Below are positions 1 to 51,641 of a DNA stretch of 51,641 nt, in pieces (positions within the stretch are counted from its first letter, which is position 1; every line of letters starts with the position of its first letter). Source of the DNA: Rhodocyclaceae bacterium (GTDB lineage Bacteria > Pseudomonadota > Gammaproteobacteria > Burkholderiales > Rhodocyclaceae); contig JAABQX010000008.1 of the NCBI GenBank assembly GCA_011391215.1, forward strand, positions 1 through 51,641. Direction: 5' to 3'. The notes beneath the pieces are model-generated. The model was given only the letters and a program-made list of their open reading frames with translations. It did not search any database and was not told where the DNA came from. Made by a program: the position numbers and the translations under genes.

Positions 1-61
1 CACGCACGAAGCGGCGAATCTGCGGCTCGTCCTCGACGACCAGAACGACAGGCTCAGTCAT
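1..61 (-). CDS. KdpE-like response regulator, N-terminal fragment
   Basis: Only the first 20 or so codons lie in the window. The minus strand from 61 reads MTEPVVLVVEDEPQIRRFVR, the start of a receiver domain with the acidic pair (E-D-E) that helps bind Mg2+ around the phospho-accepting Asp. The ATG overlaps the end of the upstream histidine kinase by 8 bases (54-61), so the two are translationally coupled as a two-component pair. The KdpE assignment rests on the KdpD-like partner, not on this fragment. An OmpR-type output domain would be expected beyond the window edge. Confidence 0.75.
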   Translation of the reverse strand, partial: MTEPVVLVVEDEPQIRRFVR

Positions 62-1613
62 CGCAGGCCTCCTCGGGCTCCTCGGCCTCCACCTGCGGCG
101 GCTCGCCCAGCGGCAGCGTGAAACGGAAACAGGCACCGCCCTCCGGCCGCTCCGTCGCTTCGATCTTTCCGCCGTGGGCCTCGACGATGGTACGGCAGAT
201 GGCCAGCCCGAGCCCGACACCGGGCGTCGCCGACTCCGTGTCGCCACGCACGAACAGGTCGAAAATGCGTTCGCGCCGGTCCGCCGCGATTCCCGGTCCG
301 CAGTCGCAGACGGCGATATTCGCCATGCCGTCCGCGCACGAAACGGCGATGTCGATGGCTGTCCCTGCCGGGGCATACTTGGCCGCGTTCTCGATCAGGT
401 TGCAGAACACCCGTTCCAGCAGCACGGCATCGAATTCCAGCAGCGGCAGATCGGGCGCCAGGTCGACGCGGACGGCATGGTCGGCCAGGCTGCCTTCGAG
501 CAGTTTGATGGCCGCGCCGATCACCTCTTCGACTGGCTGCCACTCCTTGCGCAAACGCGCTTCGCCGGCCTGCAGCCGCGCCATGTCAAGCAGGTTGGCC
601 ACCATGCGCGACAGGCGCAGCCCCTGGTCGCGCAGTGCACCCGCCGCCTCGGCCTGCCGCTGCGGCAACGGCGACTTGGCCAGCGCCAGCGAATCGGCCA
701 GCCCGACCAGCGCGGTCAGCGGCGTGCGCAGGTCGTGCGAGAGAGCGGACAGGATCGAGGCGCGCAGCCGCTCGGCCATCATCTTCACCTCCGTGTCGCG
801 TGCCACCGCAGCGTAGTGCAGGCGCTCGACGGCGATGGCCGCCAGCGACGCCACGTTTTCGAGCAGCGGCCGCAAGTCATCGAGCGCCGCACCGTCGGCA
901 GCCAGCGTGGCCAGCACGCCGCGCACCTGCATCGGTGCCGCCAGCGGCAGGTAAAGACAGGCCGCACCCGCGCGCGGCAGCACATCGACTTTAACTACAT
1001 CGGCCACATTGCTCGCCTCGGCACGATCCATGACAACCTGCGCCACCGCAAGGTTCAACCAATCGCCACCACCATGCGTGACAAGCGCCTCGTTCCGCCA
1101 ACCGACGACCAGCGCGGACTCCAGCCCCGGCTCCCCGGCGAGAAAACGGCCGATGGCCTCGGCCACTTGCGCCTGATCGATGACACCGGCCAGTTCCCGC
1201 GTCAGTTCGTACAGCGCATGGGTACGCCGCTCACGTTCCTGCGCCTCATCGGCACGGCGTTGCAAGCGGGCGGTCAGTTGGCCGATCAACAGGGCCACGA
1301 CCAGCATCACCGCGAAAGTCACCAGATACTGGACATCGGCCACCGCCCAGGAAAAGCGCGGCGCCACGAAAAAGAAATCGAACAGGGCCACGCTGGCAAA
1401 GGCCGCCGTCGCCGCCGGGCCGCTGCCCAGGCGCAGGGCGACCAGCGCCACCACCAGCAGGAAAATCATGACGATGTTGGCGGGAGCAACGTAGGGCAGC
1501 AGCGGCAGGGTCAGCAGCGCCGTCACACCGCAGGCGAGGATCGCCCATAAATAAGCCAGACGTGATGAGGCGCTAAATCTGCTGTACGACAAAGTGTTTT
1601 GCAAAATAGCCAT
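54..1613 (-). CDS. KdpD-like membrane sensor histidine kinase, short form (DUF4118)
   Basis: 519 aa. About four membrane segments lie between residues 20 and 115 (DUF4118, the KdpD membrane domain). A GAF-like region spans about 130-270. The kinase core follows: H-box LSHDLRTPLTAL with phospho-accepting His293, N-box NLIENAAKY around 405, G1 DCGPG at 437-441 and G2 GVGLGL at 465-470. Full KdpD proteins are near 900 aa and carry an N-terminal KdpD domain plus a Usp domain. Both are absent here, and the protein begins directly before the first membrane segment. It autophosphorylates and should pass the phosphate to the overlapping regulator at 61. The divergent neighbour is a cation/proton antiporter, which fits a role in potassium or ion homeostasis, but the signal sensed cannot be read from the sequence. 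Confidence 0.85.
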   Translation of the reverse strand: MAILQNTLSYSRFSASSRLAYLWAILACGVTALLTLPLLPYVAPANIVMIFLLVVALVALRLGSGPAATAAFASVALFDFFFVAPRFSWAVADVQYLVTFAVMLVVALLIGQLTARLQRRADEAQERERRTHALYELTRELAGVIDQAQVAEAIGRFLAGEPGLESALVVGWRNEALVTHGGGDWLNLAVAQVVMDRAEASNVADVVKVDVLPRAGAACLYLPLAAPMQVRGVLATLAADGAALDDLRPLLENVASLAAIAVERLHYAAVARDTEVKMMAERLRASILSALSHDLRTPLTALVGLADSLALAKSPLPQRQAEAAGALRDQGLRLSRMVANLLDMARLQAGEARLRKEWQPVEEVIGAAIKLLEGSLADHAVRVDLAPDLPLLEFDAVLLERVFCNLIENAAKYAPAGTAIDIAVSCADGMANIAVCDCGPGIAADRRERIFDLFVRGDTESATPGVGLGLAICRTIVEAHGGKIEATERPEGGACFRFTLPLGEPPQVEAEEPEEACDD

Positions 1614-1683
1614 GACATGCTCCGGATAGACAATCGTATGCTAGACGGCGGAATCTAAAAATAGGATAAAAATCTGCCAATGC

Positions 1684-1708
1684 AAAAGTCGGCGCTAGCG
1701 GGACGGCG
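1684..1708 (+). repeat. Interspersed A-run/GTCGGCG element, copy 1
   Basis: One mismatch to the 20-base core GTCGGCGCTGGCGGGACGGC, preceded by AAAA. It lies in the 210-base divergent intergenic region between the kinase and the antiporter genes. The following bases (to about 1735) can form imperfect GC-rich hairpins. Confidence 0.8.
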
Positions 1709-1741
1709 CTGCCGGATGAGTCAGCCGGACTCCGCCTCGAA

Positions 1742-1747
1742 TAGAAT
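1742..1747 (+). promoter_or_regulatory. Possible -10 box for the antiporter gene
   Basis: TAGAAT lies 76 bases before the antiporter ATG. No good -35 is visible at 17-18 bases, so this is a weak call made because the same hexamer recurs upstream of smpB and typA. Confidence 0.3.
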
Positions 1748-1823
1748 GCCCAACACGCAAACCACCGTCTCGCGTGCCGGAATCACGTTGCGTGCTTGTT
1801 AGCTTTGTCGGAGGTCACTCTCG

Positions 1824-3044
1824 ATGTCCCTGTTGGCCAGCCTCCTCCTGCTGATCGTCGCCGCCCGCCTGTTGGGCAAGCTTTTCGGCCGTTACGGCCA
1901 TCCCGAACTGATCGGGGAAATCCTCGCGGGGGTATTGCTTGGGCCGGCGCTGCTGGGCCTGATCAAGCCCAACCCGGCGCTGGCGGGCATCGCGGAATTG
2001 GCCGTGTTCCTCATCATCCTGAGCGCCGGCCTGGAGATGCGCTTCACCGAAATTATCGCCGCCATGCGCGGACGCGGCATGCTGCTGGCGCTGATTTCCT
2101 TCGCCCTCCCCTTCGCCTCCGGCGCAGCGGTGGCCGCCGCTTTCGAGCTCGACCTGATGCGCATGATTTTCCTCGGTCTGTGCATCTCCATCACCGCCCT
2201 GCCCGTTGCCGTCAAGCTGCTCGACGACCTCGGCATCCTGCATACCCGGATTGCCCACTATTCATTGGCCACCGCCGTGGTCAACGATGTCGCCGCGCTG
2301 TTCATTCTCGGCATTGTCCTCAACATGCCACAGCAGTCCTCGCTCGGCGAGGCTGTCAGTACGGTCATGGTCGCCACCTGGAAGCTGGGCGCCCTAGCCC
2401 TGATTGCCCTCTCGCTCAACTGGCTGCTCTCCTGGCTGGAACGCAAGGACATCAACGTTCAAACGATTCCGGAGAATCTGGTGCGTGTGTTCGGCGCCGA
2501 GGCTCTCTTCGGTATCGTGATCGTGTTTGTGCTGATATTCGGCACGATCAGTGAAATGCTGGGGTTCCACTTCGTCATCGGCGCGTTTTTCGGCGCGCTG
2601 TTCCTCGACAAGCGGCACTTTCTGGCCTCCCGCTACGAAGACCTGCGCGGCACGTTATCGTCGATCACGAGCGGATTTCTCGCGCCCGTGTTTTTCGCCT
2701 ATCTGGGTCTGGAATTCAGCCTCGCCACCTTCGACGACATTGCGTTCCCGCTAATCGTCATTGGCGTTTCGGTCGCTTCGAAACTCCTCTCCGGCTGGAT
2801 CGGCGGACGGCTGATCGGCATGCCGCATCGCGAGGCGATTGGCCTGGGTTGCGTGTTGAACGGCCGCGGCGTCATGGAGTTGGTGGTCGCCGGCATCGCC
2901 TACCAGAAGGGCTTCATCGGGGCGACCATGTTCTCGACGCTCGTGCTGATGGGAATCGTCACAACCTTCCTCACCCCGCTTCTCTTCAAGCGGGTATTTC
3001 CCGCCGAGAAACTCGCCCGCTACAGCAAGTCAGCGGCACCGTAG
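1824..3044 (+). CDS. Cation:proton antiporter, CPA2 family (Kef/NapA-like transporter domain)
   Basis: 406 aa, almost entirely hydrophobic, with about 12 membrane segments typical of a Na_H_Exchanger domain. N154-D155 in the AVVNDVAALF segment matches the conserved N-D pair at the ion-binding site. The late motif NGRGVMELVVAGIAY is typical of CPA2 members. There is no C-terminal RCK/TrkA-N domain, so it is not a complete KefB/KefC. It exchanges Na+ or K+ for protons across the inner membrane. The substrate cannot be fixed from sequence alone. The ATG at 1824 has a GGAGGT ribosome-binding site at 1810-1815. It is transcribed away from the KdpD-like kinase. Confidence 0.85.
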   Translation: MSLLASLLLLIVAARLLGKLFGRYGHPELIGEILAGVLLGPALLGLIKPNPALAGIAELAVFLIILSAGLEMRFTEIIAAMRGRGMLLALISFALPFASGAAVAAAFELDLMRMIFLGLCISITALPVAVKLLDDLGILHTRIAHYSLATAVVNDVAALFILGIVLNMPQQSSLGEAVSTVMVATWKLGALALIALSLNWLLSWLERKDINVQTIPENLVRVFGAEALFGIVIVFVLIFGTISEMLGFHFVIGAFFGALFLDKRHFLASRYEDLRGTLSSITSGFLAPVFFAYLGLEFSLATFDDIAFPLIVIGVSVASKLLSGWIGGRLIGMPHREAIGLGCVLNGRGVMELVVAGIAYQKGFIGATMFSTLVLMGIVTTFLTPLLFKRVFPAEKLARYSKSAAP

Positions 3045-3058
3045 CATTTCGGCAGTGC

Positions 3059-3064
3059 GATAAT
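3059..3064 (+). promoter_or_regulatory. Possible -10 box for mfd
   Basis: GATAAT sits 28 bases before the mfd ATG in the 47-base gap after the antiporter gene. No convincing -35 is visible, so this rests on one hexamer. Confidence 0.3.
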
Positions 3065-3091
3065 TCGCCCTCCGTTTCGCAAAGTTTTCCC

Positions 3092-6000
3092 ATGCTTCCC
3101 TTGCAGTCCCTGCCGGCCGGCCCCAAGCCCGGCCAGCGCATTGCCCTTCCGGAATACGCCGCTTCCGCCGACGCGCTTGCCATCACCCAACTCGCGGACG
3201 GCAAGCGATTGCTCGCCGTCGTCACCGCCAGCCCGCTCGAAGCGCAGCGCCTCGCCGAGGAAATCGTCTGGTTCGCGCCCGCCCTGCGCGTTCATCTGCT
3301 GCCCGACTGGGAAACCCTGCCCTACGACCACTTTTCGCCACATCAGGACCTGATCTCGGAACGGCTGGCGACCCTGTTCGCCGTCACGCAGGGGCAGTGC
3401 GACGTCCTGATTGTCGCCGCATCGACGGCGGCCACCCGTCTCGCACCGCCTGCTTTCCTCGCCGCCCATACCTTCTTCATGAAAAAGGGCGACAAGCTCG
3501 ACCTGGCCAAGCTGCGCGCCCAGATGACGCTGGCGGGCTACCAACATGTCACGCAGGTGGTCGCCCCCGGCGAATACAGCGTGCGCGGCGGGCTGATCGA
3601 CCTGTTCCCGATGGGCACGTCATTGCCCTACCGCATCGAACTGTTCGACGACGAGATCGAGACGTTACGCAGCTTCGACGTCGATTCGCAGCGCACGCTC
3701 TACCCGGTGCCGGAAATCCGCCTGCTGCCGGCGCGCGAAATGCCGGCCGGCGAGTTAGGGCGCACGACCTTCCGCCAGCGCTTCCGTGACACATTCGAAG
3801 GCGATGCCTCGCGCATTGCGCTCTACAAGGATGTCTCGAACGGCATCATGCCGGCCGGCATCGAGTATTACCTGCCGCTGTTCTTCGACGAACAGAACGG
3901 TTGCGCCACACTGTTTGACTATCTGCCGCAGGGAGCGACCCTGCTGCTGCACGGCGACGTATCGGCCGCGCTCGCCGAGTTCTGGACCGACCTGCAGGGG
4001 CGCTACAAGATGCTTGGCGGCGACCGCGCCCGTCCGGTGCTGCCGCCGCAGGAACTTTTTTTACGCGACGAAGCGTTCTTCGTCGCCGCCAATACCTTTC
4101 CACAGTTCCTGCAAAAAGTCGGCGCTGGCGGGACGGCGAAATTGCCCCCATTGGCGGTTGACCGCAAGGCTGAAGATCCGCTGGCCGCGCTAAGGCGTTT
4201 CCTCGACGATTTCCCCGGTCGCGTGCTGTTGCTGGCGGAATCGCCAGGCCGGCGCGAAACCCTCAACGAATATCTCGCCGAACACGATCTCTACACTGCG
4301 GCCTGCGCCGACTTCGCCGCTTTCGTTGCCGGAGAAGCGCGCCTGATGCTCGCCACCGCGCCGCTTTCGGGGGGCTTCGTTCTGGACGACTGCGCGGTCA
4401 TCACGGAAAACGAGCTCTACGCCGCGACCGCCCGACCGCGTTACAAACGTTCCGATGCGCGCCGCGCCAATCTCGAAGGCTGGCTGCGCGACCTCTCCGA
4501 GCTAAAAATCGGCGATCCGGTGGTGCACGAAAATCATGGCATCGGCCGCTACCTCGGCCTGGTGCACATGGATCTGGGCGACGGCAATGAGGAATTCCTG
4601 CATCTCGAATATGCCAATGAGGCCAAGCTCTACGTGCCGGTCGCCCAGCTCGAAGTCATCTCGCGCTACAGTGGCATCGACCCCGAGGCCGTACTGCTGC
4701 ATACGCTCGGCTCCGGCCAATGGGACAAAGCGAAGCGTAAAGCCGCCGAGCAGGTGCGCGACACAGCCGCCGAGTTGCTGCACCTCTACGCCCAGCGCGC
4801 CGCGCGCCAGGGCCACGAGTTTTCCTTCAAGACTGCCGATCTTGAATCGTTTTCTGCGGGTTTTGGCTTCGAGGAAACCCCCGACCAGCTCGCCGCGATC
4901 GGCGCGGTCATCACCGACATGATTTCGGGCAAGCCGATGGATCGCCTCGTCTGCGGCGATGTGGGATTCGGCAAAACGGAAGTAGCCATGCGCGCCGCCT
5001 TCGTCGCCGTCGCCGACGGCAAGCAAGTCGCCATACTCTGCCCGACCACCCTGCTCGCCGAACAGCATTACCAGAACTTCGCCGACCGCTTCGCCGACTG
5101 GCCCGTCAAGGTCGCCGAAATCTCGCGCTTCAAGTCGAAGAAGGAACAGGACGAAGCCATCCAGTTGCTCGGCCAGGGCAAGATCGACATCCTCATCGGT
5201 ACCCATCGGCTGTTGCAAAAGGATGTGCAATTCGACCGCCTCGGCCTCGTCATCATCGACGAGGAACACCGTTTCGGCGTGCGGCAGAAGGAGGCCCTCA
5301 AGGCGCTGCGCGCCGAGGTGGACGTGCTGACCCTCACCGCCACACCGATCCCGCGTACTTTGGGGCTGTCGCTCGAAGGACTGCGCGACTTCTCGGTGAT
5401 CGCCACGCCCCCGCAGAAACGGCTGGCCATCAAGACCTTTGTGCACAAATGGTCCACCGGCCTGGTACGCGAAGCCTGCCTGCGTGAGTTCAAGCGCGGC
5501 GGCCAGGTCTACTTCCTGCACAATGAGGTCGATACCATCGAGAATATGTGTGACCGGTTGCAGAAATTACTGCCAGAAGCGCGCATCGTCATCGGCCACG
5601 GCCAGCTTCCCGAGCGCGAACTGGAGCGTGTGATGCGCGAATTTACCCAGCAGAAGCACAATCTGCTGCTCTGCTCGACAATTATCGAAACCGGCATCGA
5701 TAATCCACACGCCAACACCATCGTCATCGATCGCGCCGACAAATTCGGCCTGGCACAGCTGCACCAACTGCGGGGACGGGTCGGCCGCAGCCACCATCAG
5801 GCCTATGCCTACCTGCTCAGCGACGAGCACGCCAAGCCCAGCACGCAGGCGCAACGCCGGCTCGACGCCATCCAGGCGATGGAGGAACTCGGTTCAGGCT
5901 TCTTCCTCGCCATGCATGATCTCGAGATTCGCGGCGCCGGCGAGGTGCTGGGCGAAAACCAGTCGGGCGAGATCCACGAAATCGGCTTTGCCATGTACAC

Positions 6001-6508
6001 CAACATGCTCAACGCGGCGGTGCGCGCCTTGAAAGATGGCAAGGAGATCCCCGATCTCACCCAGCCGCTCGCCGTGACCGCCGAAATCAACCTGCGTGCG
6101 CCCGCCTTGCTGCCGGATGTCTACTGCCCCGACGTGCATGAACGGCTGACGCTCTACAAGCGACTGGCCAACTGCGCGGACGAGGACGCGCTGCGCCTCA
6201 TGCAGGAGGAACTGATCGACCGCTACGGCGAGCTGCCCGCGCAAACCCAGGCGCTCATCGAAACTCACCGCCTGCGCCTACTCGGCCGCCCGCTGGGGAT
6301 CGCCAAGCTCGATGCGGGGCCGAATGCGATCCAGCTGCAGTTCGTGAAAAATCCCCCCATCGATCCGGCGCAGATCATCAAGCTGATCCAGACCGACCGC
6401 AGCTTCAAGCTGGCCGGTCCGGACAAGCTGAGCTGGCAGAAATCCACCGCCACGCTCAAGGAACGGGTCGCCGCAGTGAAAAACCTCTACCGCAACCTCA
6501 CTCTATAA
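3092..6508 (+). CDS. mfd: Transcription-repair coupling factor Mfd
   Basis: 1138 aa, close to the 1148 aa of E. coli Mfd. Mfd is an ATP-driven DNA translocase that removes stalled RNA polymerase at lesions and recruits UvrA. Order: UvrB-like N-terminal region, RNA-polymerase interaction domain around 490-560, then the RecG-like helicase core with Walker A GDVGFGKT at about 622-629, DEEH at about 723, TATPIPRT, the late helicase motif LRGRVGRSHHQAYAYLL, and the C-terminal TRCF domain. The frame is open upstream to 2849, but the homologous start is MLPLQSLPAG at 3092, after the antiporter stop. Residues 342-349 (KVGAGGTA) are encoded by a copy of the interspersed element, in a variable linker before the helicase part. 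Confidence 0.97.
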   Translation: MLPLQSLPAGPKPGQRIALPEYAASADALAITQLADGKRLLAVVTASPLEAQRLAEEIVWFAPALRVHLLPDWETLPYDHFSPHQDLISERLATLFAVTQGQCDVLIVAASTAATRLAPPAFLAAHTFFMKKGDKLDLAKLRAQMTLAGYQHVTQVVAPGEYSVRGGLIDLFPMGTSLPYRIELFDDEIETLRSFDVDSQRTLYPVPEIRLLPAREMPAGELGRTTFRQRFRDTFEGDASRIALYKDVSNGIMPAGIEYYLPLFFDEQNGCATLFDYLPQGATLLLHGDVSAALAEFWTDLQGRYKMLGGDRARPVLPPQELFLRDEAFFVAANTFPQFLQKVGAGGTAKLPPLAVDRKAEDPLAALRRFLDDFPGRVLLLAESPGRRETLNEYLAEHDLYTAACADFAAFVAGEARLMLATAPLSGGFVLDDCAVITENELYAATARPRYKRSDARRANLEGWLRDLSELKIGDPVVHENHGIGRYLGLVHMDLGDGNEEFLHLEYANEAKLYVPVAQLEVISRYSGIDPEAVLLHTLGSGQWDKAKRKAAEQVRDTAAELLHLYAQRAARQGHEFSFKTADLESFSAGFGFEETPDQLAAIGAVITDMISGKPMDRLVCGDVGFGKTEVAMRAAFVAVADGKQVAILCPTTLLAEQHYQNFADRFADWPVKVAEISRFKSKKEQDEAIQLLGQGKIDILIGTHRLLQKDVQFDRLGLVIIDEEHRFGVRQKEALKALRAEVDVLTLTATPIPRTLGLSLEGLRDFSVIATPPQKRLAIKTFVHKWSTGLVREACLREFKRGGQVYFLHNEVDTIENMCDRLQKLLPEARIVIGHGQLPERELERVMREFTQQKHNLLLCSTIIETGIDNPHANTIVIDRADKFGLAQLHQLRGRVGRSHHQAYAYLLSDEHAKPSTQAQRRLDAIQAMEELGSGFFLAMHDLEIRGAGEVLGENQSGEIHEIGFAMYTNMLNAAVRALKDGKEIPDLTQPLAVTAEINLRAPALLPDVYCPDVHERLTLYKRLANCADEDALRLMQEELIDRYGELPAQTQALIETHRLRLLGRPLGIAKLDAGPNAIQLQFVKNPPIDPAQIIKLIQTDRSFKLAGPDKLSWQKSTATLKERVAAVKNLYRNLTL
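4113..4138 (+). repeat. Interspersed element, copy 2, inside mfd
   Basis: Exact match to the 20-base core after five A. It lies in the sense orientation of mfd and reads in frame as K-V-G-A-G-G-T-A. The mfd frame stays open on both sides. Confidence 0.85.
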
Positions 6509-6522
6509 GCGGCTGCGCTCAG

Positions 6523-8673
6523 CTATTTTTCGCTCATCACGATCAGATCGCCACGCTCGCCCGCCTGCAAGCGGCGGTGATGGAGTTTGACGAGGGGATC
6601 GTCCGGGTAGTCTGCCGCAAGCTTGCTGAAAGCCTCGCTTGCCCGAGCATCCTCGCTACGCAGTAACGCAAAGGCTGCCGCATAGGCATCAACGGGCGCA
6701 CGTGCCGCAGCGAGCTCTGCGGCAAGGATCGGCTCGAACACCCCTAGCGACTGGCTTTTACCCTTCAGCACCAGCCGGCCGACCGGACGCACCAGGGTAT
6801 CCGGACAGGTGCCGAGGATGTTTTCGGAAACGCACATCCGCGTGCCCAGATGCTTGTTGACGCTTTCGAGGCGCGCGGCGGTATTCACCGGGTCGCCGAG
6901 GGCGCGGTAGTCGAAAATGTTGGTGCCGCCGAAATTCCCGACGATCACTTCGCCGGCATGCACGCCGATGCGCGTCTTGCCGAAGGGAATGCCGTCATCC
7001 TGGATCTTTTTCGAATAGCGACTGGCGAAGGCATCCATCTCCAGTGCACAGGCCAGCGCCCGCGCCCGGTGATCCGCCTGCGGCACCGGTGCGGAAAACA
7101 TGATGGCCACCGCGTCGCCGACGATACGGTCGAGCGTGCCCTCGTGCCGGAAAGCGATGGCGATCATCTCGTCGAGATAGGCATTCAGCAGGGCGACTGC
7201 CGCACCCGGGTCGATCTTTTCCATCAGGCTGGTGAAGCCGGCCAGGTCGGTGAAGATGAAGCTGCAATCCTGCCGGCGACCACCCAGTTCCATCGCGTCG
7301 GGGTTGTCGACCAGAAAGTCCACGCGGTTGGGCGAGACGTAGCGGGAAAACGCATCCTTGATCCAGCGCTGCTCGCGTTCGCTGGTCAGGTGATGCACCA
7401 GGCTGCAGATGATGAAGGTGAGGATCAGGCCGATCGCCGGGCTGGCCGAGTCGAGCAGCAGATTGTGCTCGACGAAAGCGTACCAGCCGCCACCGAGAAT
7501 GCTGGCGAGCAGCAGCAGGCCGACCGCCGCCGCCGCCAGCGCCCGTGCGCGCAAGGCCAGCATGCCGATCACCAGTCCCGTCACCATCAGGACCAGCGTT
7601 TCGACGCCACGCGCCCAGCTCGGCCGTTCCAGAAAGTGACCGGCCAGGATCTGCTCGATCGCCTGCGCATGCGCCTCGACCCCGGCGATCAGGCCGAAGG
7701 GGTTGAAACGCAGATCCATCAAGCCCTGGGCCGAACTGCCAACCAGCACGATATGGCCGTCCAGCCGCTCGGGCGGCACCTGCCCGGCCAGCACCTGCCA
7801 GGCCGGCACATAACGCGCGGCAACCGGCTTGGTGTAATGCACCCAGAATTCGCCCTGCGGCGTGGTCGGAATCGTCACATCACCGATGCGCACCTCGGCC
7901 AGCCCGCTGTCCTGACCGGCACTTTTCAGGACGATGTTCTGGGTGTTTTGCGCCACCCGCAGCGACTCGCTGACCAGGGTGGCCAGCGGCGTGGTGCCGA
8001 TCTGGAACACCAGCGGCACGCGACGCACCACGCCATCGCCGTCCGGCACGAAGGTCAGCGCGCCATTCCCTCTGGCGGCCGCTTCCAGTGCCGGCAAGGA
8101 AGCCACGGCGCCGGTGAAGGTGTGCAGCCATTTGCTCTGGGGTTCGCCGGAATAGATGAAGCGCGCTTTCTGTTGCGGTATCCGCGCCGGGGCGCTCTCC
8201 GGTGCAGCGGGCTTACCGCGTTCCACCGCGAAGCCGACGACCGCGTCGCCCTGTGCCAGGCTGCGCGCAAACACCTGGTCATGATCGGGCAGCGCCACCA
8301 GATCGCTGCGCAGGCTTCCCGTCAGGTGCCACAGATCGGCAGCGGCCTGCGGCGAGGTACGGTCCGGCTCGGCAAACATCACGTCGAAGCTGACCGCCGC
8401 CGTCCCGCCAGCGCCGAGTTTTTCGAGCAGTTCGGCAATGCGCGTACGCGGCCACGGCCATTGGCCGAGCCGGGACAGGCTTGCATCGTCGATATCGACG
8501 ATGCGCACCGGCACATCGCTGTATTCGCGCGGATGCCAGAGCTGATATTGGTCGAACAGATTATTGCGCAATGCCTGCTGGGGACGGCTGTCAATGACCA
8601 GCAGGAGCAGGCCAAAGAGCACGGGGATGAAGGGCAGGAGCATTTGCCAACGGGAACGGGGTTTCTTTTGCAT
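6523..8673 (-). CDS. CHASE2-sensor adenylate/guanylate cyclase
   Basis: 716 aa. One N-terminal membrane segment (about 11-28) leads to a periplasmic CHASE2 domain (about 35-350, including VRIVDIDDASLSRLGQWPWPR and FDVMFAEPDRTSP). Three membrane segments follow near 360-430, then a class III cyclase domain. The two metal-binding Asp residues are visible: D476 in FIFTDLAGFTS and D520 in DRIVGDAVAIMF. It makes cAMP or cGMP in the cytoplasm in response to an extracytoplasmic signal; the specificity residues were not resolved. It is convergent with mfd (14-base gap) and divergent from the diguanylate cyclase. CHASE2 cyclases are often found near FecR and OmpA-lipoprotein genes, as here. Residues 85-92 (KLGAGGTA) come from an element copy. 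Confidence 0.9.
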   Translation of the reverse strand: MQKKPRSRWQMLLPFIPVLFGLLLLVIDSRPQQALRNNLFDQYQLWHPREYSDVPVRIVDIDDASLSRLGQWPWPRTRIAELLEKLGAGGTAAVSFDVMFAEPDRTSPQAAADLWHLTGSLRSDLVALPDHDQVFARSLAQGDAVVGFAVERGKPAAPESAPARIPQQKARFIYSGEPQSKWLHTFTGAVASLPALEAAARGNGALTFVPDGDGVVRRVPLVFQIGTTPLATLVSESLRVAQNTQNIVLKSAGQDSGLAEVRIGDVTIPTTPQGEFWVHYTKPVAARYVPAWQVLAGQVPPERLDGHIVLVGSSAQGLMDLRFNPFGLIAGVEAHAQAIEQILAGHFLERPSWARGVETLVLMVTGLVIGMLALRARALAAAAVGLLLLASILGGGWYAFVEHNLLLDSASPAIGLILTFIICSLVHHLTSEREQRWIKDAFSRYVSPNRVDFLVDNPDAMELGGRRQDCSFIFTDLAGFTSLMEKIDPGAAVALLNAYLDEMIAIAFRHEGTLDRIVGDAVAIMFSAPVPQADHRARALACALEMDAFASRYSKKIQDDGIPFGKTRIGVHAGEVIVGNFGGTNIFDYRALGDPVNTAARLESVNKHLGTRMCVSENILGTCPDTLVRPVGRLVLKGKSQSLGVFEPILAAELAAARAPVDAYAAAFALLRSEDARASEAFSKLAADYPDDPLVKLHHRRLQAGERGDLIVMSEK
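8399..8423 (-). repeat. Interspersed element, copy 3, inside the CHASE2 cyclase gene
   Basis: One mismatch to the core (CTCGG for GTCGG), preceded by five A, in the sense orientation of the gene. It reads in frame as K-L-G-A-G-G-T-A at the point where CHASE2 proteins usually have a similar E-K-L-x-A-x-G stretch. No hairpin tail is apparent. A normal CHASE2 codon run could resemble the element by chance here. Confidence 0.6.
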
Positions 8674-8778
8674 GATCAGATTCTCGGCTTTTTACTGGAT
8701 ACATCACAAATATAGCTGGATTGTCTCTGCCAATGGCGACAGTTGACCCATGTGATTTTGGGGTAGCATCCGCAGGCA

Positions 8779-10041
8779 ATGAACGACAAAACCACCGGTG
8801 CCAACCCTGCCCCAAAGGCCTCGTCAGCAGACGACTCCGTCGCCGGCATGCCGGCACGACTGCTGCGGCATTTCATCGAGCGGGCGGCGTTGTCCATCGT
8901 GCTCATCGTGGCGCTCGCATCCTTGGGTTTCCATCACGTCTTCGTCAACGAACTGAGCAAGTTCGGCGAGGAGACGGCAACGCAACTCGGCAAGCTGATC
9001 AGCACCACCGAGCTCGACGCCCTCTACCCTCGCGGCAGCACGGAGCAATCGATTCGCATCGAGCCCCGCAACGTCTCAACCTTCGACCGACGCATCCGCC
9101 CCATTCTCGACGCGTTCCGCATTCACGACCTGCGGATGTTCGCGCGGGATGGACGCATCGTCTACAGTACCGAAAGCGTCGAGGTCGGCACCTATAAGGC
9201 CAACCCGCTGCTGACTGCCGCCATCAAGCAAGGCGTGGCTGAATCGCACATCGAAGAAACCCACCACACGGGAACGGGGCACCAGCACGACCATGCCTCG
9301 TCGATGGTAGCGACCTATGCGCCGATTCTCATCGACGGCAAGATTGTCGGCGCCATCGAAACCTACACCGACGTTTCCCTCATACAAAATCGCGTTTATT
9401 CGGCCCTGTTCAGTACGCTGGCCATTCTCAGCGTACTGCTCGGCGGCGGTTTCCTCATCATCTACCTGCCCATGCGCCACGGCATGCAGGCGCTCAACCG
9501 GCTTTCCAACGAGCTACAGGTGCGGGCCACCACCGACGTCTTGACAGGCCTGCCCAACCGGCGGACCGTGCTCGAAGCGTTGGTGCATGAGCATGCCCGC
9601 ATCACCCGGTCTGCGCCTCATCTCACCAACCCCGGCCTGACCATCGCAGTGCTCGACATTGACCATTTCAAACGCATCAACGACACACTCGGGCACCAGG
9701 CCGGCGACGATGTCCTGCGGCAGTTCGCCCAACGTCTGCAGTCCAGGTTGCGGCCCTACGACATTGCCGGGCGCACCGGCGGCGAAGAATTCCTGGTGGT
9801 ATTTCCCGACACCAACCTGACTGACGGGCTGATGGCCGCAGAACGCCTGCGTGCCGCCATTGGTGGCAGCCCATTCACGGCAAGTGATAAGCCACTACCC
9901 GTCACGGTCAGCATCGGCATCGCCACACTGCACGGCGCCATGGAGGGCGTCGACGCCCTCATCGCCCGCGCCGATGCCGCGCTCTACGAAGCAAAAGCCG
10001 CCGGGCGCGACCGCGTCAGTGTCGCCGGGGAAACGCCATGA
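8779..10041 (+). CDS. Membrane-bound diguanylate cyclase (GGDEF)
   Basis: 420 aa. A membrane segment near 37-55 and a second near 210-230 bracket a periplasmic sensor region with a His-rich patch (ETHHTGTGHQHDHASS). A GGDEF domain begins near 255. The active-site motif is GGEEF at 334-338, and an inhibitory-site RxxD (RPYD, 325-328) lies five residues upstream, so product inhibition by c-di-GMP is expected. It condenses two GTP to c-di-GMP. It is divergent from the CHASE2 cyclase across about 105 bases. The next DNA downstream is remnants of other c-di-GMP genes. The His patch might bind a metal, but that is speculation. Confidence 0.92.
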   Translation: MNDKTTGANPAPKASSADDSVAGMPARLLRHFIERAALSIVLIVALASLGFHHVFVNELSKFGEETATQLGKLISTTELDALYPRGSTEQSIRIEPRNVSTFDRRIRPILDAFRIHDLRMFARDGRIVYSTESVEVGTYKANPLLTAAIKQGVAESHIEETHHTGTGHQHDHASSMVATYAPILIDGKIVGAIETYTDVSLIQNRVYSALFSTLAILSVLLGGGFLIIYLPMRHGMQALNRLSNELQVRATTDVLTGLPNRRTVLEALVHEHARITRSAPHLTNPGLTIAVLDIDHFKRINDTLGHQAGDDVLRQFAQRLQSRLRPYDIAGRTGGEEFLVVFPDTNLTDGLMAAERLRAAIGGSPFTASDKPLPVTVSIGIATLHGAMEGVDALIARADAALYEAKAAGRDRVSVAGETP

Positions 10042-10064
10042 CTCGAAGCGCTTGCACGGTGCGC

Positions 10065-10455
10065 TCAATCGAGGAAGTTTTCGCGTACAGCGGCAAAGTC
10101 GAACAGGTTGGCGAGCAGACAATCGACTAGCCGTGGGTCGAATTGCGTGCCACGCTGCTTGCAGATGAAATCCGTGATGGCATCAAGTCCCCAGGGTTCC
10201 TTGTAGCAGAGGCGCGTCCCCAATGCATCGAATACGTCGGCCAGTGCGCCGATGCGCCCGTAGATGTGAATTTCCTCCCCCTTGTACCCTCGTGGATAGC
10301 CAGTGCCATCCCACTTTTCATGGTGCTGGCCGGCGATGATCGCCGCCGCCTTGAGTATTTCGCGATCCGACTTCACCAGGAAGGACTCGCCCATGATGGC
10401 GTAGTCGCACATGAGCAAATATTCCTCGCCATCGAGCTTGCCGGGTTTGTTCAAA
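10065..10455 (-). pseudogene. HD-GYP phosphodiesterase remnant (C-terminal part only)
   Basis: The minus strand encodes the last 125 or so residues of an HD-GYP c-di-GMP phosphodiesterase: KPGKLDGEEYLLM, HHEKWDGTGYPRGYKGEE, GRIGALADVFDAL, then a stop at 10065-10067. The N-terminal half, with the catalytic HD pair and earlier His residues, is missing. Upstream of about 10455 the same open frame is merely the antisense of the GGDEF-EAL remnant, so the apparently open 245-codon frame is a composite and not a gene. It is unlikely to be functional. Confidence 0.75.
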
Positions 10456-10990
10456 GCGTTTCGGCGTCGATCGGCGCGGTTTATCTCAGCGGCGCCGACT
10501 GGCACGAAACCGAGGTAATGCAGCAGGCCTTGATTGTGCTGGGCCGCGCCAAGCACTAGACGCGCGGCGAATACGTGACCTACACCGACGCCATGGCGCG
10601 TGAATCGCGTACCCGTCTCGACCTGCTGCACGAACTCCGCATAACGATGCGCCAGCAGAAAATGGCCCTTTATTTTCAGCCGCAGATCGAACTCGGTAGC
10701 GGCCGCGTGGTCGGCGCCGAAGCTTTGCTGCGCTGGCGCCACGACGACAGCAGCTGCGGGTCGGGCGATAGTATCGCCGAGATGGTTGCCGCCCTCGGCC
10801 ATACGCTGCAGTTAAAGACCGTTGCCGAGGGCGTCGAAACCGCCGAACAGGCGGAGACGGTGCGGCGCTGGGGCTGCCCCATTACGCCCAGGGGGTTTAT
10901 TATTCACCTGCCGTCACCTCACGCGAGTTCATCACCTAGGTCAAGGCCTACCACTCACGCTTGAGCAAGTATGTGACGGGCCAGTCGTGA
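10450..10990 (+). pseudogene. GGDEF-EAL protein remnant with stops, deletion and frameshift
   Basis: Fragments in order: the GGDEF C-terminus (VSASIGAVYLSG... to GRAKH), an in-frame TAG at 10557-10559, then the EAL start (ALYFQPQIELGSGRVVGAEALLRWRH). A large internal deletion follows after DDSSCGSGD. Next comes the EAL end (LKTVAEGVETAEQAETVRRWGC), a frameshift near 10880 into YAQGVYYSPAVTSREFIT, a TAG at 10937-10939, then VKAYHSRLSKYVTGQS and a final TGA. The DNA order matches a canonical GGDEF-EAL protein, so this is decay of one gene. It abuts the HD-GYP remnant on the other strand near 10450. Confidence 0.8.
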
Positions 10991-11012
10991 TCATATAGCT
11001 GACGCAATCACC

Positions 11013-11036
11013 TTTGTCGGCGCTGGCGCTACGGCC
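11013..11036 (+). repeat. Interspersed element, copy 4
   Basis: Two mismatches to the core, with TTT in place of the A run. It lies in the 100-base gap before the FecR-domain gene. Downstream bases to about 11055 (GCCCGCCGGCGC) can pair back with GGCGCTGGCG. Confidence 0.65.
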
Positions 11037-11090
11037 TCTGCCCGCCGGCGCGTTGGGCCAAGAAACTGTTTCTTAACCTGGAGAAAAGCC

Positions 11091-11528
11091 ATGCGTTACC
11101 TGATGATGTTCGCAACTCTGCTGTTTGCTTTACCGCTCAAGGCTGATCCTGCGCCGATCGGCTATATCAAGACAGTCTCCGGAGAGGCGCATGTCATCTC
11201 CGCAGGGGCAAAGGTCAAGGCGCAGTCCGGCACCCCCGTTTTCGAGGGCAGCCAGCTCAAGACCGGCCCGAAAAGCACGCTGGGCGTGACCTTCAAGGAC
11301 GAGACGGTGATGTCATTCGGCCCGGATACGGAGCTCACGGTAGATGAGTATCTGTACGCGCCCAGCCAGGGGAAATTGAAACTGGGCAGCAAGCTGGCCA
11401 AGGGCAGCATGAACTATGTCTCCGGCGTGATTGCCAAGCTGCAACCGGATGCGGTTTCGGTAACGACCCCGACCGGTACGATCGGCGTACGCGGCACGCA
11501 GTTTGTCGTCAAGGTCGAGGAGGAGTGA
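11091..11528 (+). CDS. FecR-domain periplasmic protein
   Basis: 145 aa. A signal peptide (MRYLMMFATLLFALPLKA) should be cleaved near residue 18. The rest is a FecR domain (GEAHVISAGAKVKAQSGTPV, LKTGPKSTLGVTFKDETVMSFGP, TPTGTIGVRGTQF). The protein lacks the membrane segment of true FecR sigma regulators, so it is a small secreted FecR-fold protein of unknown job. A GGAG ribosome-binding site lies at 11080-11083. The OmpA lipoprotein follows after 4 bases, so both are probably one transcript. Confidence 0.85.
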   Translation: MRYLMMFATLLFALPLKADPAPIGYIKTVSGEAHVISAGAKVKAQSGTPVFEGSQLKTGPKSTLGVTFKDETVMSFGPDTELTVDEYLYAPSQGKLKLGSKLAKGSMNYVSGVIAKLQPDAVSVTTPTGTIGVRGTQFVVKVEEE

Positions 11529-11532
11529 GCAC

Positions 11533-12132
11533 ATGAACAAGATCGCCATCAACGCCGCCGCGCCCTTGCTTGCCGCCCTGCTGCTCGGCGCCTGCGCCAG
11601 CAAGCCGGTTTCCTACGTCACCCTGCTGGAAAGCCCCGACGGCACGACCGGCAAGGTCGTCGTCCAGGGCAGCAAGGGCGAACAGGTGATCGACAAGGCG
11701 CGTTATGCCGTGCCGATGGATGGAGCGACGGCGGCTGCACCGGTCAATGAAGAAAAGTTTAAGAATGATTTCTCTGCTGCAATGGGGGCACGCCCGCTGC
11801 TGCCGGAGCGCTTCCTGCTGTATTTCGAAAGCGGCGGCGCCAAGCTGACCGCCGACTCCGAGGCACTATTGCCGAAGATCGTCGAGAGCGCGGCAAAACG
11901 TCCGGGCGTTGATGTTTCCATCATCGGCCATACTGACACGGCAGGGAAAGCCGAGATCAACGAAGGGCTAGCCCTGCAACGCGCGCAGGCCACCGCCGGT
12001 CTGCTCAAGGAAAAGGGCCTTAAGGCCGATGCGCTGAGCGTCGAGTCGCATGGGGAGCGCAACCTCCTGATCAAAACACCCGACGAAACCCCCGAACCAC
12101 GCAACCGGCGCGTCGAAATCTCGATCCGCTGA
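11533..12132 (+). CDS. OmpA-family outer-membrane lipoprotein
   Basis: 199 aa from the ATG at 11533; the upstream open frame to 11503 overlaps the FecR gene and lacks the leader. The signal has a lipobox LLGAC with the lipid-bearing Cys at about residue 21. The C-terminal 100 residues are an OmpA peptidoglycan-binding domain (LYFESGGAKLT, IIGHTDTAGKAEINEGLALQRAQAT, NRRVEISIR). It should anchor the outer membrane to the wall. It sits 4 bases after the FecR gene; the pair with a CHASE2 cyclase nearby suggests an envelope-linked signalling set, which is inference from context. Confidence 0.9.
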   Translation: MNKIAINAAAPLLAALLLGACASKPVSYVTLLESPDGTTGKVVVQGSKGEQVIDKARYAVPMDGATAAAPVNEEKFKNDFSAAMGARPLLPERFLLYFESGGAKLTADSEALLPKIVESAAKRPGVDVSIIGHTDTAGKAEINEGLALQRAQATAGLLKEKGLKADALSVESHGERNLLIKTPDETPEPRNRRVEISIR

Positions 12133-12201
12133 CGGTTCACGGCTGGGCAAGCAAGGCTGAGAAACTTTTGCCCCGGCGAACGAAGGGATAGGGCACACCG
12201 G

Positions 12202-12207
12202 TAAAAT
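12202..12207 (+). promoter_or_regulatory. Possible -10 box for the DAHP synthase gene
   Basis: TAAAAT lies 27 bases before the ATG, within the symmetrical stretch ACCGGTAAAATACCGGT. No convincing -35 is seen. The symmetry could be a regulator site, but no known operator was recognised. Confidence 0.3.
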
Positions 12208-12234
12208 ACCGGTTCCTGTCCTGGTGATTTATTT

Positions 12235-13314
12235 ATGCAACAAACCGAGAATCTCAACATCGAATCCTTCGACCCGATGCCGACGCCGGAGGAAATCCAC
12301 GCCCGCATCCCCATCACCGATGCGGCGGAAAAGTCGGTGCTGGCAGGACGGCGTGCCATCGAGGCGATCCTCGACCGGCGCGACCCCCGTCTCTTCGTCG
12401 TCGTCGGTCCCTGTTCGATCCATGACCCGGTAGCCGGCCTCGACTATGCGCGGCGTCTCAAGACCCTTGCCGACGAGGTGGCCGATACCCTGGTGCTGGT
12501 GATGCGCGTGTATTTCGAGAAGCCGCGCACGGCCACCGGCTGGAAGGGCTACATCAACGACCCGCGCATGGACGACAGCTTCCATATCGAGGAAGGCATG
12601 CAGAAGGCGCGTGCATTCCTGCTGGCCGTGAATGAACTTGGCCTGCCGGCTGGTACCGAGGCACTCGATCCGATTTCACCGCAATACCTGGGCGACCTGA
12701 TCGCCTGGACCGCCATTGGTGCACGCACTTCGGAATCGCAGACGCACCGCGAAATGTCGTCAGGCCTGTCGACACCGGTGGGATTCAAGAACGGTACCGA
12801 CGGTTCGCTCGACGCGGCGACCAACGCCATCATCTCCGCCTCGAAACCGCACAGCTTCCTCGGCATCAACTCCCAGGGACGCTCGGCCGTGACGCGCACA
12901 CGCGGTAATCGCTACGGTCATCTGGTGCTGCGTGGTGGTGGCGACCGGCCGAATTACGATACTGTCAGCGTGGCGCTGGCCGAGGCCGCCCTGGCCAAGG
13001 CCAAACTGCCACAAAACATGGTGGTCGATTGCTCGCACGCCAACAGCTACAAGAAGCCGGAACTCCAGCCGCTGGTGATGCACGACGTGGTCAACCAGAT
13101 CCGTCTCGGCAACAAATCCATCGTCGGCCTGATGATCGAAAGCAATATCGAGGCAGGCAACCAGTCGATTCCCGAGGACTTGTCCAAACTGAAATACGGC
13201 TGCTCTGTCACCGATGCGTGCGTCGATTGGCCCACTACGGAAAAAATGATTCGCGATGCGTATGACGCACTGCGCGGCCCATTGGCTGGACGGGCCGGAG
13301 GAAAGTCGATCTGA
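12235..13314 (+). CDS. 3-deoxy-7-phosphoheptulonate (DAHP) synthase, type I
   Basis: 359 aa, normal for AroF/G/H enzymes (about 350). It condenses phosphoenolpyruvate and erythrose 4-phosphate, the first step of the shikimate pathway to aromatic amino acids. Visible signatures: FVVVGPCSIHDP, MRVYFEKPRT, GFKNGTDG, the metal-site DCSHANSYKK, and IESNIEAGNQ. The feedback specificity (Phe, Tyr or Trp) was not assigned, so no gene letter is given. The stop TGA overlaps the ATG of the DUF1015 gene by one base, so the two are coupled. Confidence 0.95.
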   Translation: MQQTENLNIESFDPMPTPEEIHARIPITDAAEKSVLAGRRAIEAILDRRDPRLFVVVGPCSIHDPVAGLDYARRLKTLADEVADTLVLVMRVYFEKPRTATGWKGYINDPRMDDSFHIEEGMQKARAFLLAVNELGLPAGTEALDPISPQYLGDLIAWTAIGARTSESQTHREMSSGLSTPVGFKNGTDGSLDAATNAIISASKPHSFLGINSQGRSAVTRTRGNRYGHLVLRGGGDRPNYDTVSVALAEAALAKAKLPQNMVVDCSHANSYKKPELQPLVMHDVVNQIRLGNKSIVGLMIESNIEAGNQSIPEDLSKLKYGCSVTDACVDWPTTEKMIRDAYDALRGPLAGRAGGKSI

Positions 13315-14555
13315 TGACTCATTTGGAAAACTCGCTGATCAAACCATTGCGTGGGCTGCGCCCCGCACCTGGCCGTGCCGCCGAGGTCGCCGCTCCGCCC
13401 TATGACGTGCTTTCCTCCGCCGAGGCGCGCCAGCGCAGCGCCGGCAAACCCTGGTCCTTCCTGCACATTTCCAAGCCGGAAATCGACCTGCCGGTTGACG
13501 TCGATCCCTACGATCCCAGCGTCTATGCCAAGGCGGCCGAAAACCTCGGCAAGATGCTCGAATCCGGCGTGCTGGCACGCGATACGACAGCCTGCTACTA
13601 CGCCTACCGGCTGATAATGAACGGCCATGTCCAGACCGGGCTGGTCGCCACCGCATCGGTTTCCTGCTACGACAGCAACCGCATCCGCAAACATGAGTTC
13701 ACCCGCCCCGATAAAGAGGACGACCGGGTGCGCCAGATCGAGGCAACCAACGCCGAGACCGGGCCGGTGCTGCTGGCCTACCCGAACTCGAAAATCGCGG
13801 ATGCGTTGATAGACGCGATTGCCCAGGACGAACCGTCAGCGGATGTCACCGCTGACGATGGCATCCGCCACCAGATCTGGGTGCTCGACGATGCCGCAAA
13901 AATTGACGCCATCACGCGCTGCTTCGATGGCATGGAAGCGCTCTACATCGCCGACGGCCACCATCGTTCCGCCGCCGCGTCGCGCGTCGCTGCCGCGCGC
14001 CGGCAAGATGACCGCCAGTTGTCCAGCGAGTACTTTCTGGCAGTGATTTTTCCTCACCACCAGATGAAGATTTATGACTACAACCGCGTGGTGAAGGACC
14101 TGAACGGTCTCACGGCGGACGAATTTCTCGCCCGCCTCGGCGAAAAGTTTCTTGTCTCCCCCGCCTGCGACGCCGTCAAGCCGGCCTGTCCCGGCGAAGT
14201 TGGTCTCTATTTGCCGAAACGCTGGTATCGACTGAACATCGATCCGAAACTGTTTTCCGCCGATCCGGTCGCGGGTCTCGATGTCTCTCTGCTCTCCGAA
14301 CATGTGCTGGGCCCCCTGCTCGGTATCGCCGATCTGCGCCGCGACAAGCGCATTGATTTCGTCGGGGGCATCCGCGGCTTGAGCGAACTGGAAAAACGCG
14401 TGGATTCCGGTGAAATGGCCGTGGCATTCGCGCTCTATCCGACCCGGATGGATCAATTGATGGCGGTCGCCGACAGCAACCAGGTCATGCCGCCCAAATC
14501 GACCTGGTTCGAACCCAAACTGGCCGACGGACTCGTCTCGCACGTGCTCGATTGA
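13314..14555 (+). CDS. DUF1015 family protein
   Basis: 413 aa, full-length for DUF1015. The family signatures near the N-terminus (LRPAPGRAAEVAAPPYDVLS) and at the centre (IADGHHRSAAASRV) are present. No secretion signal or membrane segment is seen, so it is probably cytosolic. The family is widespread, often next to serine or aromatic biosynthesis genes, and its reaction in bacteria is not settled; I do not assign one. It starts on the last base of the DAHP synthase stop (ATGA), implying translational coupling. Three bases after its stop a copy of the interspersed element begins. Confidence 0.85.
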   Translation: MTHLENSLIKPLRGLRPAPGRAAEVAAPPYDVLSSAEARQRSAGKPWSFLHISKPEIDLPVDVDPYDPSVYAKAAENLGKMLESGVLARDTTACYYAYRLIMNGHVQTGLVATASVSCYDSNRIRKHEFTRPDKEDDRVRQIEATNAETGPVLLAYPNSKIADALIDAIAQDEPSADVTADDGIRHQIWVLDDAAKIDAITRCFDGMEALYIADGHHRSAAASRVAAARRQDDRQLSSEYFLAVIFPHHQMKIYDYNRVVKDLNGLTADEFLARLGEKFLVSPACDAVKPACPGEVGLYLPKRWYRLNIDPKLFSADPVAGLDVSLLSEHVLGPLLGIADLRRDKRIDFVGGIRGLSELEKRVDSGEMAVAFALYPTRMDQLMAVADSNQVMPPKSTWFEPKLADGLVSHVLD

Positions 14556-14558
14556 CGC

Positions 14559-14584
14559 AAAAAGTCGGCGCTGACGGGACGGCG
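14559..14584 (+). repeat. Interspersed element, copy 5, after the DUF1015 stop
   Basis: One mismatch to the core, preceded by five A, starting 3 bases after the TGA at 14553-14555 and in the gene's orientation. The tail to about 14607 (GCCAAGCCGAAGCCCCGCC) can pair with GGCG...GGC. Confidence 0.85.
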
Positions 14585-14627
14585 ACTGCCAAGCCGAAGC
14601 CCCGCCTTAACCCGATGCAATGCGACC

Positions 14628-14840
14628 GTGAAACTCTCAAGACTCTATCAGCCGCGGAATCCCCAGTTCTGGCTTCTGGTTGGACTCAATCTGCTTTCGA
14701 CCGCGATTTCCTACCTCCTTCGCAGCCAGGATCTCCCCATGTTGATCACCCTGGTTCTCGCGGCATTTGCGCTGGCGAATTTTGTAATTGGAATTCGCCT
14801 CGCCCTGCAACTCATGAGAGAGCGTCCCGACGAAGCCTGA
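14628..14840 (+). CDS. Small two-helix membrane protein
   Basis: 70 aa from a GTG at 14628. Two hydrophobic stretches (WLLVGLNLLSTAISYLL and MLITLVLAAFALANFVIGIRLALQLM) are separated by a short polar turn, ending in a charged tail. It lies just after the DUF1015 gene and the element copy. I do not recognise the family. Hydrophobic segments with codon use like the neighbours argue for a real gene, but the GTG start lacks a clear ribosome-binding site. Confidence 0.5.
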   Translation: MKLSRLYQPRNPQFWLLVGLNLLSTAISYLLRSQDLPMLITLVLAAFALANFVIGIRLALQLMRERPDEA

Positions 14841-14954
14841 CCAGAGAAACAGTAAGTATTTTTGGATTATTCGATACGTTTTATTCTGTTTTTCTTTTGT
14901 TTCAGCGACCACTATCCTTCATCTTGTCTAACCCCATATCAACAGGAGACCTCG

Positions 14955-15890
14955 ATGAAATCCCTTTCACTGCTCGCAGTTGTTGTCGCACTCGGCCTGT
15001 CCATAGGTGCTGGTGAGGCGGAGGCGGCCAAGCGCATTGGTTTAGGCAAGTCTTCCGGTATGCAACGCCAGATGACCCCGCCAGCCAAAGCTCCCGATGC
15101 CGCCCCAGTGCCGAAGCAAGCGACTCCCGCCAGCGCAGCCGCTCCGGCAGCTGCCGCTGCCCCCGGCGCCGCTGCACAAACCGGCCGCTCCTGGATGGGG
15201 CCGGTCGCCGGTCTGGCTGCCGGACTTGGTCTCGCTGCACTGGCCTCTCACTTCGGATTTGGCGAAGAGCTGGCCTCGTTCATGATGATGGCGCTACTGG
15301 CATTTGTCGTCATTGCGGCAGTCGGCTTCTTCATGCGCAAGCGCGCTGCAGGACAACAGCCCGCAATGGCGGGCGCAGGTGCGGGCAGAGCGCAGAACGC
15401 ATTCCAATACGCAGCTAATCGCGTCGAACCTGGTCATTCCGCATCGCGTGGTTACGACGTTTCGCTACCTGCCTCCCCGGAAAGCACCAACCTTGCAGAC
15501 AATAGTCAGGCAGCCGCCAATATTCCGGCCGATTTTGATGTAGCTGGCTTCGTGCGCAATGCAAAAGTGCATTACATCCGCTTGCAGGCCGCCAACGATG
15601 CCGGCAATCTGGATGACATCCTCGAGTTCACGACCCCCGAGATGTTTGCCGAGATCAAGCTGACCATCGCCGAGCGTGCCGGCCAGCCCCAAGTTACGGA
15701 CGTGGTTGCCATCGAAGCCGACGTCATTGATGTGGCCGAAGAAGACAGCCGTTACGTCGTCAGCGCCCGCTTCACAGGACAGATTCGCGAAGACAACGGC
15801 CCCGCCGAAAGCGTCGATGAAATCTGGCATCTGGTCAAGCCGCGCCATGGTAACGGCGGCTGGTTGCTGGCGGGTGTTCAGCAAGTCTAA
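14955..15890 (+). CDS. Tim44-like domain membrane protein
   Basis: 311 aa from the ATG at 14955, with AGGAGA just upstream (14944-14949). Signal-like N-terminus (SLSLLAVVVALGLSIGAGEAEAA), an Ala/Pro-rich linker at about 40-80, a glycine-rich hydrophobic stretch plus a membrane segment (ASFMMMALLAFVVIAAVGFFMRKR), then a C-terminal Tim44-like domain (DFDVAGFVRNAKVHYIRLQAANDAGNLDDI...). Bacterial members of this family are inner-membrane proteins of unknown role; the fold resembles the mitochondrial import subunit Tim44. It is convergent with guaA and ends before a shared terminator. Confidence 0.85.
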   Translation: MKSLSLLAVVVALGLSIGAGEAEAAKRIGLGKSSGMQRQMTPPAKAPDAAPVPKQATPASAAAPAAAAAPGAAAQTGRSWMGPVAGLAAGLGLAALASHFGFGEELASFMMMALLAFVVIAAVGFFMRKRAAGQQPAMAGAGAGRAQNAFQYAANRVEPGHSASRGYDVSLPASPESTNLADNSQAAANIPADFDVAGFVRNAKVHYIRLQAANDAGNLDDILEFTTPEMFAEIKLTIAERAGQPQVTDVVAIEADVIDVAEEDSRYVVSARFTGQIREDNGPAESVDEIWHLVKPRHGNGGWLLAGVQQV

Positions 15891-16000
15891 TAAATCTCAG
15901 CGGATTGCTTCCATCTCCAGGCACCACGCCTGTGTGAATGCCAGACATCCTCGTCACTTATTTCTTGCCTTTACCGCTCATTGACAATACAAGCAAACCA

Positions 16001-16023
16001 AAACGGCCCTGATTGGGCCGTTT
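16001..16023. terminator. Bidirectional terminator between the Tim44-like gene and guaA
   Basis: Perfect hairpin AAACGGCCC / GGGCCGTTT with a TGATT loop. The symmetrical A and T flanks let it work for both converging genes. guaA ends 40 bases beyond it. Confidence 0.8.
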
Positions 16024-16062
16024 GTTTCAATAATACCATTTAAAATCAATTAATTACTATAA

Positions 16063-17628
16063 TTACTCCCACTCGATTGTCCCCGGTGGTTTTCCAGTAA
16101 CATCATACACAACCCGACTTATTCCTCTGATTTCATTCACTATTCTATTCGAAACACGACCCAGCAGCTCGTGCGGAAGTTCGGCCCACTTGGCGGTCAT
16201 GAAATCTGAAGTTTGAACGGCACGCAGCGCCACGACGTAGTCGTAGGTGCGTCCGTCGCCCATCACGCCGACGCTTTTTACCGGCAGAAAAACGGCGAAA
16301 GCCTGGCTGGTCTTATCGTACCAGTCGGCAGCGCGCAGCTCGTCGATAAAAATGGCATCGGCGCGGCGCAGCAGTTCGGCGAATTCACTTTTCACTTCAC
16401 CGAGGATGCGCACCCCCAAGCCGGGACCGGGGAACGGATGGCGATAGACCATCTCGTGCGGCAGGCCGAGCGCGATACCCAGTTCGCGAACTTCGTCCTT
16501 GAACAACTCGCGCAATGGCTCCAGAAGTTTCAGGTTCAGCGTCTCCGGCAGGCCACCAACGTTGTGGTGGCTCTTGATGGTGTGCGCCTTCTTGGTCTTA
16601 CCGCCAGCGGATTCAATCACATCGGGGTAGATGGTGCCCTGTGCCAGCCATTTCGCTTTCGGCAGCTTCTGCGCCTCGGCCTGAAAAACTTCGACGAACT
16701 CGCGGCCGATGATTTTGCGTTTCTGCTCGGGGTCTGACACGCCCTTGAGGTGGCCTATAAACTGCGCGGTGGCATCGACGTGGATGACCTTAACACCAAG
16801 ATTGCGGGCGAAAGTCTGCATCACCTGCTCGCCTTCGTTGAGGCGCAGCAGGCCGTTATCGACGAACACGCAGGTCAGCTGATCGCCAATCGCCTTGTGT
16901 AGCAGTGCCGCAACGACGGAGGAATCGACGCCACCGGAAAGACCGAGGATTACCTCCTCATCACCCACCTGTTCGCGCACTTTGGCAATGGCTTCCTCGA
17001 CATAACCGGGCATGTTCCAGTCACAGCGGCAACCGCAGATGTCGCGCACGAAGTGAGCAAACATTTCGCGGCCCTTGAGGGTATGGGTGACTTCCGGATG
17101 GAACTGCACGGCGTAGAAACCGCGCGTTTCGTCAGCCATGGCAGCGATCGGCGTAGCGTCGTTACTGCCGATGACCTTGAAACCGGGCGGCAGTTCAGTC
17201 ACCTTATCGCCGTGCGACATCCACACCTCAAGCAAGCCGTGGCCTTCCGCATTGGTGCGATCCTGAATGCCATTGAACAACTTCGAATGGCTACGCGCAC
17301 GCATCTCGGCAAAACCAAATTCGCGCTTGCTGCTGCTTTCGACCTTGCCGCCGAGTTGTGTGGCCATGGTCTGCATGCCATAGCAGATACCGAGCACCGG
17401 AACACCAAGTTCAAAGACGACCTGCGGCGCTTTCCATTCCTCGGCTTCATAGACCGAGTTCGGTCCGCCCGAGAGGATGATGCCAGCCGGCGCAAAGTCG
17501 CGGATGAACTGCTCAGTGACATCGAAGGGGTGCAGTTCGCAATACACCTGCTGCTCGCGCACGCGGCGCGCGATCAATTGCGTGACTTGGGAACCGAAAT
17601 CGAGGATGAGGATTTTCTGGTGGGACAT
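16063..17628 (-). CDS. guaA: GMP synthase (glutamine-hydrolysing)
   Basis: 521 aa from MSHQKILIL at 17628 (E. coli GuaA 525 aa). The frame is open five codons further, but GAGG lies at the right distance before 17628. It converts XMP, glutamine and ATP to GMP. Order: class I glutamine amidotransferase with nucleophile Cys82 in GICYGMQ and HFHPEV-type residues ([10 protein letters not shown]), ATP pyrophosphatase domain with the PP-loop SGGVDSS near 230, and the C-terminal dimer domain ([32 protein letters not shown]). It follows guaB after 63 bases on the same strand, with a terminator-like hairpin between them. Confidence 0.97.
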
Positions 17629-17645
17629 GATCTTGCCTCGCAAGT

Positions 17646-17673
17646 AAAAAAGGCGGCACTTGCAAGTGCCGCC
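17646..17673 (-). terminator. Terminator-like hairpin between guaB and guaA
   Basis: In the minus direction a perfect 10-base-pair stem (GGCGGCACTT, loop GC, AAGTGCCGCC) is followed at once by six T. This is a textbook intrinsic terminator placed inside what is usually one guaBA transcript. It may lower guaA relative to guaB or act as an attenuator. Confidence 0.75.
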
Positions 17674-17691
17674 CTGGGGTGTTTTGTCAGA

Positions 17692-19230
<1,539 letters not shown>

Positions 19231-19255
19231 TCATTCAACACCCCGTACGTATCTG

Positions 19256-19912
19256 TCAAGAGGGGGAACTGCCTGCGTTGTCAATTACGTCCAGTTCTTC
19301 CCTTTGCTGCAGCCACGCGCGATAAACCCGCAGCGCCACATGCGCGTCATTTGCCGCATACAGCAACTGGCCTTCACTCAAATGGGGGGAGGCCCAGTTG
19401 CTGGTGCCGATACGTTTGGATTTCTGGAGTTTCTGCCCGAAGAAGTGCGCCACGGCGACTTTGGCACCGACGGTGCCCCGATGTCCGGGGCCGCGCAGCA
19501 CCTCACCCATGTCGAGCAGGTTTTGCACATCGATACCCAACCTGGATTTCAATGCACTGCGGTCATTGCCAAGGCCAAATCCAACCTTCAGCAACCGGGA
19601 GGACTCAAGGATTGCTTTCAAGCCGCTGGAGCTTGGCACCCCGGATATTGGAAAGAGATACGTCCGGGTTTCGGTGGCAAGCTGCACCAGATGAGGACCT
19701 GTCGATACCTCCCCCTTAAGGAAGGTCGGCTTCGATTCCGTATCGAAGCCGATCACATCGGCAACCATCAGCGCCGCAAGCGCTTCATCAGCCTGGTCTG
19801 CCGCAGCAACGAGTGTCACATTGGCAAGCGTGACGCCCGGATAGACAGGAAGTTCAGCCTCGCTCAGTGCGGTCCGACTCAGGACAACGTCTTGCAATTC
19901 GGTACTCCACAA
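19256..19912 (-). CDS. RNase D-like 3'-5' exonuclease (DEDDy)
   Basis: 218 aa, a single DnaQ-fold 3'-5' exonuclease domain without the HRDC domains of RNase D. Visible motifs: Exo I FDTES (Asp57, Glu59), Exo II around KVGFGLGNDRSAL, Exo III YAANDAHVALRVY (Y-x3-D). It should remove nucleotides from 3' ends using two metal ions; substrate unknown. It lies upstream of guaB on the same strand with a 103-base gap. The start at 19912 is the first in frame, but a shorter start is possible. Confidence 0.8.
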   Translation of the reverse strand: MWSTELQDVVLSRTALSEAELPVYPGVTLANVTLVAAADQADEALAALMVADVIGFDTESKPTFLKGEVSTGPHLVQLATETRTYLFPISGVPSSSGLKAILESSRLLKVGFGLGNDRSALKSRLGIDVQNLLDMGEVLRGPGHRGTVGAKVAVAHFFGQKLQKSKRIGTSNWASPHLSEGQLLYAANDAHVALRVYRAWLQQREELDVIDNAGSSPS

Positions 19913-20200
19913 TCATGGTCTGTCTATTTGCCGTCAGCATCTTTCAGACGCTGCTCTGCCTAAATGCCAGCAGAAATGTGGAACTTCTACGCATGCCATT
20001 GCTCAGTCTGGATTTCCCGGCCCAAGAGGATTCCCATCAACACAGAGGCTTACTGTCCACCGATGGATCATCATACCCGCGCCCATGGAAAATCGCTCCA
20101 GGATGTGGTCATCGTCGCCATCCTGATCCGTAAAACCGTATCATATTAAGGCTGCAAGACCCGAGGCAAACCCATTCACCTGACCCGTTGAGGAAATGCC
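19913..20200. other. Intergenic region with no recognised feature
   Basis: This is the longest gap in the window (288 bases), between the divergent exonuclease and DUF4124 genes. Small open frames exist on the plus strand but have no start context or recognisable family. I see no tRNA, element copy or strong hairpin; it presumably carries the two promoters. Confidence 0.5.
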
Positions 20201-20677
20201 ATGCACGCGAGACACTACCTCCCCCTGATTTCCGTAATAGCGCTGACCCTACTGCCAAGCTTTGTTTATGGGCAGACCTACTCCTGGAAGGACGCCAGCG
20301 GCAAAATCCATTATGGCGACCGCCCCCCTGCGGAAAAGAAAGCGGAGGTTCGCAAGCTGGCGCCAGCCCCCATGGTGACAGACGATGTGGAGACCGCCCG
20401 CAAGGCTGGTGCTGACCGCAAGATGGATGAGCGGGAAAAACAGGGTAAAGCTCAGGAAGACGCCAAGAAATCCGAAGATCCCGCACAGGCGAAGCAGCGC
20501 GAAGACAATTGCCGCCAAGCCAGAGCCAACCTGACCGCCATCGAATCCGGGGAAGTACGCTTCAGCATCAACGACAAGGGCGAACGGGTGGGGCTTGACG
20601 GTAGCGTGCGCGAGGCCGAACTTGCCAAGGCGCGCAAATCTGTCGACGACTGGTGCAAGGCGCCGGTAGCGAAGTAA
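20201..20677 (+). CDS. DUF4124-domain periplasmic protein
   Basis: 158 aa. Signal peptide MHARHYLPLISVIALTLLPSFVYG, then the DUF4124 signature QTYSWKDASGKIHYGDRPP, then a charged, probably helical region rich in Lys, Glu and Asp, with a Cys near 107 and one near 152. GAGGAAA lies just before the ATG at 20201. Function unknown in the family. It ends one base before the convergent RnfH gene. A second DUF4124-like gene sits at 46358. Confidence 0.85.
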   Translation: MHARHYLPLISVIALTLLPSFVYGQTYSWKDASGKIHYGDRPPAEKKAEVRKLAPAPMVTDDVETARKAGADRKMDEREKQGKAQEDAKKSEDPAQAKQREDNCRQARANLTAIESGEVRFSINDKGERVGLDGSVREAELAKARKSVDDWCKAPVAK

Positions 20678-20678
20678 T

Positions 20679-21014
20679 TTATTCCTCCGTCGCGCCGCCG
20701 CCCTTCTTCATCACCTTGCCTTCGGCGGCGCGCTGCTTGCGCACTTCCTTTGGATCGGCGATCAGCGGACGGTAGATTTCGACACGATCGCGGTCACGCA
20801 ACACCGTGTCCGGTTTGGCCAGTTTGCTGTAGATACCGAACTTGCTCTTGGCGGGATCAATTTCCGGATACTTGGCGGGCAAGCCGGATTTCTCGACTGC
20901 CTGCAGCAAGGTCGCCCCGACGGGGAGATTTACGGGAATGACATCTTGCCGCTCGGGCCGGGCATAGGTCACTTCGACCTGGATCATGTCAGTCGCAGAG
21001 TTAGTCGTAGACAT
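20679..21014 (-). CDS. RnfH family protein (UPF0125)
   Basis: 111 aa from ATG 21014, which lies inside the end of ratA; a start at 20987 (MIQVEVTYA) would also give a full domain. Ubiquitin-like small fold: IQVEVTYARPERQDVIPVNLPVGATLLQAVEKSG, KFGIYSKLAKPDTVLRDRDRVEIYRPL, ending in a Lys-rich tail. The family is named for its neighbourhood with rnf genes, but in many proteobacteria it pairs with ratA, as here. Its role is unknown. It overlaps the ratA stop, so it is co-translated. Confidence 0.85.
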   Translation of the reverse strand: MSTTNSATDMIQVEVTYARPERQDVIPVNLPVGATLLQAVEKSGLPAKYPEIDPAKSKFGIYSKLAKPDTVLRDRDRVEIYRPLIADPKEVRKQRAAEGKVMKKGGGATEE

Positions 21015-21432
21015 GGTGGGCACGCTTGACAAAGGAATCGACGAAAGTGTTCACGATGAAGCCAAACACCGGCCCCAAGGCCTTTTCCAGCAATTTGCTG
21101 GAAAATTCATAGTGCAGCTTAAACTCGACCTTGCAGCCGGCATCGCCTAGTGCAGTGAAACGCCAGCCGCCATCGAGGCGGCGAAACGGTCCTTCGCGCA
21201 GGGTGATGTTCATCCAGTGCGGCGCTTCCTTGGGATTTTCTGTGGCGAAGTGCGCCTTGATGCCATGGTAATTGACATGGATGCGCGCGGCCGTATGTGC
21301 CGTCGTCCGCTCAATCAACTCGGTGCCGCCGCACCAGGGCAGAAACTGCGGATAGTCCTCGACACGATCGACCAGATCGAACATCTGCTCGGGCGTACGC
21401 GGAATCAGAACCGATTTTTCGACAAGGGCCAT
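21001..21432 (-). CDS. ratA: RatA/Coq10-type SRPBCC protein
   Basis: 143 aa from MALVEKSVLIPRTPEQMFDLVDRVEDYPQFLPWC; an ATG five codons earlier (21447) is also possible, and neither has a good ribosome-binding site. The START-like fold binds hydrophobic ligands; the family includes yeast Coq10 (ubiquinone binding) and E. coli RatA, reported as a 50S-binding inhibitor of 70S assembly. Which role holds here is unknown. It is divergent from smpB across about 45-60 bases, the common arrangement, and overlaps the RnfH gene. Confidence 0.88.
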   Translation of the reverse strand: MALVEKSVLIPRTPEQMFDLVDRVEDYPQFLPWCGGTELIERTTAHTAARIHVNYHGIKAHFATENPKEAPHWMNITLREGPFRRLDGGWRFTALGDAGCKVEFKLHYEFSSKLLEKALGPVFGFIVNTFVDSFVKRAHHVYD

Positions 21433-21446
21433 AGCAAGGTGCTGCA

Positions 21447-21466
21447 TTAGAATGCGCAGATTCTAA
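21447..21466. promoter_or_regulatory. Symmetrical pair of TAGAAT boxes between ratA and smpB
   Basis: TTAGAAT-gcgcag-ATTCTAA is a perfect 7-base inverted repeat. Read on either strand it gives a TAGAAT -10-like hexamer, one facing smpB and one facing ratA. It could be overlapping divergent promoters or an operator. If the ratA start at 21447 is used, the first base overlaps it. Confidence 0.4.
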
Positions 21467-21490
21467 CGCGCGCAGAATCACCCCGCCCTC

Positions 21491-21937
21491 ATGTCCATCG
21501 CCGAAAACAAAAAAGCCTTCCACGACTATTTCATCGAGGAACGCTACGAGGCCGGCCTGGTGCTCGAAGGCTGGGAGGTCAAATCGATCCGCGCCGGCCG
21601 CGTGCAGATCAAGGAAGCCTACGTCATCATCAAGAACGCCGAGATGTGGCTGATCGGCTGTCATATCAGTCCGCTGACCACCGCCTCCACCCACATCCAT
21701 CCCGACCCGGTACGCACCCGCAAACTGCTGCTACATACGCGCGAAATCGGCAAGTTGATCGGCAAGGTGGAGCGCGCCGGCTACGCGCTGGTTCCGCTCA
21801 ATCTGCATTTCACCAAGGGGCGCATCAAGCTGGAAATCGGCCTCGCCAAGGGCAAGAAGCAGTTCGACAAGCGTGAAAGCGAGAAAGAGCGCGACTGGGT
21901 TCGCGAGAAAGCCAGGATCATCCGGGATAAGGGATAA
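21491..21937 (+). CDS. smpB: SsrA-binding protein SmpB
   Basis: 148 aa (usual 145-160). SmpB binds tmRNA and brings it to ribosomes stalled on broken messages. Conserved: N-terminal [39 protein letters not shown], central HTRKLLLH-type stretch, [21 protein letters not shown], and the basic tail ([13 protein letters not shown]) that enters the decoding site. The short gap to the exporter gene (12 bases) suggests shared transcription. No ssrA gene was seen in the window. Confidence 0.96.
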
Positions 21938-21949
21938 GGTGATGCGGGA

Positions 21950-23134
21950 ATGAGTCCCACCACCCTGCTCTGGCTGATCGCCGGCTGCCTGATGCTGCAG
22001 CCGCTATCGACCGATCTCTACCTCGCCTCCCTGCCCCATCTCGCCAGTGATTTCGGCGTGACGCCGGCGGCAGTGCAGCAAACGCTCTCGCTGTTCGTCA
22101 TCGGTTTCGGTGTCGCCCAACTCATCAGCGGCCCGCTTTCCGATCGCTTCGGCCGTCGGCCCGTGCTATTGGCCGGTCTGGGCGTCTATATCGCCTCCAG
22201 CCTGGCCTGTGCGCTAGCACCGAGCCTTGATCTGCTGATCTCTGCCCGCTTCGTGCAGGCCATCGGCTGCTGCACTGCGGCCGTCGTCGCCCGCGCGCTG
22301 ATCCGCGACGCCTTCACGCCAACCGAGGGGGCAAAGGTGATGGCGAAAGCCAGCTCACTCCTGTCGCTGGCGCCCATCTTCGGCCCGATCCTCGGCGGCT
22401 ACCTGCAAGTGGGGTTCGGCTGGCGTGCCGCCTTTTTCTTTCACACTTTCTTCTGCATCGCACTGGCCGGCGCGGCCTGGCGTCTGCTCAAGGAAACCAA
22501 CCAACACCTCAATCCAAATGCCATCCGGTTGGGCAATTTGATCACCGTCTATCGCCGTATCGCCAGCGCCGACTTTTTCTGGGCCTTTACCTTGCCCGGG
22601 GCACTCTCTTATGCGGCGATCTTCACCTTCATTTCCGGTTCCTCATTCGTGCTGATCAATGTTCTCGGCGTGCCGACGGAGTATTACGGCTACTGCTTCG
22701 CCTTTGGGGTTTCCGGCTACCTGATCGGCACCCTCGTCTGTCGCCGCCTGCTAACGCGCATCGGCCTGGCCCGCACGCTCACTGCCGGCACAACGCTTTC
22801 GCTGTTCTCCGGCCTGCTATTCGCGGCGCTGGTACTGGCCGGCATCGAGCACTGGTCAGTGGTCGTCGGCTGCCTATTCCTGACGATGGGCGCACACGGC
22901 ATCAATTTTCCCTGCGCGCAAACCGGGGCCGTGGCGCCTTTCCCCCGCGAAGCCGGCGCGGCGGCCGGCCTGCTCGGTTTCAGCACCATGTGTGCCGCCC
23001 TGGTGACCGGCACCTGGGTCGGCGTGAGCCACGACGGCACGCTCCAGCCACTGGCGCTGACCTCGGCGAGTATCGGCGTACTGCTCTTCGGCAGCGCCTG
23101 GGCCTTGCGGCACCGGCGCAGCGTACCCGCCTAG
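21950..23134 (+). CDS. Bcr/CflA-family drug efflux transporter (MFS)
   Basis: 394 aa with about 12 hydrophobic segments. MFS signature DRFGRRPVLLAGL follows helix 2, and the antiporter motif C-like stretch LAPIFGPILGGYLQ is in helix 5. Family type is Bcr/CflA, proton-driven exporters at the inner membrane; substrate unknown. It begins 12 bases after smpB. Its TAG and the TAG of the convergent band-7 gene share the same four bases CTAG. A copy of the interspersed element (22553-22577) encodes YRRIASADFF between the two halves, in a place where the family has a variable loop. Confidence 0.88.
   Translation: MSPTTLLWLIAGCLMLQPLSTDLYLASLPHLASDFGVTPAAVQQTLSLFVIGFGVAQLISGPLSDRFGRRPVLLAGLGVYIASSLACALAPSLDLLISARFVQAIGCCTAAVVARALIRDAFTPTEGAKVMAKASSLLSLAPIFGPILGGYLQVGFGWRAAFFFHTFFCIALAGAAWRLLKETNQHLNPNAIRLGNLITVYRRIASADFFWAFTLPGALSYAAIFTFISGSSFVLINVLGVPTEYYGYCFAFGVSGYLIGTLVCRRLLTRIGLARTLTAGTTLSLFSGLLFAALVLAGIEHWSVVVGCLFLTMGAHGINFPCAQTGAVAPFPREAGAAAGLLGFSTMCAALVTGTWVGVSHDGTLQPLALTSASIGVLLFGSAWALRHRRSVPA
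22553..22577 (-). repeat. Interspersed element, copy 6, inside the Bcr/CflA gene
   Basis: Two mismatches to the core, preceded by five A on the minus strand, antisense to the gene. The sense strand reads R-R-I-A-S-A-D-F-F in frame. No hairpin tail is clear. Confidence 0.65.
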
Positions 23135-23988
23135 ACCTTCACACGCCCCAGCACGGAACGCAGCGTTTCCTGCAAATCGCCTGGAATCAATATCGTCTTG
23201 GCGTTGTTCGACTCCGCCAGCTTCGTCATCGCCATGATGTATTTTTCGCCCAGCAGATAGCGCATCGGCCCGTCCTGATCGCCGATCGCCGTAGTGACGC
23301 GGCGGATCGCCTCGGCGCTGGCTTCGGCCAGCGTCACCTGCGCCTTGGCGTCGCGCTGTGCCGATTCGAGACGCGCTTCGGCCTGCAGGATCATCGACTG
23401 CTTTTCGCCTTCGGAGCGGGTGATCATCGCCTTGCGCTCACGCTCGGCAGAGGCCTGCATCTCCATCGCCTTCTGCATCGACAGCGAAGGTTTGATGTCC
23501 TGGATTTCGACCGACTTGACGGTCAAACCCCAGTCGATGGCCTCGTCGGCGATCGACTCGCGCAGCCGCGCCTTGATCATGTCGCGGTTGGACAGCGCCT
23601 CGTCGAGCTGCATCTCACCGATGATGGAACGTAGCGTCGTCATGATCATGTTGCGGATCGCCTCGGAGAAATCCGTCACGCCATATACCGCCTTGATCGG
23701 ATCGGTAATTTTGATAAAGGCGATGGCGTTGGTGACGATCACCGCATTGTCGCGCGTGATGACCTCCTGCTCCTGCACGTCAAGGATGATGTCCTTGGTG
23801 ACGAGCTTGTAGGCGACCCGGTCGAGATAGGGAATGATGATGTTGAGGCCGGGATGCAGGGTGCCGTGATACTTGCCCAGCCGCTCGACGATCCACTCCT
23901 CACCCTGCGGCACAATGCGCACGCCCTTGGCCAGGGTGATGCCAGCAAATGCCAGCAGTGCAATAACGAAAAACATCATGTCAGTCAT
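23131..23988 (-). CDS. SPFH/band 7 membrane protein (paraslipin/QmcA type)
   Basis: 285 aa from MTDMMFFVI at 23988, with GGGAGG ahead; the TTG two codons earlier is less likely. One N-terminal membrane anchor, then the SPFH/band 7 domain (VRIVPQGEEWIVERLGKYHGTLHPGLNIIIPYLDRV) and a coiled-coil region (SMQKAMEMQASAERERKAMITRSEGEKQS). Such proteins form large rings at the inner membrane and often work with an NfeD partner, which is the gene immediately upstream here (stop and start within 6 bases). Confidence 0.92.
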   Translation of the reverse strand: MTDMMFFVIALLAFAGITLAKGVRIVPQGEEWIVERLGKYHGTLHPGLNIIIPYLDRVAYKLVTKDIILDVQEQEVITRDNAVIVTNAIAFIKITDPIKAVYGVTDFSEAIRNMIMTTLRSIIGEMQLDEALSNRDMIKARLRESIADEAIDWGLTVKSVEIQDIKPSLSMQKAMEMQASAERERKAMITRSEGEKQSMILQAEARLESAQRDAKAQVTLAEASAEAIRRVTTAIGDQDGPMRYLLGEKYIMAMTKLAESNNAKTILIPGDLQETLRSVLGRVKV

Positions 23989-23990
23989 GT

Positions 23991-24431
23991 TCAAGCCCTC
24001 CCGACTTTAAGAAAACTGCCTTCCACATCCAGCACCTTGACGCGCTCGCCGCTCTTGATCGCCTCGTCGGCAATGCACTCCCAGACATCCGAACCGAGGA
24101 TCGGCTTCTGGAAACGGACTTCGCCCTTCTCGAACGGTGCGACCGCGCGCACCAGCATGCCGACTTCGCCGACCACATTGGCATCGGCCATACCGACGCG
24201 CGTCTTGTGCATGCCCGGTTTGAAAATCTTGAACCAACCCGCCACCATCGCCAGTGAAACGACCAGCCAGAGGGTCAGTTGCGCCGTCACGCCGAGGTTC
24301 AACAAGGCCATGGCCAGCGCAACCACCAGTGCGCCCAGACCGAACCAGATCAGGACAAAAGCCGGCACGGCCAGTTCCGCCACGATCAGGGCGATGCCAC
24401 CCACTGCCCAGTGCCACCATGCAAGATCCAT
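23991..24431 (-). CDS. NfeD family membrane protein
   Basis: 146 aa from MDLAWWHWAV at 24431, preceded by AAGGAGG. Three to four hydrophobic segments (about 5-75), then a C-terminal OB-fold NfeD domain (VGEVGMLVRAVAPFEKGEVRFQKPILGSDVWECIADEAIKSGERVKVLDVEGSFLKV). It lacks the ClpP-class protease part of long NfeD proteins, so it is the short form that pairs with band-7 proteins. Its stop sits next to the band-7 start, and the two are one operon. An element copy lies just upstream, after the RNA methyltransferase stop. Confidence 0.9.
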   Translation of the reverse strand: MDLAWWHWAVGGIALIVAELAVPAFVLIWFGLGALVVALAMALLNLGVTAQLTLWLVVSLAMVAGWFKIFKPGMHKTRVGMADANVVGEVGMLVRAVAPFEKGEVRFQKPILGSDVWECIADEAIKSGERVKVLDVEGSFLKVGRA

Positions 24432-24478
24432 TGCAAACCTCCTTAAAGTGCCGTCCATTGCTGGCGGCGGGCCGGTTT

Positions 24479-24504
24479 CGCCGTCCCGCCAGCACCGACT
24501 TTTT
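24479..24504 (-). repeat. Interspersed element, copy 7, at the stop of the RNA methyltransferase gene
   Basis: One mismatch to the core. Its A run begins within the TAA stop (24503-24505) of the methyltransferase, same orientation. The tail to about 24462 (CCCGCCGCCAGC) pairs with GCTGGCGG to form an imperfect hairpin. Confidence 0.88.
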
Positions 24505-25288
24505 ACATTGTACGGCCGGCACGTTGCCGGCGCATTTCGAACAAGCAGATCGCCGCAGCCGCAGCGACGTTGAGCGATTCACTGCCTGCGGCGAGCGGGA
24601 TGGTTGTCCGTTGGGTCGCCACGGTAATAAGCTCCGACGCAAGGCCAACCCCCTCATTGCCAAACAGCCAGGCGGTCGGCGTTGCCAGATCGAGCGTATA
24701 CAGCGCAGCACCTTCACGCGCCACCGTCGCCACCGAAACGCCAGGATAGGTTGCCAGGAAGCCCGCCAGATCGACCTGCTCGCGGATGCGCAGCCCGAAA
24801 TGGGCGCCCTGCGCGGCGCGCAGCACGCGCGGCGTCCATGCGCCGGCACAACCACTGCCGAGCAACACGTCATGGACGCCGGCAGCAGCTGCCGTGCGCA
24901 GCAACGTACCCACGTTCCCGGCATCCTGCACGGCATCGAGCAGCAGGCAATCGCCGGCGGGCAATCCGGCGGGCACTGCGGGAATGGCGATACGGCCAAG
25001 GATGCCAACGGGAGTGGCAAGTTCGCTGATCTCTCGGAACAACGCGTCGCGCAGGCAGAGCGTTTGCACTGCGGGCATGCGATTCAGCAATGCGGCGATC
25101 TCCGGCAAGGCGGCAGCGCTTTCGCTGACGACCAGCAGCTCGGGGATCAACCCATGATCGAGACTGGCCGAGACGAGATGCGGCCCTTCGATCAGCGTGC
25201 AGCCTTCATCGCGTTGGCGGCGGGCATCGCGCGCCAGATCGCGCAGGTCCTTGAAGGTCGGATTATCGCGGGAGGCGATGGCTTTCAC
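24503..25288 (-). CDS. TrmH/SpoU-family RNA 2'-O-methyltransferase
   Basis: 261 aa from GTG 25288 ([29 protein letters not shown]), whose GTGA overlaps the stop of rnhB; longer in-frame translations run through rnhB in another frame. N-terminal SpoU substrate-binding domain ([15 protein letters not shown]), then the knotted SPOUT domain with motif 1 [20 protein letters not shown], motif 2 [14 protein letters not shown] and motif 3 [22 protein letters not shown]. It uses S-adenosylmethionine to methylate ribose in rRNA or tRNA. The target is not assigned (RlmB-like or otherwise). It is the last gene of the long minus-strand cluster. Confidence 0.92.
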
Positions 25289-25851
25289 GAAAACAACGCC
25301 AACTGTTCCCTGACCGGCGCAAAGCTCTTGCGGTGCAACGGAGTCGGGCCATGTCGCCGCAATGCCGCGAGATGTGCCGCCGTGCCGTAACCTTTGTGGC
25401 GGTCGAAACCGTATTGCGGATACAGCGCGTGCAAGTCCAGCATGCCGGCATCGCGAGATGTCTTGGCGAGAATCGAGGCCGCCGAAATCGCCGCTTCCGT
25501 AGCGTCGCCGCCGATGATCGCCCGTGCCGGGACGGCAAGCGCGGGGCAACGATTGCCATCAATCAGCACTTCACTGGGGATCATCCACAAGCCGGCCACG
25601 GCACGCTGCATCGCCAGGAGCGTCGCCTGCAGGATGTTGATAGCGTCGATTTCATCGACCGTCGCTTCGGCAATCGACCAGGCCAAGGCTTTTTCGCGAA
25701 TCTCGATGGCCAGTCGTTCGCGCCGTGCGGCGGAAAGTTTTTTTGAATCGGCAAGGCCGACGACAGGTCGGGCCGGATCGAGAATTACTGCCGCCGCGAC
25801 CACCGGACCGGCCAGCGGACCGCGTCCTGCTTCATCGACGCCACAGATCAT
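25285..25851 (-). CDS. rnhB: Ribonuclease HII
   Basis: 188 aa, compact type. RNase HII cuts RNA in RNA-DNA hybrids and at single ribonucleotides in DNA. Catalytic motif DEAGRG (Asp6, Glu7) at the very N-terminus, then the third and fourth acidic residues in LIDGN and near RDAGMLDL. Its start overlaps the lpxB stop (ATGA) and its stop overlaps the next start (GTGA), so it is coupled on both sides. The lpxB-rnhB order is usual in proteobacteria. Confidence 0.96.
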
Positions 25852-27005
25852 GCCGGAACCGAGGACAAAAGCGGTAATACAGCGGCGGCAGCTTTCTCGG
25901 CGGTGTTCTGGCGCAATTGCCGATGCATGTCGGTAAATAAATTGTCCAGACGCATCCTGACTTCGACATCCACCACCAGATTGCCCAGCGCCTGGGCAAG
26001 GTTCTCAGGCGTCGCATCGTCTTGCAGGAACTCGGGCACGACAAAACGGCCAGCGAGGACATTCGGCAGGCCGACCCAGGGCTGATAACGCATACGCTTC
26101 ATCAGCTGCCAAGACCACGGCGACATGCGATAGGCAATCACCATCGGCGTCTTCAGCAACGCAGCCTCGAGCGTCGCTGTGCCGCTGGCCACCAAAGCTC
26201 CATCGCAGGCTGCCAGCGCTTCCTGCGCATGACCGAACAGCAATTTGATTGGCCAATTCTGCGCATCAAGTTTCCACAAGGTCGTCTCGAACAGGTCGCG
26301 CGTCTCGCGCGACACCAGCGGCACGAGGAACAGTGCATTGGGGAAACGCTCACGCAGGCGTCCGGCAGTCTGGATGAACAATTCCGCCATGAAACTCACT
26401 TCGGACTGACGGCTACCGGGCAGCAGGGCAAAGATCGGATCGCTGGTTCCCGGTAGTTCCAGCAGTTCGCGCGCCGCCTTGCGACTCACCTCGAGTGGCA
26501 ACACATCAGCCAGAGGATGCCCGACATAGCTGACTGGCAGACCGACCTTCTCATACAGCGGTGGCTCGAAGGGAAACAGCGCCAGCAGTTGATCGACCGA
26601 CTTAGCAATGCGTCGCACCCGCCCGCCCCGCCAAGCCCAGACCGAGGGGCTGACGTAATGCACGGTGGGAATGCCGGCGCGCTTCAGTTTGCGCTCCAGC
26701 CACAGATTGAAATCCGGCGCATCGACGCCGATGAAAACATCCGGCCTTTCCTTCAACAAGCGTTTGAGCAGGGCGCGGCGCACACCGGCGATCTCGCGGT
26801 AATGGCTCAGCACTTCGGCGTAGCCGCGCACGGCGAGGGTTTCTGCCGGCCACCAGGCGTCGAAACCGGCGTGCTGCATCTTCGGCCCTCCGATGCCGCA
26901 AAAGTCGGCGTCAGGGAGACGGCGCCGCAAGGCTTCAATGAGGTGCGCAGCCAGCAGATCGCCCGAGGCTTCGCCGGCCACCAGCGCAATATGGGATCGG
27001 GCCAT
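25848..27005 (-). CDS. lpxB: Lipid-A-disaccharide synthase
   Basis: 385 aa (E. coli 382). GT19 glycosyltransferase joining UDP-diacylglucosamine and lipid X at the inner face of the inner membrane. Signatures: [93 protein letters not shown]. The ATG begins immediately after the lpxA stop. A loose match to the interspersed element (26899-26923) covers the LPDADF codons but is too degenerate to call. Confidence 0.97.
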
Positions 27006-27794
27006 TTAACGGATGATGCCGCGACCCGGCGCCGTGAAAAATTCAGCCAATGCGACCATGGGCGCCAGTTCGCCCAGCTGTCGGGCTTCGGCGGCAATAC
27101 TCGCGACCGCCTCTTCCAGCTTGAGCCCGCTGCGATATAGCGTTTTGTAGGCGCGGCGCAATCCGGCGATGGTTTCGGGCGAGTAACCGCGCCGCTTCAA
27201 ACCCTCGCTATTGATGCCATGCGGTGCGGACGGATTGCCGGCTGCAGTGACGAAGGGCGGTACATCCTGCAACAGGATGGTGCCCATCCCCGTGATGCAG
27301 TGGGTACCAATGCGCACGAACTGATGCACGACAGTAAAACCACCGAGGATTGCCCAGTCGCCGACATGCACGTGACCGGCAAGCTGAGCGTTATTGGCGA
27401 AAATGGTGTGGTCACCAATCTGACAATCATGCGCCAGATGAACGTAGGCCATGATCCAGTTGTCGTTGCCGACACGTGTCACGCCGGCATCCTGCGCGGT
27501 GCCGCGATTGAAGGTGCAGAATTCGCGAATGGTGTTGCGGTCGCCGATTTCGAGACGGGTCGGCTCACCGGCATATTTCTTGTCCTGCGGTTCCGCGCCG
27601 AGCGAGGCGAACTGGAAGATACGGTTATCGCGGCCAATGCGCGTCGGGCCTTCGATGACCACATGGGGTCCTACCGTGGTGCCGTCGCCAATCTTGACGT
27701 CAGCGCCGATCAGCGTATAGGCGCCGATACTGACGTTTTCACCCAGTTCCGCACCTGGATCGATCAGCGCAGTGGGGTGAATGCTGCAAGACAT
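27006..27794 (-). CDS. lpxA: UDP-N-acetylglucosamine acyltransferase
   Basis: 262 aa (E. coli 262). It transfers a 3-hydroxyacyl chain from ACP to UDP-GlcNAc, the first step of lipid A synthesis. Left-handed beta-helix of hexapeptide repeats ([41 protein letters not shown]...), the catalytic-site stretch [12 protein letters not shown], and the C-terminal helical part. No gap to lpxB and one base to fabZ. Confidence 0.97.
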
Positions 27795-27795
27795 T

Positions 27796-28245
27796 TCAGC
27801 CTTCCAGCTTGCGCACGGTGCACATCAATTCAGCCTCGGCGGCCACCTGGCCGTCCACTTTGGCTTGCGCAGAAAACTTCCAGATGCCACGCTTGTTGGC
27901 AATAATGGAAACCTCGAATATCAGTTGATCGCCAGGACTGACCGGCCGCTTGAAACGCGCGCCATCGATGCCGACGAAGTAGTACACCGACTTGTCATCC
28001 GGCTTGCCGCCCAAGGTCTTAAATGAGAGGATCGCGGCCGTCTGCGCCAGCGCTTCAATGACCAGCACGCCCGGCATAACCGGGTGGTGGGGATAGTGGC
28101 CAGGGAAGAACGGCTCGTTCATGCTGACGTTTTTCAGCGCGGTGATGCGCTCGCCCGGTACGACATCAAGCACGCGATCGACCAGCAGGAAGGGATAGCG
28201 ATGCGGCAGGTACTCCAGAATTTCATGGATGTCCATCGGTGTCAT
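27796..28245 (-). CDS. fabZ: 3-hydroxyacyl-ACP dehydratase FabZ
   Basis: 149 aa. Hot-dog fold enzyme dehydrating 3-hydroxyacyl-ACP in fatty-acid elongation, competing with LpxA and LpxD for the same pool. Signature [23 protein letters not shown] with catalytic His50 and Glu64. The ATG at 28245 overlaps the lpxD stop (ATGA); a second ATG at 28236 is also possible. Confidence 0.97.
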
Positions 28246-29270
28246 TTATTTTTCTCCAGTTCGGCCAGGCGCTTTTCGAGGTCGCGTATTTTATCGGCCA
28301 TCGCATCGAGATGGCGTAATCGCGAGAAGTTCTTCAACCATTCCTCGTGCGCCATGAATGGTACGTAACCGGTGTAATTGCCGGGCTTCGTAATCGACTT
28401 GGGAACAAACGTACCGGATGAAATATTGACGCCATCCGCCAGGGTCAGGTGCCCCAGAATCATTCCCGCCCCCCCTACCGTACAACCGGCGCCGATTTTC
28501 GTACTACCGGCGACACCAACGCATCCCGCCATGGCGGTATGCGCGCCGACATGCACGTTGTGGCCAATCTGAATCTGGTTGTCGAGTTTGACGCCATTCT
28601 CGATAACCGTATCTGCCAATGCACCCCGGTCGATAGTCGTATTAGCACCAATTTCGACATCGTCACCAATCAGCACCCGGCCGGTCTGGGCAATCTTCAC
28701 CCACTCGCCGGTCTTTTCGTGTGCAAAACCAAAACCGTCAGCGCCAATGACCGCGCCGGAGTGGATGATGGCACGCCGACCGATACGGCAAGCGTGATAA
28801 ATCGTCACGCCGGGATACAGGTAACTAGCGTCGCCGATGCAAGCTCCCGCGCCGATACGGCACTGGGCATTGATCACGACGTTTTCACCCAGCACGACAT
28901 CCGCGCCGATCCAGACCAGCGGGCCGATGCTGGCACTGGCAGGAACGGGCGACTCGACCACGGCGGAAGGGTGAACGCCAGGCGCCGGTCCGGGAGTTTC
29001 GACCAGCCATTGCGATACGCGGGCAAAGTAAAGATAGGGCTGCGGTGTGACGATTGCTGCGACCGGGCAATCATCGGCCATTTCGGCCGCGAGAATGACC
29101 GCTCCCGCGTGCGTCGTGGCCAACTGGCCCCGGTATTTCGGATTGGCAAGGAATGAGAGTTGCAGCGGAGTCGCAACATCGAGCGCCGCGAGCCCCGTGA
29201 TGGCCAGATGCCCGTCCCCTCGCAGATCACCGCCGAAGCGGGCGACGATTTCCTCCAGGGTGCGGGCCAC
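28242..29270 (-). CDS. lpxD: UDP-3-O-acylglucosamine N-acyltransferase
   Basis: 342 aa (E. coli 341). Third step of lipid A synthesis. N-terminal uridine-binding domain ([46 protein letters not shown]), a hexapeptide beta-helix ([34 protein letters not shown]...) with the [16 protein letters not shown] and [17 protein letters not shown] stretches, and a C-terminal helix ([22 protein letters not shown]) predicted to form the trimer coil. It follows ompH after 19 bases. Confidence 0.97.
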
Positions 29271-29289
29271 GTTACACCGCTACTTGGGC

Positions 29290-29799
29290 TTATTTGGCCT
29301 GAGCAGCATCGCCCAGCGCCTTGATCACCTTGTCGGTAATATCGATACGCGGGCTGAAATAGACAGCTTCCTGAACGATCAGGTCAAACTTTTCCGCCTC
29401 GGCGATTTGCTTGATCACCTTGTTGGCACGCTCGAGGATTGATGCCATTTCTTCGTTCTTGCGTAAATTCAGATCTTCGCGAAACTCGCGTTGCTTGCGC
29501 TGCAGATCACGATTCAGGTCACTAATCTCACGCTCCTTGGCGCGCCGATCACCTTCGGACAGGGTCAGGGCATTCTTTTCCTGGCCATCCTGCAACGCTT
29601 TCAGGCCCTTGCTCATTTGCTGTAGTTCCTGCTCACGCCGGAGAAATTCATCTTCTATTTTCTTGCTGGCTTTCTTCGCCTGCGGCGATTCGGACATCAC
29701 GCGCTGGGTATTGATGAAGGCTAACTTGAGTTCAGCCATCGCCGGGGTTGCAGCGAGTGCAACCAGCAATAAAACTGCAGTTTTCCTAATATTTTTCAT
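29290..29799 (-). CDS. OmpH/Skp-family periplasmic chaperone
   Basis: 169 aa from MKNIRKTAVL at 29799, chosen because AGGAG lies at better spacing than for the ATG directly before it. Signal peptide ending in ATPAMA, then a long charged coiled coil (residues about 45-140) typical of Skp, which forms jellyfish-like trimers carrying unfolded outer-membrane proteins. It sits between bamA and lpxD, the standard place for skp/ompH. Confidence 0.92.
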   Translation of the reverse strand: MKNIRKTAVLLLVALAATPAMAELKLAFINTQRVMSESPQAKKASKKIEDEFLRREQELQQMSKGLKALQDGQEKNALTLSEGDRRAKEREISDLNRDLQRKQREFREDLNLRKNEEMASILERANKVIKQIAEAEKFDLIVQEAVYFSPRIDITDKVIKALGDAAQAK

Positions 29800-29812
29800 C
29801 ATCTCTCCTGCG

Positions 29813-32113
29813 TTAGAACGTAGTGCCCATCTGGAACTGCAGGCGCTGGATATCATCGCCACTCTTCTCGTTGAGGGGTTGGGCCAGACTGAACTTTAAG
29901 GGACCCAAGGGCGAGGACCAGGCCAACGAAAGACCTGCGCTATAGCGCATGTCTTCATCCGCCGGGTTGTACAGTCCATAATCCGCACCCCAAACCTTGC
30001 CGGCATCCATGAAGACCCCCAGGCGCAATGACTTGTCCAGTCCGCTACCCGGCATCGGAAAGAGAAACTCGGCGTTGGTAATCAGTCGGTGCTTTCCGCC
30101 CAGCCGATCCTCGGTCAGAGGATCAATCGGACCCAGTGAGCCGGCCTTGTAACCCCGTACGGAACCGACTCCGCCCGCGTAGTAATACTTCCAGAACGGC
30201 AAGGGATCATCCCCGATGCCGTCCGCCCAACCTAGCTCGCCATTGATCATGAGGGCATATTCACGGCCGATGGGGAAGTATTGCTGGTACTTCAGGTTGG
30301 CGCGATAGTACCCCAGCGTATCGGTACCCATTGCCAACTCGGTACCCGCTGTAGCGACATAACCTTGCATCGGGTAGATGCGACTGTCCAACGTATCCTT
30401 GCCCCAACCGACGCTGAGAATAGCCCCTGTGTAATCAGTTCCGTACTCCGCGAGGAAGGCTTTGTAGCGAAGCGGGGTATTCGTGGTCTCCTTGACCTCT
30501 GTCGAATCAAAGGCCAGGCCGAAGTTGATGCGGTTATCCTCACCGATCGGGAAACCATAGCGCACACCGCCCCCATAGGACTTGGTGGCATAGGTGGCAA
30601 TCGTATTGAGTTCCGCTGTATCCGTATCCTTGTAGTACATATCGAAACCGCGACTGACACCATCGACGGTGTGGTATGGATCGGTATAGGAGAACGAATA
30701 CAACGTGTTGATCTTGCTGGTATTGAAGCCGACAGCGACATGCTTGCCGCTGCCGAACAGGTTCTGTTGCTGGATCGAACCGGATAGCACCAGACCTTCC
30801 GTACTGGACAGGCCCGCACCCAGCATCATGTTGCCGGTCGCCTTTTCCTTGACGTTGACGTTCAAATCGACCTGGTCGGTAGTGCCGGGGACTGCCGGCG
30901 TTTCGACAGTCACCTCGTCAAAGTAGCCCAACTTATCGACACGCGCACGCGACTTGTTGATTTTCGCGCCGTCATACCAGCCGGCTTCCATCTGACGCAG
31001 TTCACGGCGCACGACTTCGTCACGGGTGCGCGTGTTGCCCTGTACCTGGATGCGTCGCACATAGACGCGCCGGCCCGGATCGACGAACAAGGTAAACGCT
31101 ACCTGTTTCTTTTCCTTGTCGATTTCGGGCGCGGCGTTCACGTTGGCAAAGGCATAGCCATCGTTGGAAAGACGCTCGCTGATCGCCTTGGTCGTGCCCG
31201 TCACCAATTCACGCGAAAACAGTTCGCCCGGCTTGATGGTCACCAGCTTCAGCAGTTCCTCTTCCGACAGCAGAAGTTCGCCGGCCAGCTTGACTGATGA
31301 GACTGAATATTGATCACCCTCGCTGATATTGATCGTGATATAGATGTCCTGCTTGTCAGTCGAGATCGAGACTTGGGTCGATTCGACGTTGAACTCGATA
31401 TAGCCGCGATCCAGGTAAAAAGAACGTAGCGTCTCGATATCTCCCGACAACTTCTGCTTGGAATACTGGTCATTTTTTGTGTACCAGCTCAACCAGCTCG
31501 GTGTCGTCAGCTTGAATTGCCCAAGCAGGTCCTTTTCCTTGAAAGCATTGGCGCCGACGATGTTGATCTGGCTGATCTTGGCGATCTCGCCTTCATCTAC
31601 GGCAAAGGTGATACCGACGCGATTGCGCTCCAGCGGCGTCACCGTGGTGGTGATCTGGGCAGCATAATGCCCTTTGGAAAGATACTGGCGCTTGAGTTCC
31701 TGTTCCGCACGCTCGACCAGCGAACGGTCGAAGATACGCGACTCGGAAAGCCCCACTTCGCGCAAGCCCTTGCGCAGTTGCTCCTGGTCGAAAGCCTTGA
31801 CGCCGACGAACTCAAGCGAACTGATGGCGGGTCGCTCTTCAATCAGTACCACCAGTACGTTACCCTCGATTTCGAGACGCACATCCTTGAAAAACCCGGT
31901 GCCGAACAGCGATTTGATCGCTTGCGCAGCCTTGTCGTCGGTCAGCGTATCGCCTACCTTGACCGGCAGATAGCTGAAGACGGTACCCGCTTCGGTACGC
32001 TGAATGCCTTCGACGCGAATATCGCTGACGACGAAGGGATTAAATGCAGCGGCGCCGGAAGCCAACATCACCGAGAACACCGAGACCAGACCTGCCAATA
32101 AATTACGTTTCAT
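29813..32113 (-). CDS. bamA: Outer-membrane protein assembly factor BamA
   Basis: 766 aa (E. coli 810). Signal peptide (MKRNLLAGLVSVFSVMLASGAAAF), five POTRA repeats to about residue 425 (first: FVVSDIRVEGIQRTEAGTVFSYLPVKVGDTL), then a 16-strand barrel. The loop-6 motif VRGYKAG is present (GGVGSVRGYKAGSLGP), and the chain ends in a terminal Phe (QFQMGTTF), as a barrel beta-signal should. It inserts barrel proteins in the outer membrane. Only 3 bases separate it from rseP. Confidence 0.97.
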   Translation of the reverse strand: MKRNLLAGLVSVFSVMLASGAAAFNPFVVSDIRVEGIQRTEAGTVFSYLPVKVGDTLTDDKAAQAIKSLFGTGFFKDVRLEIEGNVLVVLIEERPAISSLEFVGVKAFDQEQLRKGLREVGLSESRIFDRSLVERAEQELKRQYLSKGHYAAQITTTVTPLERNRVGITFAVDEGEIAKISQINIVGANAFKEKDLLGQFKLTTPSWLSWYTKNDQYSKQKLSGDIETLRSFYLDRGYIEFNVESTQVSISTDKQDIYITINISEGDQYSVSSVKLAGELLLSEEELLKLVTIKPGELFSRELVTGTTKAISERLSNDGYAFANVNAAPEIDKEKKQVAFTLFVDPGRRVYVRRIQVQGNTRTRDEVVRRELRQMEAGWYDGAKINKSRARVDKLGYFDEVTVETPAVPGTTDQVDLNVNVKEKATGNMMLGAGLSSTEGLVLSGSIQQQNLFGSGKHVAVGFNTSKINTLYSFSYTDPYHTVDGVSRGFDMYYKDTDTAELNTIATYATKSYGGGVRYGFPIGEDNRINFGLAFDSTEVKETTNTPLRYKAFLAEYGTDYTGAILSVGWGKDTLDSRIYPMQGYVATAGTELAMGTDTLGYYRANLKYQQYFPIGREYALMINGELGWADGIGDDPLPFWKYYYAGGVGSVRGYKAGSLGPIDPLTEDRLGGKHRLITNAEFLFPMPGSGLDKSLRLGVFMDAGKVWGADYGLYNPADEDMRYSAGLSLAWSSPLGPLKFSLAQPLNEKSGDDIQRLQFQMGTTF

Positions 32114-32116
32114 GCG

Positions 32117-33493
32117 CTAACCGGAAACCAGACGATTAATGTCGTTGTAGAACGCCACGGCCATCAATAAAGCCAGCAGCGTCAACCCGATCTGCTGGCC
32201 GATTTCCATAACACGTTCCGAGAGAGGTCCACCCTTGATAACTTCGACGAGATAATACATTAAATGCCCCCCATCCAAAACTGGAATGGGCAGCAGGTTA
32301 AGCACCCCCAGGCTGATGCTGATGAGGGCGAGGAAACGCAGGTAATGACCGCTGCCCATCCGCGCGGATTGGCCGGCGTAATCGGCAATCGTTACCGGCC
32401 CGGAAATATTCTTCACCGACAATTCACCCATCAGCATGCGCCCCATCATGCGCAGGCTGAGCACCGAGGTTTCCCAGGTTTGCGCCAGGGCGCGCCGCAG
32501 CGAGGTACCCATACCATAGCGCACGGTCACCAGGGCACTTTGGCGTAGTTCGGGATCGTCACGCACGGCGATGCCGATACGGGAAACCGGTTTGCCGCCC
32601 TGCTCTTCGACGATTTCCGGTACGACCTTGACCTGTAATTTCAGCGCGTTGCGTTGCACATCCAGCAGTAATTCCCGCGTACCGGCTGCACGAATGATAA
32701 GTGCCAGCTCCTGCCAGGTTTTGATCGCTTGCCCGTCGATAGCAAGTATCTGGTCGTTGGGCAGCAGAGCGGCAGCAGCGGCAGGTGAGCCGGCCTGTAC
32801 CTCACCGAGAATCGGCGGCAATTCGGGGCGCATCAGGCGCAAACCTACGGCCTGCAAGGGATCGGTTTCCAGTGCTGCGCTGTCCAGCCGGCCGACTTCG
32901 AGGTGGTAGGTAGCGATGTTGCCGTGCGCATCGATGGTTTCGAGAGTCACCGCATCGCGATCGAGAATGTGTTGCAATAGTTCCCACCGCAGCTCTGTCC
33001 AGGTCGCTACCGGCACGCCGGACACGGCACGCGCCGTCTCGCCAGCGCCGACTTTTTCCTCTGCCGCCAGCGTACCGGCGGGTGGCGCGGCCAGTATCGG
33101 ACGCGGCTCTTCAACGCCACTCATGAACAGGAACCAATACAGCGCCACGGCAAGCAGCATATTGGCCAGTGGTCCGGCCACGACGATGCAGCTGCGCTTC
33201 AATACACTCTGACGATTGAAGGCCCGGTCCAACTCGTGTGCCGGTACTTCGCCCTCGCGCTCATCAAGCATCTTCACGTAGCCGCCCAGCGGAAAGGCCG
33301 AGATCGCCCACTCGGTATCGTCACGTCCGAAGCGACGCAGCCAGAGCGGTTTGCCGAATCCGACTGAAAAGCGCAAAATTTTCACGTTGCACAAACGTGC
33401 CACGGAGAAATGTCCCAGTTCGTGCACGACGATTAGCACGGCAAGGGCCAGCAGGAATGCGCCCAGAATCCAGAAAAACCCGCTGAAGCTCAT
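32117..33493 (-). CDS. rseP: Site-2 protease RseP
   Basis: 458 aa from [10 protein letters not shown] at 33493, whose ATG overlaps the dxr stop. Intramembrane zinc protease that releases sigma-E by cutting RseA. HExxH at His24-His28 (VVHELGHF), the second metal motif [14 protein letters not shown] near the C-terminus, four membrane segments and two PDZ domains between them. A copy of the interspersed element encodes EKVGAGETA near residue 146, within the first PDZ, without changing length relative to E. coli RseP as far as I can align by eye. Confidence 0.96.
33032..33057 (-). repeat. Interspersed element, copy 8, inside rseP
   Basis: One mismatch to the core after five A, sense orientation. 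It reads K-V-G-A-G-E-T-A in frame. The bases that follow form a small hairpin ACGGC-gcgt-GCCGT. Confidence 0.8.
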
Positions 33494-34674
33494 TGCCAGC
33501 ACGACACCAGGTCTTCAGCCACGGCACGCGCACGCGCATCCTCGGCCAGAATCGCCGGCAGGTCGGACATGTCGGCGACAGGCAGGGCGTCCAGCGTGTC
33601 GCCGATGATCCGGGCAATGGCGAGAAAGGGCAAGCGCCGGTCGAGGAAGGCTGCCACCGCCACCTCGTTGGCAGCGTTCAATACCGTGGAAGCATTGCCG
33701 CCGGCACGTAGCGCACGGAAGGCCAGGGCCAGGCAGGGGAAGCGTGTGAAATCCGGCCGTTCGAAGCTGAGTTGCGCGATCGCCGGCAGATCGAGCGGGG
33801 CAACACCCGCCGCGATACGTTCTGGCCAGGCCAGGGCATGGGCAATCGGCGTACGCATATCCGGATTGCCCAACTCGGCGAGGACTGAGCCATCGATATA
33901 CTGGACCAGCGAATGAATCACGCTTTGCGGGTGGATCACCACTTCGATCTGCTCCGGCGTGACATCGAAGAGCCAACGCGCCTCGATCACCTCGAGGCCC
34001 TTGTTCATCATGGTGGCGGAATCGACGGAAATCTTGCGCCCCATCGCCCAGTTGGGATGGGCGCAAGCTTCATCTGGCGTCACGGTTTGCAAGCGTTCGA
34101 GCGGCGTGGTGCGGAACGGACCGCCCGAGGCAGTGAGCAGGATATGGCTGATTCCAGCACGCGCCGGGTTACCGACATAATCAGCCGGCAAGGATTGAAA
34201 GACCGCATTGTGCTCGCTGTCGATCGGCAGCAATACCGCCTTGTGAGCACGCACCTCGGCCATGAACAACGCCCCGGCCATTACCAGTGCTTCCTTGTTG
34301 GCGAGGAGGATACGCTTGCCTTGACGGACGGCCGCCAAAGTCGGTTGCAAACCGGCAGCGCCAACAATCGCCGCCATCACCGTATCCACTTCGGGTAATG
34401 CGGCAACCCGCTCTAGTGCCGCCGGCCCGGCCAACACCTCGGTAGCCAGCCCTGCACTGCGCAAGCGCTCGGTGAGTGCAGCTACACTCTGTTCCTGCCC
34501 CAGCACTGCGTAGCGCGGCCGGTGTTGCAGGCATTGATCAAGTAGAACCTCGACACGGCTGTTGCCCGTCAGGGCCATCACCTCGTAGCGTTCGGCATGG
34601 CGCGCCACCACGTCGAGAGTGCTGACGCCGATCGAGCCCGTCGCACCGAGCACGGCAAGCCGCTGCCGCTTCAT
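33490..34674 (-). CDS. dxr: 1-deoxy-D-xylulose-5-phosphate reductoisomerase
   Basis: 394 aa (E. coli 398). Second step of the MEP isoprenoid pathway, NADPH-dependent, inhibited by fosmidomycin in the family. NADPH site [15 protein letters not shown], then [12 protein letters not shown], the metal-binding [49 protein letters not shown], and the C-terminal domain. It overlaps both cdsA (ATGA) and rseP (ATGA). The product pathway feeds uppS two genes upstream. Confidence 0.97.
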
Positions 34675-35462
34675 AAACCCGCTCCCAAGGTCACCAGCAC
34701 CGCCATCGGCAGCGCGGCAGTCAGGCTATCCACGCGATCGAGAATGCCACCATGACCGGGCAGCAACTGACTGCTGTCCTTCATGCCCGCCTGCCGCTTG
34801 ATCATCGACTCGAACAGGTCGCCGAGGATACTCACGGCAACCAGCAGGAAGGCGGCAAAAATCAGCATCAACCATCCATATCCGGCGACCTTTCCCGTCA
34901 GCATCCCGATCACCATGACATAGATCGCCACCGCAGCCAATCCCCCGGCCACCCCTTCCCAAGTTTTGCCAGGACTGATGGAAGGCGCGAGTTTATGTCG
35001 GCCGAAAGCACGGCCGACAAAGTAGGCACCGATATCTGCTGCTGCCACGAGCGCCATCACACCGATCAACCACCAGGGGCTGCGCACCTGCAGTTCCACC
35101 ATCGCGGCCCAGGCCGGCAGCAGGAGAATTGCGCCAACGACGTAACCCAGAAAGGGCAGGCTGGACAATGGCCAGCGATAAAACAACCAGAGGGGTACTA
35201 TGAGCAGCCAGAATCCGGCAGACAGCAGCCACAGCAAGCGTTGCCCATCCAGCCAGACAACGATCAGGCAGGCCAGCAGCATTGCAAAAGCATAAACCGA
35301 ACGCGCGGTCCTGCCGGCTTTCATCAGCCCCGCCCACTCCCAGGCGGCCAACGCTGCAATCAAGGCGAACACCAGGCTGGAGCCTGGTGCGGGCAACAGG
35401 AAAAGGACGGCAAATAAACCTGAAGCCAGCAGCAGCGCGGTGATGACCCGCGCTTTAAGCAT
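34671..35462 (-). CDS. cdsA: Phosphatidate cytidylyltransferase
   Basis: 263 aa, seven to eight membrane segments. Makes CDP-diacylglycerol from phosphatidate and CTP. The family signature [15 protein letters not shown] and the C-terminal [33 protein letters not shown] are present with their conserved Asp and Lys residues. The start overlaps the uppS stop by 8 bases and the stop overlaps dxr. Confidence 0.96.
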
Positions 35463-36240
35463 CGCCCGGAACAGCCGTCAAAGTCGGTGATGGCGGGACG
35501 GCAAGCAGTTGCTCGCTGGTGCGGCCGAAGCGCCGCTCACGCTTGCGGAAGCTGGCAATCGCATTGTCCAGCATCGCCTCGTCAAAGTCCGGCCAGAACG
35601 CGTCGGTAAAGAAAAGCTCGCAATAGGCCAGTTGCCAGAGCAGAAAGTTGCTGATGCGCTGCTCGCCACCCGTGCGGATAAATAGATCAGGCTCCGGCGC
35701 ATAACTCATGGCCAGGAACGGCTCCAGATCAGCCTCGGCGTAGTTGCCGACTTTTTCTGGGTAAGCCAGCGCCAAGCCATTGAAGGCCTGCATCAGATCC
35801 CAACGGCCACCATAGTTTGCAGCAATCGTCAGCGTCAGCTTGCCATTGCTGGCAGTGAGATTTTCCCCGCGACGCACCAGGTCGATCAGGCGCGGTTCGA
35901 ATGCAGACAAATCGCCAACCACACGCAGCCGTACGCCGTTCGCATGCAGACGCCCGACTTCGCGCTCGAGTGCGGAGATGAAGAGGTTCATCAGAAAACT
36001 GACCTCCTCCGTCGGACGACGCCAGTTTTCCGAGCTGAAAGCAAACAGGGTCAGGTAGTCGATGCCGCGTTCGATGCAGGCCTTGACGGTGCGCCGGACG
36101 GTCTCGACCCCCTGTTGATGGCCGGCCACGCGCGGCAGAAAACGCTTTTTCGCCCAACGCCCATTGCCATCCATGATGACCGCCAGATGGCGCGGCACGC
36201 TCCCTTGTTCAGGAATACTGCGGGTGGAACTCGTAAACAT
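35455..36240 (-). CDS. uppS: Undecaprenyl diphosphate synthase
   Basis: 261 aa (E. coli 253). cis-prenyltransferase making the C55 lipid carrier for wall and O-antigen synthesis. Signature [16 protein letters not shown] with Asp24, then [13 protein letters not shown], and [35 protein letters not shown]. The C-terminal tail ([16 protein letters not shown]) is longer than usual and its codons overlap an antisense copy of the interspersed element. Confidence 0.96.
35480..35502 (+). repeat. Interspersed element, copy 9, in the uppS C-terminal tail
   Basis: Two mismatches to the core, short A run, antisense to uppS. It covers codons of the non-conserved C-terminal tail (A-V-P-P-S-P-T-L), a place where an insertion would be tolerated. 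Confidence 0.7.
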
Positions 36241-36291
36241 CCTGATGGCCTACGCTGGAATTGGGACCAGATGGAATCGTGGGCTGACAGC

Positions 36292-36849
36292 CTAGACGGC
36301 CATCAGATCCTTTTCTTTTTCAGCCAGCAACCTGTCCACCTCGGCGATGTACCTGTCGGTAAGCTTCTGCACGTCGTCCTGAGCACGGCGCTCTTCATCT
36401 TCGGGAATCTCGTGCTTCTTCAGCGCATCCTTGAGATGGGTATTGGCGTCACGACGCAGGTTTCGGATCGCGATCTTGGCATTTTCACCCTCATGCTTGA
36501 CCACCTTGATCAGGTCGCGGCGCCGCTCCTCGGTCAACATGGGCATCGGCACGCGCAGCATGTCGCCCTGAGTGGCCGGATTCAGACCAAGATCGGAATC
36601 GCGAATCGCTTTTTCCACCTTGGCGATCATCGGCTTTTCCCATGGCTGCACGCCAATGGTGCGGGCATCCAGCAGGGTAATGTTGGCCACCTGATTGATC
36701 GGCATCGGCGAGCCGTAGTAATCGACCTGCACATGATCGAGCAGGCCGGTATGCGCGCGGCCGGTACGGACTTTGGCCAGATCATGCTGAAGCGCCTCGA
36801 CGCTCTTCTGCATCTTGTGTTCAGTGGTTTTCTTCAGTTCGGCGATCAT
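36292..36849 (-). CDS. frr: Ribosome recycling factor
   Basis: 185 aa, the same as E. coli RRF, from [13 protein letters not shown] at 36849; the GTG just before it is less likely, and AGGAG lies at suitable distance. With EF-G it splits the 70S ribosome after termination. Signatures: [65 protein letters not shown] and the long C-terminal helix. Gap of 24 bases to pyrH. Confidence 0.97.
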
Positions 36850-36873
36850 CACAAAAACTCCTGGGATTGCACC

Positions 36874-37593
36874 TTAACAATGGACCAAGGTACCTTCGTC
36901 CTCACCCATCACGACACGCTTCAGCGCACCGGTCTTGAAAATCGAAAATACATTGATCGGCAATTTCTGGTCGCGGCACAACGCAAAGGCTGTGGCATCC
37001 ATCACGGCGAGGTTGCGGCCAATGGCCTCATCGAAGCTGATTCTGGCGAAACGCGTCGCCGTCGGATACGTTTTCGGGTCGGCGGTGTACACGCCATCCA
37101 CCTTGGTTGCCTTGAGGACGATCTCGGCGCCGATTTCAGAACCGCGCAGCGCTGCCGCTGTATCGGTGGTAAAGAACGGATTACCCGTGCCACCGCCGAA
37201 AATGACTACCTTGCCTTCTTCCAGATAGCGGATCGCCTTGCCACGGATATAGGGCTCGACGACCTGTTCGATACTCAGCGCAGACTGCACGCGGCCATTG
37301 AGACCTGCCTGGCGCATGGCATCCGACAACGCCATGGCATTCATCACGGTCGCCAGCATGCCCATGTAGTCGGCGGTGGCGCGATCCATGCCGGAGGATG
37401 CCCCGGCCATGCCACGAAAAATATTGCCGCCACCGATCACCACCCCGACCTCAACACCAAGGTCGGTCACCGCCTTGATTTCGTTAACGATGCGCCACAA
37501 GGTTTCGCGATTGATGCCATAGGCATCCTCGCCCATCAAAGCCTCGCCCGAAAGCTTGAGCAGGATGCGCTTGTAGCGTGCGGTGGTGGTCAT
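36874..37593 (-). CDS. pyrH: UMP kinase
   Basis: 239 aa from [21 protein letters not shown] at 37593; the upstream open frame overlaps tsf and is not used. Amino-acid-kinase fold converting UMP to UDP with ATP. Signatures: [68 protein letters not shown]. Ten bases after tsf. Confidence 0.97.
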
Positions 37594-37603
37594 GGCGTGA
37601 TTC

Positions 37604-38497
37604 TTACTTTTTGGCAGCCGCTGCCTGGGCAGCAACCTCGGCAGCGAAGTCGTTCACCCGCTTCTCGAGGCCTTCGCCAACGATATAGAGTGTAAAGCTG
37701 TTGACCTTGGCGCCCTTGGCCTTGAGCAACTGCTCGATAGTCTGCTTGCCGTCTTCGGCCTTGACGAACACCTGGCCGAGCAGCGTCACATCCTTGAGAT
37801 ATTTCTGCACGGTGCCTTCGGCGATCTTGTCCAGCATCGCTTCCGGCTTGCCGGATTCGCGCGCCTTCTCGATGGCAATGCGGCGTTCGGTATCCAGCAA
37901 TTCGGCAGGAACACCTGAGGAATCAAGTGACTTGGGCTTCGAAGCGGCAATGTGCATCGCCAGATCCTTGCCCAGTTGCTCATCACCACCGGAGACATCG
38001 ACCAGCACACCGATCTTCGAACCGCCATGTACATAGGAAGCCAGCTTGCCCTCGGCGGCAATGCGCACGAAGCGGCGGAGCGTCATGTTCTCGCCGATCT
38101 TGCCGACCAGCGCAGCGCGCGTGCTTTCGACCGTGCCATCGCCCATCGGCAGTGCAGACAGCGCAGCTACGTCGACGGGGTTCTGGTTGGCCACCAGTTC
38201 GGCACAGCCCTTGGACAGCGCGATGAATTCGTCATTCTTGGCAACGAAGTCGGTCTCGGAGTTCACTTCGACCACTGCGCCCAACTTGCCATCGCCAGCC
38301 ACATACATGCCGACCACACCTTCGGCGGCGATACGCGTGGCCGCCTTGGTCGCCTTGCTGCCGAGCTTGACGCGCAGGATTTCTTCAGCCTTGGCCAGAT
38401 CACCACCCGCCTCGATCAATGCACGCTTGCATTCCATCATCGGCGCGTCAGTCTTCTCGCGCAGTTCTTTCACCATGCTTGCGGTAATTTCCGCCAT
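37604..38497 (-). CDS. tsf: Elongation factor Ts
   Basis: 297 aa (E. coli 283). Nucleotide-exchange factor for EF-Tu. N-terminal UBA-like part [34 protein letters not shown] with the T-D-A-P-M-M motif that contacts EF-Tu, followed by the core [14 protein letters not shown] and the C-terminal coiled-coil module. It follows rpsB after 74 bases containing an element copy and hairpin. Confidence 0.97.
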
Positions 38498-38525
38498 TGC
38501 TTTACTCCAGATTCAGATGTTCGTT

Positions 38526-38573
38526 AGCGGCGGGGCAGCGGCCTTGCCGCCGTCCCGCCAGCGCCGATTTTTT
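38526..38573 (-). repeat. Interspersed element, copy 10, with hairpin tail between rpsB and tsf
   Basis: The core (38549-38573) has one mismatch (ATCGG), and its A run begins inside the rpsB TAA. The tail completes an imperfect long hairpin: GGCGGGacGGCGGC, loop AAG, GCCGCtgCCCCGCC. No T tract follows, so it is not a canonical terminator. Confidence 0.88.
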
Positions 38574-39324
38574 ACTCGGCCGCACTTTCTTCGACCTCGA
38601 CAAACTCGTCGTCGCCGGCCATTTGCTGCACCACTTCGTTAATCGACTGATTCTTGCCTTCAAGTACCGCGTCGGCCACACCACGTGCATACAGGCGAAT
38701 GGCGCGCGACGAATCGTCGTTGCCCGGGATCACGTAGTTGATGCCGATTGGCGTATGGTTGGTATCGACAACACCGATGATCGGGATGCCAAGCTTGTTG
38801 GCTTCGGTAATGGCGATCTTGTGGTAACCGACGTCGATCACGAAGATCGCATCCGGCAGGGCGTTCATTTCCTTGATGCCGCCCAGGCTTTTTTGCAACT
38901 TGGTGAGTTCGCGTTGCAGCATCAGGGCTTCCTTCTTGCCCATCTTTTCGAAGGCACCTTCCTCGGCCATCTGCTCCATGTCACGCAGACGCTTGATCGA
39001 GATCTTGACGGTCTTGAAGTTGGTGAGCATGCCGCCCAACCAGCGCTCATCGACGAAAGGCATGTGGGCGCGCAGTGCTTCCTCGGCGAGAATTTCGCGC
39101 GCCTGACGCTTGGTGCCGACGAAGAGCACGGTGCCTTTCTTGGCCGACAGCTTCTTGAGAAAGTCCATCGCCTCGTTGAACTTGGCGAGCGTCTTCTCGA
39201 GGTTGATGATGTGGATCTTGTTGCGATGGCCGAAAATGTACGGGGCCATCTTGGGATTCCAGAAACGGGTTTGGTGACCGAAATGTACGCCGGCCTCCAG
39301 CATTTGACGCATGGTTGTACTCAT
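38572..39324 (-). CDS. rpsB: Small ribosomal subunit protein S2
   Basis: 250 aa (E. coli 241). Signatures: [126 protein letters not shown]. Its acidic tail ends VEVEESAAE. First gene of the long cluster, with a good promoter at 39437-39466. Its stop is fused to an element copy. Confidence 0.98.
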
Positions 39325-39365
39325 TGACAGTTCTCCGATATGGGTTATCCGCCACCCGGCCGGTT

Positions 39366-39379
39366 CCTCTGGATAGAGG
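39366..39379 (-). promoter_or_regulatory. Stem-loop in the rpsB leader, candidate S2 autoregulation site
   Basis: The transcript from the promoter at 39437-39466 has about 105 untranslated bases. CCTCT-atcc-AGAGG lies near its middle. In E. coli the rpsB leader is bound by S2 to repress rpsB-tsf. Whether this stem belongs to that structure is inference. Confidence 0.3.
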
Positions 39380-39436
39380 CACCCATTCGGCGCCGAGTGT
39401 GTGAATTTTGTCCGGTCAAATCAGGACAAGCTATGG

Positions 39437-39466
39437 ATTATAGCGGTGCAATGCAGCAAACTTCAA
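39437..39466 (-). promoter_or_regulatory. Sigma-70 promoter for rpsB
   Basis: Minus strand: TTGAAG (39466-39461), 18 bases, TATAAT (39442-39437). The -10 is perfect. It drives the rpsB-to-rnhB direction and lies in the divergent gap with map. Confidence 0.7.
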
Positions 39467-39543
39467 GGTCTACAGCGCTGTGCATTAGGCTGCGGTTAGA
39501 ATTGCAGTCATTAATTTACTGCCATCCCTGGATACGGCCCACA

Positions 39544-40344
39544 ATGAGCATAACGATCAAACCCCCCGAGGAACTCGAACTCATGCGCATAGCCGGCCGC
39601 CTGGCCGGCGAAGTGCTGGACTATGTCGAGCCTTTTGTGGTTCCCGGCGTTACCACGGCCGAACTGGATCGTTTGTGCCACGACTTCATGGTGAATGTCC
39701 AAGGCTGCATCCCCGCTCCGCTCAACTACGCACCGCCGGGCTACCTACCCTATCCGAAATCAATCTGCGCTTCGGTCAACCATCAGGTCTGTCATGGCGT
39801 GCCGAATGATCGCCCCCTTAAAAAAGGCGACATCGTCAATCTCGACATCACCACCATCAAGGATGGCTGGCATGGCGACACCAGCCGCATGTTCAGCGTC
39901 GGCGGCACAGCCTCCATTCTCGGCAAGCGGCTCATCACGATCACCCACGAATGCCTCTGGAAGGGCATCGCCGCCGTCAAGCCCGGCGCCCGTCTCGGCG
40001 ACATCGGCGCTGCCATCCAGCGGCATGCCGAATCCAATGGGTTTTCGGTGGTGCGCGAATTCTGCGGCCACGGCATTGGTCGCAAGTTCCATGAGGAACC
40101 CCAAGTCCTCCACTATGGCAAGCGGGGGGATGGCATCAAGCTCGAGACCGGCATGATCTTCACTATCGAGCCGATGATCAACGCCGGTAAGGCCGCCGTC
40201 TCGGAGCTTCCCGACGGCTGGACCATCGTCACCAAGGATCGCAGCCTGTCTGCCCAATGGGAGCACACCATCGCCGTGACCGATAGTGGCGTTGAAGTGC
40301 TGACCCTTTCGGCCGGCGCACCGCGCAACCCGTTCCCGATCTGA
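39544..40344 (+). CDS. map: Methionine aminopeptidase, type I
   Basis: 266 aa from MSITIKPPEELELMRIAGRL at 39544; the frame is open further upstream through the rpsB promoter region, which is not coding. It removes the initiator Met. The pita-bread fold ligands are visible in order: Asp in DITTIKDGWHGDTSRMF (two Asp), His in FCGHGIG, Glu in FTIEPM and Glu in WEHTIAV. Placed divergently next to rpsB, the standard proteobacterial arrangement, and 16 bases before glnD. Confidence 0.96.
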   Translation: MSITIKPPEELELMRIAGRLAGEVLDYVEPFVVPGVTTAELDRLCHDFMVNVQGCIPAPLNYAPPGYLPYPKSICASVNHQVCHGVPNDRPLKKGDIVNLDITTIKDGWHGDTSRMFSVGGTASILGKRLITITHECLWKGIAAVKPGARLGDIGAAIQRHAESNGFSVVREFCGHGIGRKFHEEPQVLHYGKRGDGIKLETGMIFTIEPMINAGKAAVSELPDGWTIVTKDRSLSAQWEHTIAVTDSGVEVLTLSAGAPRNPFPI

Positions 40345-40360
40345 GTTTGCGACCACGGCC

Positions 40361-42940
40361 GTGGAACGCATCCTGACAACGCCTGACACCAATATCGTCG
40401 CTGCCCAACGCCGCGAACTACAGGCAGGCAAGCAGGCACTCAAAGAGGCCTATCTTGCCGGGGGCAAGCCGGCCACCCTGCTGCATGGCACGGTGGGTCT
40501 CGTCGATCAGACCTTGCAGAGTATCTGGCAGTCACTGGGAATGGGGCCGGGGCTATGTCTGGCCGCCGTCGGCGGCTATGGGCGCGGCGAGTTGTACCCG
40601 GCATCGGATGTCGACCTGTTGATCCTGCTGCCTGATGGCGCCACCGACACATACCAGCAAGCACTCGAAACACTGATCGGTATCCTCTGGGACATTGGCC
40701 TCGATATCGGTCACAGTGTGCGTACGGTGGATGAGTGCATTGAGGAGGCCAATCGCGACATCACCGTGCAAACCGCACTGCTGGAGGCCCGCTTTTTGTG
40801 TGGCAACCGGGTGCTTTACGAGCACTTCGACAATGATTTCCATCACAACCTCGATCCGCAGGCCTTTTTCAAAGCCAAACGACTGGAGCAGGAAGGGCGC
40901 TACGCCAAATACAACGATACGGCCTACAGCCTCGAACCCAACTGCAAGGAAAATCCCGGCGGGCTGCGCGACCTGCAAATCATTCTTTGGGTCGCCCGGG
41001 CTGCGGGACTTGCCGATGGCTGGCGCAAACTCGCGGATACCATCATCACCTCCCCCGCTGAAGCGCGCCAGCTGGCACGATCGGAAGACTTTCTGCGGCG
41101 GGTGCGCATTAGCCTGCACCTGATCAGCGGACGACGCGAAGATCGCCTCCTGTTCGACTATCAGGAAGGCCTGGCCAAGGCGCTGGGCCTCACAGCCACG
41201 GCATCGCGACGTGCCTCCGAAGTGCTGATGCAGCGCTACTATCAAAACGCCAAGCATGTCACGCAACTGAATACATTGGTACTGCTTGACCTTGGCACAC
41301 GCCTGGAACATCGGCCGGCCGCACCGCCGATCATCATCGACAATGATTTTCAGATGGCGCATGAATTACTCGACATTCGCGCCGACGATCTCTACGAGCA
41401 AAAGCCAGCGGCGCTGTTGAAGAGTTTCCTGCTGCTTTCGCAACGCGCCGAGCTGAAGGGCATGACGCCGCGCAATCTACGGGCATTGTGGCGCGCGCGC
41501 GCGCACATCGATAGTGGATTCCGCCGCGACCCGGGCAATCAGGCCAACTTCCTCGCCCTGTTCAAGGAAAAGCGCGGCCTCACCCACCAGTTGCGCCGCA
41601 TGAACCAGTTCGACATTCTCGGCGCCTACCTGCCGGCATTCGGCCGTATTGTCGGCCGCATGCAGCACGACCTGTTTCACGTCTATACCGTCGACCAGCA
41701 CATCCTGCAGGTCGTGCGCAATCTGCGCCGCTTTTCGCTGCCCGAGTTCGCCCACGAATACCCATATTGTTCGCGTCTCATGCTGGCATTCCCCGAACGC
41801 TGGCGGCTGACGGTCGCCGCCCTGTTCCACGACATCGCCAAGGGCCGCGGTGGTGACCACTCCCAACTTGGCAAAGTCGATGCCAGGCGGTTTTGCCGCA
41901 CCCACGGCATCGGCGAGGCTGACACCGCCCTGATCTGTTTTCTGGTCGAGCAACACTTGACCATGTCGGCCTACGCACAAAAGCAGGATCTGGCCGACCC
42001 GGAAGTGATCCGCCGGTTTGCCGGAATCGTCGGCACCGAAGAACGCCTGACGGCGCTTTACCTCCTGACGGTCAGCGATATTCGCGGCACCAGCCCCAAG
42101 GTCTGGAATGTCTGGAAGGCCAAACTGCTCGAAGACCTCTATCGCATGACGCGCCGTTTGCTCAGCGGCGAAAACCACGCACCGCTTTCCGGACTGGAGG
42201 AGCGCATGGAAGATGCCAGGCGCCTGCTGCGTTTGCGCGGCCTGCGTCCAGGCGTCGAAACTACCCTGTGGGAGCAACTCGACACGCCGTATTTCCTGCG
42301 CCATGACAGCGAGGAAATTTCCTGGCACACCCTCACGCTCTATTACCGCCCGGACAACCCGGAACCGGTGGTGCGCTCACGCATCAACCCCGCCGGCGCG
42401 GGACTGCAGGTGATGATCTACGCCGGCGACCAGCCAGAACTTTTTGCACGGATTTGCGGCTTCTTTGCCCGCCTCGGTTATTCGATCGTCGACGCCAAGA
42501 TCCACACCACGCGCCATGGTTACGCCCTCGACAGCTTTGTTCTGCTCGACACGGGCAACCAGTTACCCTACCGCGACATGATCGGCCTCATCGACCACGA
42601 TCTCACAGAACATCTGAAAAAACAGGCGCCACTGCTCCCGCCACCGCAAAGCCGCATTTCACGTCAGGTAAAACATATTCCGTGGACTCCGGAAGTCTCG
42701 ATTCGCGCCGATGAAAGTAGCAAGAACTACATTCTGTCGGTCACTGCGGCGGATCACTCCGGCCTGCTGTATGCCATCGCCCGCACCCTGGCGAACCACC
42801 ATGTGCGCCTCTTCACAGCCAAAATCGATACGCTCGGCGAGCGTGTCGAAGATACCTTCCTGATCAGCGGCAGCGAACTCGGCAAAACAGCGACACTGAT
42901 CCGGCTTGAACAGGAGTTACTGGAAGTTTTGCACGTTTGA
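40361..42940 (+). CDS. glnD: Bifunctional PII uridylyltransferase/uridylyl-removing enzyme
   Basis: 859 aa from a GTG at 40361 (E. coli 890). Glutamine sensor that uridylylates PII when nitrogen is short and reverses this when it is plentiful. Order: nucleotidyltransferase domain with GGYGRGELYPASDVDLLILL (Gly71 to about 90; Asp83 and Asp85 bind metal), PII-UTase linker, HD domain (LFHDIAKGRGGDH near 490), and two C-terminal ACT domains (GLQVMIYAGDQPELFARICGFFARLGYSIVDAKIHT and YILSVTAADHSGLLYAIARTLANHHVRLFTAKIDT). A run of alternating GC (41491-41504) encodes WRARAH. Confidence 0.96.
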   Translation: MERILTTPDTNIVAAQRRELQAGKQALKEAYLAGGKPATLLHGTVGLVDQTLQSIWQSLGMGPGLCLAAVGGYGRGELYPASDVDLLILLPDGATDTYQQALETLIGILWDIGLDIGHSVRTVDECIEEANRDITVQTALLEARFLCGNRVLYEHFDNDFHHNLDPQAFFKAKRLEQEGRYAKYNDTAYSLEPNCKENPGGLRDLQIILWVARAAGLADGWRKLADTIITSPAEARQLARSEDFLRRVRISLHLISGRREDRLLFDYQEGLAKALGLTATASRRASEVLMQRYYQNAKHVTQLNTLVLLDLGTRLEHRPAAPPIIIDNDFQMAHELLDIRADDLYEQKPAALLKSFLLLSQRAELKGMTPRNLRALWRARAHIDSGFRRDPGNQANFLALFKEKRGLTHQLRRMNQFDILGAYLPAFGRIVGRMQHDLFHVYTVDQHILQVVRNLRRFSLPEFAHEYPYCSRLMLAFPERWRLTVAALFHDIAKGRGGDHSQLGKVDARRFCRTHGIGEADTALICFLVEQHLTMSAYAQKQDLADPEVIRRFAGIVGTEERLTALYLLTVSDIRGTSPKVWNVWKAKLLEDLYRMTRRLLSGENHAPLSGLEERMEDARRLLRLRGLRPGVETTLWEQLDTPYFLRHDSEEISWHTLTLYYRPDNPEPVVRSRINPAGAGLQVMIYAGDQPELFARICGFFARLGYSIVDAKIHTTRHGYALDSFVLLDTGNQLPYRDMIGLIDHDLTEHLKKQAPLLPPPQSRISRQVKHIPWTPEVSIRADESSKNYILSVTAADHSGLLYAIARTLANHHVRLFTAKIDTLGERVEDTFLISGSELGKTATLIRLEQELLEVLHV

Positions 42941-42952
42941 ACGGATGCCACC

Positions 42953-43426
42953 ATGAGCTGGATACGCGAACAATTTACCTTCCACGATCTGCAGCGCCTG
43001 CTATTCAAGCTCGCCGAGCACGTCAAGGCTTTTCAGGGTCTCACCCCCGCAGAGGTCAGCGAACTGCTCTCGCATGCCGAGAAATGCACCTTTGCACCTG
43101 ACGGCGCCATCGTCAAGGAAGGCAGCGTCGGCAACCATATGTACGTCATCCTCGATGGCGAAGCCATGGTCACGAAACGCGGCCGCGACGGCGAAATCGA
43201 ACTGGCCCGGATCTTCTCTGCCGACAGCTTCGGCGAAATGGCGCTGGCGGACAATGAAGCGCGCAGCGCCACCGTAACGGCGGTCTCGCCGTGCATTCTG
43301 GTGCGCCTGTCCGACCAGGTGATGAACTCCAAGCCGGAAATCGGCATGAAGGTTTACCGCAACATCGCCCGCGTGGTCTCGGCACGGTTGCGCAGCGCCG
43401 ACGAAGCCCTGGCCTGGCGTTTGTAA
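42953..43426 (+). CDS. Stand-alone cyclic-nucleotide-binding protein
   Basis: 157 aa, one cNMP-binding domain and no helix-turn-helix, so it is not a Crp/Fnr regulator. The phosphate-binding cassette is FGEMALADNEARSATV, with the Glu and Arg that contact the cyclic phosphate. An N-terminal amphipathic stretch (LQRLLFKLAEHVKAFQGLTPAEV) precedes the jelly roll (GAIVKEGSVGNHMYVILDGEAMVTKRGRDG). It could bind cAMP or cGMP; its output is unknown. It follows glnD after 12 bases, so probably shares its transcript. The CHASE2 cyclase at 6523 is one possible source of ligand. Its TAA is fused to an element copy. Confidence 0.85.
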   Translation: MSWIREQFTFHDLQRLLFKLAEHVKAFQGLTPAEVSELLSHAEKCTFAPDGAIVKEGSVGNHMYVILDGEAMVTKRGRDGEIELARIFSADSFGEMALADNEARSATVTAVSPCILVRLSDQVMNSKPEIGMKVYRNIARVVSARLRSADEALAWRL

Positions 43427-43448
43427 AAGTCGGCGCTGGCGGGACGGC
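43425..43448 (+). repeat. Interspersed element, copy 11, at the stop of the cNMP-binding gene
   Basis: Exact core. The AAAA run starts inside the TAA stop (43424-43426). The tail to about 43471 (GCTAGCCGCGCC) can pair with GGCGCTGGC. The convergent gene ends at 43471. Confidence 0.9.
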
Positions 43449-43470
43449 AATGAATAACGGCTAGCCGCGC

Positions 43471-44214
43471 CTACGCTGCTGCGCACAGGTGCTCGATCAC
43501 CTTGCGCACCTTGCCCAGCGTTTCCTGCAGCACCGCCTCGATGCGGTCAAAATGGATCTTGCTCGCCGAGTCGCCGCGACCCGCGCCCCAGTTGGCCACC
43601 GCGCAGATGGCGGCATAGGGCGTCTCCAGTTCGCGTGCCAGCGACGCCTCGGGCATGCCGGTCATGCCGACGATATCCGCACCGTCGCGTTCCAGCCGGT
43701 TGATTTCTGCGGCAGTTTCCAGCCGCGGCCCTTGCATGGCCGCATACACGCTCGCACCTGACAGCGCCACCCCCGCTGCCTCGCCCGCACACAACAGACG
43801 TTCGCGCAAGGCCCGGTCGTAGGGTTCAGTGAAATCCACATGCACCACCGGGGCTTCGCCGCCATCGAAGAAAGTGGCCGGTCGCCCCCACGTGTAATCG
43901 ATAATCTGATGCGGCACGACCAGCGCTCCGGGACCGAGATCGGCACGAATCCCGCCGACCGAGGCGACCGAAACGATGCCTTCTGCACCAGCCCCTTTGA
44001 CGAGCGCCCAGATGTTCGCGCGGTAATTGACGCGGTGCGGGGGTATCGTGTGGCCGTGGCCATGGCGTGCCAGAAAGACCACCTCTTGCGGCCCGATGCG
44101 CCCATGGGTCAGCGTCCCCGAGGGTTCGCCATAAGGTGTGCGCACCACCTCGCGCCGCACGATTTCCAGGCAGGCCAGTTGCGTCAACCCGCTGCCACCG
44201 ATGATTGCCAACAT
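43471..44214 (-). CDS. S-methyl-5'-thioinosine phosphorylase
   Basis: 247 aa, of the MtnP/PNP family. Phosphate site GGSG near the N-terminus and RHGHGHTIPPHRVNYRANI; base/ribose site ASVGGIRADLGPGALVVPHQIIDYTWGR, and the GPRLETAAEI, GMTGMPEASLARELE motif. The G-M-T-G-M-P-E pattern and length match the thioinosine phosphorylases of Pseudomonas and betaproteobacteria that salvage methylthioadenosine after deamination, rather than MTA phosphorylase. Substrate choice is inferred from family resemblance. It is convergent with the cNMP gene and divergent from typA. Confidence 0.85.
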   Translation of the reverse strand: MLAIIGGSGLTQLACLEIVRREVVRTPYGEPSGTLTHGRIGPQEVVFLARHGHGHTIPPHRVNYRANIWALVKGAGAEGIVSVASVGGIRADLGPGALVVPHQIIDYTWGRPATFFDGGEAPVVHVDFTEPYDRALRERLLCAGEAAGVALSGASVYAAMQGPRLETAAEINRLERDGADIVGMTGMPEASLARELETPYAAICAVANWGAGRGDSASKIHFDRIEAVLQETLGKVRKVIEHLCAAA

Positions 44215-44277
44215 TCTTCACACTCCCATCAACGCCAACCAGGCACATCCTTAAAGAGTCCGTAACAGAGCGCATGT

Positions 44278-44283
44278 TAGAAT
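44278..44283 (+). promoter_or_regulatory. Possible -10 box for typA
   Basis: TAGAAT 50 bases before the typA ATG, preceded by TG one base upstream (TGT-TAGAAT, near an extended -10). No strong -35. Confidence 0.35.
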
Positions 44284-44332
44284 TCGCGCCCTTTTTCGCC
44301 AGATTGCGCATTTAGCCGCGCCGCCCATCCCG

Positions 44333-46156
44333 ATGTCCCGTCCCCTCCGCAATATCGCCATTATCGCCCACGTCGACCATGGCAAGACCACGCTTGTCGA
44401 CCAACTGCTCCGCCAGTCCGGCACCTTCCGCGAAAACCAGCAAGTGGTCGAGCGCGTCATGGACTCGAACGATATCGAGAAAGAACGCGGCATCACGATC
44501 CTGGCCAAAAACTGCGCCATCGATTTTGAAGGCACCCACATCAACATCGTCGACACCCCGGGCCACGCCGATTTCGGCGGTGAAGTCGAGCGCGTGCTGT
44601 CGATGGTCGATGGGGTTTTGCTGCTCGTCGATGCCGTCGAAGGCCCGATGCCGCAGACGCGCTTTGTCACGAAGAAGGCTTTGGCGCTCGGACTCAAGCC
44701 GATTGTCGTCATCAACAAGATCGACCGTCCCGGCTCGCGTCCCGACTGGGTGATCGACCATACCTTCGAACTGTTCGACAAGCTCGGCGCCACCGAAGAA
44801 CAGCTTGATTTCCCGGTCGTCTTCGCCTCGGCGCTGAACGGTTACGCGATGTTGTCGGCGGACGCCCCCGGTACCGACATGCGCCCGCTATACGAGGCCA
44901 TCCTCCAATATGTACCGCCGCCTGATGTCGATTCCGAGGCGCCACTTCAATTGCAAATTTGCTCGCTCGACTACAATTCCTATGTCGGCCGCATCGGCAT
45001 CGGCCGCATCAAGAAGGGCCATATCAAGCCCGGCCAGCAAGTCGCGGTGATGTATGGTGATGAAGCACGCGGTGTAGCGAAAGTCGGACAGGTATTGACG
45101 TTTAACGGGCTGGAACGCCAGACCGCCGTCGATGCCGAAGCCGGCGACATCGTGCTCGTCTCAGGCATCGAACAGGTGGGCATCGGCGTCACCCTCTGCG
45201 CGGTTGACTCACCGGTAGGCATGACGCCGATTTCGGTAGACGAACCCACGCTGACGATCAATTTACAGGTCAACACCTCGCCGCTGGCCGGCAAGGAAGG
45301 CAAATTCGTCACCAGCCGCCAGATCCGCGAGCGGCTCAACAAGGAATTGCTCTCCAACGTCGCCTTGCGCGTCGCCGAAACTGAAAACGCCGACATTTTC
45401 GAGGTTTCCGGCCGCGGCGAACTACATCTCACCATCCTGCTCGAAAACATGCGGCGCGAAGGCTATGAAATGGCCGTCGGACGCCCGCGCGTCGTGGTCC
45501 ATGAACTGCCCGACGGCACCAAGCAGGAACCCTACGAAATGCTCACGGTGGATGTCGAAGATGGCCATCAAGGCGGCGTCATGGAAGAACTCGGCCGCCG
45601 CAAGGGTGATCTGCAAGACATGCAACCGGACGGTCGCGGACGGGTACGCCTCGAATACCGCATTCCGGCACGCGGCCTGATCGGTTTTCAGGGCGAATTC
45701 CTCACGCTCACGCGCGGCACCGGCCTCGCCAGCCACGTTTTTGACGAATACGGACCATGGGCTGGCGTCATGGCCGAGCGGCGCAACGGCGTACTGATTT
45801 CCGCCGAAGATGGCCCCGCGGTCGCTTACGCGCTCTGGAAGCTGCAAGATCGCGGGCGCATGTTCGTCAGCCCCGGCGATCCGCTCTACGAAGGCATCAT
45901 CATCGGCATCCACAGCCGCGACAACGATCTGGTGGTGAATCCGATCAAAGGCAAACAGTTGACCAACGTGCGCTCCTCGGGCACCGACGAAGCCGTGCGG
46001 CTGATCACGCCGATCCAGATCACGCTCGAATCCGCTGTCGAATTCATCGCTGACGACGAACTGGTCGAAATTACGCCCAAGTCAATCCGCCTGCGCAAGC
46101 GCTTCCTCAAGGCGCACGACCGGAAACGTGCCGGACGTGAAGAGACCGACGCCTGA
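44333..46156 (+). CDS. typA: Ribosome-binding GTPase TypA/BipA
   Basis: 607 aa, the same as E. coli BipA. Translational GTPase acting in 50S assembly and stress. G1 [15 protein letters not shown], switch 1 [11 protein letters not shown]3 [17 protein letters not shown]4 NKIDR, then the beta-barrel domain, EF-G-like domains III and V, and the BipA-specific C-terminal domain ([21 protein letters not shown]). It is divergent from the phosphorylase gene. A small membrane-protein frame overlaps its 3' end. Confidence 0.97.
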
Positions 46157-46277
46157 ACTATCGCCTGCCCTGCGTCGCTGGATCTGGCGGCTGGCCATCG
46201 CTGCCGCCATCCTCTCCCTGATCGGCCTGCTGTCCAATCCGGCGGTCATGCCGCTCATGTGCAAGATCTACGGCTAG
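46137..46277 (+). CDS. Small membrane protein overlapping the end of typA
   Basis: 46 aa from GTG 46137 (a GTG at 46128 is also in frame). The peptide has a basic N-terminus ([18 protein letters not shown]), one strong hydrophobic helix (LAIAAAILSLIGLLSNPAV) and a short end MPLMCKIYG. It overlaps typA by 20 bases and ends in a TAG. The single clean helix with positive-inside flank suggests a real small inner-membrane protein. I do not recognise a family, and no strong ribosome-binding site is seen. Confidence 0.45.
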   Translation: MKRPTPELSPALRRWIWRLAIAAAILSLIGLLSNPAVMPLMCKIYG

Positions 46278-46357
46278 CCGCTAAACTTGTGCTTTGTCGT
46301 CACAAGAGATTGAAAGGTGTAGCTTCACATTCGATCTGCGCTCACAAGGAGAAGAAA

Positions 46358-46663
46358 ATGAAACACTTGTTCAAATACGTGTTCCTGACTGCCGGAGCCT
46401 TTGCTTTATTGAATGGCAGCGTCGCCTTCGCCGAGGTCAATAAATGTGTCGGCACCAATGGCAAGGTGCTTTATGGAAGCGATTGCCCCTACGGTACCGA
46501 TGAGAAGAAGGATTTGAAAGGCACTGTCTCGGTCGGCGACAAGGTAAAAGGCAAACCCGCGCCGAAGAGCGGTCCGTCAATCACCTCTATGGAAAACTCC
46601 CGGGCCAAAGAGAAGAAACTGGACTATCAGAAGGCAGATCCCAATGCAGAACTTAAAGAGTGA
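46358..46663 (+). CDS. Small secreted protein with DUF4124-like N-terminus
   Basis: 101 aa from MKHLFKYVF at 46358, with AAGGAGAA at ideal distance; the longer upstream frame has no signal peptide. Signal peptide cleaved after SVAFA, then EVNKCVGTNGKVLYGSDCPYGTDEKKD, with two Cys in the C-x-G-x-N-G-K...Y-x-S-x-C-P pattern of DUF4124 proteins. The rest is polar and Lys-rich. Function unknown. Distinct from the DUF4124 protein at 20201, which has no Cys in that segment. Confidence 0.8.
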   Translation: MKHLFKYVFLTAGAFALLNGSVAFAEVNKCVGTNGKVLYGSDCPYGTDEKKDLKGTVSVGDKVKGKPAPKSGPSITSMENSRAKEKKLDYQKADPNAELKE

Positions 46664-46816
46664 TCCTTTTGCTCCGGTTTTTCTCTGGGGCTGAAGTGAA
46701 GCCTACAGGTTGAAAACTAACATTTCGGTAGCACTTCTCACAACGGAGATTGAAACTTTTACCAAGCTTCAGTTGTCCTAGTATTTACTGGATTTACAAC
46801 AGAAAGGGAATTGTCC

Positions 46817-47506
46817 ATGCAACCGTTCCAGATCGCCCAACAGACCGCTTCCGGCTATGCTGTCCAGCAGCACCGGGTTCTGCGCAACACGTACGCGCTG
46901 CTGGCGCTATCGATGCTGCCCACCGTGGCCGGCGCCCTGCTCGGCATCCAGTTGAATTTCTCCTTTATGGCTGGCAGTCCCTTTATGGGTTTCCTGCTGT
47001 TCCTTGGCATTGCCTGGGGCTTCATGTGGGGCATCGAAAAGACCAAAAACAGCGGCATGGGCGTCGTCCTGCTGCTCGGTTTCACCTTCTTCATGGGACT
47101 GATGCTCTCGCGCATCCTGCAGGTGGCACTGGGCTTCAACAACGGCGCCAGCCTGATCGCCATGGCCGCAGGCGGTACCGGCGCGATCTTCTTCGTGCTG
47201 GCAGGCGTCGCTTCGACCACCAAACGCGACTTCTCCAACCTCGGCAAGTTCCTTTTCGCCGGCGTCATCCTCATCCTGCTGGCGGCCCTGGCCAACGCCT
47301 TGTTCCAGATTCCCGCGCTCGCGCTGGCGATCTCGGCACTGGCCGTGGTGATCTTCTCCGCCTACATCCTCTATGATATCAACCGCATCGTGCAGGGCGG
47401 CGAAGACAACTACATCACCGCCACACTCTCGGTGTATCTGGATGTTTATAACGTCTTTGTCAGCTTGCTGAACCTGCTGATGGCATTCACCGGCGACCGC
47501 GACTGA
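46817..47506 (+). CDS. Bax inhibitor-1 family membrane protein (YccA/YbhL type)
   Basis: 229 aa from MQPFQIAQQTASGYAVQQHRVLRNTYALLALSMLPTVAGALLG at 46817; a TTG two codons earlier is less likely. Seven hydrophobic segments and the family end AYILYDINRIVQGGEDNYITATLSVYLDVYNVFVSLLNLL, with the two conserved Asp residues of the calcium/pH sensor seen in BI-1 homologues. E. coli YccA modulates FtsH; the role here is inferred only at family level. It converges on rlmD with a hairpin between. Confidence 0.92.
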   Translation: MQPFQIAQQTASGYAVQQHRVLRNTYALLALSMLPTVAGALLGIQLNFSFMAGSPFMGFLLFLGIAWGFMWGIEKTKNSGMGVVLLLGFTFFMGLMLSRILQVALGFNNGASLIAMAAGGTGAIFFVLAGVASTTKRDFSNLGKFLFAGVILILLAALANALFQIPALALAISALAVVIFSAYILYDINRIVQGGEDNYITATLSVYLDVYNVFVSLLNLLMAFTGDRD

Positions 47507-47511
47507 ACCTG

Positions 47512-47536
47512 AAAAGTCGGCAGCGGCGGGACGGCG
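47512..47536 (+). repeat. Interspersed element, copy 12, after the BI-1 gene
   Basis: Three adjacent-region mismatches to the core (AGC for GCT in the middle), preceded by AAAA, 5 bases after the TGA and in gene orientation. Its end merges into the perfect hairpin at 47530-47553. Confidence 0.75.
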
Positions 47537-47553
47537 CTCTGCGGAGCGCCGTC
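47530..47553. terminator. Hairpin between convergent BI-1 and rlmD genes
   Basis: Perfect 10-base-pair stem GACGGCGCTC, loop TGCG, GAGCGCCGTC, followed on the plus strand by TTCATTT. A likely bidirectional terminator; the left arm is the end of an element copy. Confidence 0.65.
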
Positions 47554-47560
47554 TTCATTT

Positions 47561-48856
47561 CTAGCGTTCGAAAAGCGCGATCGACTCGACGTGCGAGGTA
47601 TGCGGGAACATGTTGGCAATACCTGCGGCCACCAGCCGATAGCCCTTTTGATTCACCAGCACTTCCGCGTCACGCGCCAGCGTCGCCGGGCTGCACGAAA
47701 CATAGACAATCCGCGACGGCGCATCCTCACCCAGCGACTTGACCAGTTCCATCGCCCCTTCGCGCGGCGGGTCAATCAGCATCTTGTCAAAGTGTCCCCA
47801 GGCGGCCAGGCTTTCCGGCGTCACGGTAAACAGGTTCGCCACGTGATACTCGATGCGCCCGTCCAGGCCATTGAAAACAGCATTCTCCTTCGCCCGCGCC
47901 ACCAGCGGAGCACTGCCTTCGACGCCAACGACCTGAGCGCCCGAACGCGCCAGCGGCAACGTGAAGTTGCCCAGCCCGCAAAACATGTCCGCAATCCTTT
48001 CGCCGGGTTGCACCTTCAGCAACCCGAGTGCCCGCCTCACCAGCACGCGATTAACGTCGTGGTTCACCTGCGTGAAATCGGTGGGACGAAAGCGCAGGGT
48101 GACGCCGAAATCCGGCAGGTCATACGCCGGTTGCAGTGCGTCAGGCGGGTGAAACAGCGTGGCGGTATCGGGCCCGCCGGTTTGCAGGTAGATCACCACG
48201 CCATGCAGGTCGGCGAACGCGCGCACCTTGGCTTCATCCGTTCCCGTCAGCGGCTCGAGGATACGCAGCACCAGCGCCGTCGGGGTGTCGCCCGCCGCCA
48301 CCTCGATCTGCGGCACGCGGTCGGGAATCGACAGTGATCCAACCAGTTCGCCCAATTTCCGCAGCAAGGCAGAAATCGGCGCCGGCAGGACGGCGCAGGA
48401 ATCCATCACCGCCACATAGCTGCTGCGCTTTTCACGAAAACCGACTAGCACCCCCCCCTTTTTATCGATCTTGCGCACCGACAGCCGCGCACGGCGACGG
48501 TAGCCCCAGGCCGGGCCGATGATCGGCGGCAAAATCGTTTCCGGTTTAATCCTCGCGATGTGCCAGAAGGCATCCTCCAGCACGCGCTGTTTGGCGGCCA
48601 CCTGCGCCACCGGCTCAAGATGCTGCATACTGCACCCCCCGCACACACCGAAGTGCGGGCAAGGCGGCGTGACGCGCTGGCTGGAAGCCTTGAGAATCAT
48701 ATCGGCATACGCGCTTTCAAACCTCGGCTTGCGGCGGTACGAGGTATAAGTGACCCGCTCGCCCGGCAGTGCTCCATCGATAAAAATGGCCTTGCCCTCG
48801 ACATGGGCGACGCCATGACCTTCATGATCAAGCGATTCGATAGTGGCGTAATTCAT
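47561..48856 (-). CDS. rlmD: 23S rRNA (uracil-1939-C5)-methyltransferase
   Basis: 431 aa (E. coli RlmD 433). N-terminal TRAM domain ([30 protein letters not shown]), iron-sulphur ligands Cys66, Cys72, Cys75 and Cys154 ([10 protein letters not shown] and MDSC), SAM-binding [23 protein letters not shown], and catalytic Cys388 in [14 protein letters not shown] run of eight G followed here on the coding strand by codons for DKKGGV (48451-48463) is slippage-prone. The RlmD assignment over RlmC/TrmA rests on the TRAM domain and cysteine spacing. Confidence 0.94.
48371..48395 (+). repeat. Possible interspersed element, degenerate copy inside rlmD
   Basis: Three core mismatches and a broken A run, antisense to rlmD, over the codons just after Cys154. 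It could be chance resemblance in GC-rich coding DNA. Confidence 0.35.
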
Positions 48857-48925
48857 GGGTAACGGGCGGAAACCAAAGGGGCGCGATTATAGACGCCGTC
48901 CCCATCTTGGCGGCAGCCCGGCTAT

Positions 48926-48949
48926 GCCGTCCCGCCAGCGCCGATTTTT
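48926..48949 (-). repeat. Interspersed element, copy 13, at the stop of the hydrolase gene
   Basis: One core mismatch (ATCGG). The A run begins inside the TAA (48948-48950), same orientation. The tail to about 48909 (GCTGCCGCC) pairs with GGCGG to form an imperfect hairpin. Confidence 0.88.
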
Positions 48950-49712
48950 ACGCCAGTGCGCGCCAGCCAAATCCCTCCGCCTGATCGGCCACGCCGATCC
49001 AGTCGGGCGCGCAGCCGAGTGCATCTGCCAGCGCCGCACGCGCCAAGGCGGGGGTATTGTTTTCGTCGGAAAGGTGGGCGGCGATCACGTGCTGCAAGCG
49101 TTCGCCACCGAGGGTGCGTAACAGACCGGCGGCCGCCTGGTTTTCGAGATGGCCGAATTCGCCGGCGATGCGGCGCTTGAGTTGCGGCGGATAGCGCCCC
49201 CTCGCCAGCAGCCCGGCATCATGGTTGCACTCGAGCACCAGCGCCGCACATGCGGCAAGCATCTTGACGATGTGCGGCGTAATCGCGCCGGCGTCGGTCA
49301 GCACGCCCAACTGCCGCGCGCCATCGCTGAACACGAACTGCGTCGGCTCGCGCGCATCGTGCGGGACCGGGTAGGGATGAATTTCCAGGTCGCCGATACT
49401 AAAACCGGCATGGCTGTCGAAACGGCGAACGGCCGCCGCAGCAAGCTGGCGCGCCGCACCGGCGGTGCCGTGGCTGGCATGGAGGGTCCAGCCGAAGCGA
49501 TTGGCGCATGCGGCCGCGCCGCCGACATGATCGGCATGTTCATGGGTGATCAGAATGGCGTCGATCGAGTCCGGCTCGACCCCCAGGCGTTGCAGGCGGC
49601 TGGTCATTTCGCGCGGCCCGAAACCACAGTCGAGCAACACCCGCGTATGGCCGGCTTCGACCAACAACGCATTGCCCTTGCTGCCGCTACCGAGGGAAGC
49701 AAAACGAATCAC
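48948..49712 (-). CDS. Metallo-beta-lactamase-fold hydrolase, YycJ/WalJ-like
   Basis: 254 aa from GTG 49712 (VIRFASLGSGSKGNALLVEAG); the frame is open 21 codons further but that part has no homology. The metal motif is THEHADH (H-x-H-x-D-H), with further ligands in VPHDA and LECNHD, and the late His in IAAHLSDENN. The S-L-G-S-G-S-K-G-N start is typical of the YycJ subgroup, thought to be a 5'-3' exonuclease or phosphodiesterase. Exact substrate unknown. Its stop is fused to an element copy, followed by rlmD's start region. Confidence 0.88.
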   Translation of the reverse strand: MIRFASLGSGSKGNALLVEAGHTRVLLDCGFGPREMTSRLQRLGVEPDSIDAILITHEHADHVGGAAACANRFGWTLHASHGTAGAARQLAAAAVRRFDSHAGFSIGDLEIHPYPVPHDAREPTQFVFSDGARQLGVLTDAGAITPHIVKMLAACAALVLECNHDAGLLARGRYPPQLKRRIAGEFGHLENQAAAGLLRTLGGERLQHVIAAHLSDENNTPALARAALADALGCAPDWIGVADQAEGFGWRALA

Positions 49713-49855
49713 GGCAAGCACTTGCCAAACGGCGTCGGTCGGTTCATGTCTGTTTGAATTGTCTTGATTGACCAAGCGATTCTACCCAGCAACCGATTCA
49801 GCCAACCCGATGACAGAGCGGGGAACATCCGCCTTTCCGGGCATACAATGCCGCC

Positions 49856-50200
49856 ATGCAAACCATTCGACTTGATTCTTGGCACACGCGTTCGGTGCAT
49901 TGCCCGTTCTGCGGCGAAGCGGCGCCCGGACGCGACGTCATCACGGGTTGCAGCCATTATCTCTACGCCATCGTGAATGGCGATCTCACCGACTATGGCA
50001 GCCGGCTGCCTGAAATCCTCGGCCTCGGGCTAGAAGGTGATCCTTTCGGTTGCGGACTCGACATTCCTGCCGTGGTCGAGGCTGCCGCCCCGAATGCTCT
50101 GGAGTTCAGTATTGGCAATCCGGATGGCGATGTTTTGCGGATCGGCTTCGCAGCGCGGGAAGAAGATCTGGCGGCAGCGGAGTTGATGGATCTGCTTTAA
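49856..50200 (+). CDS. Hypothetical protein with CPFC motif
   Basis: 114 aa from ATG 49856. An N-terminal CPFCGEAAPGRDVITGCSHYLYAI stretch has Cys-x2-Cys plus a third Cys and His that might form a zinc knuckle. The rest (residues 40-114) is acidic and ends AAAELMDLL. No signal or membrane segment. Not recognised. It is divergent from the hydrolase gene and 59 bases before prfC. Codon use matches its neighbours, so I consider it real. Confidence 0.65.
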   Translation: MQTIRLDSWHTRSVHCPFCGEAAPGRDVITGCSHYLYAIVNGDLTDYGSRLPEILGLGLEGDPFGCGLDIPAVVEAAAPNALEFSIGNPDGDVLRIGFAAREEDLAAAELMDLL

Positions 50201-50221
50201 GCGATCGCCAGCCATTTACGG

Positions 50222-50227
50222 GATAAT
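50222..50227 (+). promoter_or_regulatory. Possible -10 box for prfC
   Basis: GATAAT 32 bases before the GTG start of prfC. No clear -35. Weak. Confidence 0.3.
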
Positions 50228-50259
50228 CCGCTCCCCCGCCTCTTCCCGACCCTGCCGCC

Positions 50260-51641
50260 GTGTCCAAGCTTGCTCACGAAATTGCCCGCCGTCGCACCTT
50301 TGCCATCATTTCCCACCCCGACGCGGGTAAAACCACGCTGACGGAAAAGCTGCTGTGGTTCGGCGGCGCCATCCAGGTCGCAGGCGAAGTCAGGGCCAGA
50401 AAAGCGGCGCGCCACGCCACCTCCGACTGGATGGAACTGGAAAAGCAGCGCGGCATCTCGGTCACTTCGTCGGTGATGCAGTTCCCTTATCGGGAATGCA
50501 TGATCAACCTGCTCGACACACCCGGCCACGAAGACTTTTCCGAAGATACCTACCGCACGCTGACGGCCGTCGACTCCGCGACGATGGTGATCGACTCGGT
50601 CAACGGCGTCGAGGCGCAGACCATAAAGCTTTTGAACGTTTGCCGACTGCGCGACACGCCGATCATCACCTTCATCAACAAGCTCGACCGCGAGGGCCGC
50701 GCCCCGATCGACCTGCTCGACGAGATCGAGTCGGTGCTGCAGATCCAGTGTGCGCCGATGACCTGGCCGATTGGCATGGGCAAGAGCTTCCGCGGCGTGT
50801 ATGACCTCTACGACGACTCCATCCTCTTCTTCGATCCGCAAGCCGAGAAAGGCACCTCGCAAACCATCGACGGCATCGACAACCCGCTGCTCGACGAACT
50901 GATCGGCTATCAGGCCACCGAGTTGCGTCAGGAAATCGAACTGGTGCGCGGCGCCTCGCATACCTTCAACAAGGACGCCTACCTGTCCGGCCGGCAGACG
51001 CCGGTGTTCTTCGGCTCGGCAATCAACAACTTCGGCGTGCAATCGCTGCTCGATGCGATTGTCGACCTCTCGCCCGCCCCGCTCCACCGCGCAGCCGTAA
51101 GCGGTCAAAATGAGCGCGCCGTCGAACCGCTTGAGCCAAAATTTTCCGGTTTCGTGTTCAAGATCCAGGCCAACATGGACCCGAAGCACCGCGACCGCAT
51201 CGCCTTCGTGCGCGTGTGCTCCGGCCGCTTCGAGCGCGGCATCAAGCTCAAGCAGCTGTCCACCGGCAAGGTGCTAGCGGTGAACAACGCCATTACCTTC
51301 ATGGCGCAGGACCGCAATACCACCGACGAAGCCTGGCCCGGCGACATCATCGGCATTCCCAACCACGGCACCGTCGTGCTCGGTGACAGCTTTACCGAGG
51401 GTGAAGAGCTGAAATTCACCGGCATCCCCTGCTTCGCCCCCGAGCATTTCCGCCGCGCGCAGATCCGCAATCCGATGAAAATGAAGCAGCTGCAGAAAGG
51501 CTTGCAGCAACTCGCCGAGGAAGGCGCCACACAGCTTTTTAAACCCTTGGCCAGCAACGACCTGATCCTCGGCGCGGTCGGCACGCTGCAGTTCGACGTC
51601 GTCGCCCACCGGCTGGAATTCGAGTATGGCGTCGATGTCAT
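50260..51641 (+). CDS. prfC: Peptide chain release factor 3, 5' part
   Basis: 460 codons from GTG 50260 to the window edge, of about 530 in the family. RF3 is a GTPase that removes RF1/RF2 after termination. Signatures: [23 protein letters not shown] (G1), [14 protein letters not shown] (switch 1), [18 protein letters not shown] (G3), INKLDRE (G4), then the RF3-specific domain II ([36 protein letters not shown]). It starts [14 protein letters not shown], matching the usual N-terminus. No strong ribosome-binding site is visible. The C-terminal domain lies outside the window. Confidence 0.95.

Follow-up and report, generated by a model that had tools for sequence, protein, structure and literature searches.

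A 25-bp word dispersed in hundreds of copies through Rhodocyclaceae genomes is a putative DNA uptake sequence with lineage-specific dialects

In this study, we have analysed a 51,641-nucleotide stretch of DNA from a Rhodocyclaceae bacterium (the window), and we propose that the copies of a 25-bp word interspersed in it, AAAAGTCGGCGCTGGCGGGACGGCG in the window's genome, are putative recognition words of the DNA-uptake-sequence type; on the sequence evidence, we put the probability of this reading at roughly two in three. With somewhat less confidence, we lean toward the broader view that the Rhodocyclaceae may possess a self-DNA uptake-sequence system that would be the third of its kind and of independent evolutionary origin. 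Its bipartite word of 25 bp, conserved at the ends and lineage-specific in the middle, would exist as dialects in at least ten genera and would have undergone gain, change, and loss inside the family.

The word profile is 25 bp long, sharply bounded, and non-palindromic, and its flanks are unconserved. A preliminary description had listed 14 copies of its 20-base core in the window. All of these places are real, but a copy with two mismatches at 12333, in the DAHP synthase gene, had been missed; the earlier tally of two exact copies, seven with one mismatch, and two with three was correct, and the two-mismatch class comprises four copies, not three. With up to three mismatches allowed, the core thus has 15 matches in the window, compared to an average of 0.02 in shuffled sequence, which upholds the earlier claim that the set lies beyond chance. 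The matches are as follows.

1684..1708, + strand: 25-bp word copy, 1 mismatch, intergenic
4114..4138, + strand: 25-bp word copy, exact; in frame in mfd, linker peptide KVGAGGTA
8398..8422, - strand: 25-bp word copy, 1 mismatch; in frame, peptide KLGAGGTA; the 716-aa ORF has no NCBIfam match
11012..11036, + strand: core-only match (core at 11016), 7/25 mismatches over the full word
12329..12353, + strand: 25-bp word copy, 2 mismatches; within the 3-deoxy-7-phosphoheptulonate (DAHP) synthase gene
14560..14584, + strand: 25-bp word copy, 1 mismatch; directly 3' of a stop codon
22553..22577, - strand: 25-bp word copy, 2 mismatches; antisense, intragenic
24479..24503, - strand: 25-bp word copy, 1 mismatch; A run overlaps the gene's stop codon
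33032..33056, - strand: 25-bp word copy, 1 mismatch; in frame, peptide KVGAGETA
35479..35503, + strand: 25-bp word copy, 4 mismatches; intragenic, antisense (AVPPSPT)
38548..38572, - strand: 25-bp word copy, 1 mismatch; A run overlaps a TAA stop
43425..43449, + strand: 25-bp word copy, 1 mismatch; A run overlaps a TAA stop
47512..47536, + strand: 25-bp word copy, 3 mismatches; intergenic
48371..48395, + strand: 25-bp word copy, 4 mismatches; intragenic, antisense
48925..48949, - strand: 25-bp word copy, 2 mismatches; A run overlaps a TAA stop

The match at 11012..11036 is, judged by its letters, degenerate or a chance occurrence, since the full word is not matched at either end.

The element is not limited to the window: the core occurs 550 times in the window's own genome (G000), a 2.33-Mb draft that is 76% complete, compared to 3 times for the reversed control. 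Mean spacing in 400-kb stretches of two other carrier genomes, G017 and G002, was 4.9 and 6.3 kb; with copies kilobases apart, a CRISPR array was rejected, as it had been in the preliminary description. Genes were called with a purpose-written codon-usage script, and synonymous-codon shuffling revealed an intragenic excess in all three stretches: 7 copies in the window (shuffle mean, 0.9; maximum, 4; 300 shuffles), 50 in G017 (mean, 9.6; maximum, 18; 100 shuffles), and 45 in G002 (mean, 4.8; maximum, 11; 100 shuffles). Two of the six possible frames, which encode the linker-like peptides KVGAGGTA or AVPPAPT, predominate among these intragenic copies (39/50 in G017 and 31/45 in G002). Extragenic copies often lie within 30 bp of a gene 3' end (21/31 in G017, 11/19 in G002, and 6/8 in the window), counts that stand without a random control.

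Conservation was measured between G017 and G002. Identity at third codon positions was higher within the word than in its flanks in both directions (0.889 versus 0.759 from G017 to G002, and 0.919 versus 0.762 from G002 to G017), and random and shifted 25-mers gave 0.77 to 0.79; the Fisher P values of 1e-8 and 5e-11 derive from rounded proportions and from positions that are not independent within a copy. Over all positions, conservation of the word did not exceed that of random aligned 25-mers (0.895 versus 0.891, and 0.907 versus 0.890). In noncoding DNA, it exceeded its local flanks (0.907 versus 0.763, and 0.875 versus 0.783); however, the evidence for conservation there is weak, because identity did not rise above that of random aligned noncoding 25-mers (0.938 and 0.909) or, in one direction, above the shifted control (0.893). 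Comparison of orthologous loci from G002 to G017 showed 48 of 64 copies kept and 10 gapped. In Mfd, some version of the linker peptide is present in 15 of 16 aligned genomes, and the Mfd protein of G006, a low-copy genome, carries an unrelated linker at that site. As read from these alignments, the DNA word itself is conserved in place, and its copies are mostly not insertions.

The word is spread unevenly across the family. Of 297 genomes whose record titles place them in the Rhodocyclaceae, 37 have 100 or more core copies (range, 204 to 784), and the fixed-spacing signature AAAGTC-N12-ACGGC occurs at least 50 times in 47 genomes from ten genera. Between genera, the ends and spacing are similar and the middles are changed, with some variation at the edges too. 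The preliminary description knew of no matching sequence, and our search agreed: neither the core nor five related words had a match in the literature searched, and the titles and abstract openings covered yielded no description of an uptake word in the Rhodocyclaceae. The search outside the family covered the core of the main dialect.

These data are reminiscent of the two known families of uptake words, whose features, according to PMC3630211 and PMC2346458, include copy numbers of this kind, dialects, and an intragenic bias. The DNA uptake sequence (DUS) of the Neisseriaceae, which is read by the minor pilin ComP, is likewise present in hundreds of copies or more, both genic and intergenic, and has lineage dialects that share a conserved part, according to PMC3630211 and PMC12616744. 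Unlike the Rhodocyclaceae word, however, the DUS is 10 to 12 bp long and unrelated in sequence. At 25 bp, the present word is about twice the length of known uptake words, and inverted pairs, which are frequent for DUS and for the uptake signal sequence (USS), appear to be rare: head-to-head copies were infrequent in the two 400-kb stretches, where a single pair of cores, both facing the same way, lay within 120 bp. The USS of the Pasteurellaceae is adjoined by an A/T-rich stretch, another point of likeness to the Rhodocyclaceae word, but it differs in sequence and length, and its host family is gammaproteobacterial. It too is an abundant asymmetric word with one orientation preferred in reading frames, as PMC2346458 describes, and its receptor is unconfirmed, a minor pilin being predicted in PMC12616744.

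We postulate that DNA would be imported by these Rhodocyclaceae via type IV pili, with a pilin-type or other surface receptor favouring DNA that carries the 25-bp word; ComEC and DprA would then bring the DNA in, and word-bearing alleles would become fixed by homologous recombination. Such biased import could build up and repair the word wherever it is tolerated, in linkers, at gene ends, and in intergenic DNA, on both strands, and divergence of the receptor may cause the preferred word to drift, giving rise to dialects. The search for competence genes suggested by the preliminary description found ComEC in 60 of 61 chosen genomes and DprA above the cutoff in 59 of 61, noncarriers being equipped likewise, and pilin motifs were present in all nine genomes chosen for that search. 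A ComP_DUS-family pilin was matched in 33 of 37 carriers, although such pilins are equally common in noncarriers, with matches in 272 of all 297 family genomes; the four carriers without a ComP_DUS match include the window's own incomplete genome. G006, which belongs to the same genus and has 2 copies of the word, has ComEC, DprA, a ComP_DUS-family pilin, and a GspH/FimT-like pilin. The receptor search covered the pilin loci of nine genomes, with 91 pilin-like ORFs clustered, two operons, and Pfam and PDB comparisons; neither among these ORFs nor for ComP_DUS over the 297 genomes was a pilin found to track the word, and the PDB comparison of candidate pilins brought up generic pilins and a single secretion pseudopilin, with no chain named ComP. 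The candidate minor pilin genes, ComP_DUS-like and FimT/GspH-like, lie next to ispH. In the literature searched, none of these species was shown to be naturally transformable.

The main rival explanation, which we regard as unlikely, is that the word is bound by a nucleoid protein, or by one that organises or segregates the chromosome, and drifts with that protein. A long, sharply bounded, non-palindromic site, third-codon conservation, and dialects would be expected in that case as well, and close copies are indeed rarer than expected (gaps below 500 bp, 0.025 versus 0.096 and 0.016 versus 0.077). However, strand polarity is absent: the 550 copies divide into 262 forward and 288 reverse, and those in the G017 stretch into 42 and 39. 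In one central 400-kb stretch, the density per 10 kb was 2.0 copies in G017 (whole-genome average, about 1.8) and 1.6 copies in G002 (average, about 1.3); the terminus was not located by GC skew of these stretches. The lack of strand skew led us to reject a strand-polarised signal, such as KOPS or Chi, and it makes a Chi-like recombination or repair signal or a modification mark highly improbable, even though an abundant word kept at third codon positions would suit one. To our knowledge, known Chi words and restriction sites are all far shorter than 25 bp, which also counts against this explanation.

The preliminary description had likened the set to REP sequences, Rickettsia palindromic elements, or DNA uptake sequences; of the three, the last fits the largest share of the evidence. 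A REP or BIME, another RAYT-mobilised repeat, or a MITE would account for short repeats dispersed in hundreds of copies, and a minority of the G017 and G002 copies do form composite inverted-repeat units, some of them flanked by indels between the two genomes. The search for a RAYT that had been suggested earlier revealed a Y1 domain in 21 of 37 carriers, the window's genome included. The other 16, among them the single-contig genome G017 as well as G002, G012, G004, G001, G016, G007, and G013, had no Y1 match in a search whose E. coli control was positive, and REP is therefore rejected as the general explanation. The standard copy has no palindrome, copies lie in reading frames and are mostly kept in place, and composite units are absent from the stretches sampled in 13 further genomes; mobilised repeats are thus largely refuted and retain a very small probability. 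As regards Rickettsia palindromic elements, the word has no palindrome, is short, and in most places is not an insertion. It is equally improbable that the word is a transcription terminator or other RNA signal. Many extragenic copies lie close to gene 3' ends, and strong folds were obtained for three composite copies (-33.9 to -40.5 kcal/mol), but most copies in the stretches examined are intragenic, on either strand, and the conserved 25 bp contain no hairpin with a T run; the hairpin tails noted earlier on intergenic copies are not a general feature.

If the uptake-sequence reading is correct, the Rhodocyclaceae, which are environmental bacteria, would be the third family with such a system, and their longer bipartite words and dialects would allow the origin and coevolution of word and receptor to be tested beyond two families. 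The word would also indicate which lineages exchange genes through transformation and, once confirmed, could serve as a cheap genomic marker of natural competence in the Rhodocyclaceae.

A plasmid search with one gene of the window gave no match, and the exact 24-mer occurs in 23 stretches of virus contigs in the whole collection. The part of G017 with no alignment to G002, where foreign DNA would be expected to contain few copies, showed no depletion (0.205 versus 0.191 copies per kb), and the counterpart comparison for G002 (0.174 versus 0.089 copies per kb) was not significant (P = 0.13). The largest copy-free gap in G017 contains, by eye, IS- and integrase-like genes, and its length is about that expected by chance.

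With up to three mismatches allowed, the core matched 15 times in the window against 0.02 expected. The set lies far beyond chance. The count of 14 in the preliminary description had overlooked a copy at 12333, and the copy at 11016 matches in the core alone. The draft genome (G000; 2,330,469 bases in 102 contigs, 76% complete) carried 262 forward and 288 reverse core copies, compared with 3 matches to the reversed pattern. In the window and two relatives, intragenic copies exceeded synonymous-codon shuffles. Neither of the outcomes that the preliminary description gave as counting against the element (confinement to this stretch; counts no higher than codon-matched shuffles) was observed.

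Two genomes of the same genus, G017 and G002, yielded 81 and 64 copies, respectively, in 400 kb each. Their profile rose abruptly across 25 positions, AAAGTCGGCGCTGGCGGGACGGCAC, and was flat on both sides; in G000 the word is AAAAGTCGGCGCTGGCGGGACGGCG. The copies in these stretches contained no palindrome and showed no marked strand bias (42 versus 39 in G017; 26 versus 38 in G002). Copies lay inside genes (50 and 45), between genes (22 and 14) and on gene edges (9 and 5) in stretches that were 88.5% and 88.8% coding according to our own gene caller. Two frames were preferred by the intragenic copies (39 of 50 in G017, 31 of 45 in G002): a sense frame, AAA GTC GGC GCT GGC GGG ACG GCA, which encodes KVGAGGTA, and an antisense frame that encodes AVPPAPT. 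Among copies outside genes, 21/31 in G017, 11/19 in G002 and 6/8 in the window were within 30 bp of a gene 3' end, counts that carry no random control; in four window copies the A run overlapped a stop codon.

Comparison of orthologous loci, as suggested in the preliminary description, showed that 48 of the 64 G002 copies were kept in G017; of the other 16, 10 were gapped, 3 were partial, 2 were absent and 1 had no ortholog. Stricter BLAST mapping gave 55 ungapped, 7 gapped, 10 not fully within the alignment and 8 without a hit for the 80 G017 copies with full flanks, and 48, 6, 8 and 2, respectively, for the 64 G002 copies. At third codon positions of ungapped copies, identity was 0.889 (n = 360) versus 0.759 in flanks (n = 1892) for G017 copies and 0.919 (n = 298) versus 0.762 (n = 1581) in the reverse direction, while random and shifted 25-mers gave 0.77-0.79; Fisher tests of word against flanks gave P values of about 1e-8 and 5e-11, calculated from rounded proportions and with positions within one copy not independent. 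Therefore, the DNA word itself is maintained, beyond the encoded peptide. This conclusion is tempered by two results. With all positions taken together, identity within the word (0.895, 0.907) was similar to that of random aligned 25-mers (0.891, 0.890), the excess sitting at third positions; in noncoding DNA the word was above its own flanks (0.907 versus 0.763; 0.875 versus 0.783) but not above random aligned noncoding 25-mers (0.938; 0.909), with a shifted control of 0.860 and 0.893.

One in-frame copy lies in a linker of Mfd. Two genes of the window are as follows.

2849-6508: Mfd ORF, start placed at 3092 by our gene caller
54-1613: histidine kinase of 519 aa, its match to KdpD confined to the C-terminal half of that protein

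Inspection of a protein alignment by eye showed this Mfd linker to hold a K[VIL][GS]-type motif in 15 of 16 genomes. The Mfd proteins of G008 and G015 have a large extra insertion bearing a second motif, that of G010 has a smaller extra insertion, and low-copy G006 has TTRPSVSS at the linker site.

Within the genus, 17 of 18 relatives had 373 to 763 copies and G006 had 2. At least 100 core copies were present in 37 of the 297 family genomes sampled (carriers), distributed among genera g1 (11/12), g2 (11/12), g25 (1/1), g54 (1/1), g62 (4/4) and g80 (9/9); below these came G076 (61), G289 (58), G098 (39), G109 (30) and G166 (28). An order-level sample of 399 genomes, 386 of them outside the family, was scanned for the main dialect only (19-base core, one mismatch); 22 of the 386 had 1-5 matches and the others none. 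Four genomes of other families, G404 (f38), G035 (f12), G499 (f11) and G357 (f35), contained between two and five copies, exact or with a single mismatch, possibly through imported DNA or contamination. L043 (JAHJEO, titled 'Gammaproteobacteria bacterium') had 518 copies, and its counts and size match those of G153 of the Rhodocyclaceae sample; it is probably a mislabelled record.

The word has dialects. In G064 (g27), which has 16 core matches, an unbiased word count recovered AAAAGTCAGTC in 12 copies against 0.01 expected; the fuller word, AAAAGTCAGTCcccGCgGgACGGCG, has a different middle, with ends and spacing like those of the main word. Of the 297 family genomes, 47 contained 50 or more copies of the signature AAAGTC-N12-ACGGC: g1 10/12, g2 10/12, g25 1/1, g27 9/11, g39 1/2, g54 1/1, g61 1/1, g62 4/4, g80 9/9 and g82 1/6. 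Reversed or spacing-shifted (by one) controls gave 0 or 1 per sampled genome, and the reversed control reached a maximum of 12 over the 297 genomes, in G326.

Profiles of the word by genome (G055 is taken as the same genome as G091 of g54, and G046 as G062 of g25, on identical counts and size)
G000: AAAAGTCGGCGCTGGCgGGACGGCg
G017: AAAgTCGGCGCTGGCgggACGGCAc (G002 similar)
G016: AAAcTCGGCGCtGGCGgGGCGGCG
G055: AAAAGTCGGCGCtGGCGggACGGCGa
G122: aAGTCGGCGCTGgCGnnACGGCG
G046: AAAAGTCGGtGCTGGCGggACGG
G199: AAAAGTCGGCGCTGGtgatACGG
G098: AAAAGTCGACGCTGGggaTACGg
G200: AAAAGTCaGtCgTgGtGGtAC-type, weak (7 sites in 59 kb, single seed)
G099, G076: poorly resolved

Competence genes, for which the preliminary description proposed a search, were found. 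Of 61 chosen genomes, 60 have ComEC (the exception is G018, 83% complete) and 59 have a DprA match above the cut-off (none in G014; G019 had a weak match only). Pilin genes were present in all nine genomes searched. G017 has a run of fkpB-like, ispH, ComP_DUS-family pilin (E 1e-10), GspH/FimT-like pilin, pilV-like and pilW-like genes (fkpB, ispH, pilV and pilW identified by eye), and the arrangement is the same in G006. The ComP_DUS family had matches in 272 of 297 family genomes and in 33 of 37 carriers, with none in G000, G189, G251 and G314; no gene among those tested tracked the word. G006 (87% complete) has its two copies despite ComEC, DprA and minor pilins, and may be read either as a natural case of the word's loss or as a genome that never gained it.

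The results describe a DNA word that is spread across the genome, differs in dialect between lineages and is maintained at third codon positions, in hosts that have uptake genes. It finds its closest known kind in the DNA uptake sequence, and we infer that it guides DNA uptake. According to PMC12616744, the Neisseriaceae and Pasteurellaceae are the sole families in which such words are known to let cells distinguish DNA during uptake. Against an uptake role, however, no receptor was found among the genes tested, low-copy G006 has the same machinery, copies were not depleted in the non-alignable DNA of G017, the noncoding conservation control was weak and the word is unusually long; a chromosome-organising site is a possible alternative. 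The likeness to REP sequences raised in the preliminary description was not upheld as a general explanation: the Y1 transposase domain occurred in 162 of 297 genomes and in 21 of 37 carriers, including G000, and was absent from the other 16, among them single-contig G017.

A minority composite class consists of inverted-repeat units made of partial word copies, in places with surrounding indels between G017 and G002. In 400 kb each, the inverted-arm search matched 6 times in G017, where one match is not followed by the word, and 5 times in G002, where two matches are tandem; sampled stretches of 13 other genomes gave none.

Composite units
G017: L146 at ~10954; L150 at ~9841; L156 at ~464
G002: L175 at ~17264-17400

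In one G002 case the unit is in tandem at ~54 bp, and three composite copies folded as RNA at -33.9 to -40.5 kcal/mol. The class appears to be a locally derived variant and not the word's general form.

Other repeats were encountered. G023 (L240-L246, L297-L300), in which the Y1 domain is present, has a different dispersed repeat, GTGGGAGCTTGCTGTGGGAGC, in about 11 copies in 114.5 kb, which we take to be reminiscent of Pseudomonas REP. G099 (L275-L279, L230-L234) carries 31 copies of GTGTCGTTGCC, perhaps a coding repeat, in 131 kb, against 0.19 expected; G076 (L285-L291) carries 8 copies of CTTCTATAGAA in 140 kb, against 0.01 expected, along with a few main-word copies. The largest copy-free stretch of the G017 sample, C1:1551440-1573770 (L157, L158), spans 22.3 kb, versus about 21.7 kb expected, and by eye some of its genes resemble ParA, IstA/IstB and integrase.
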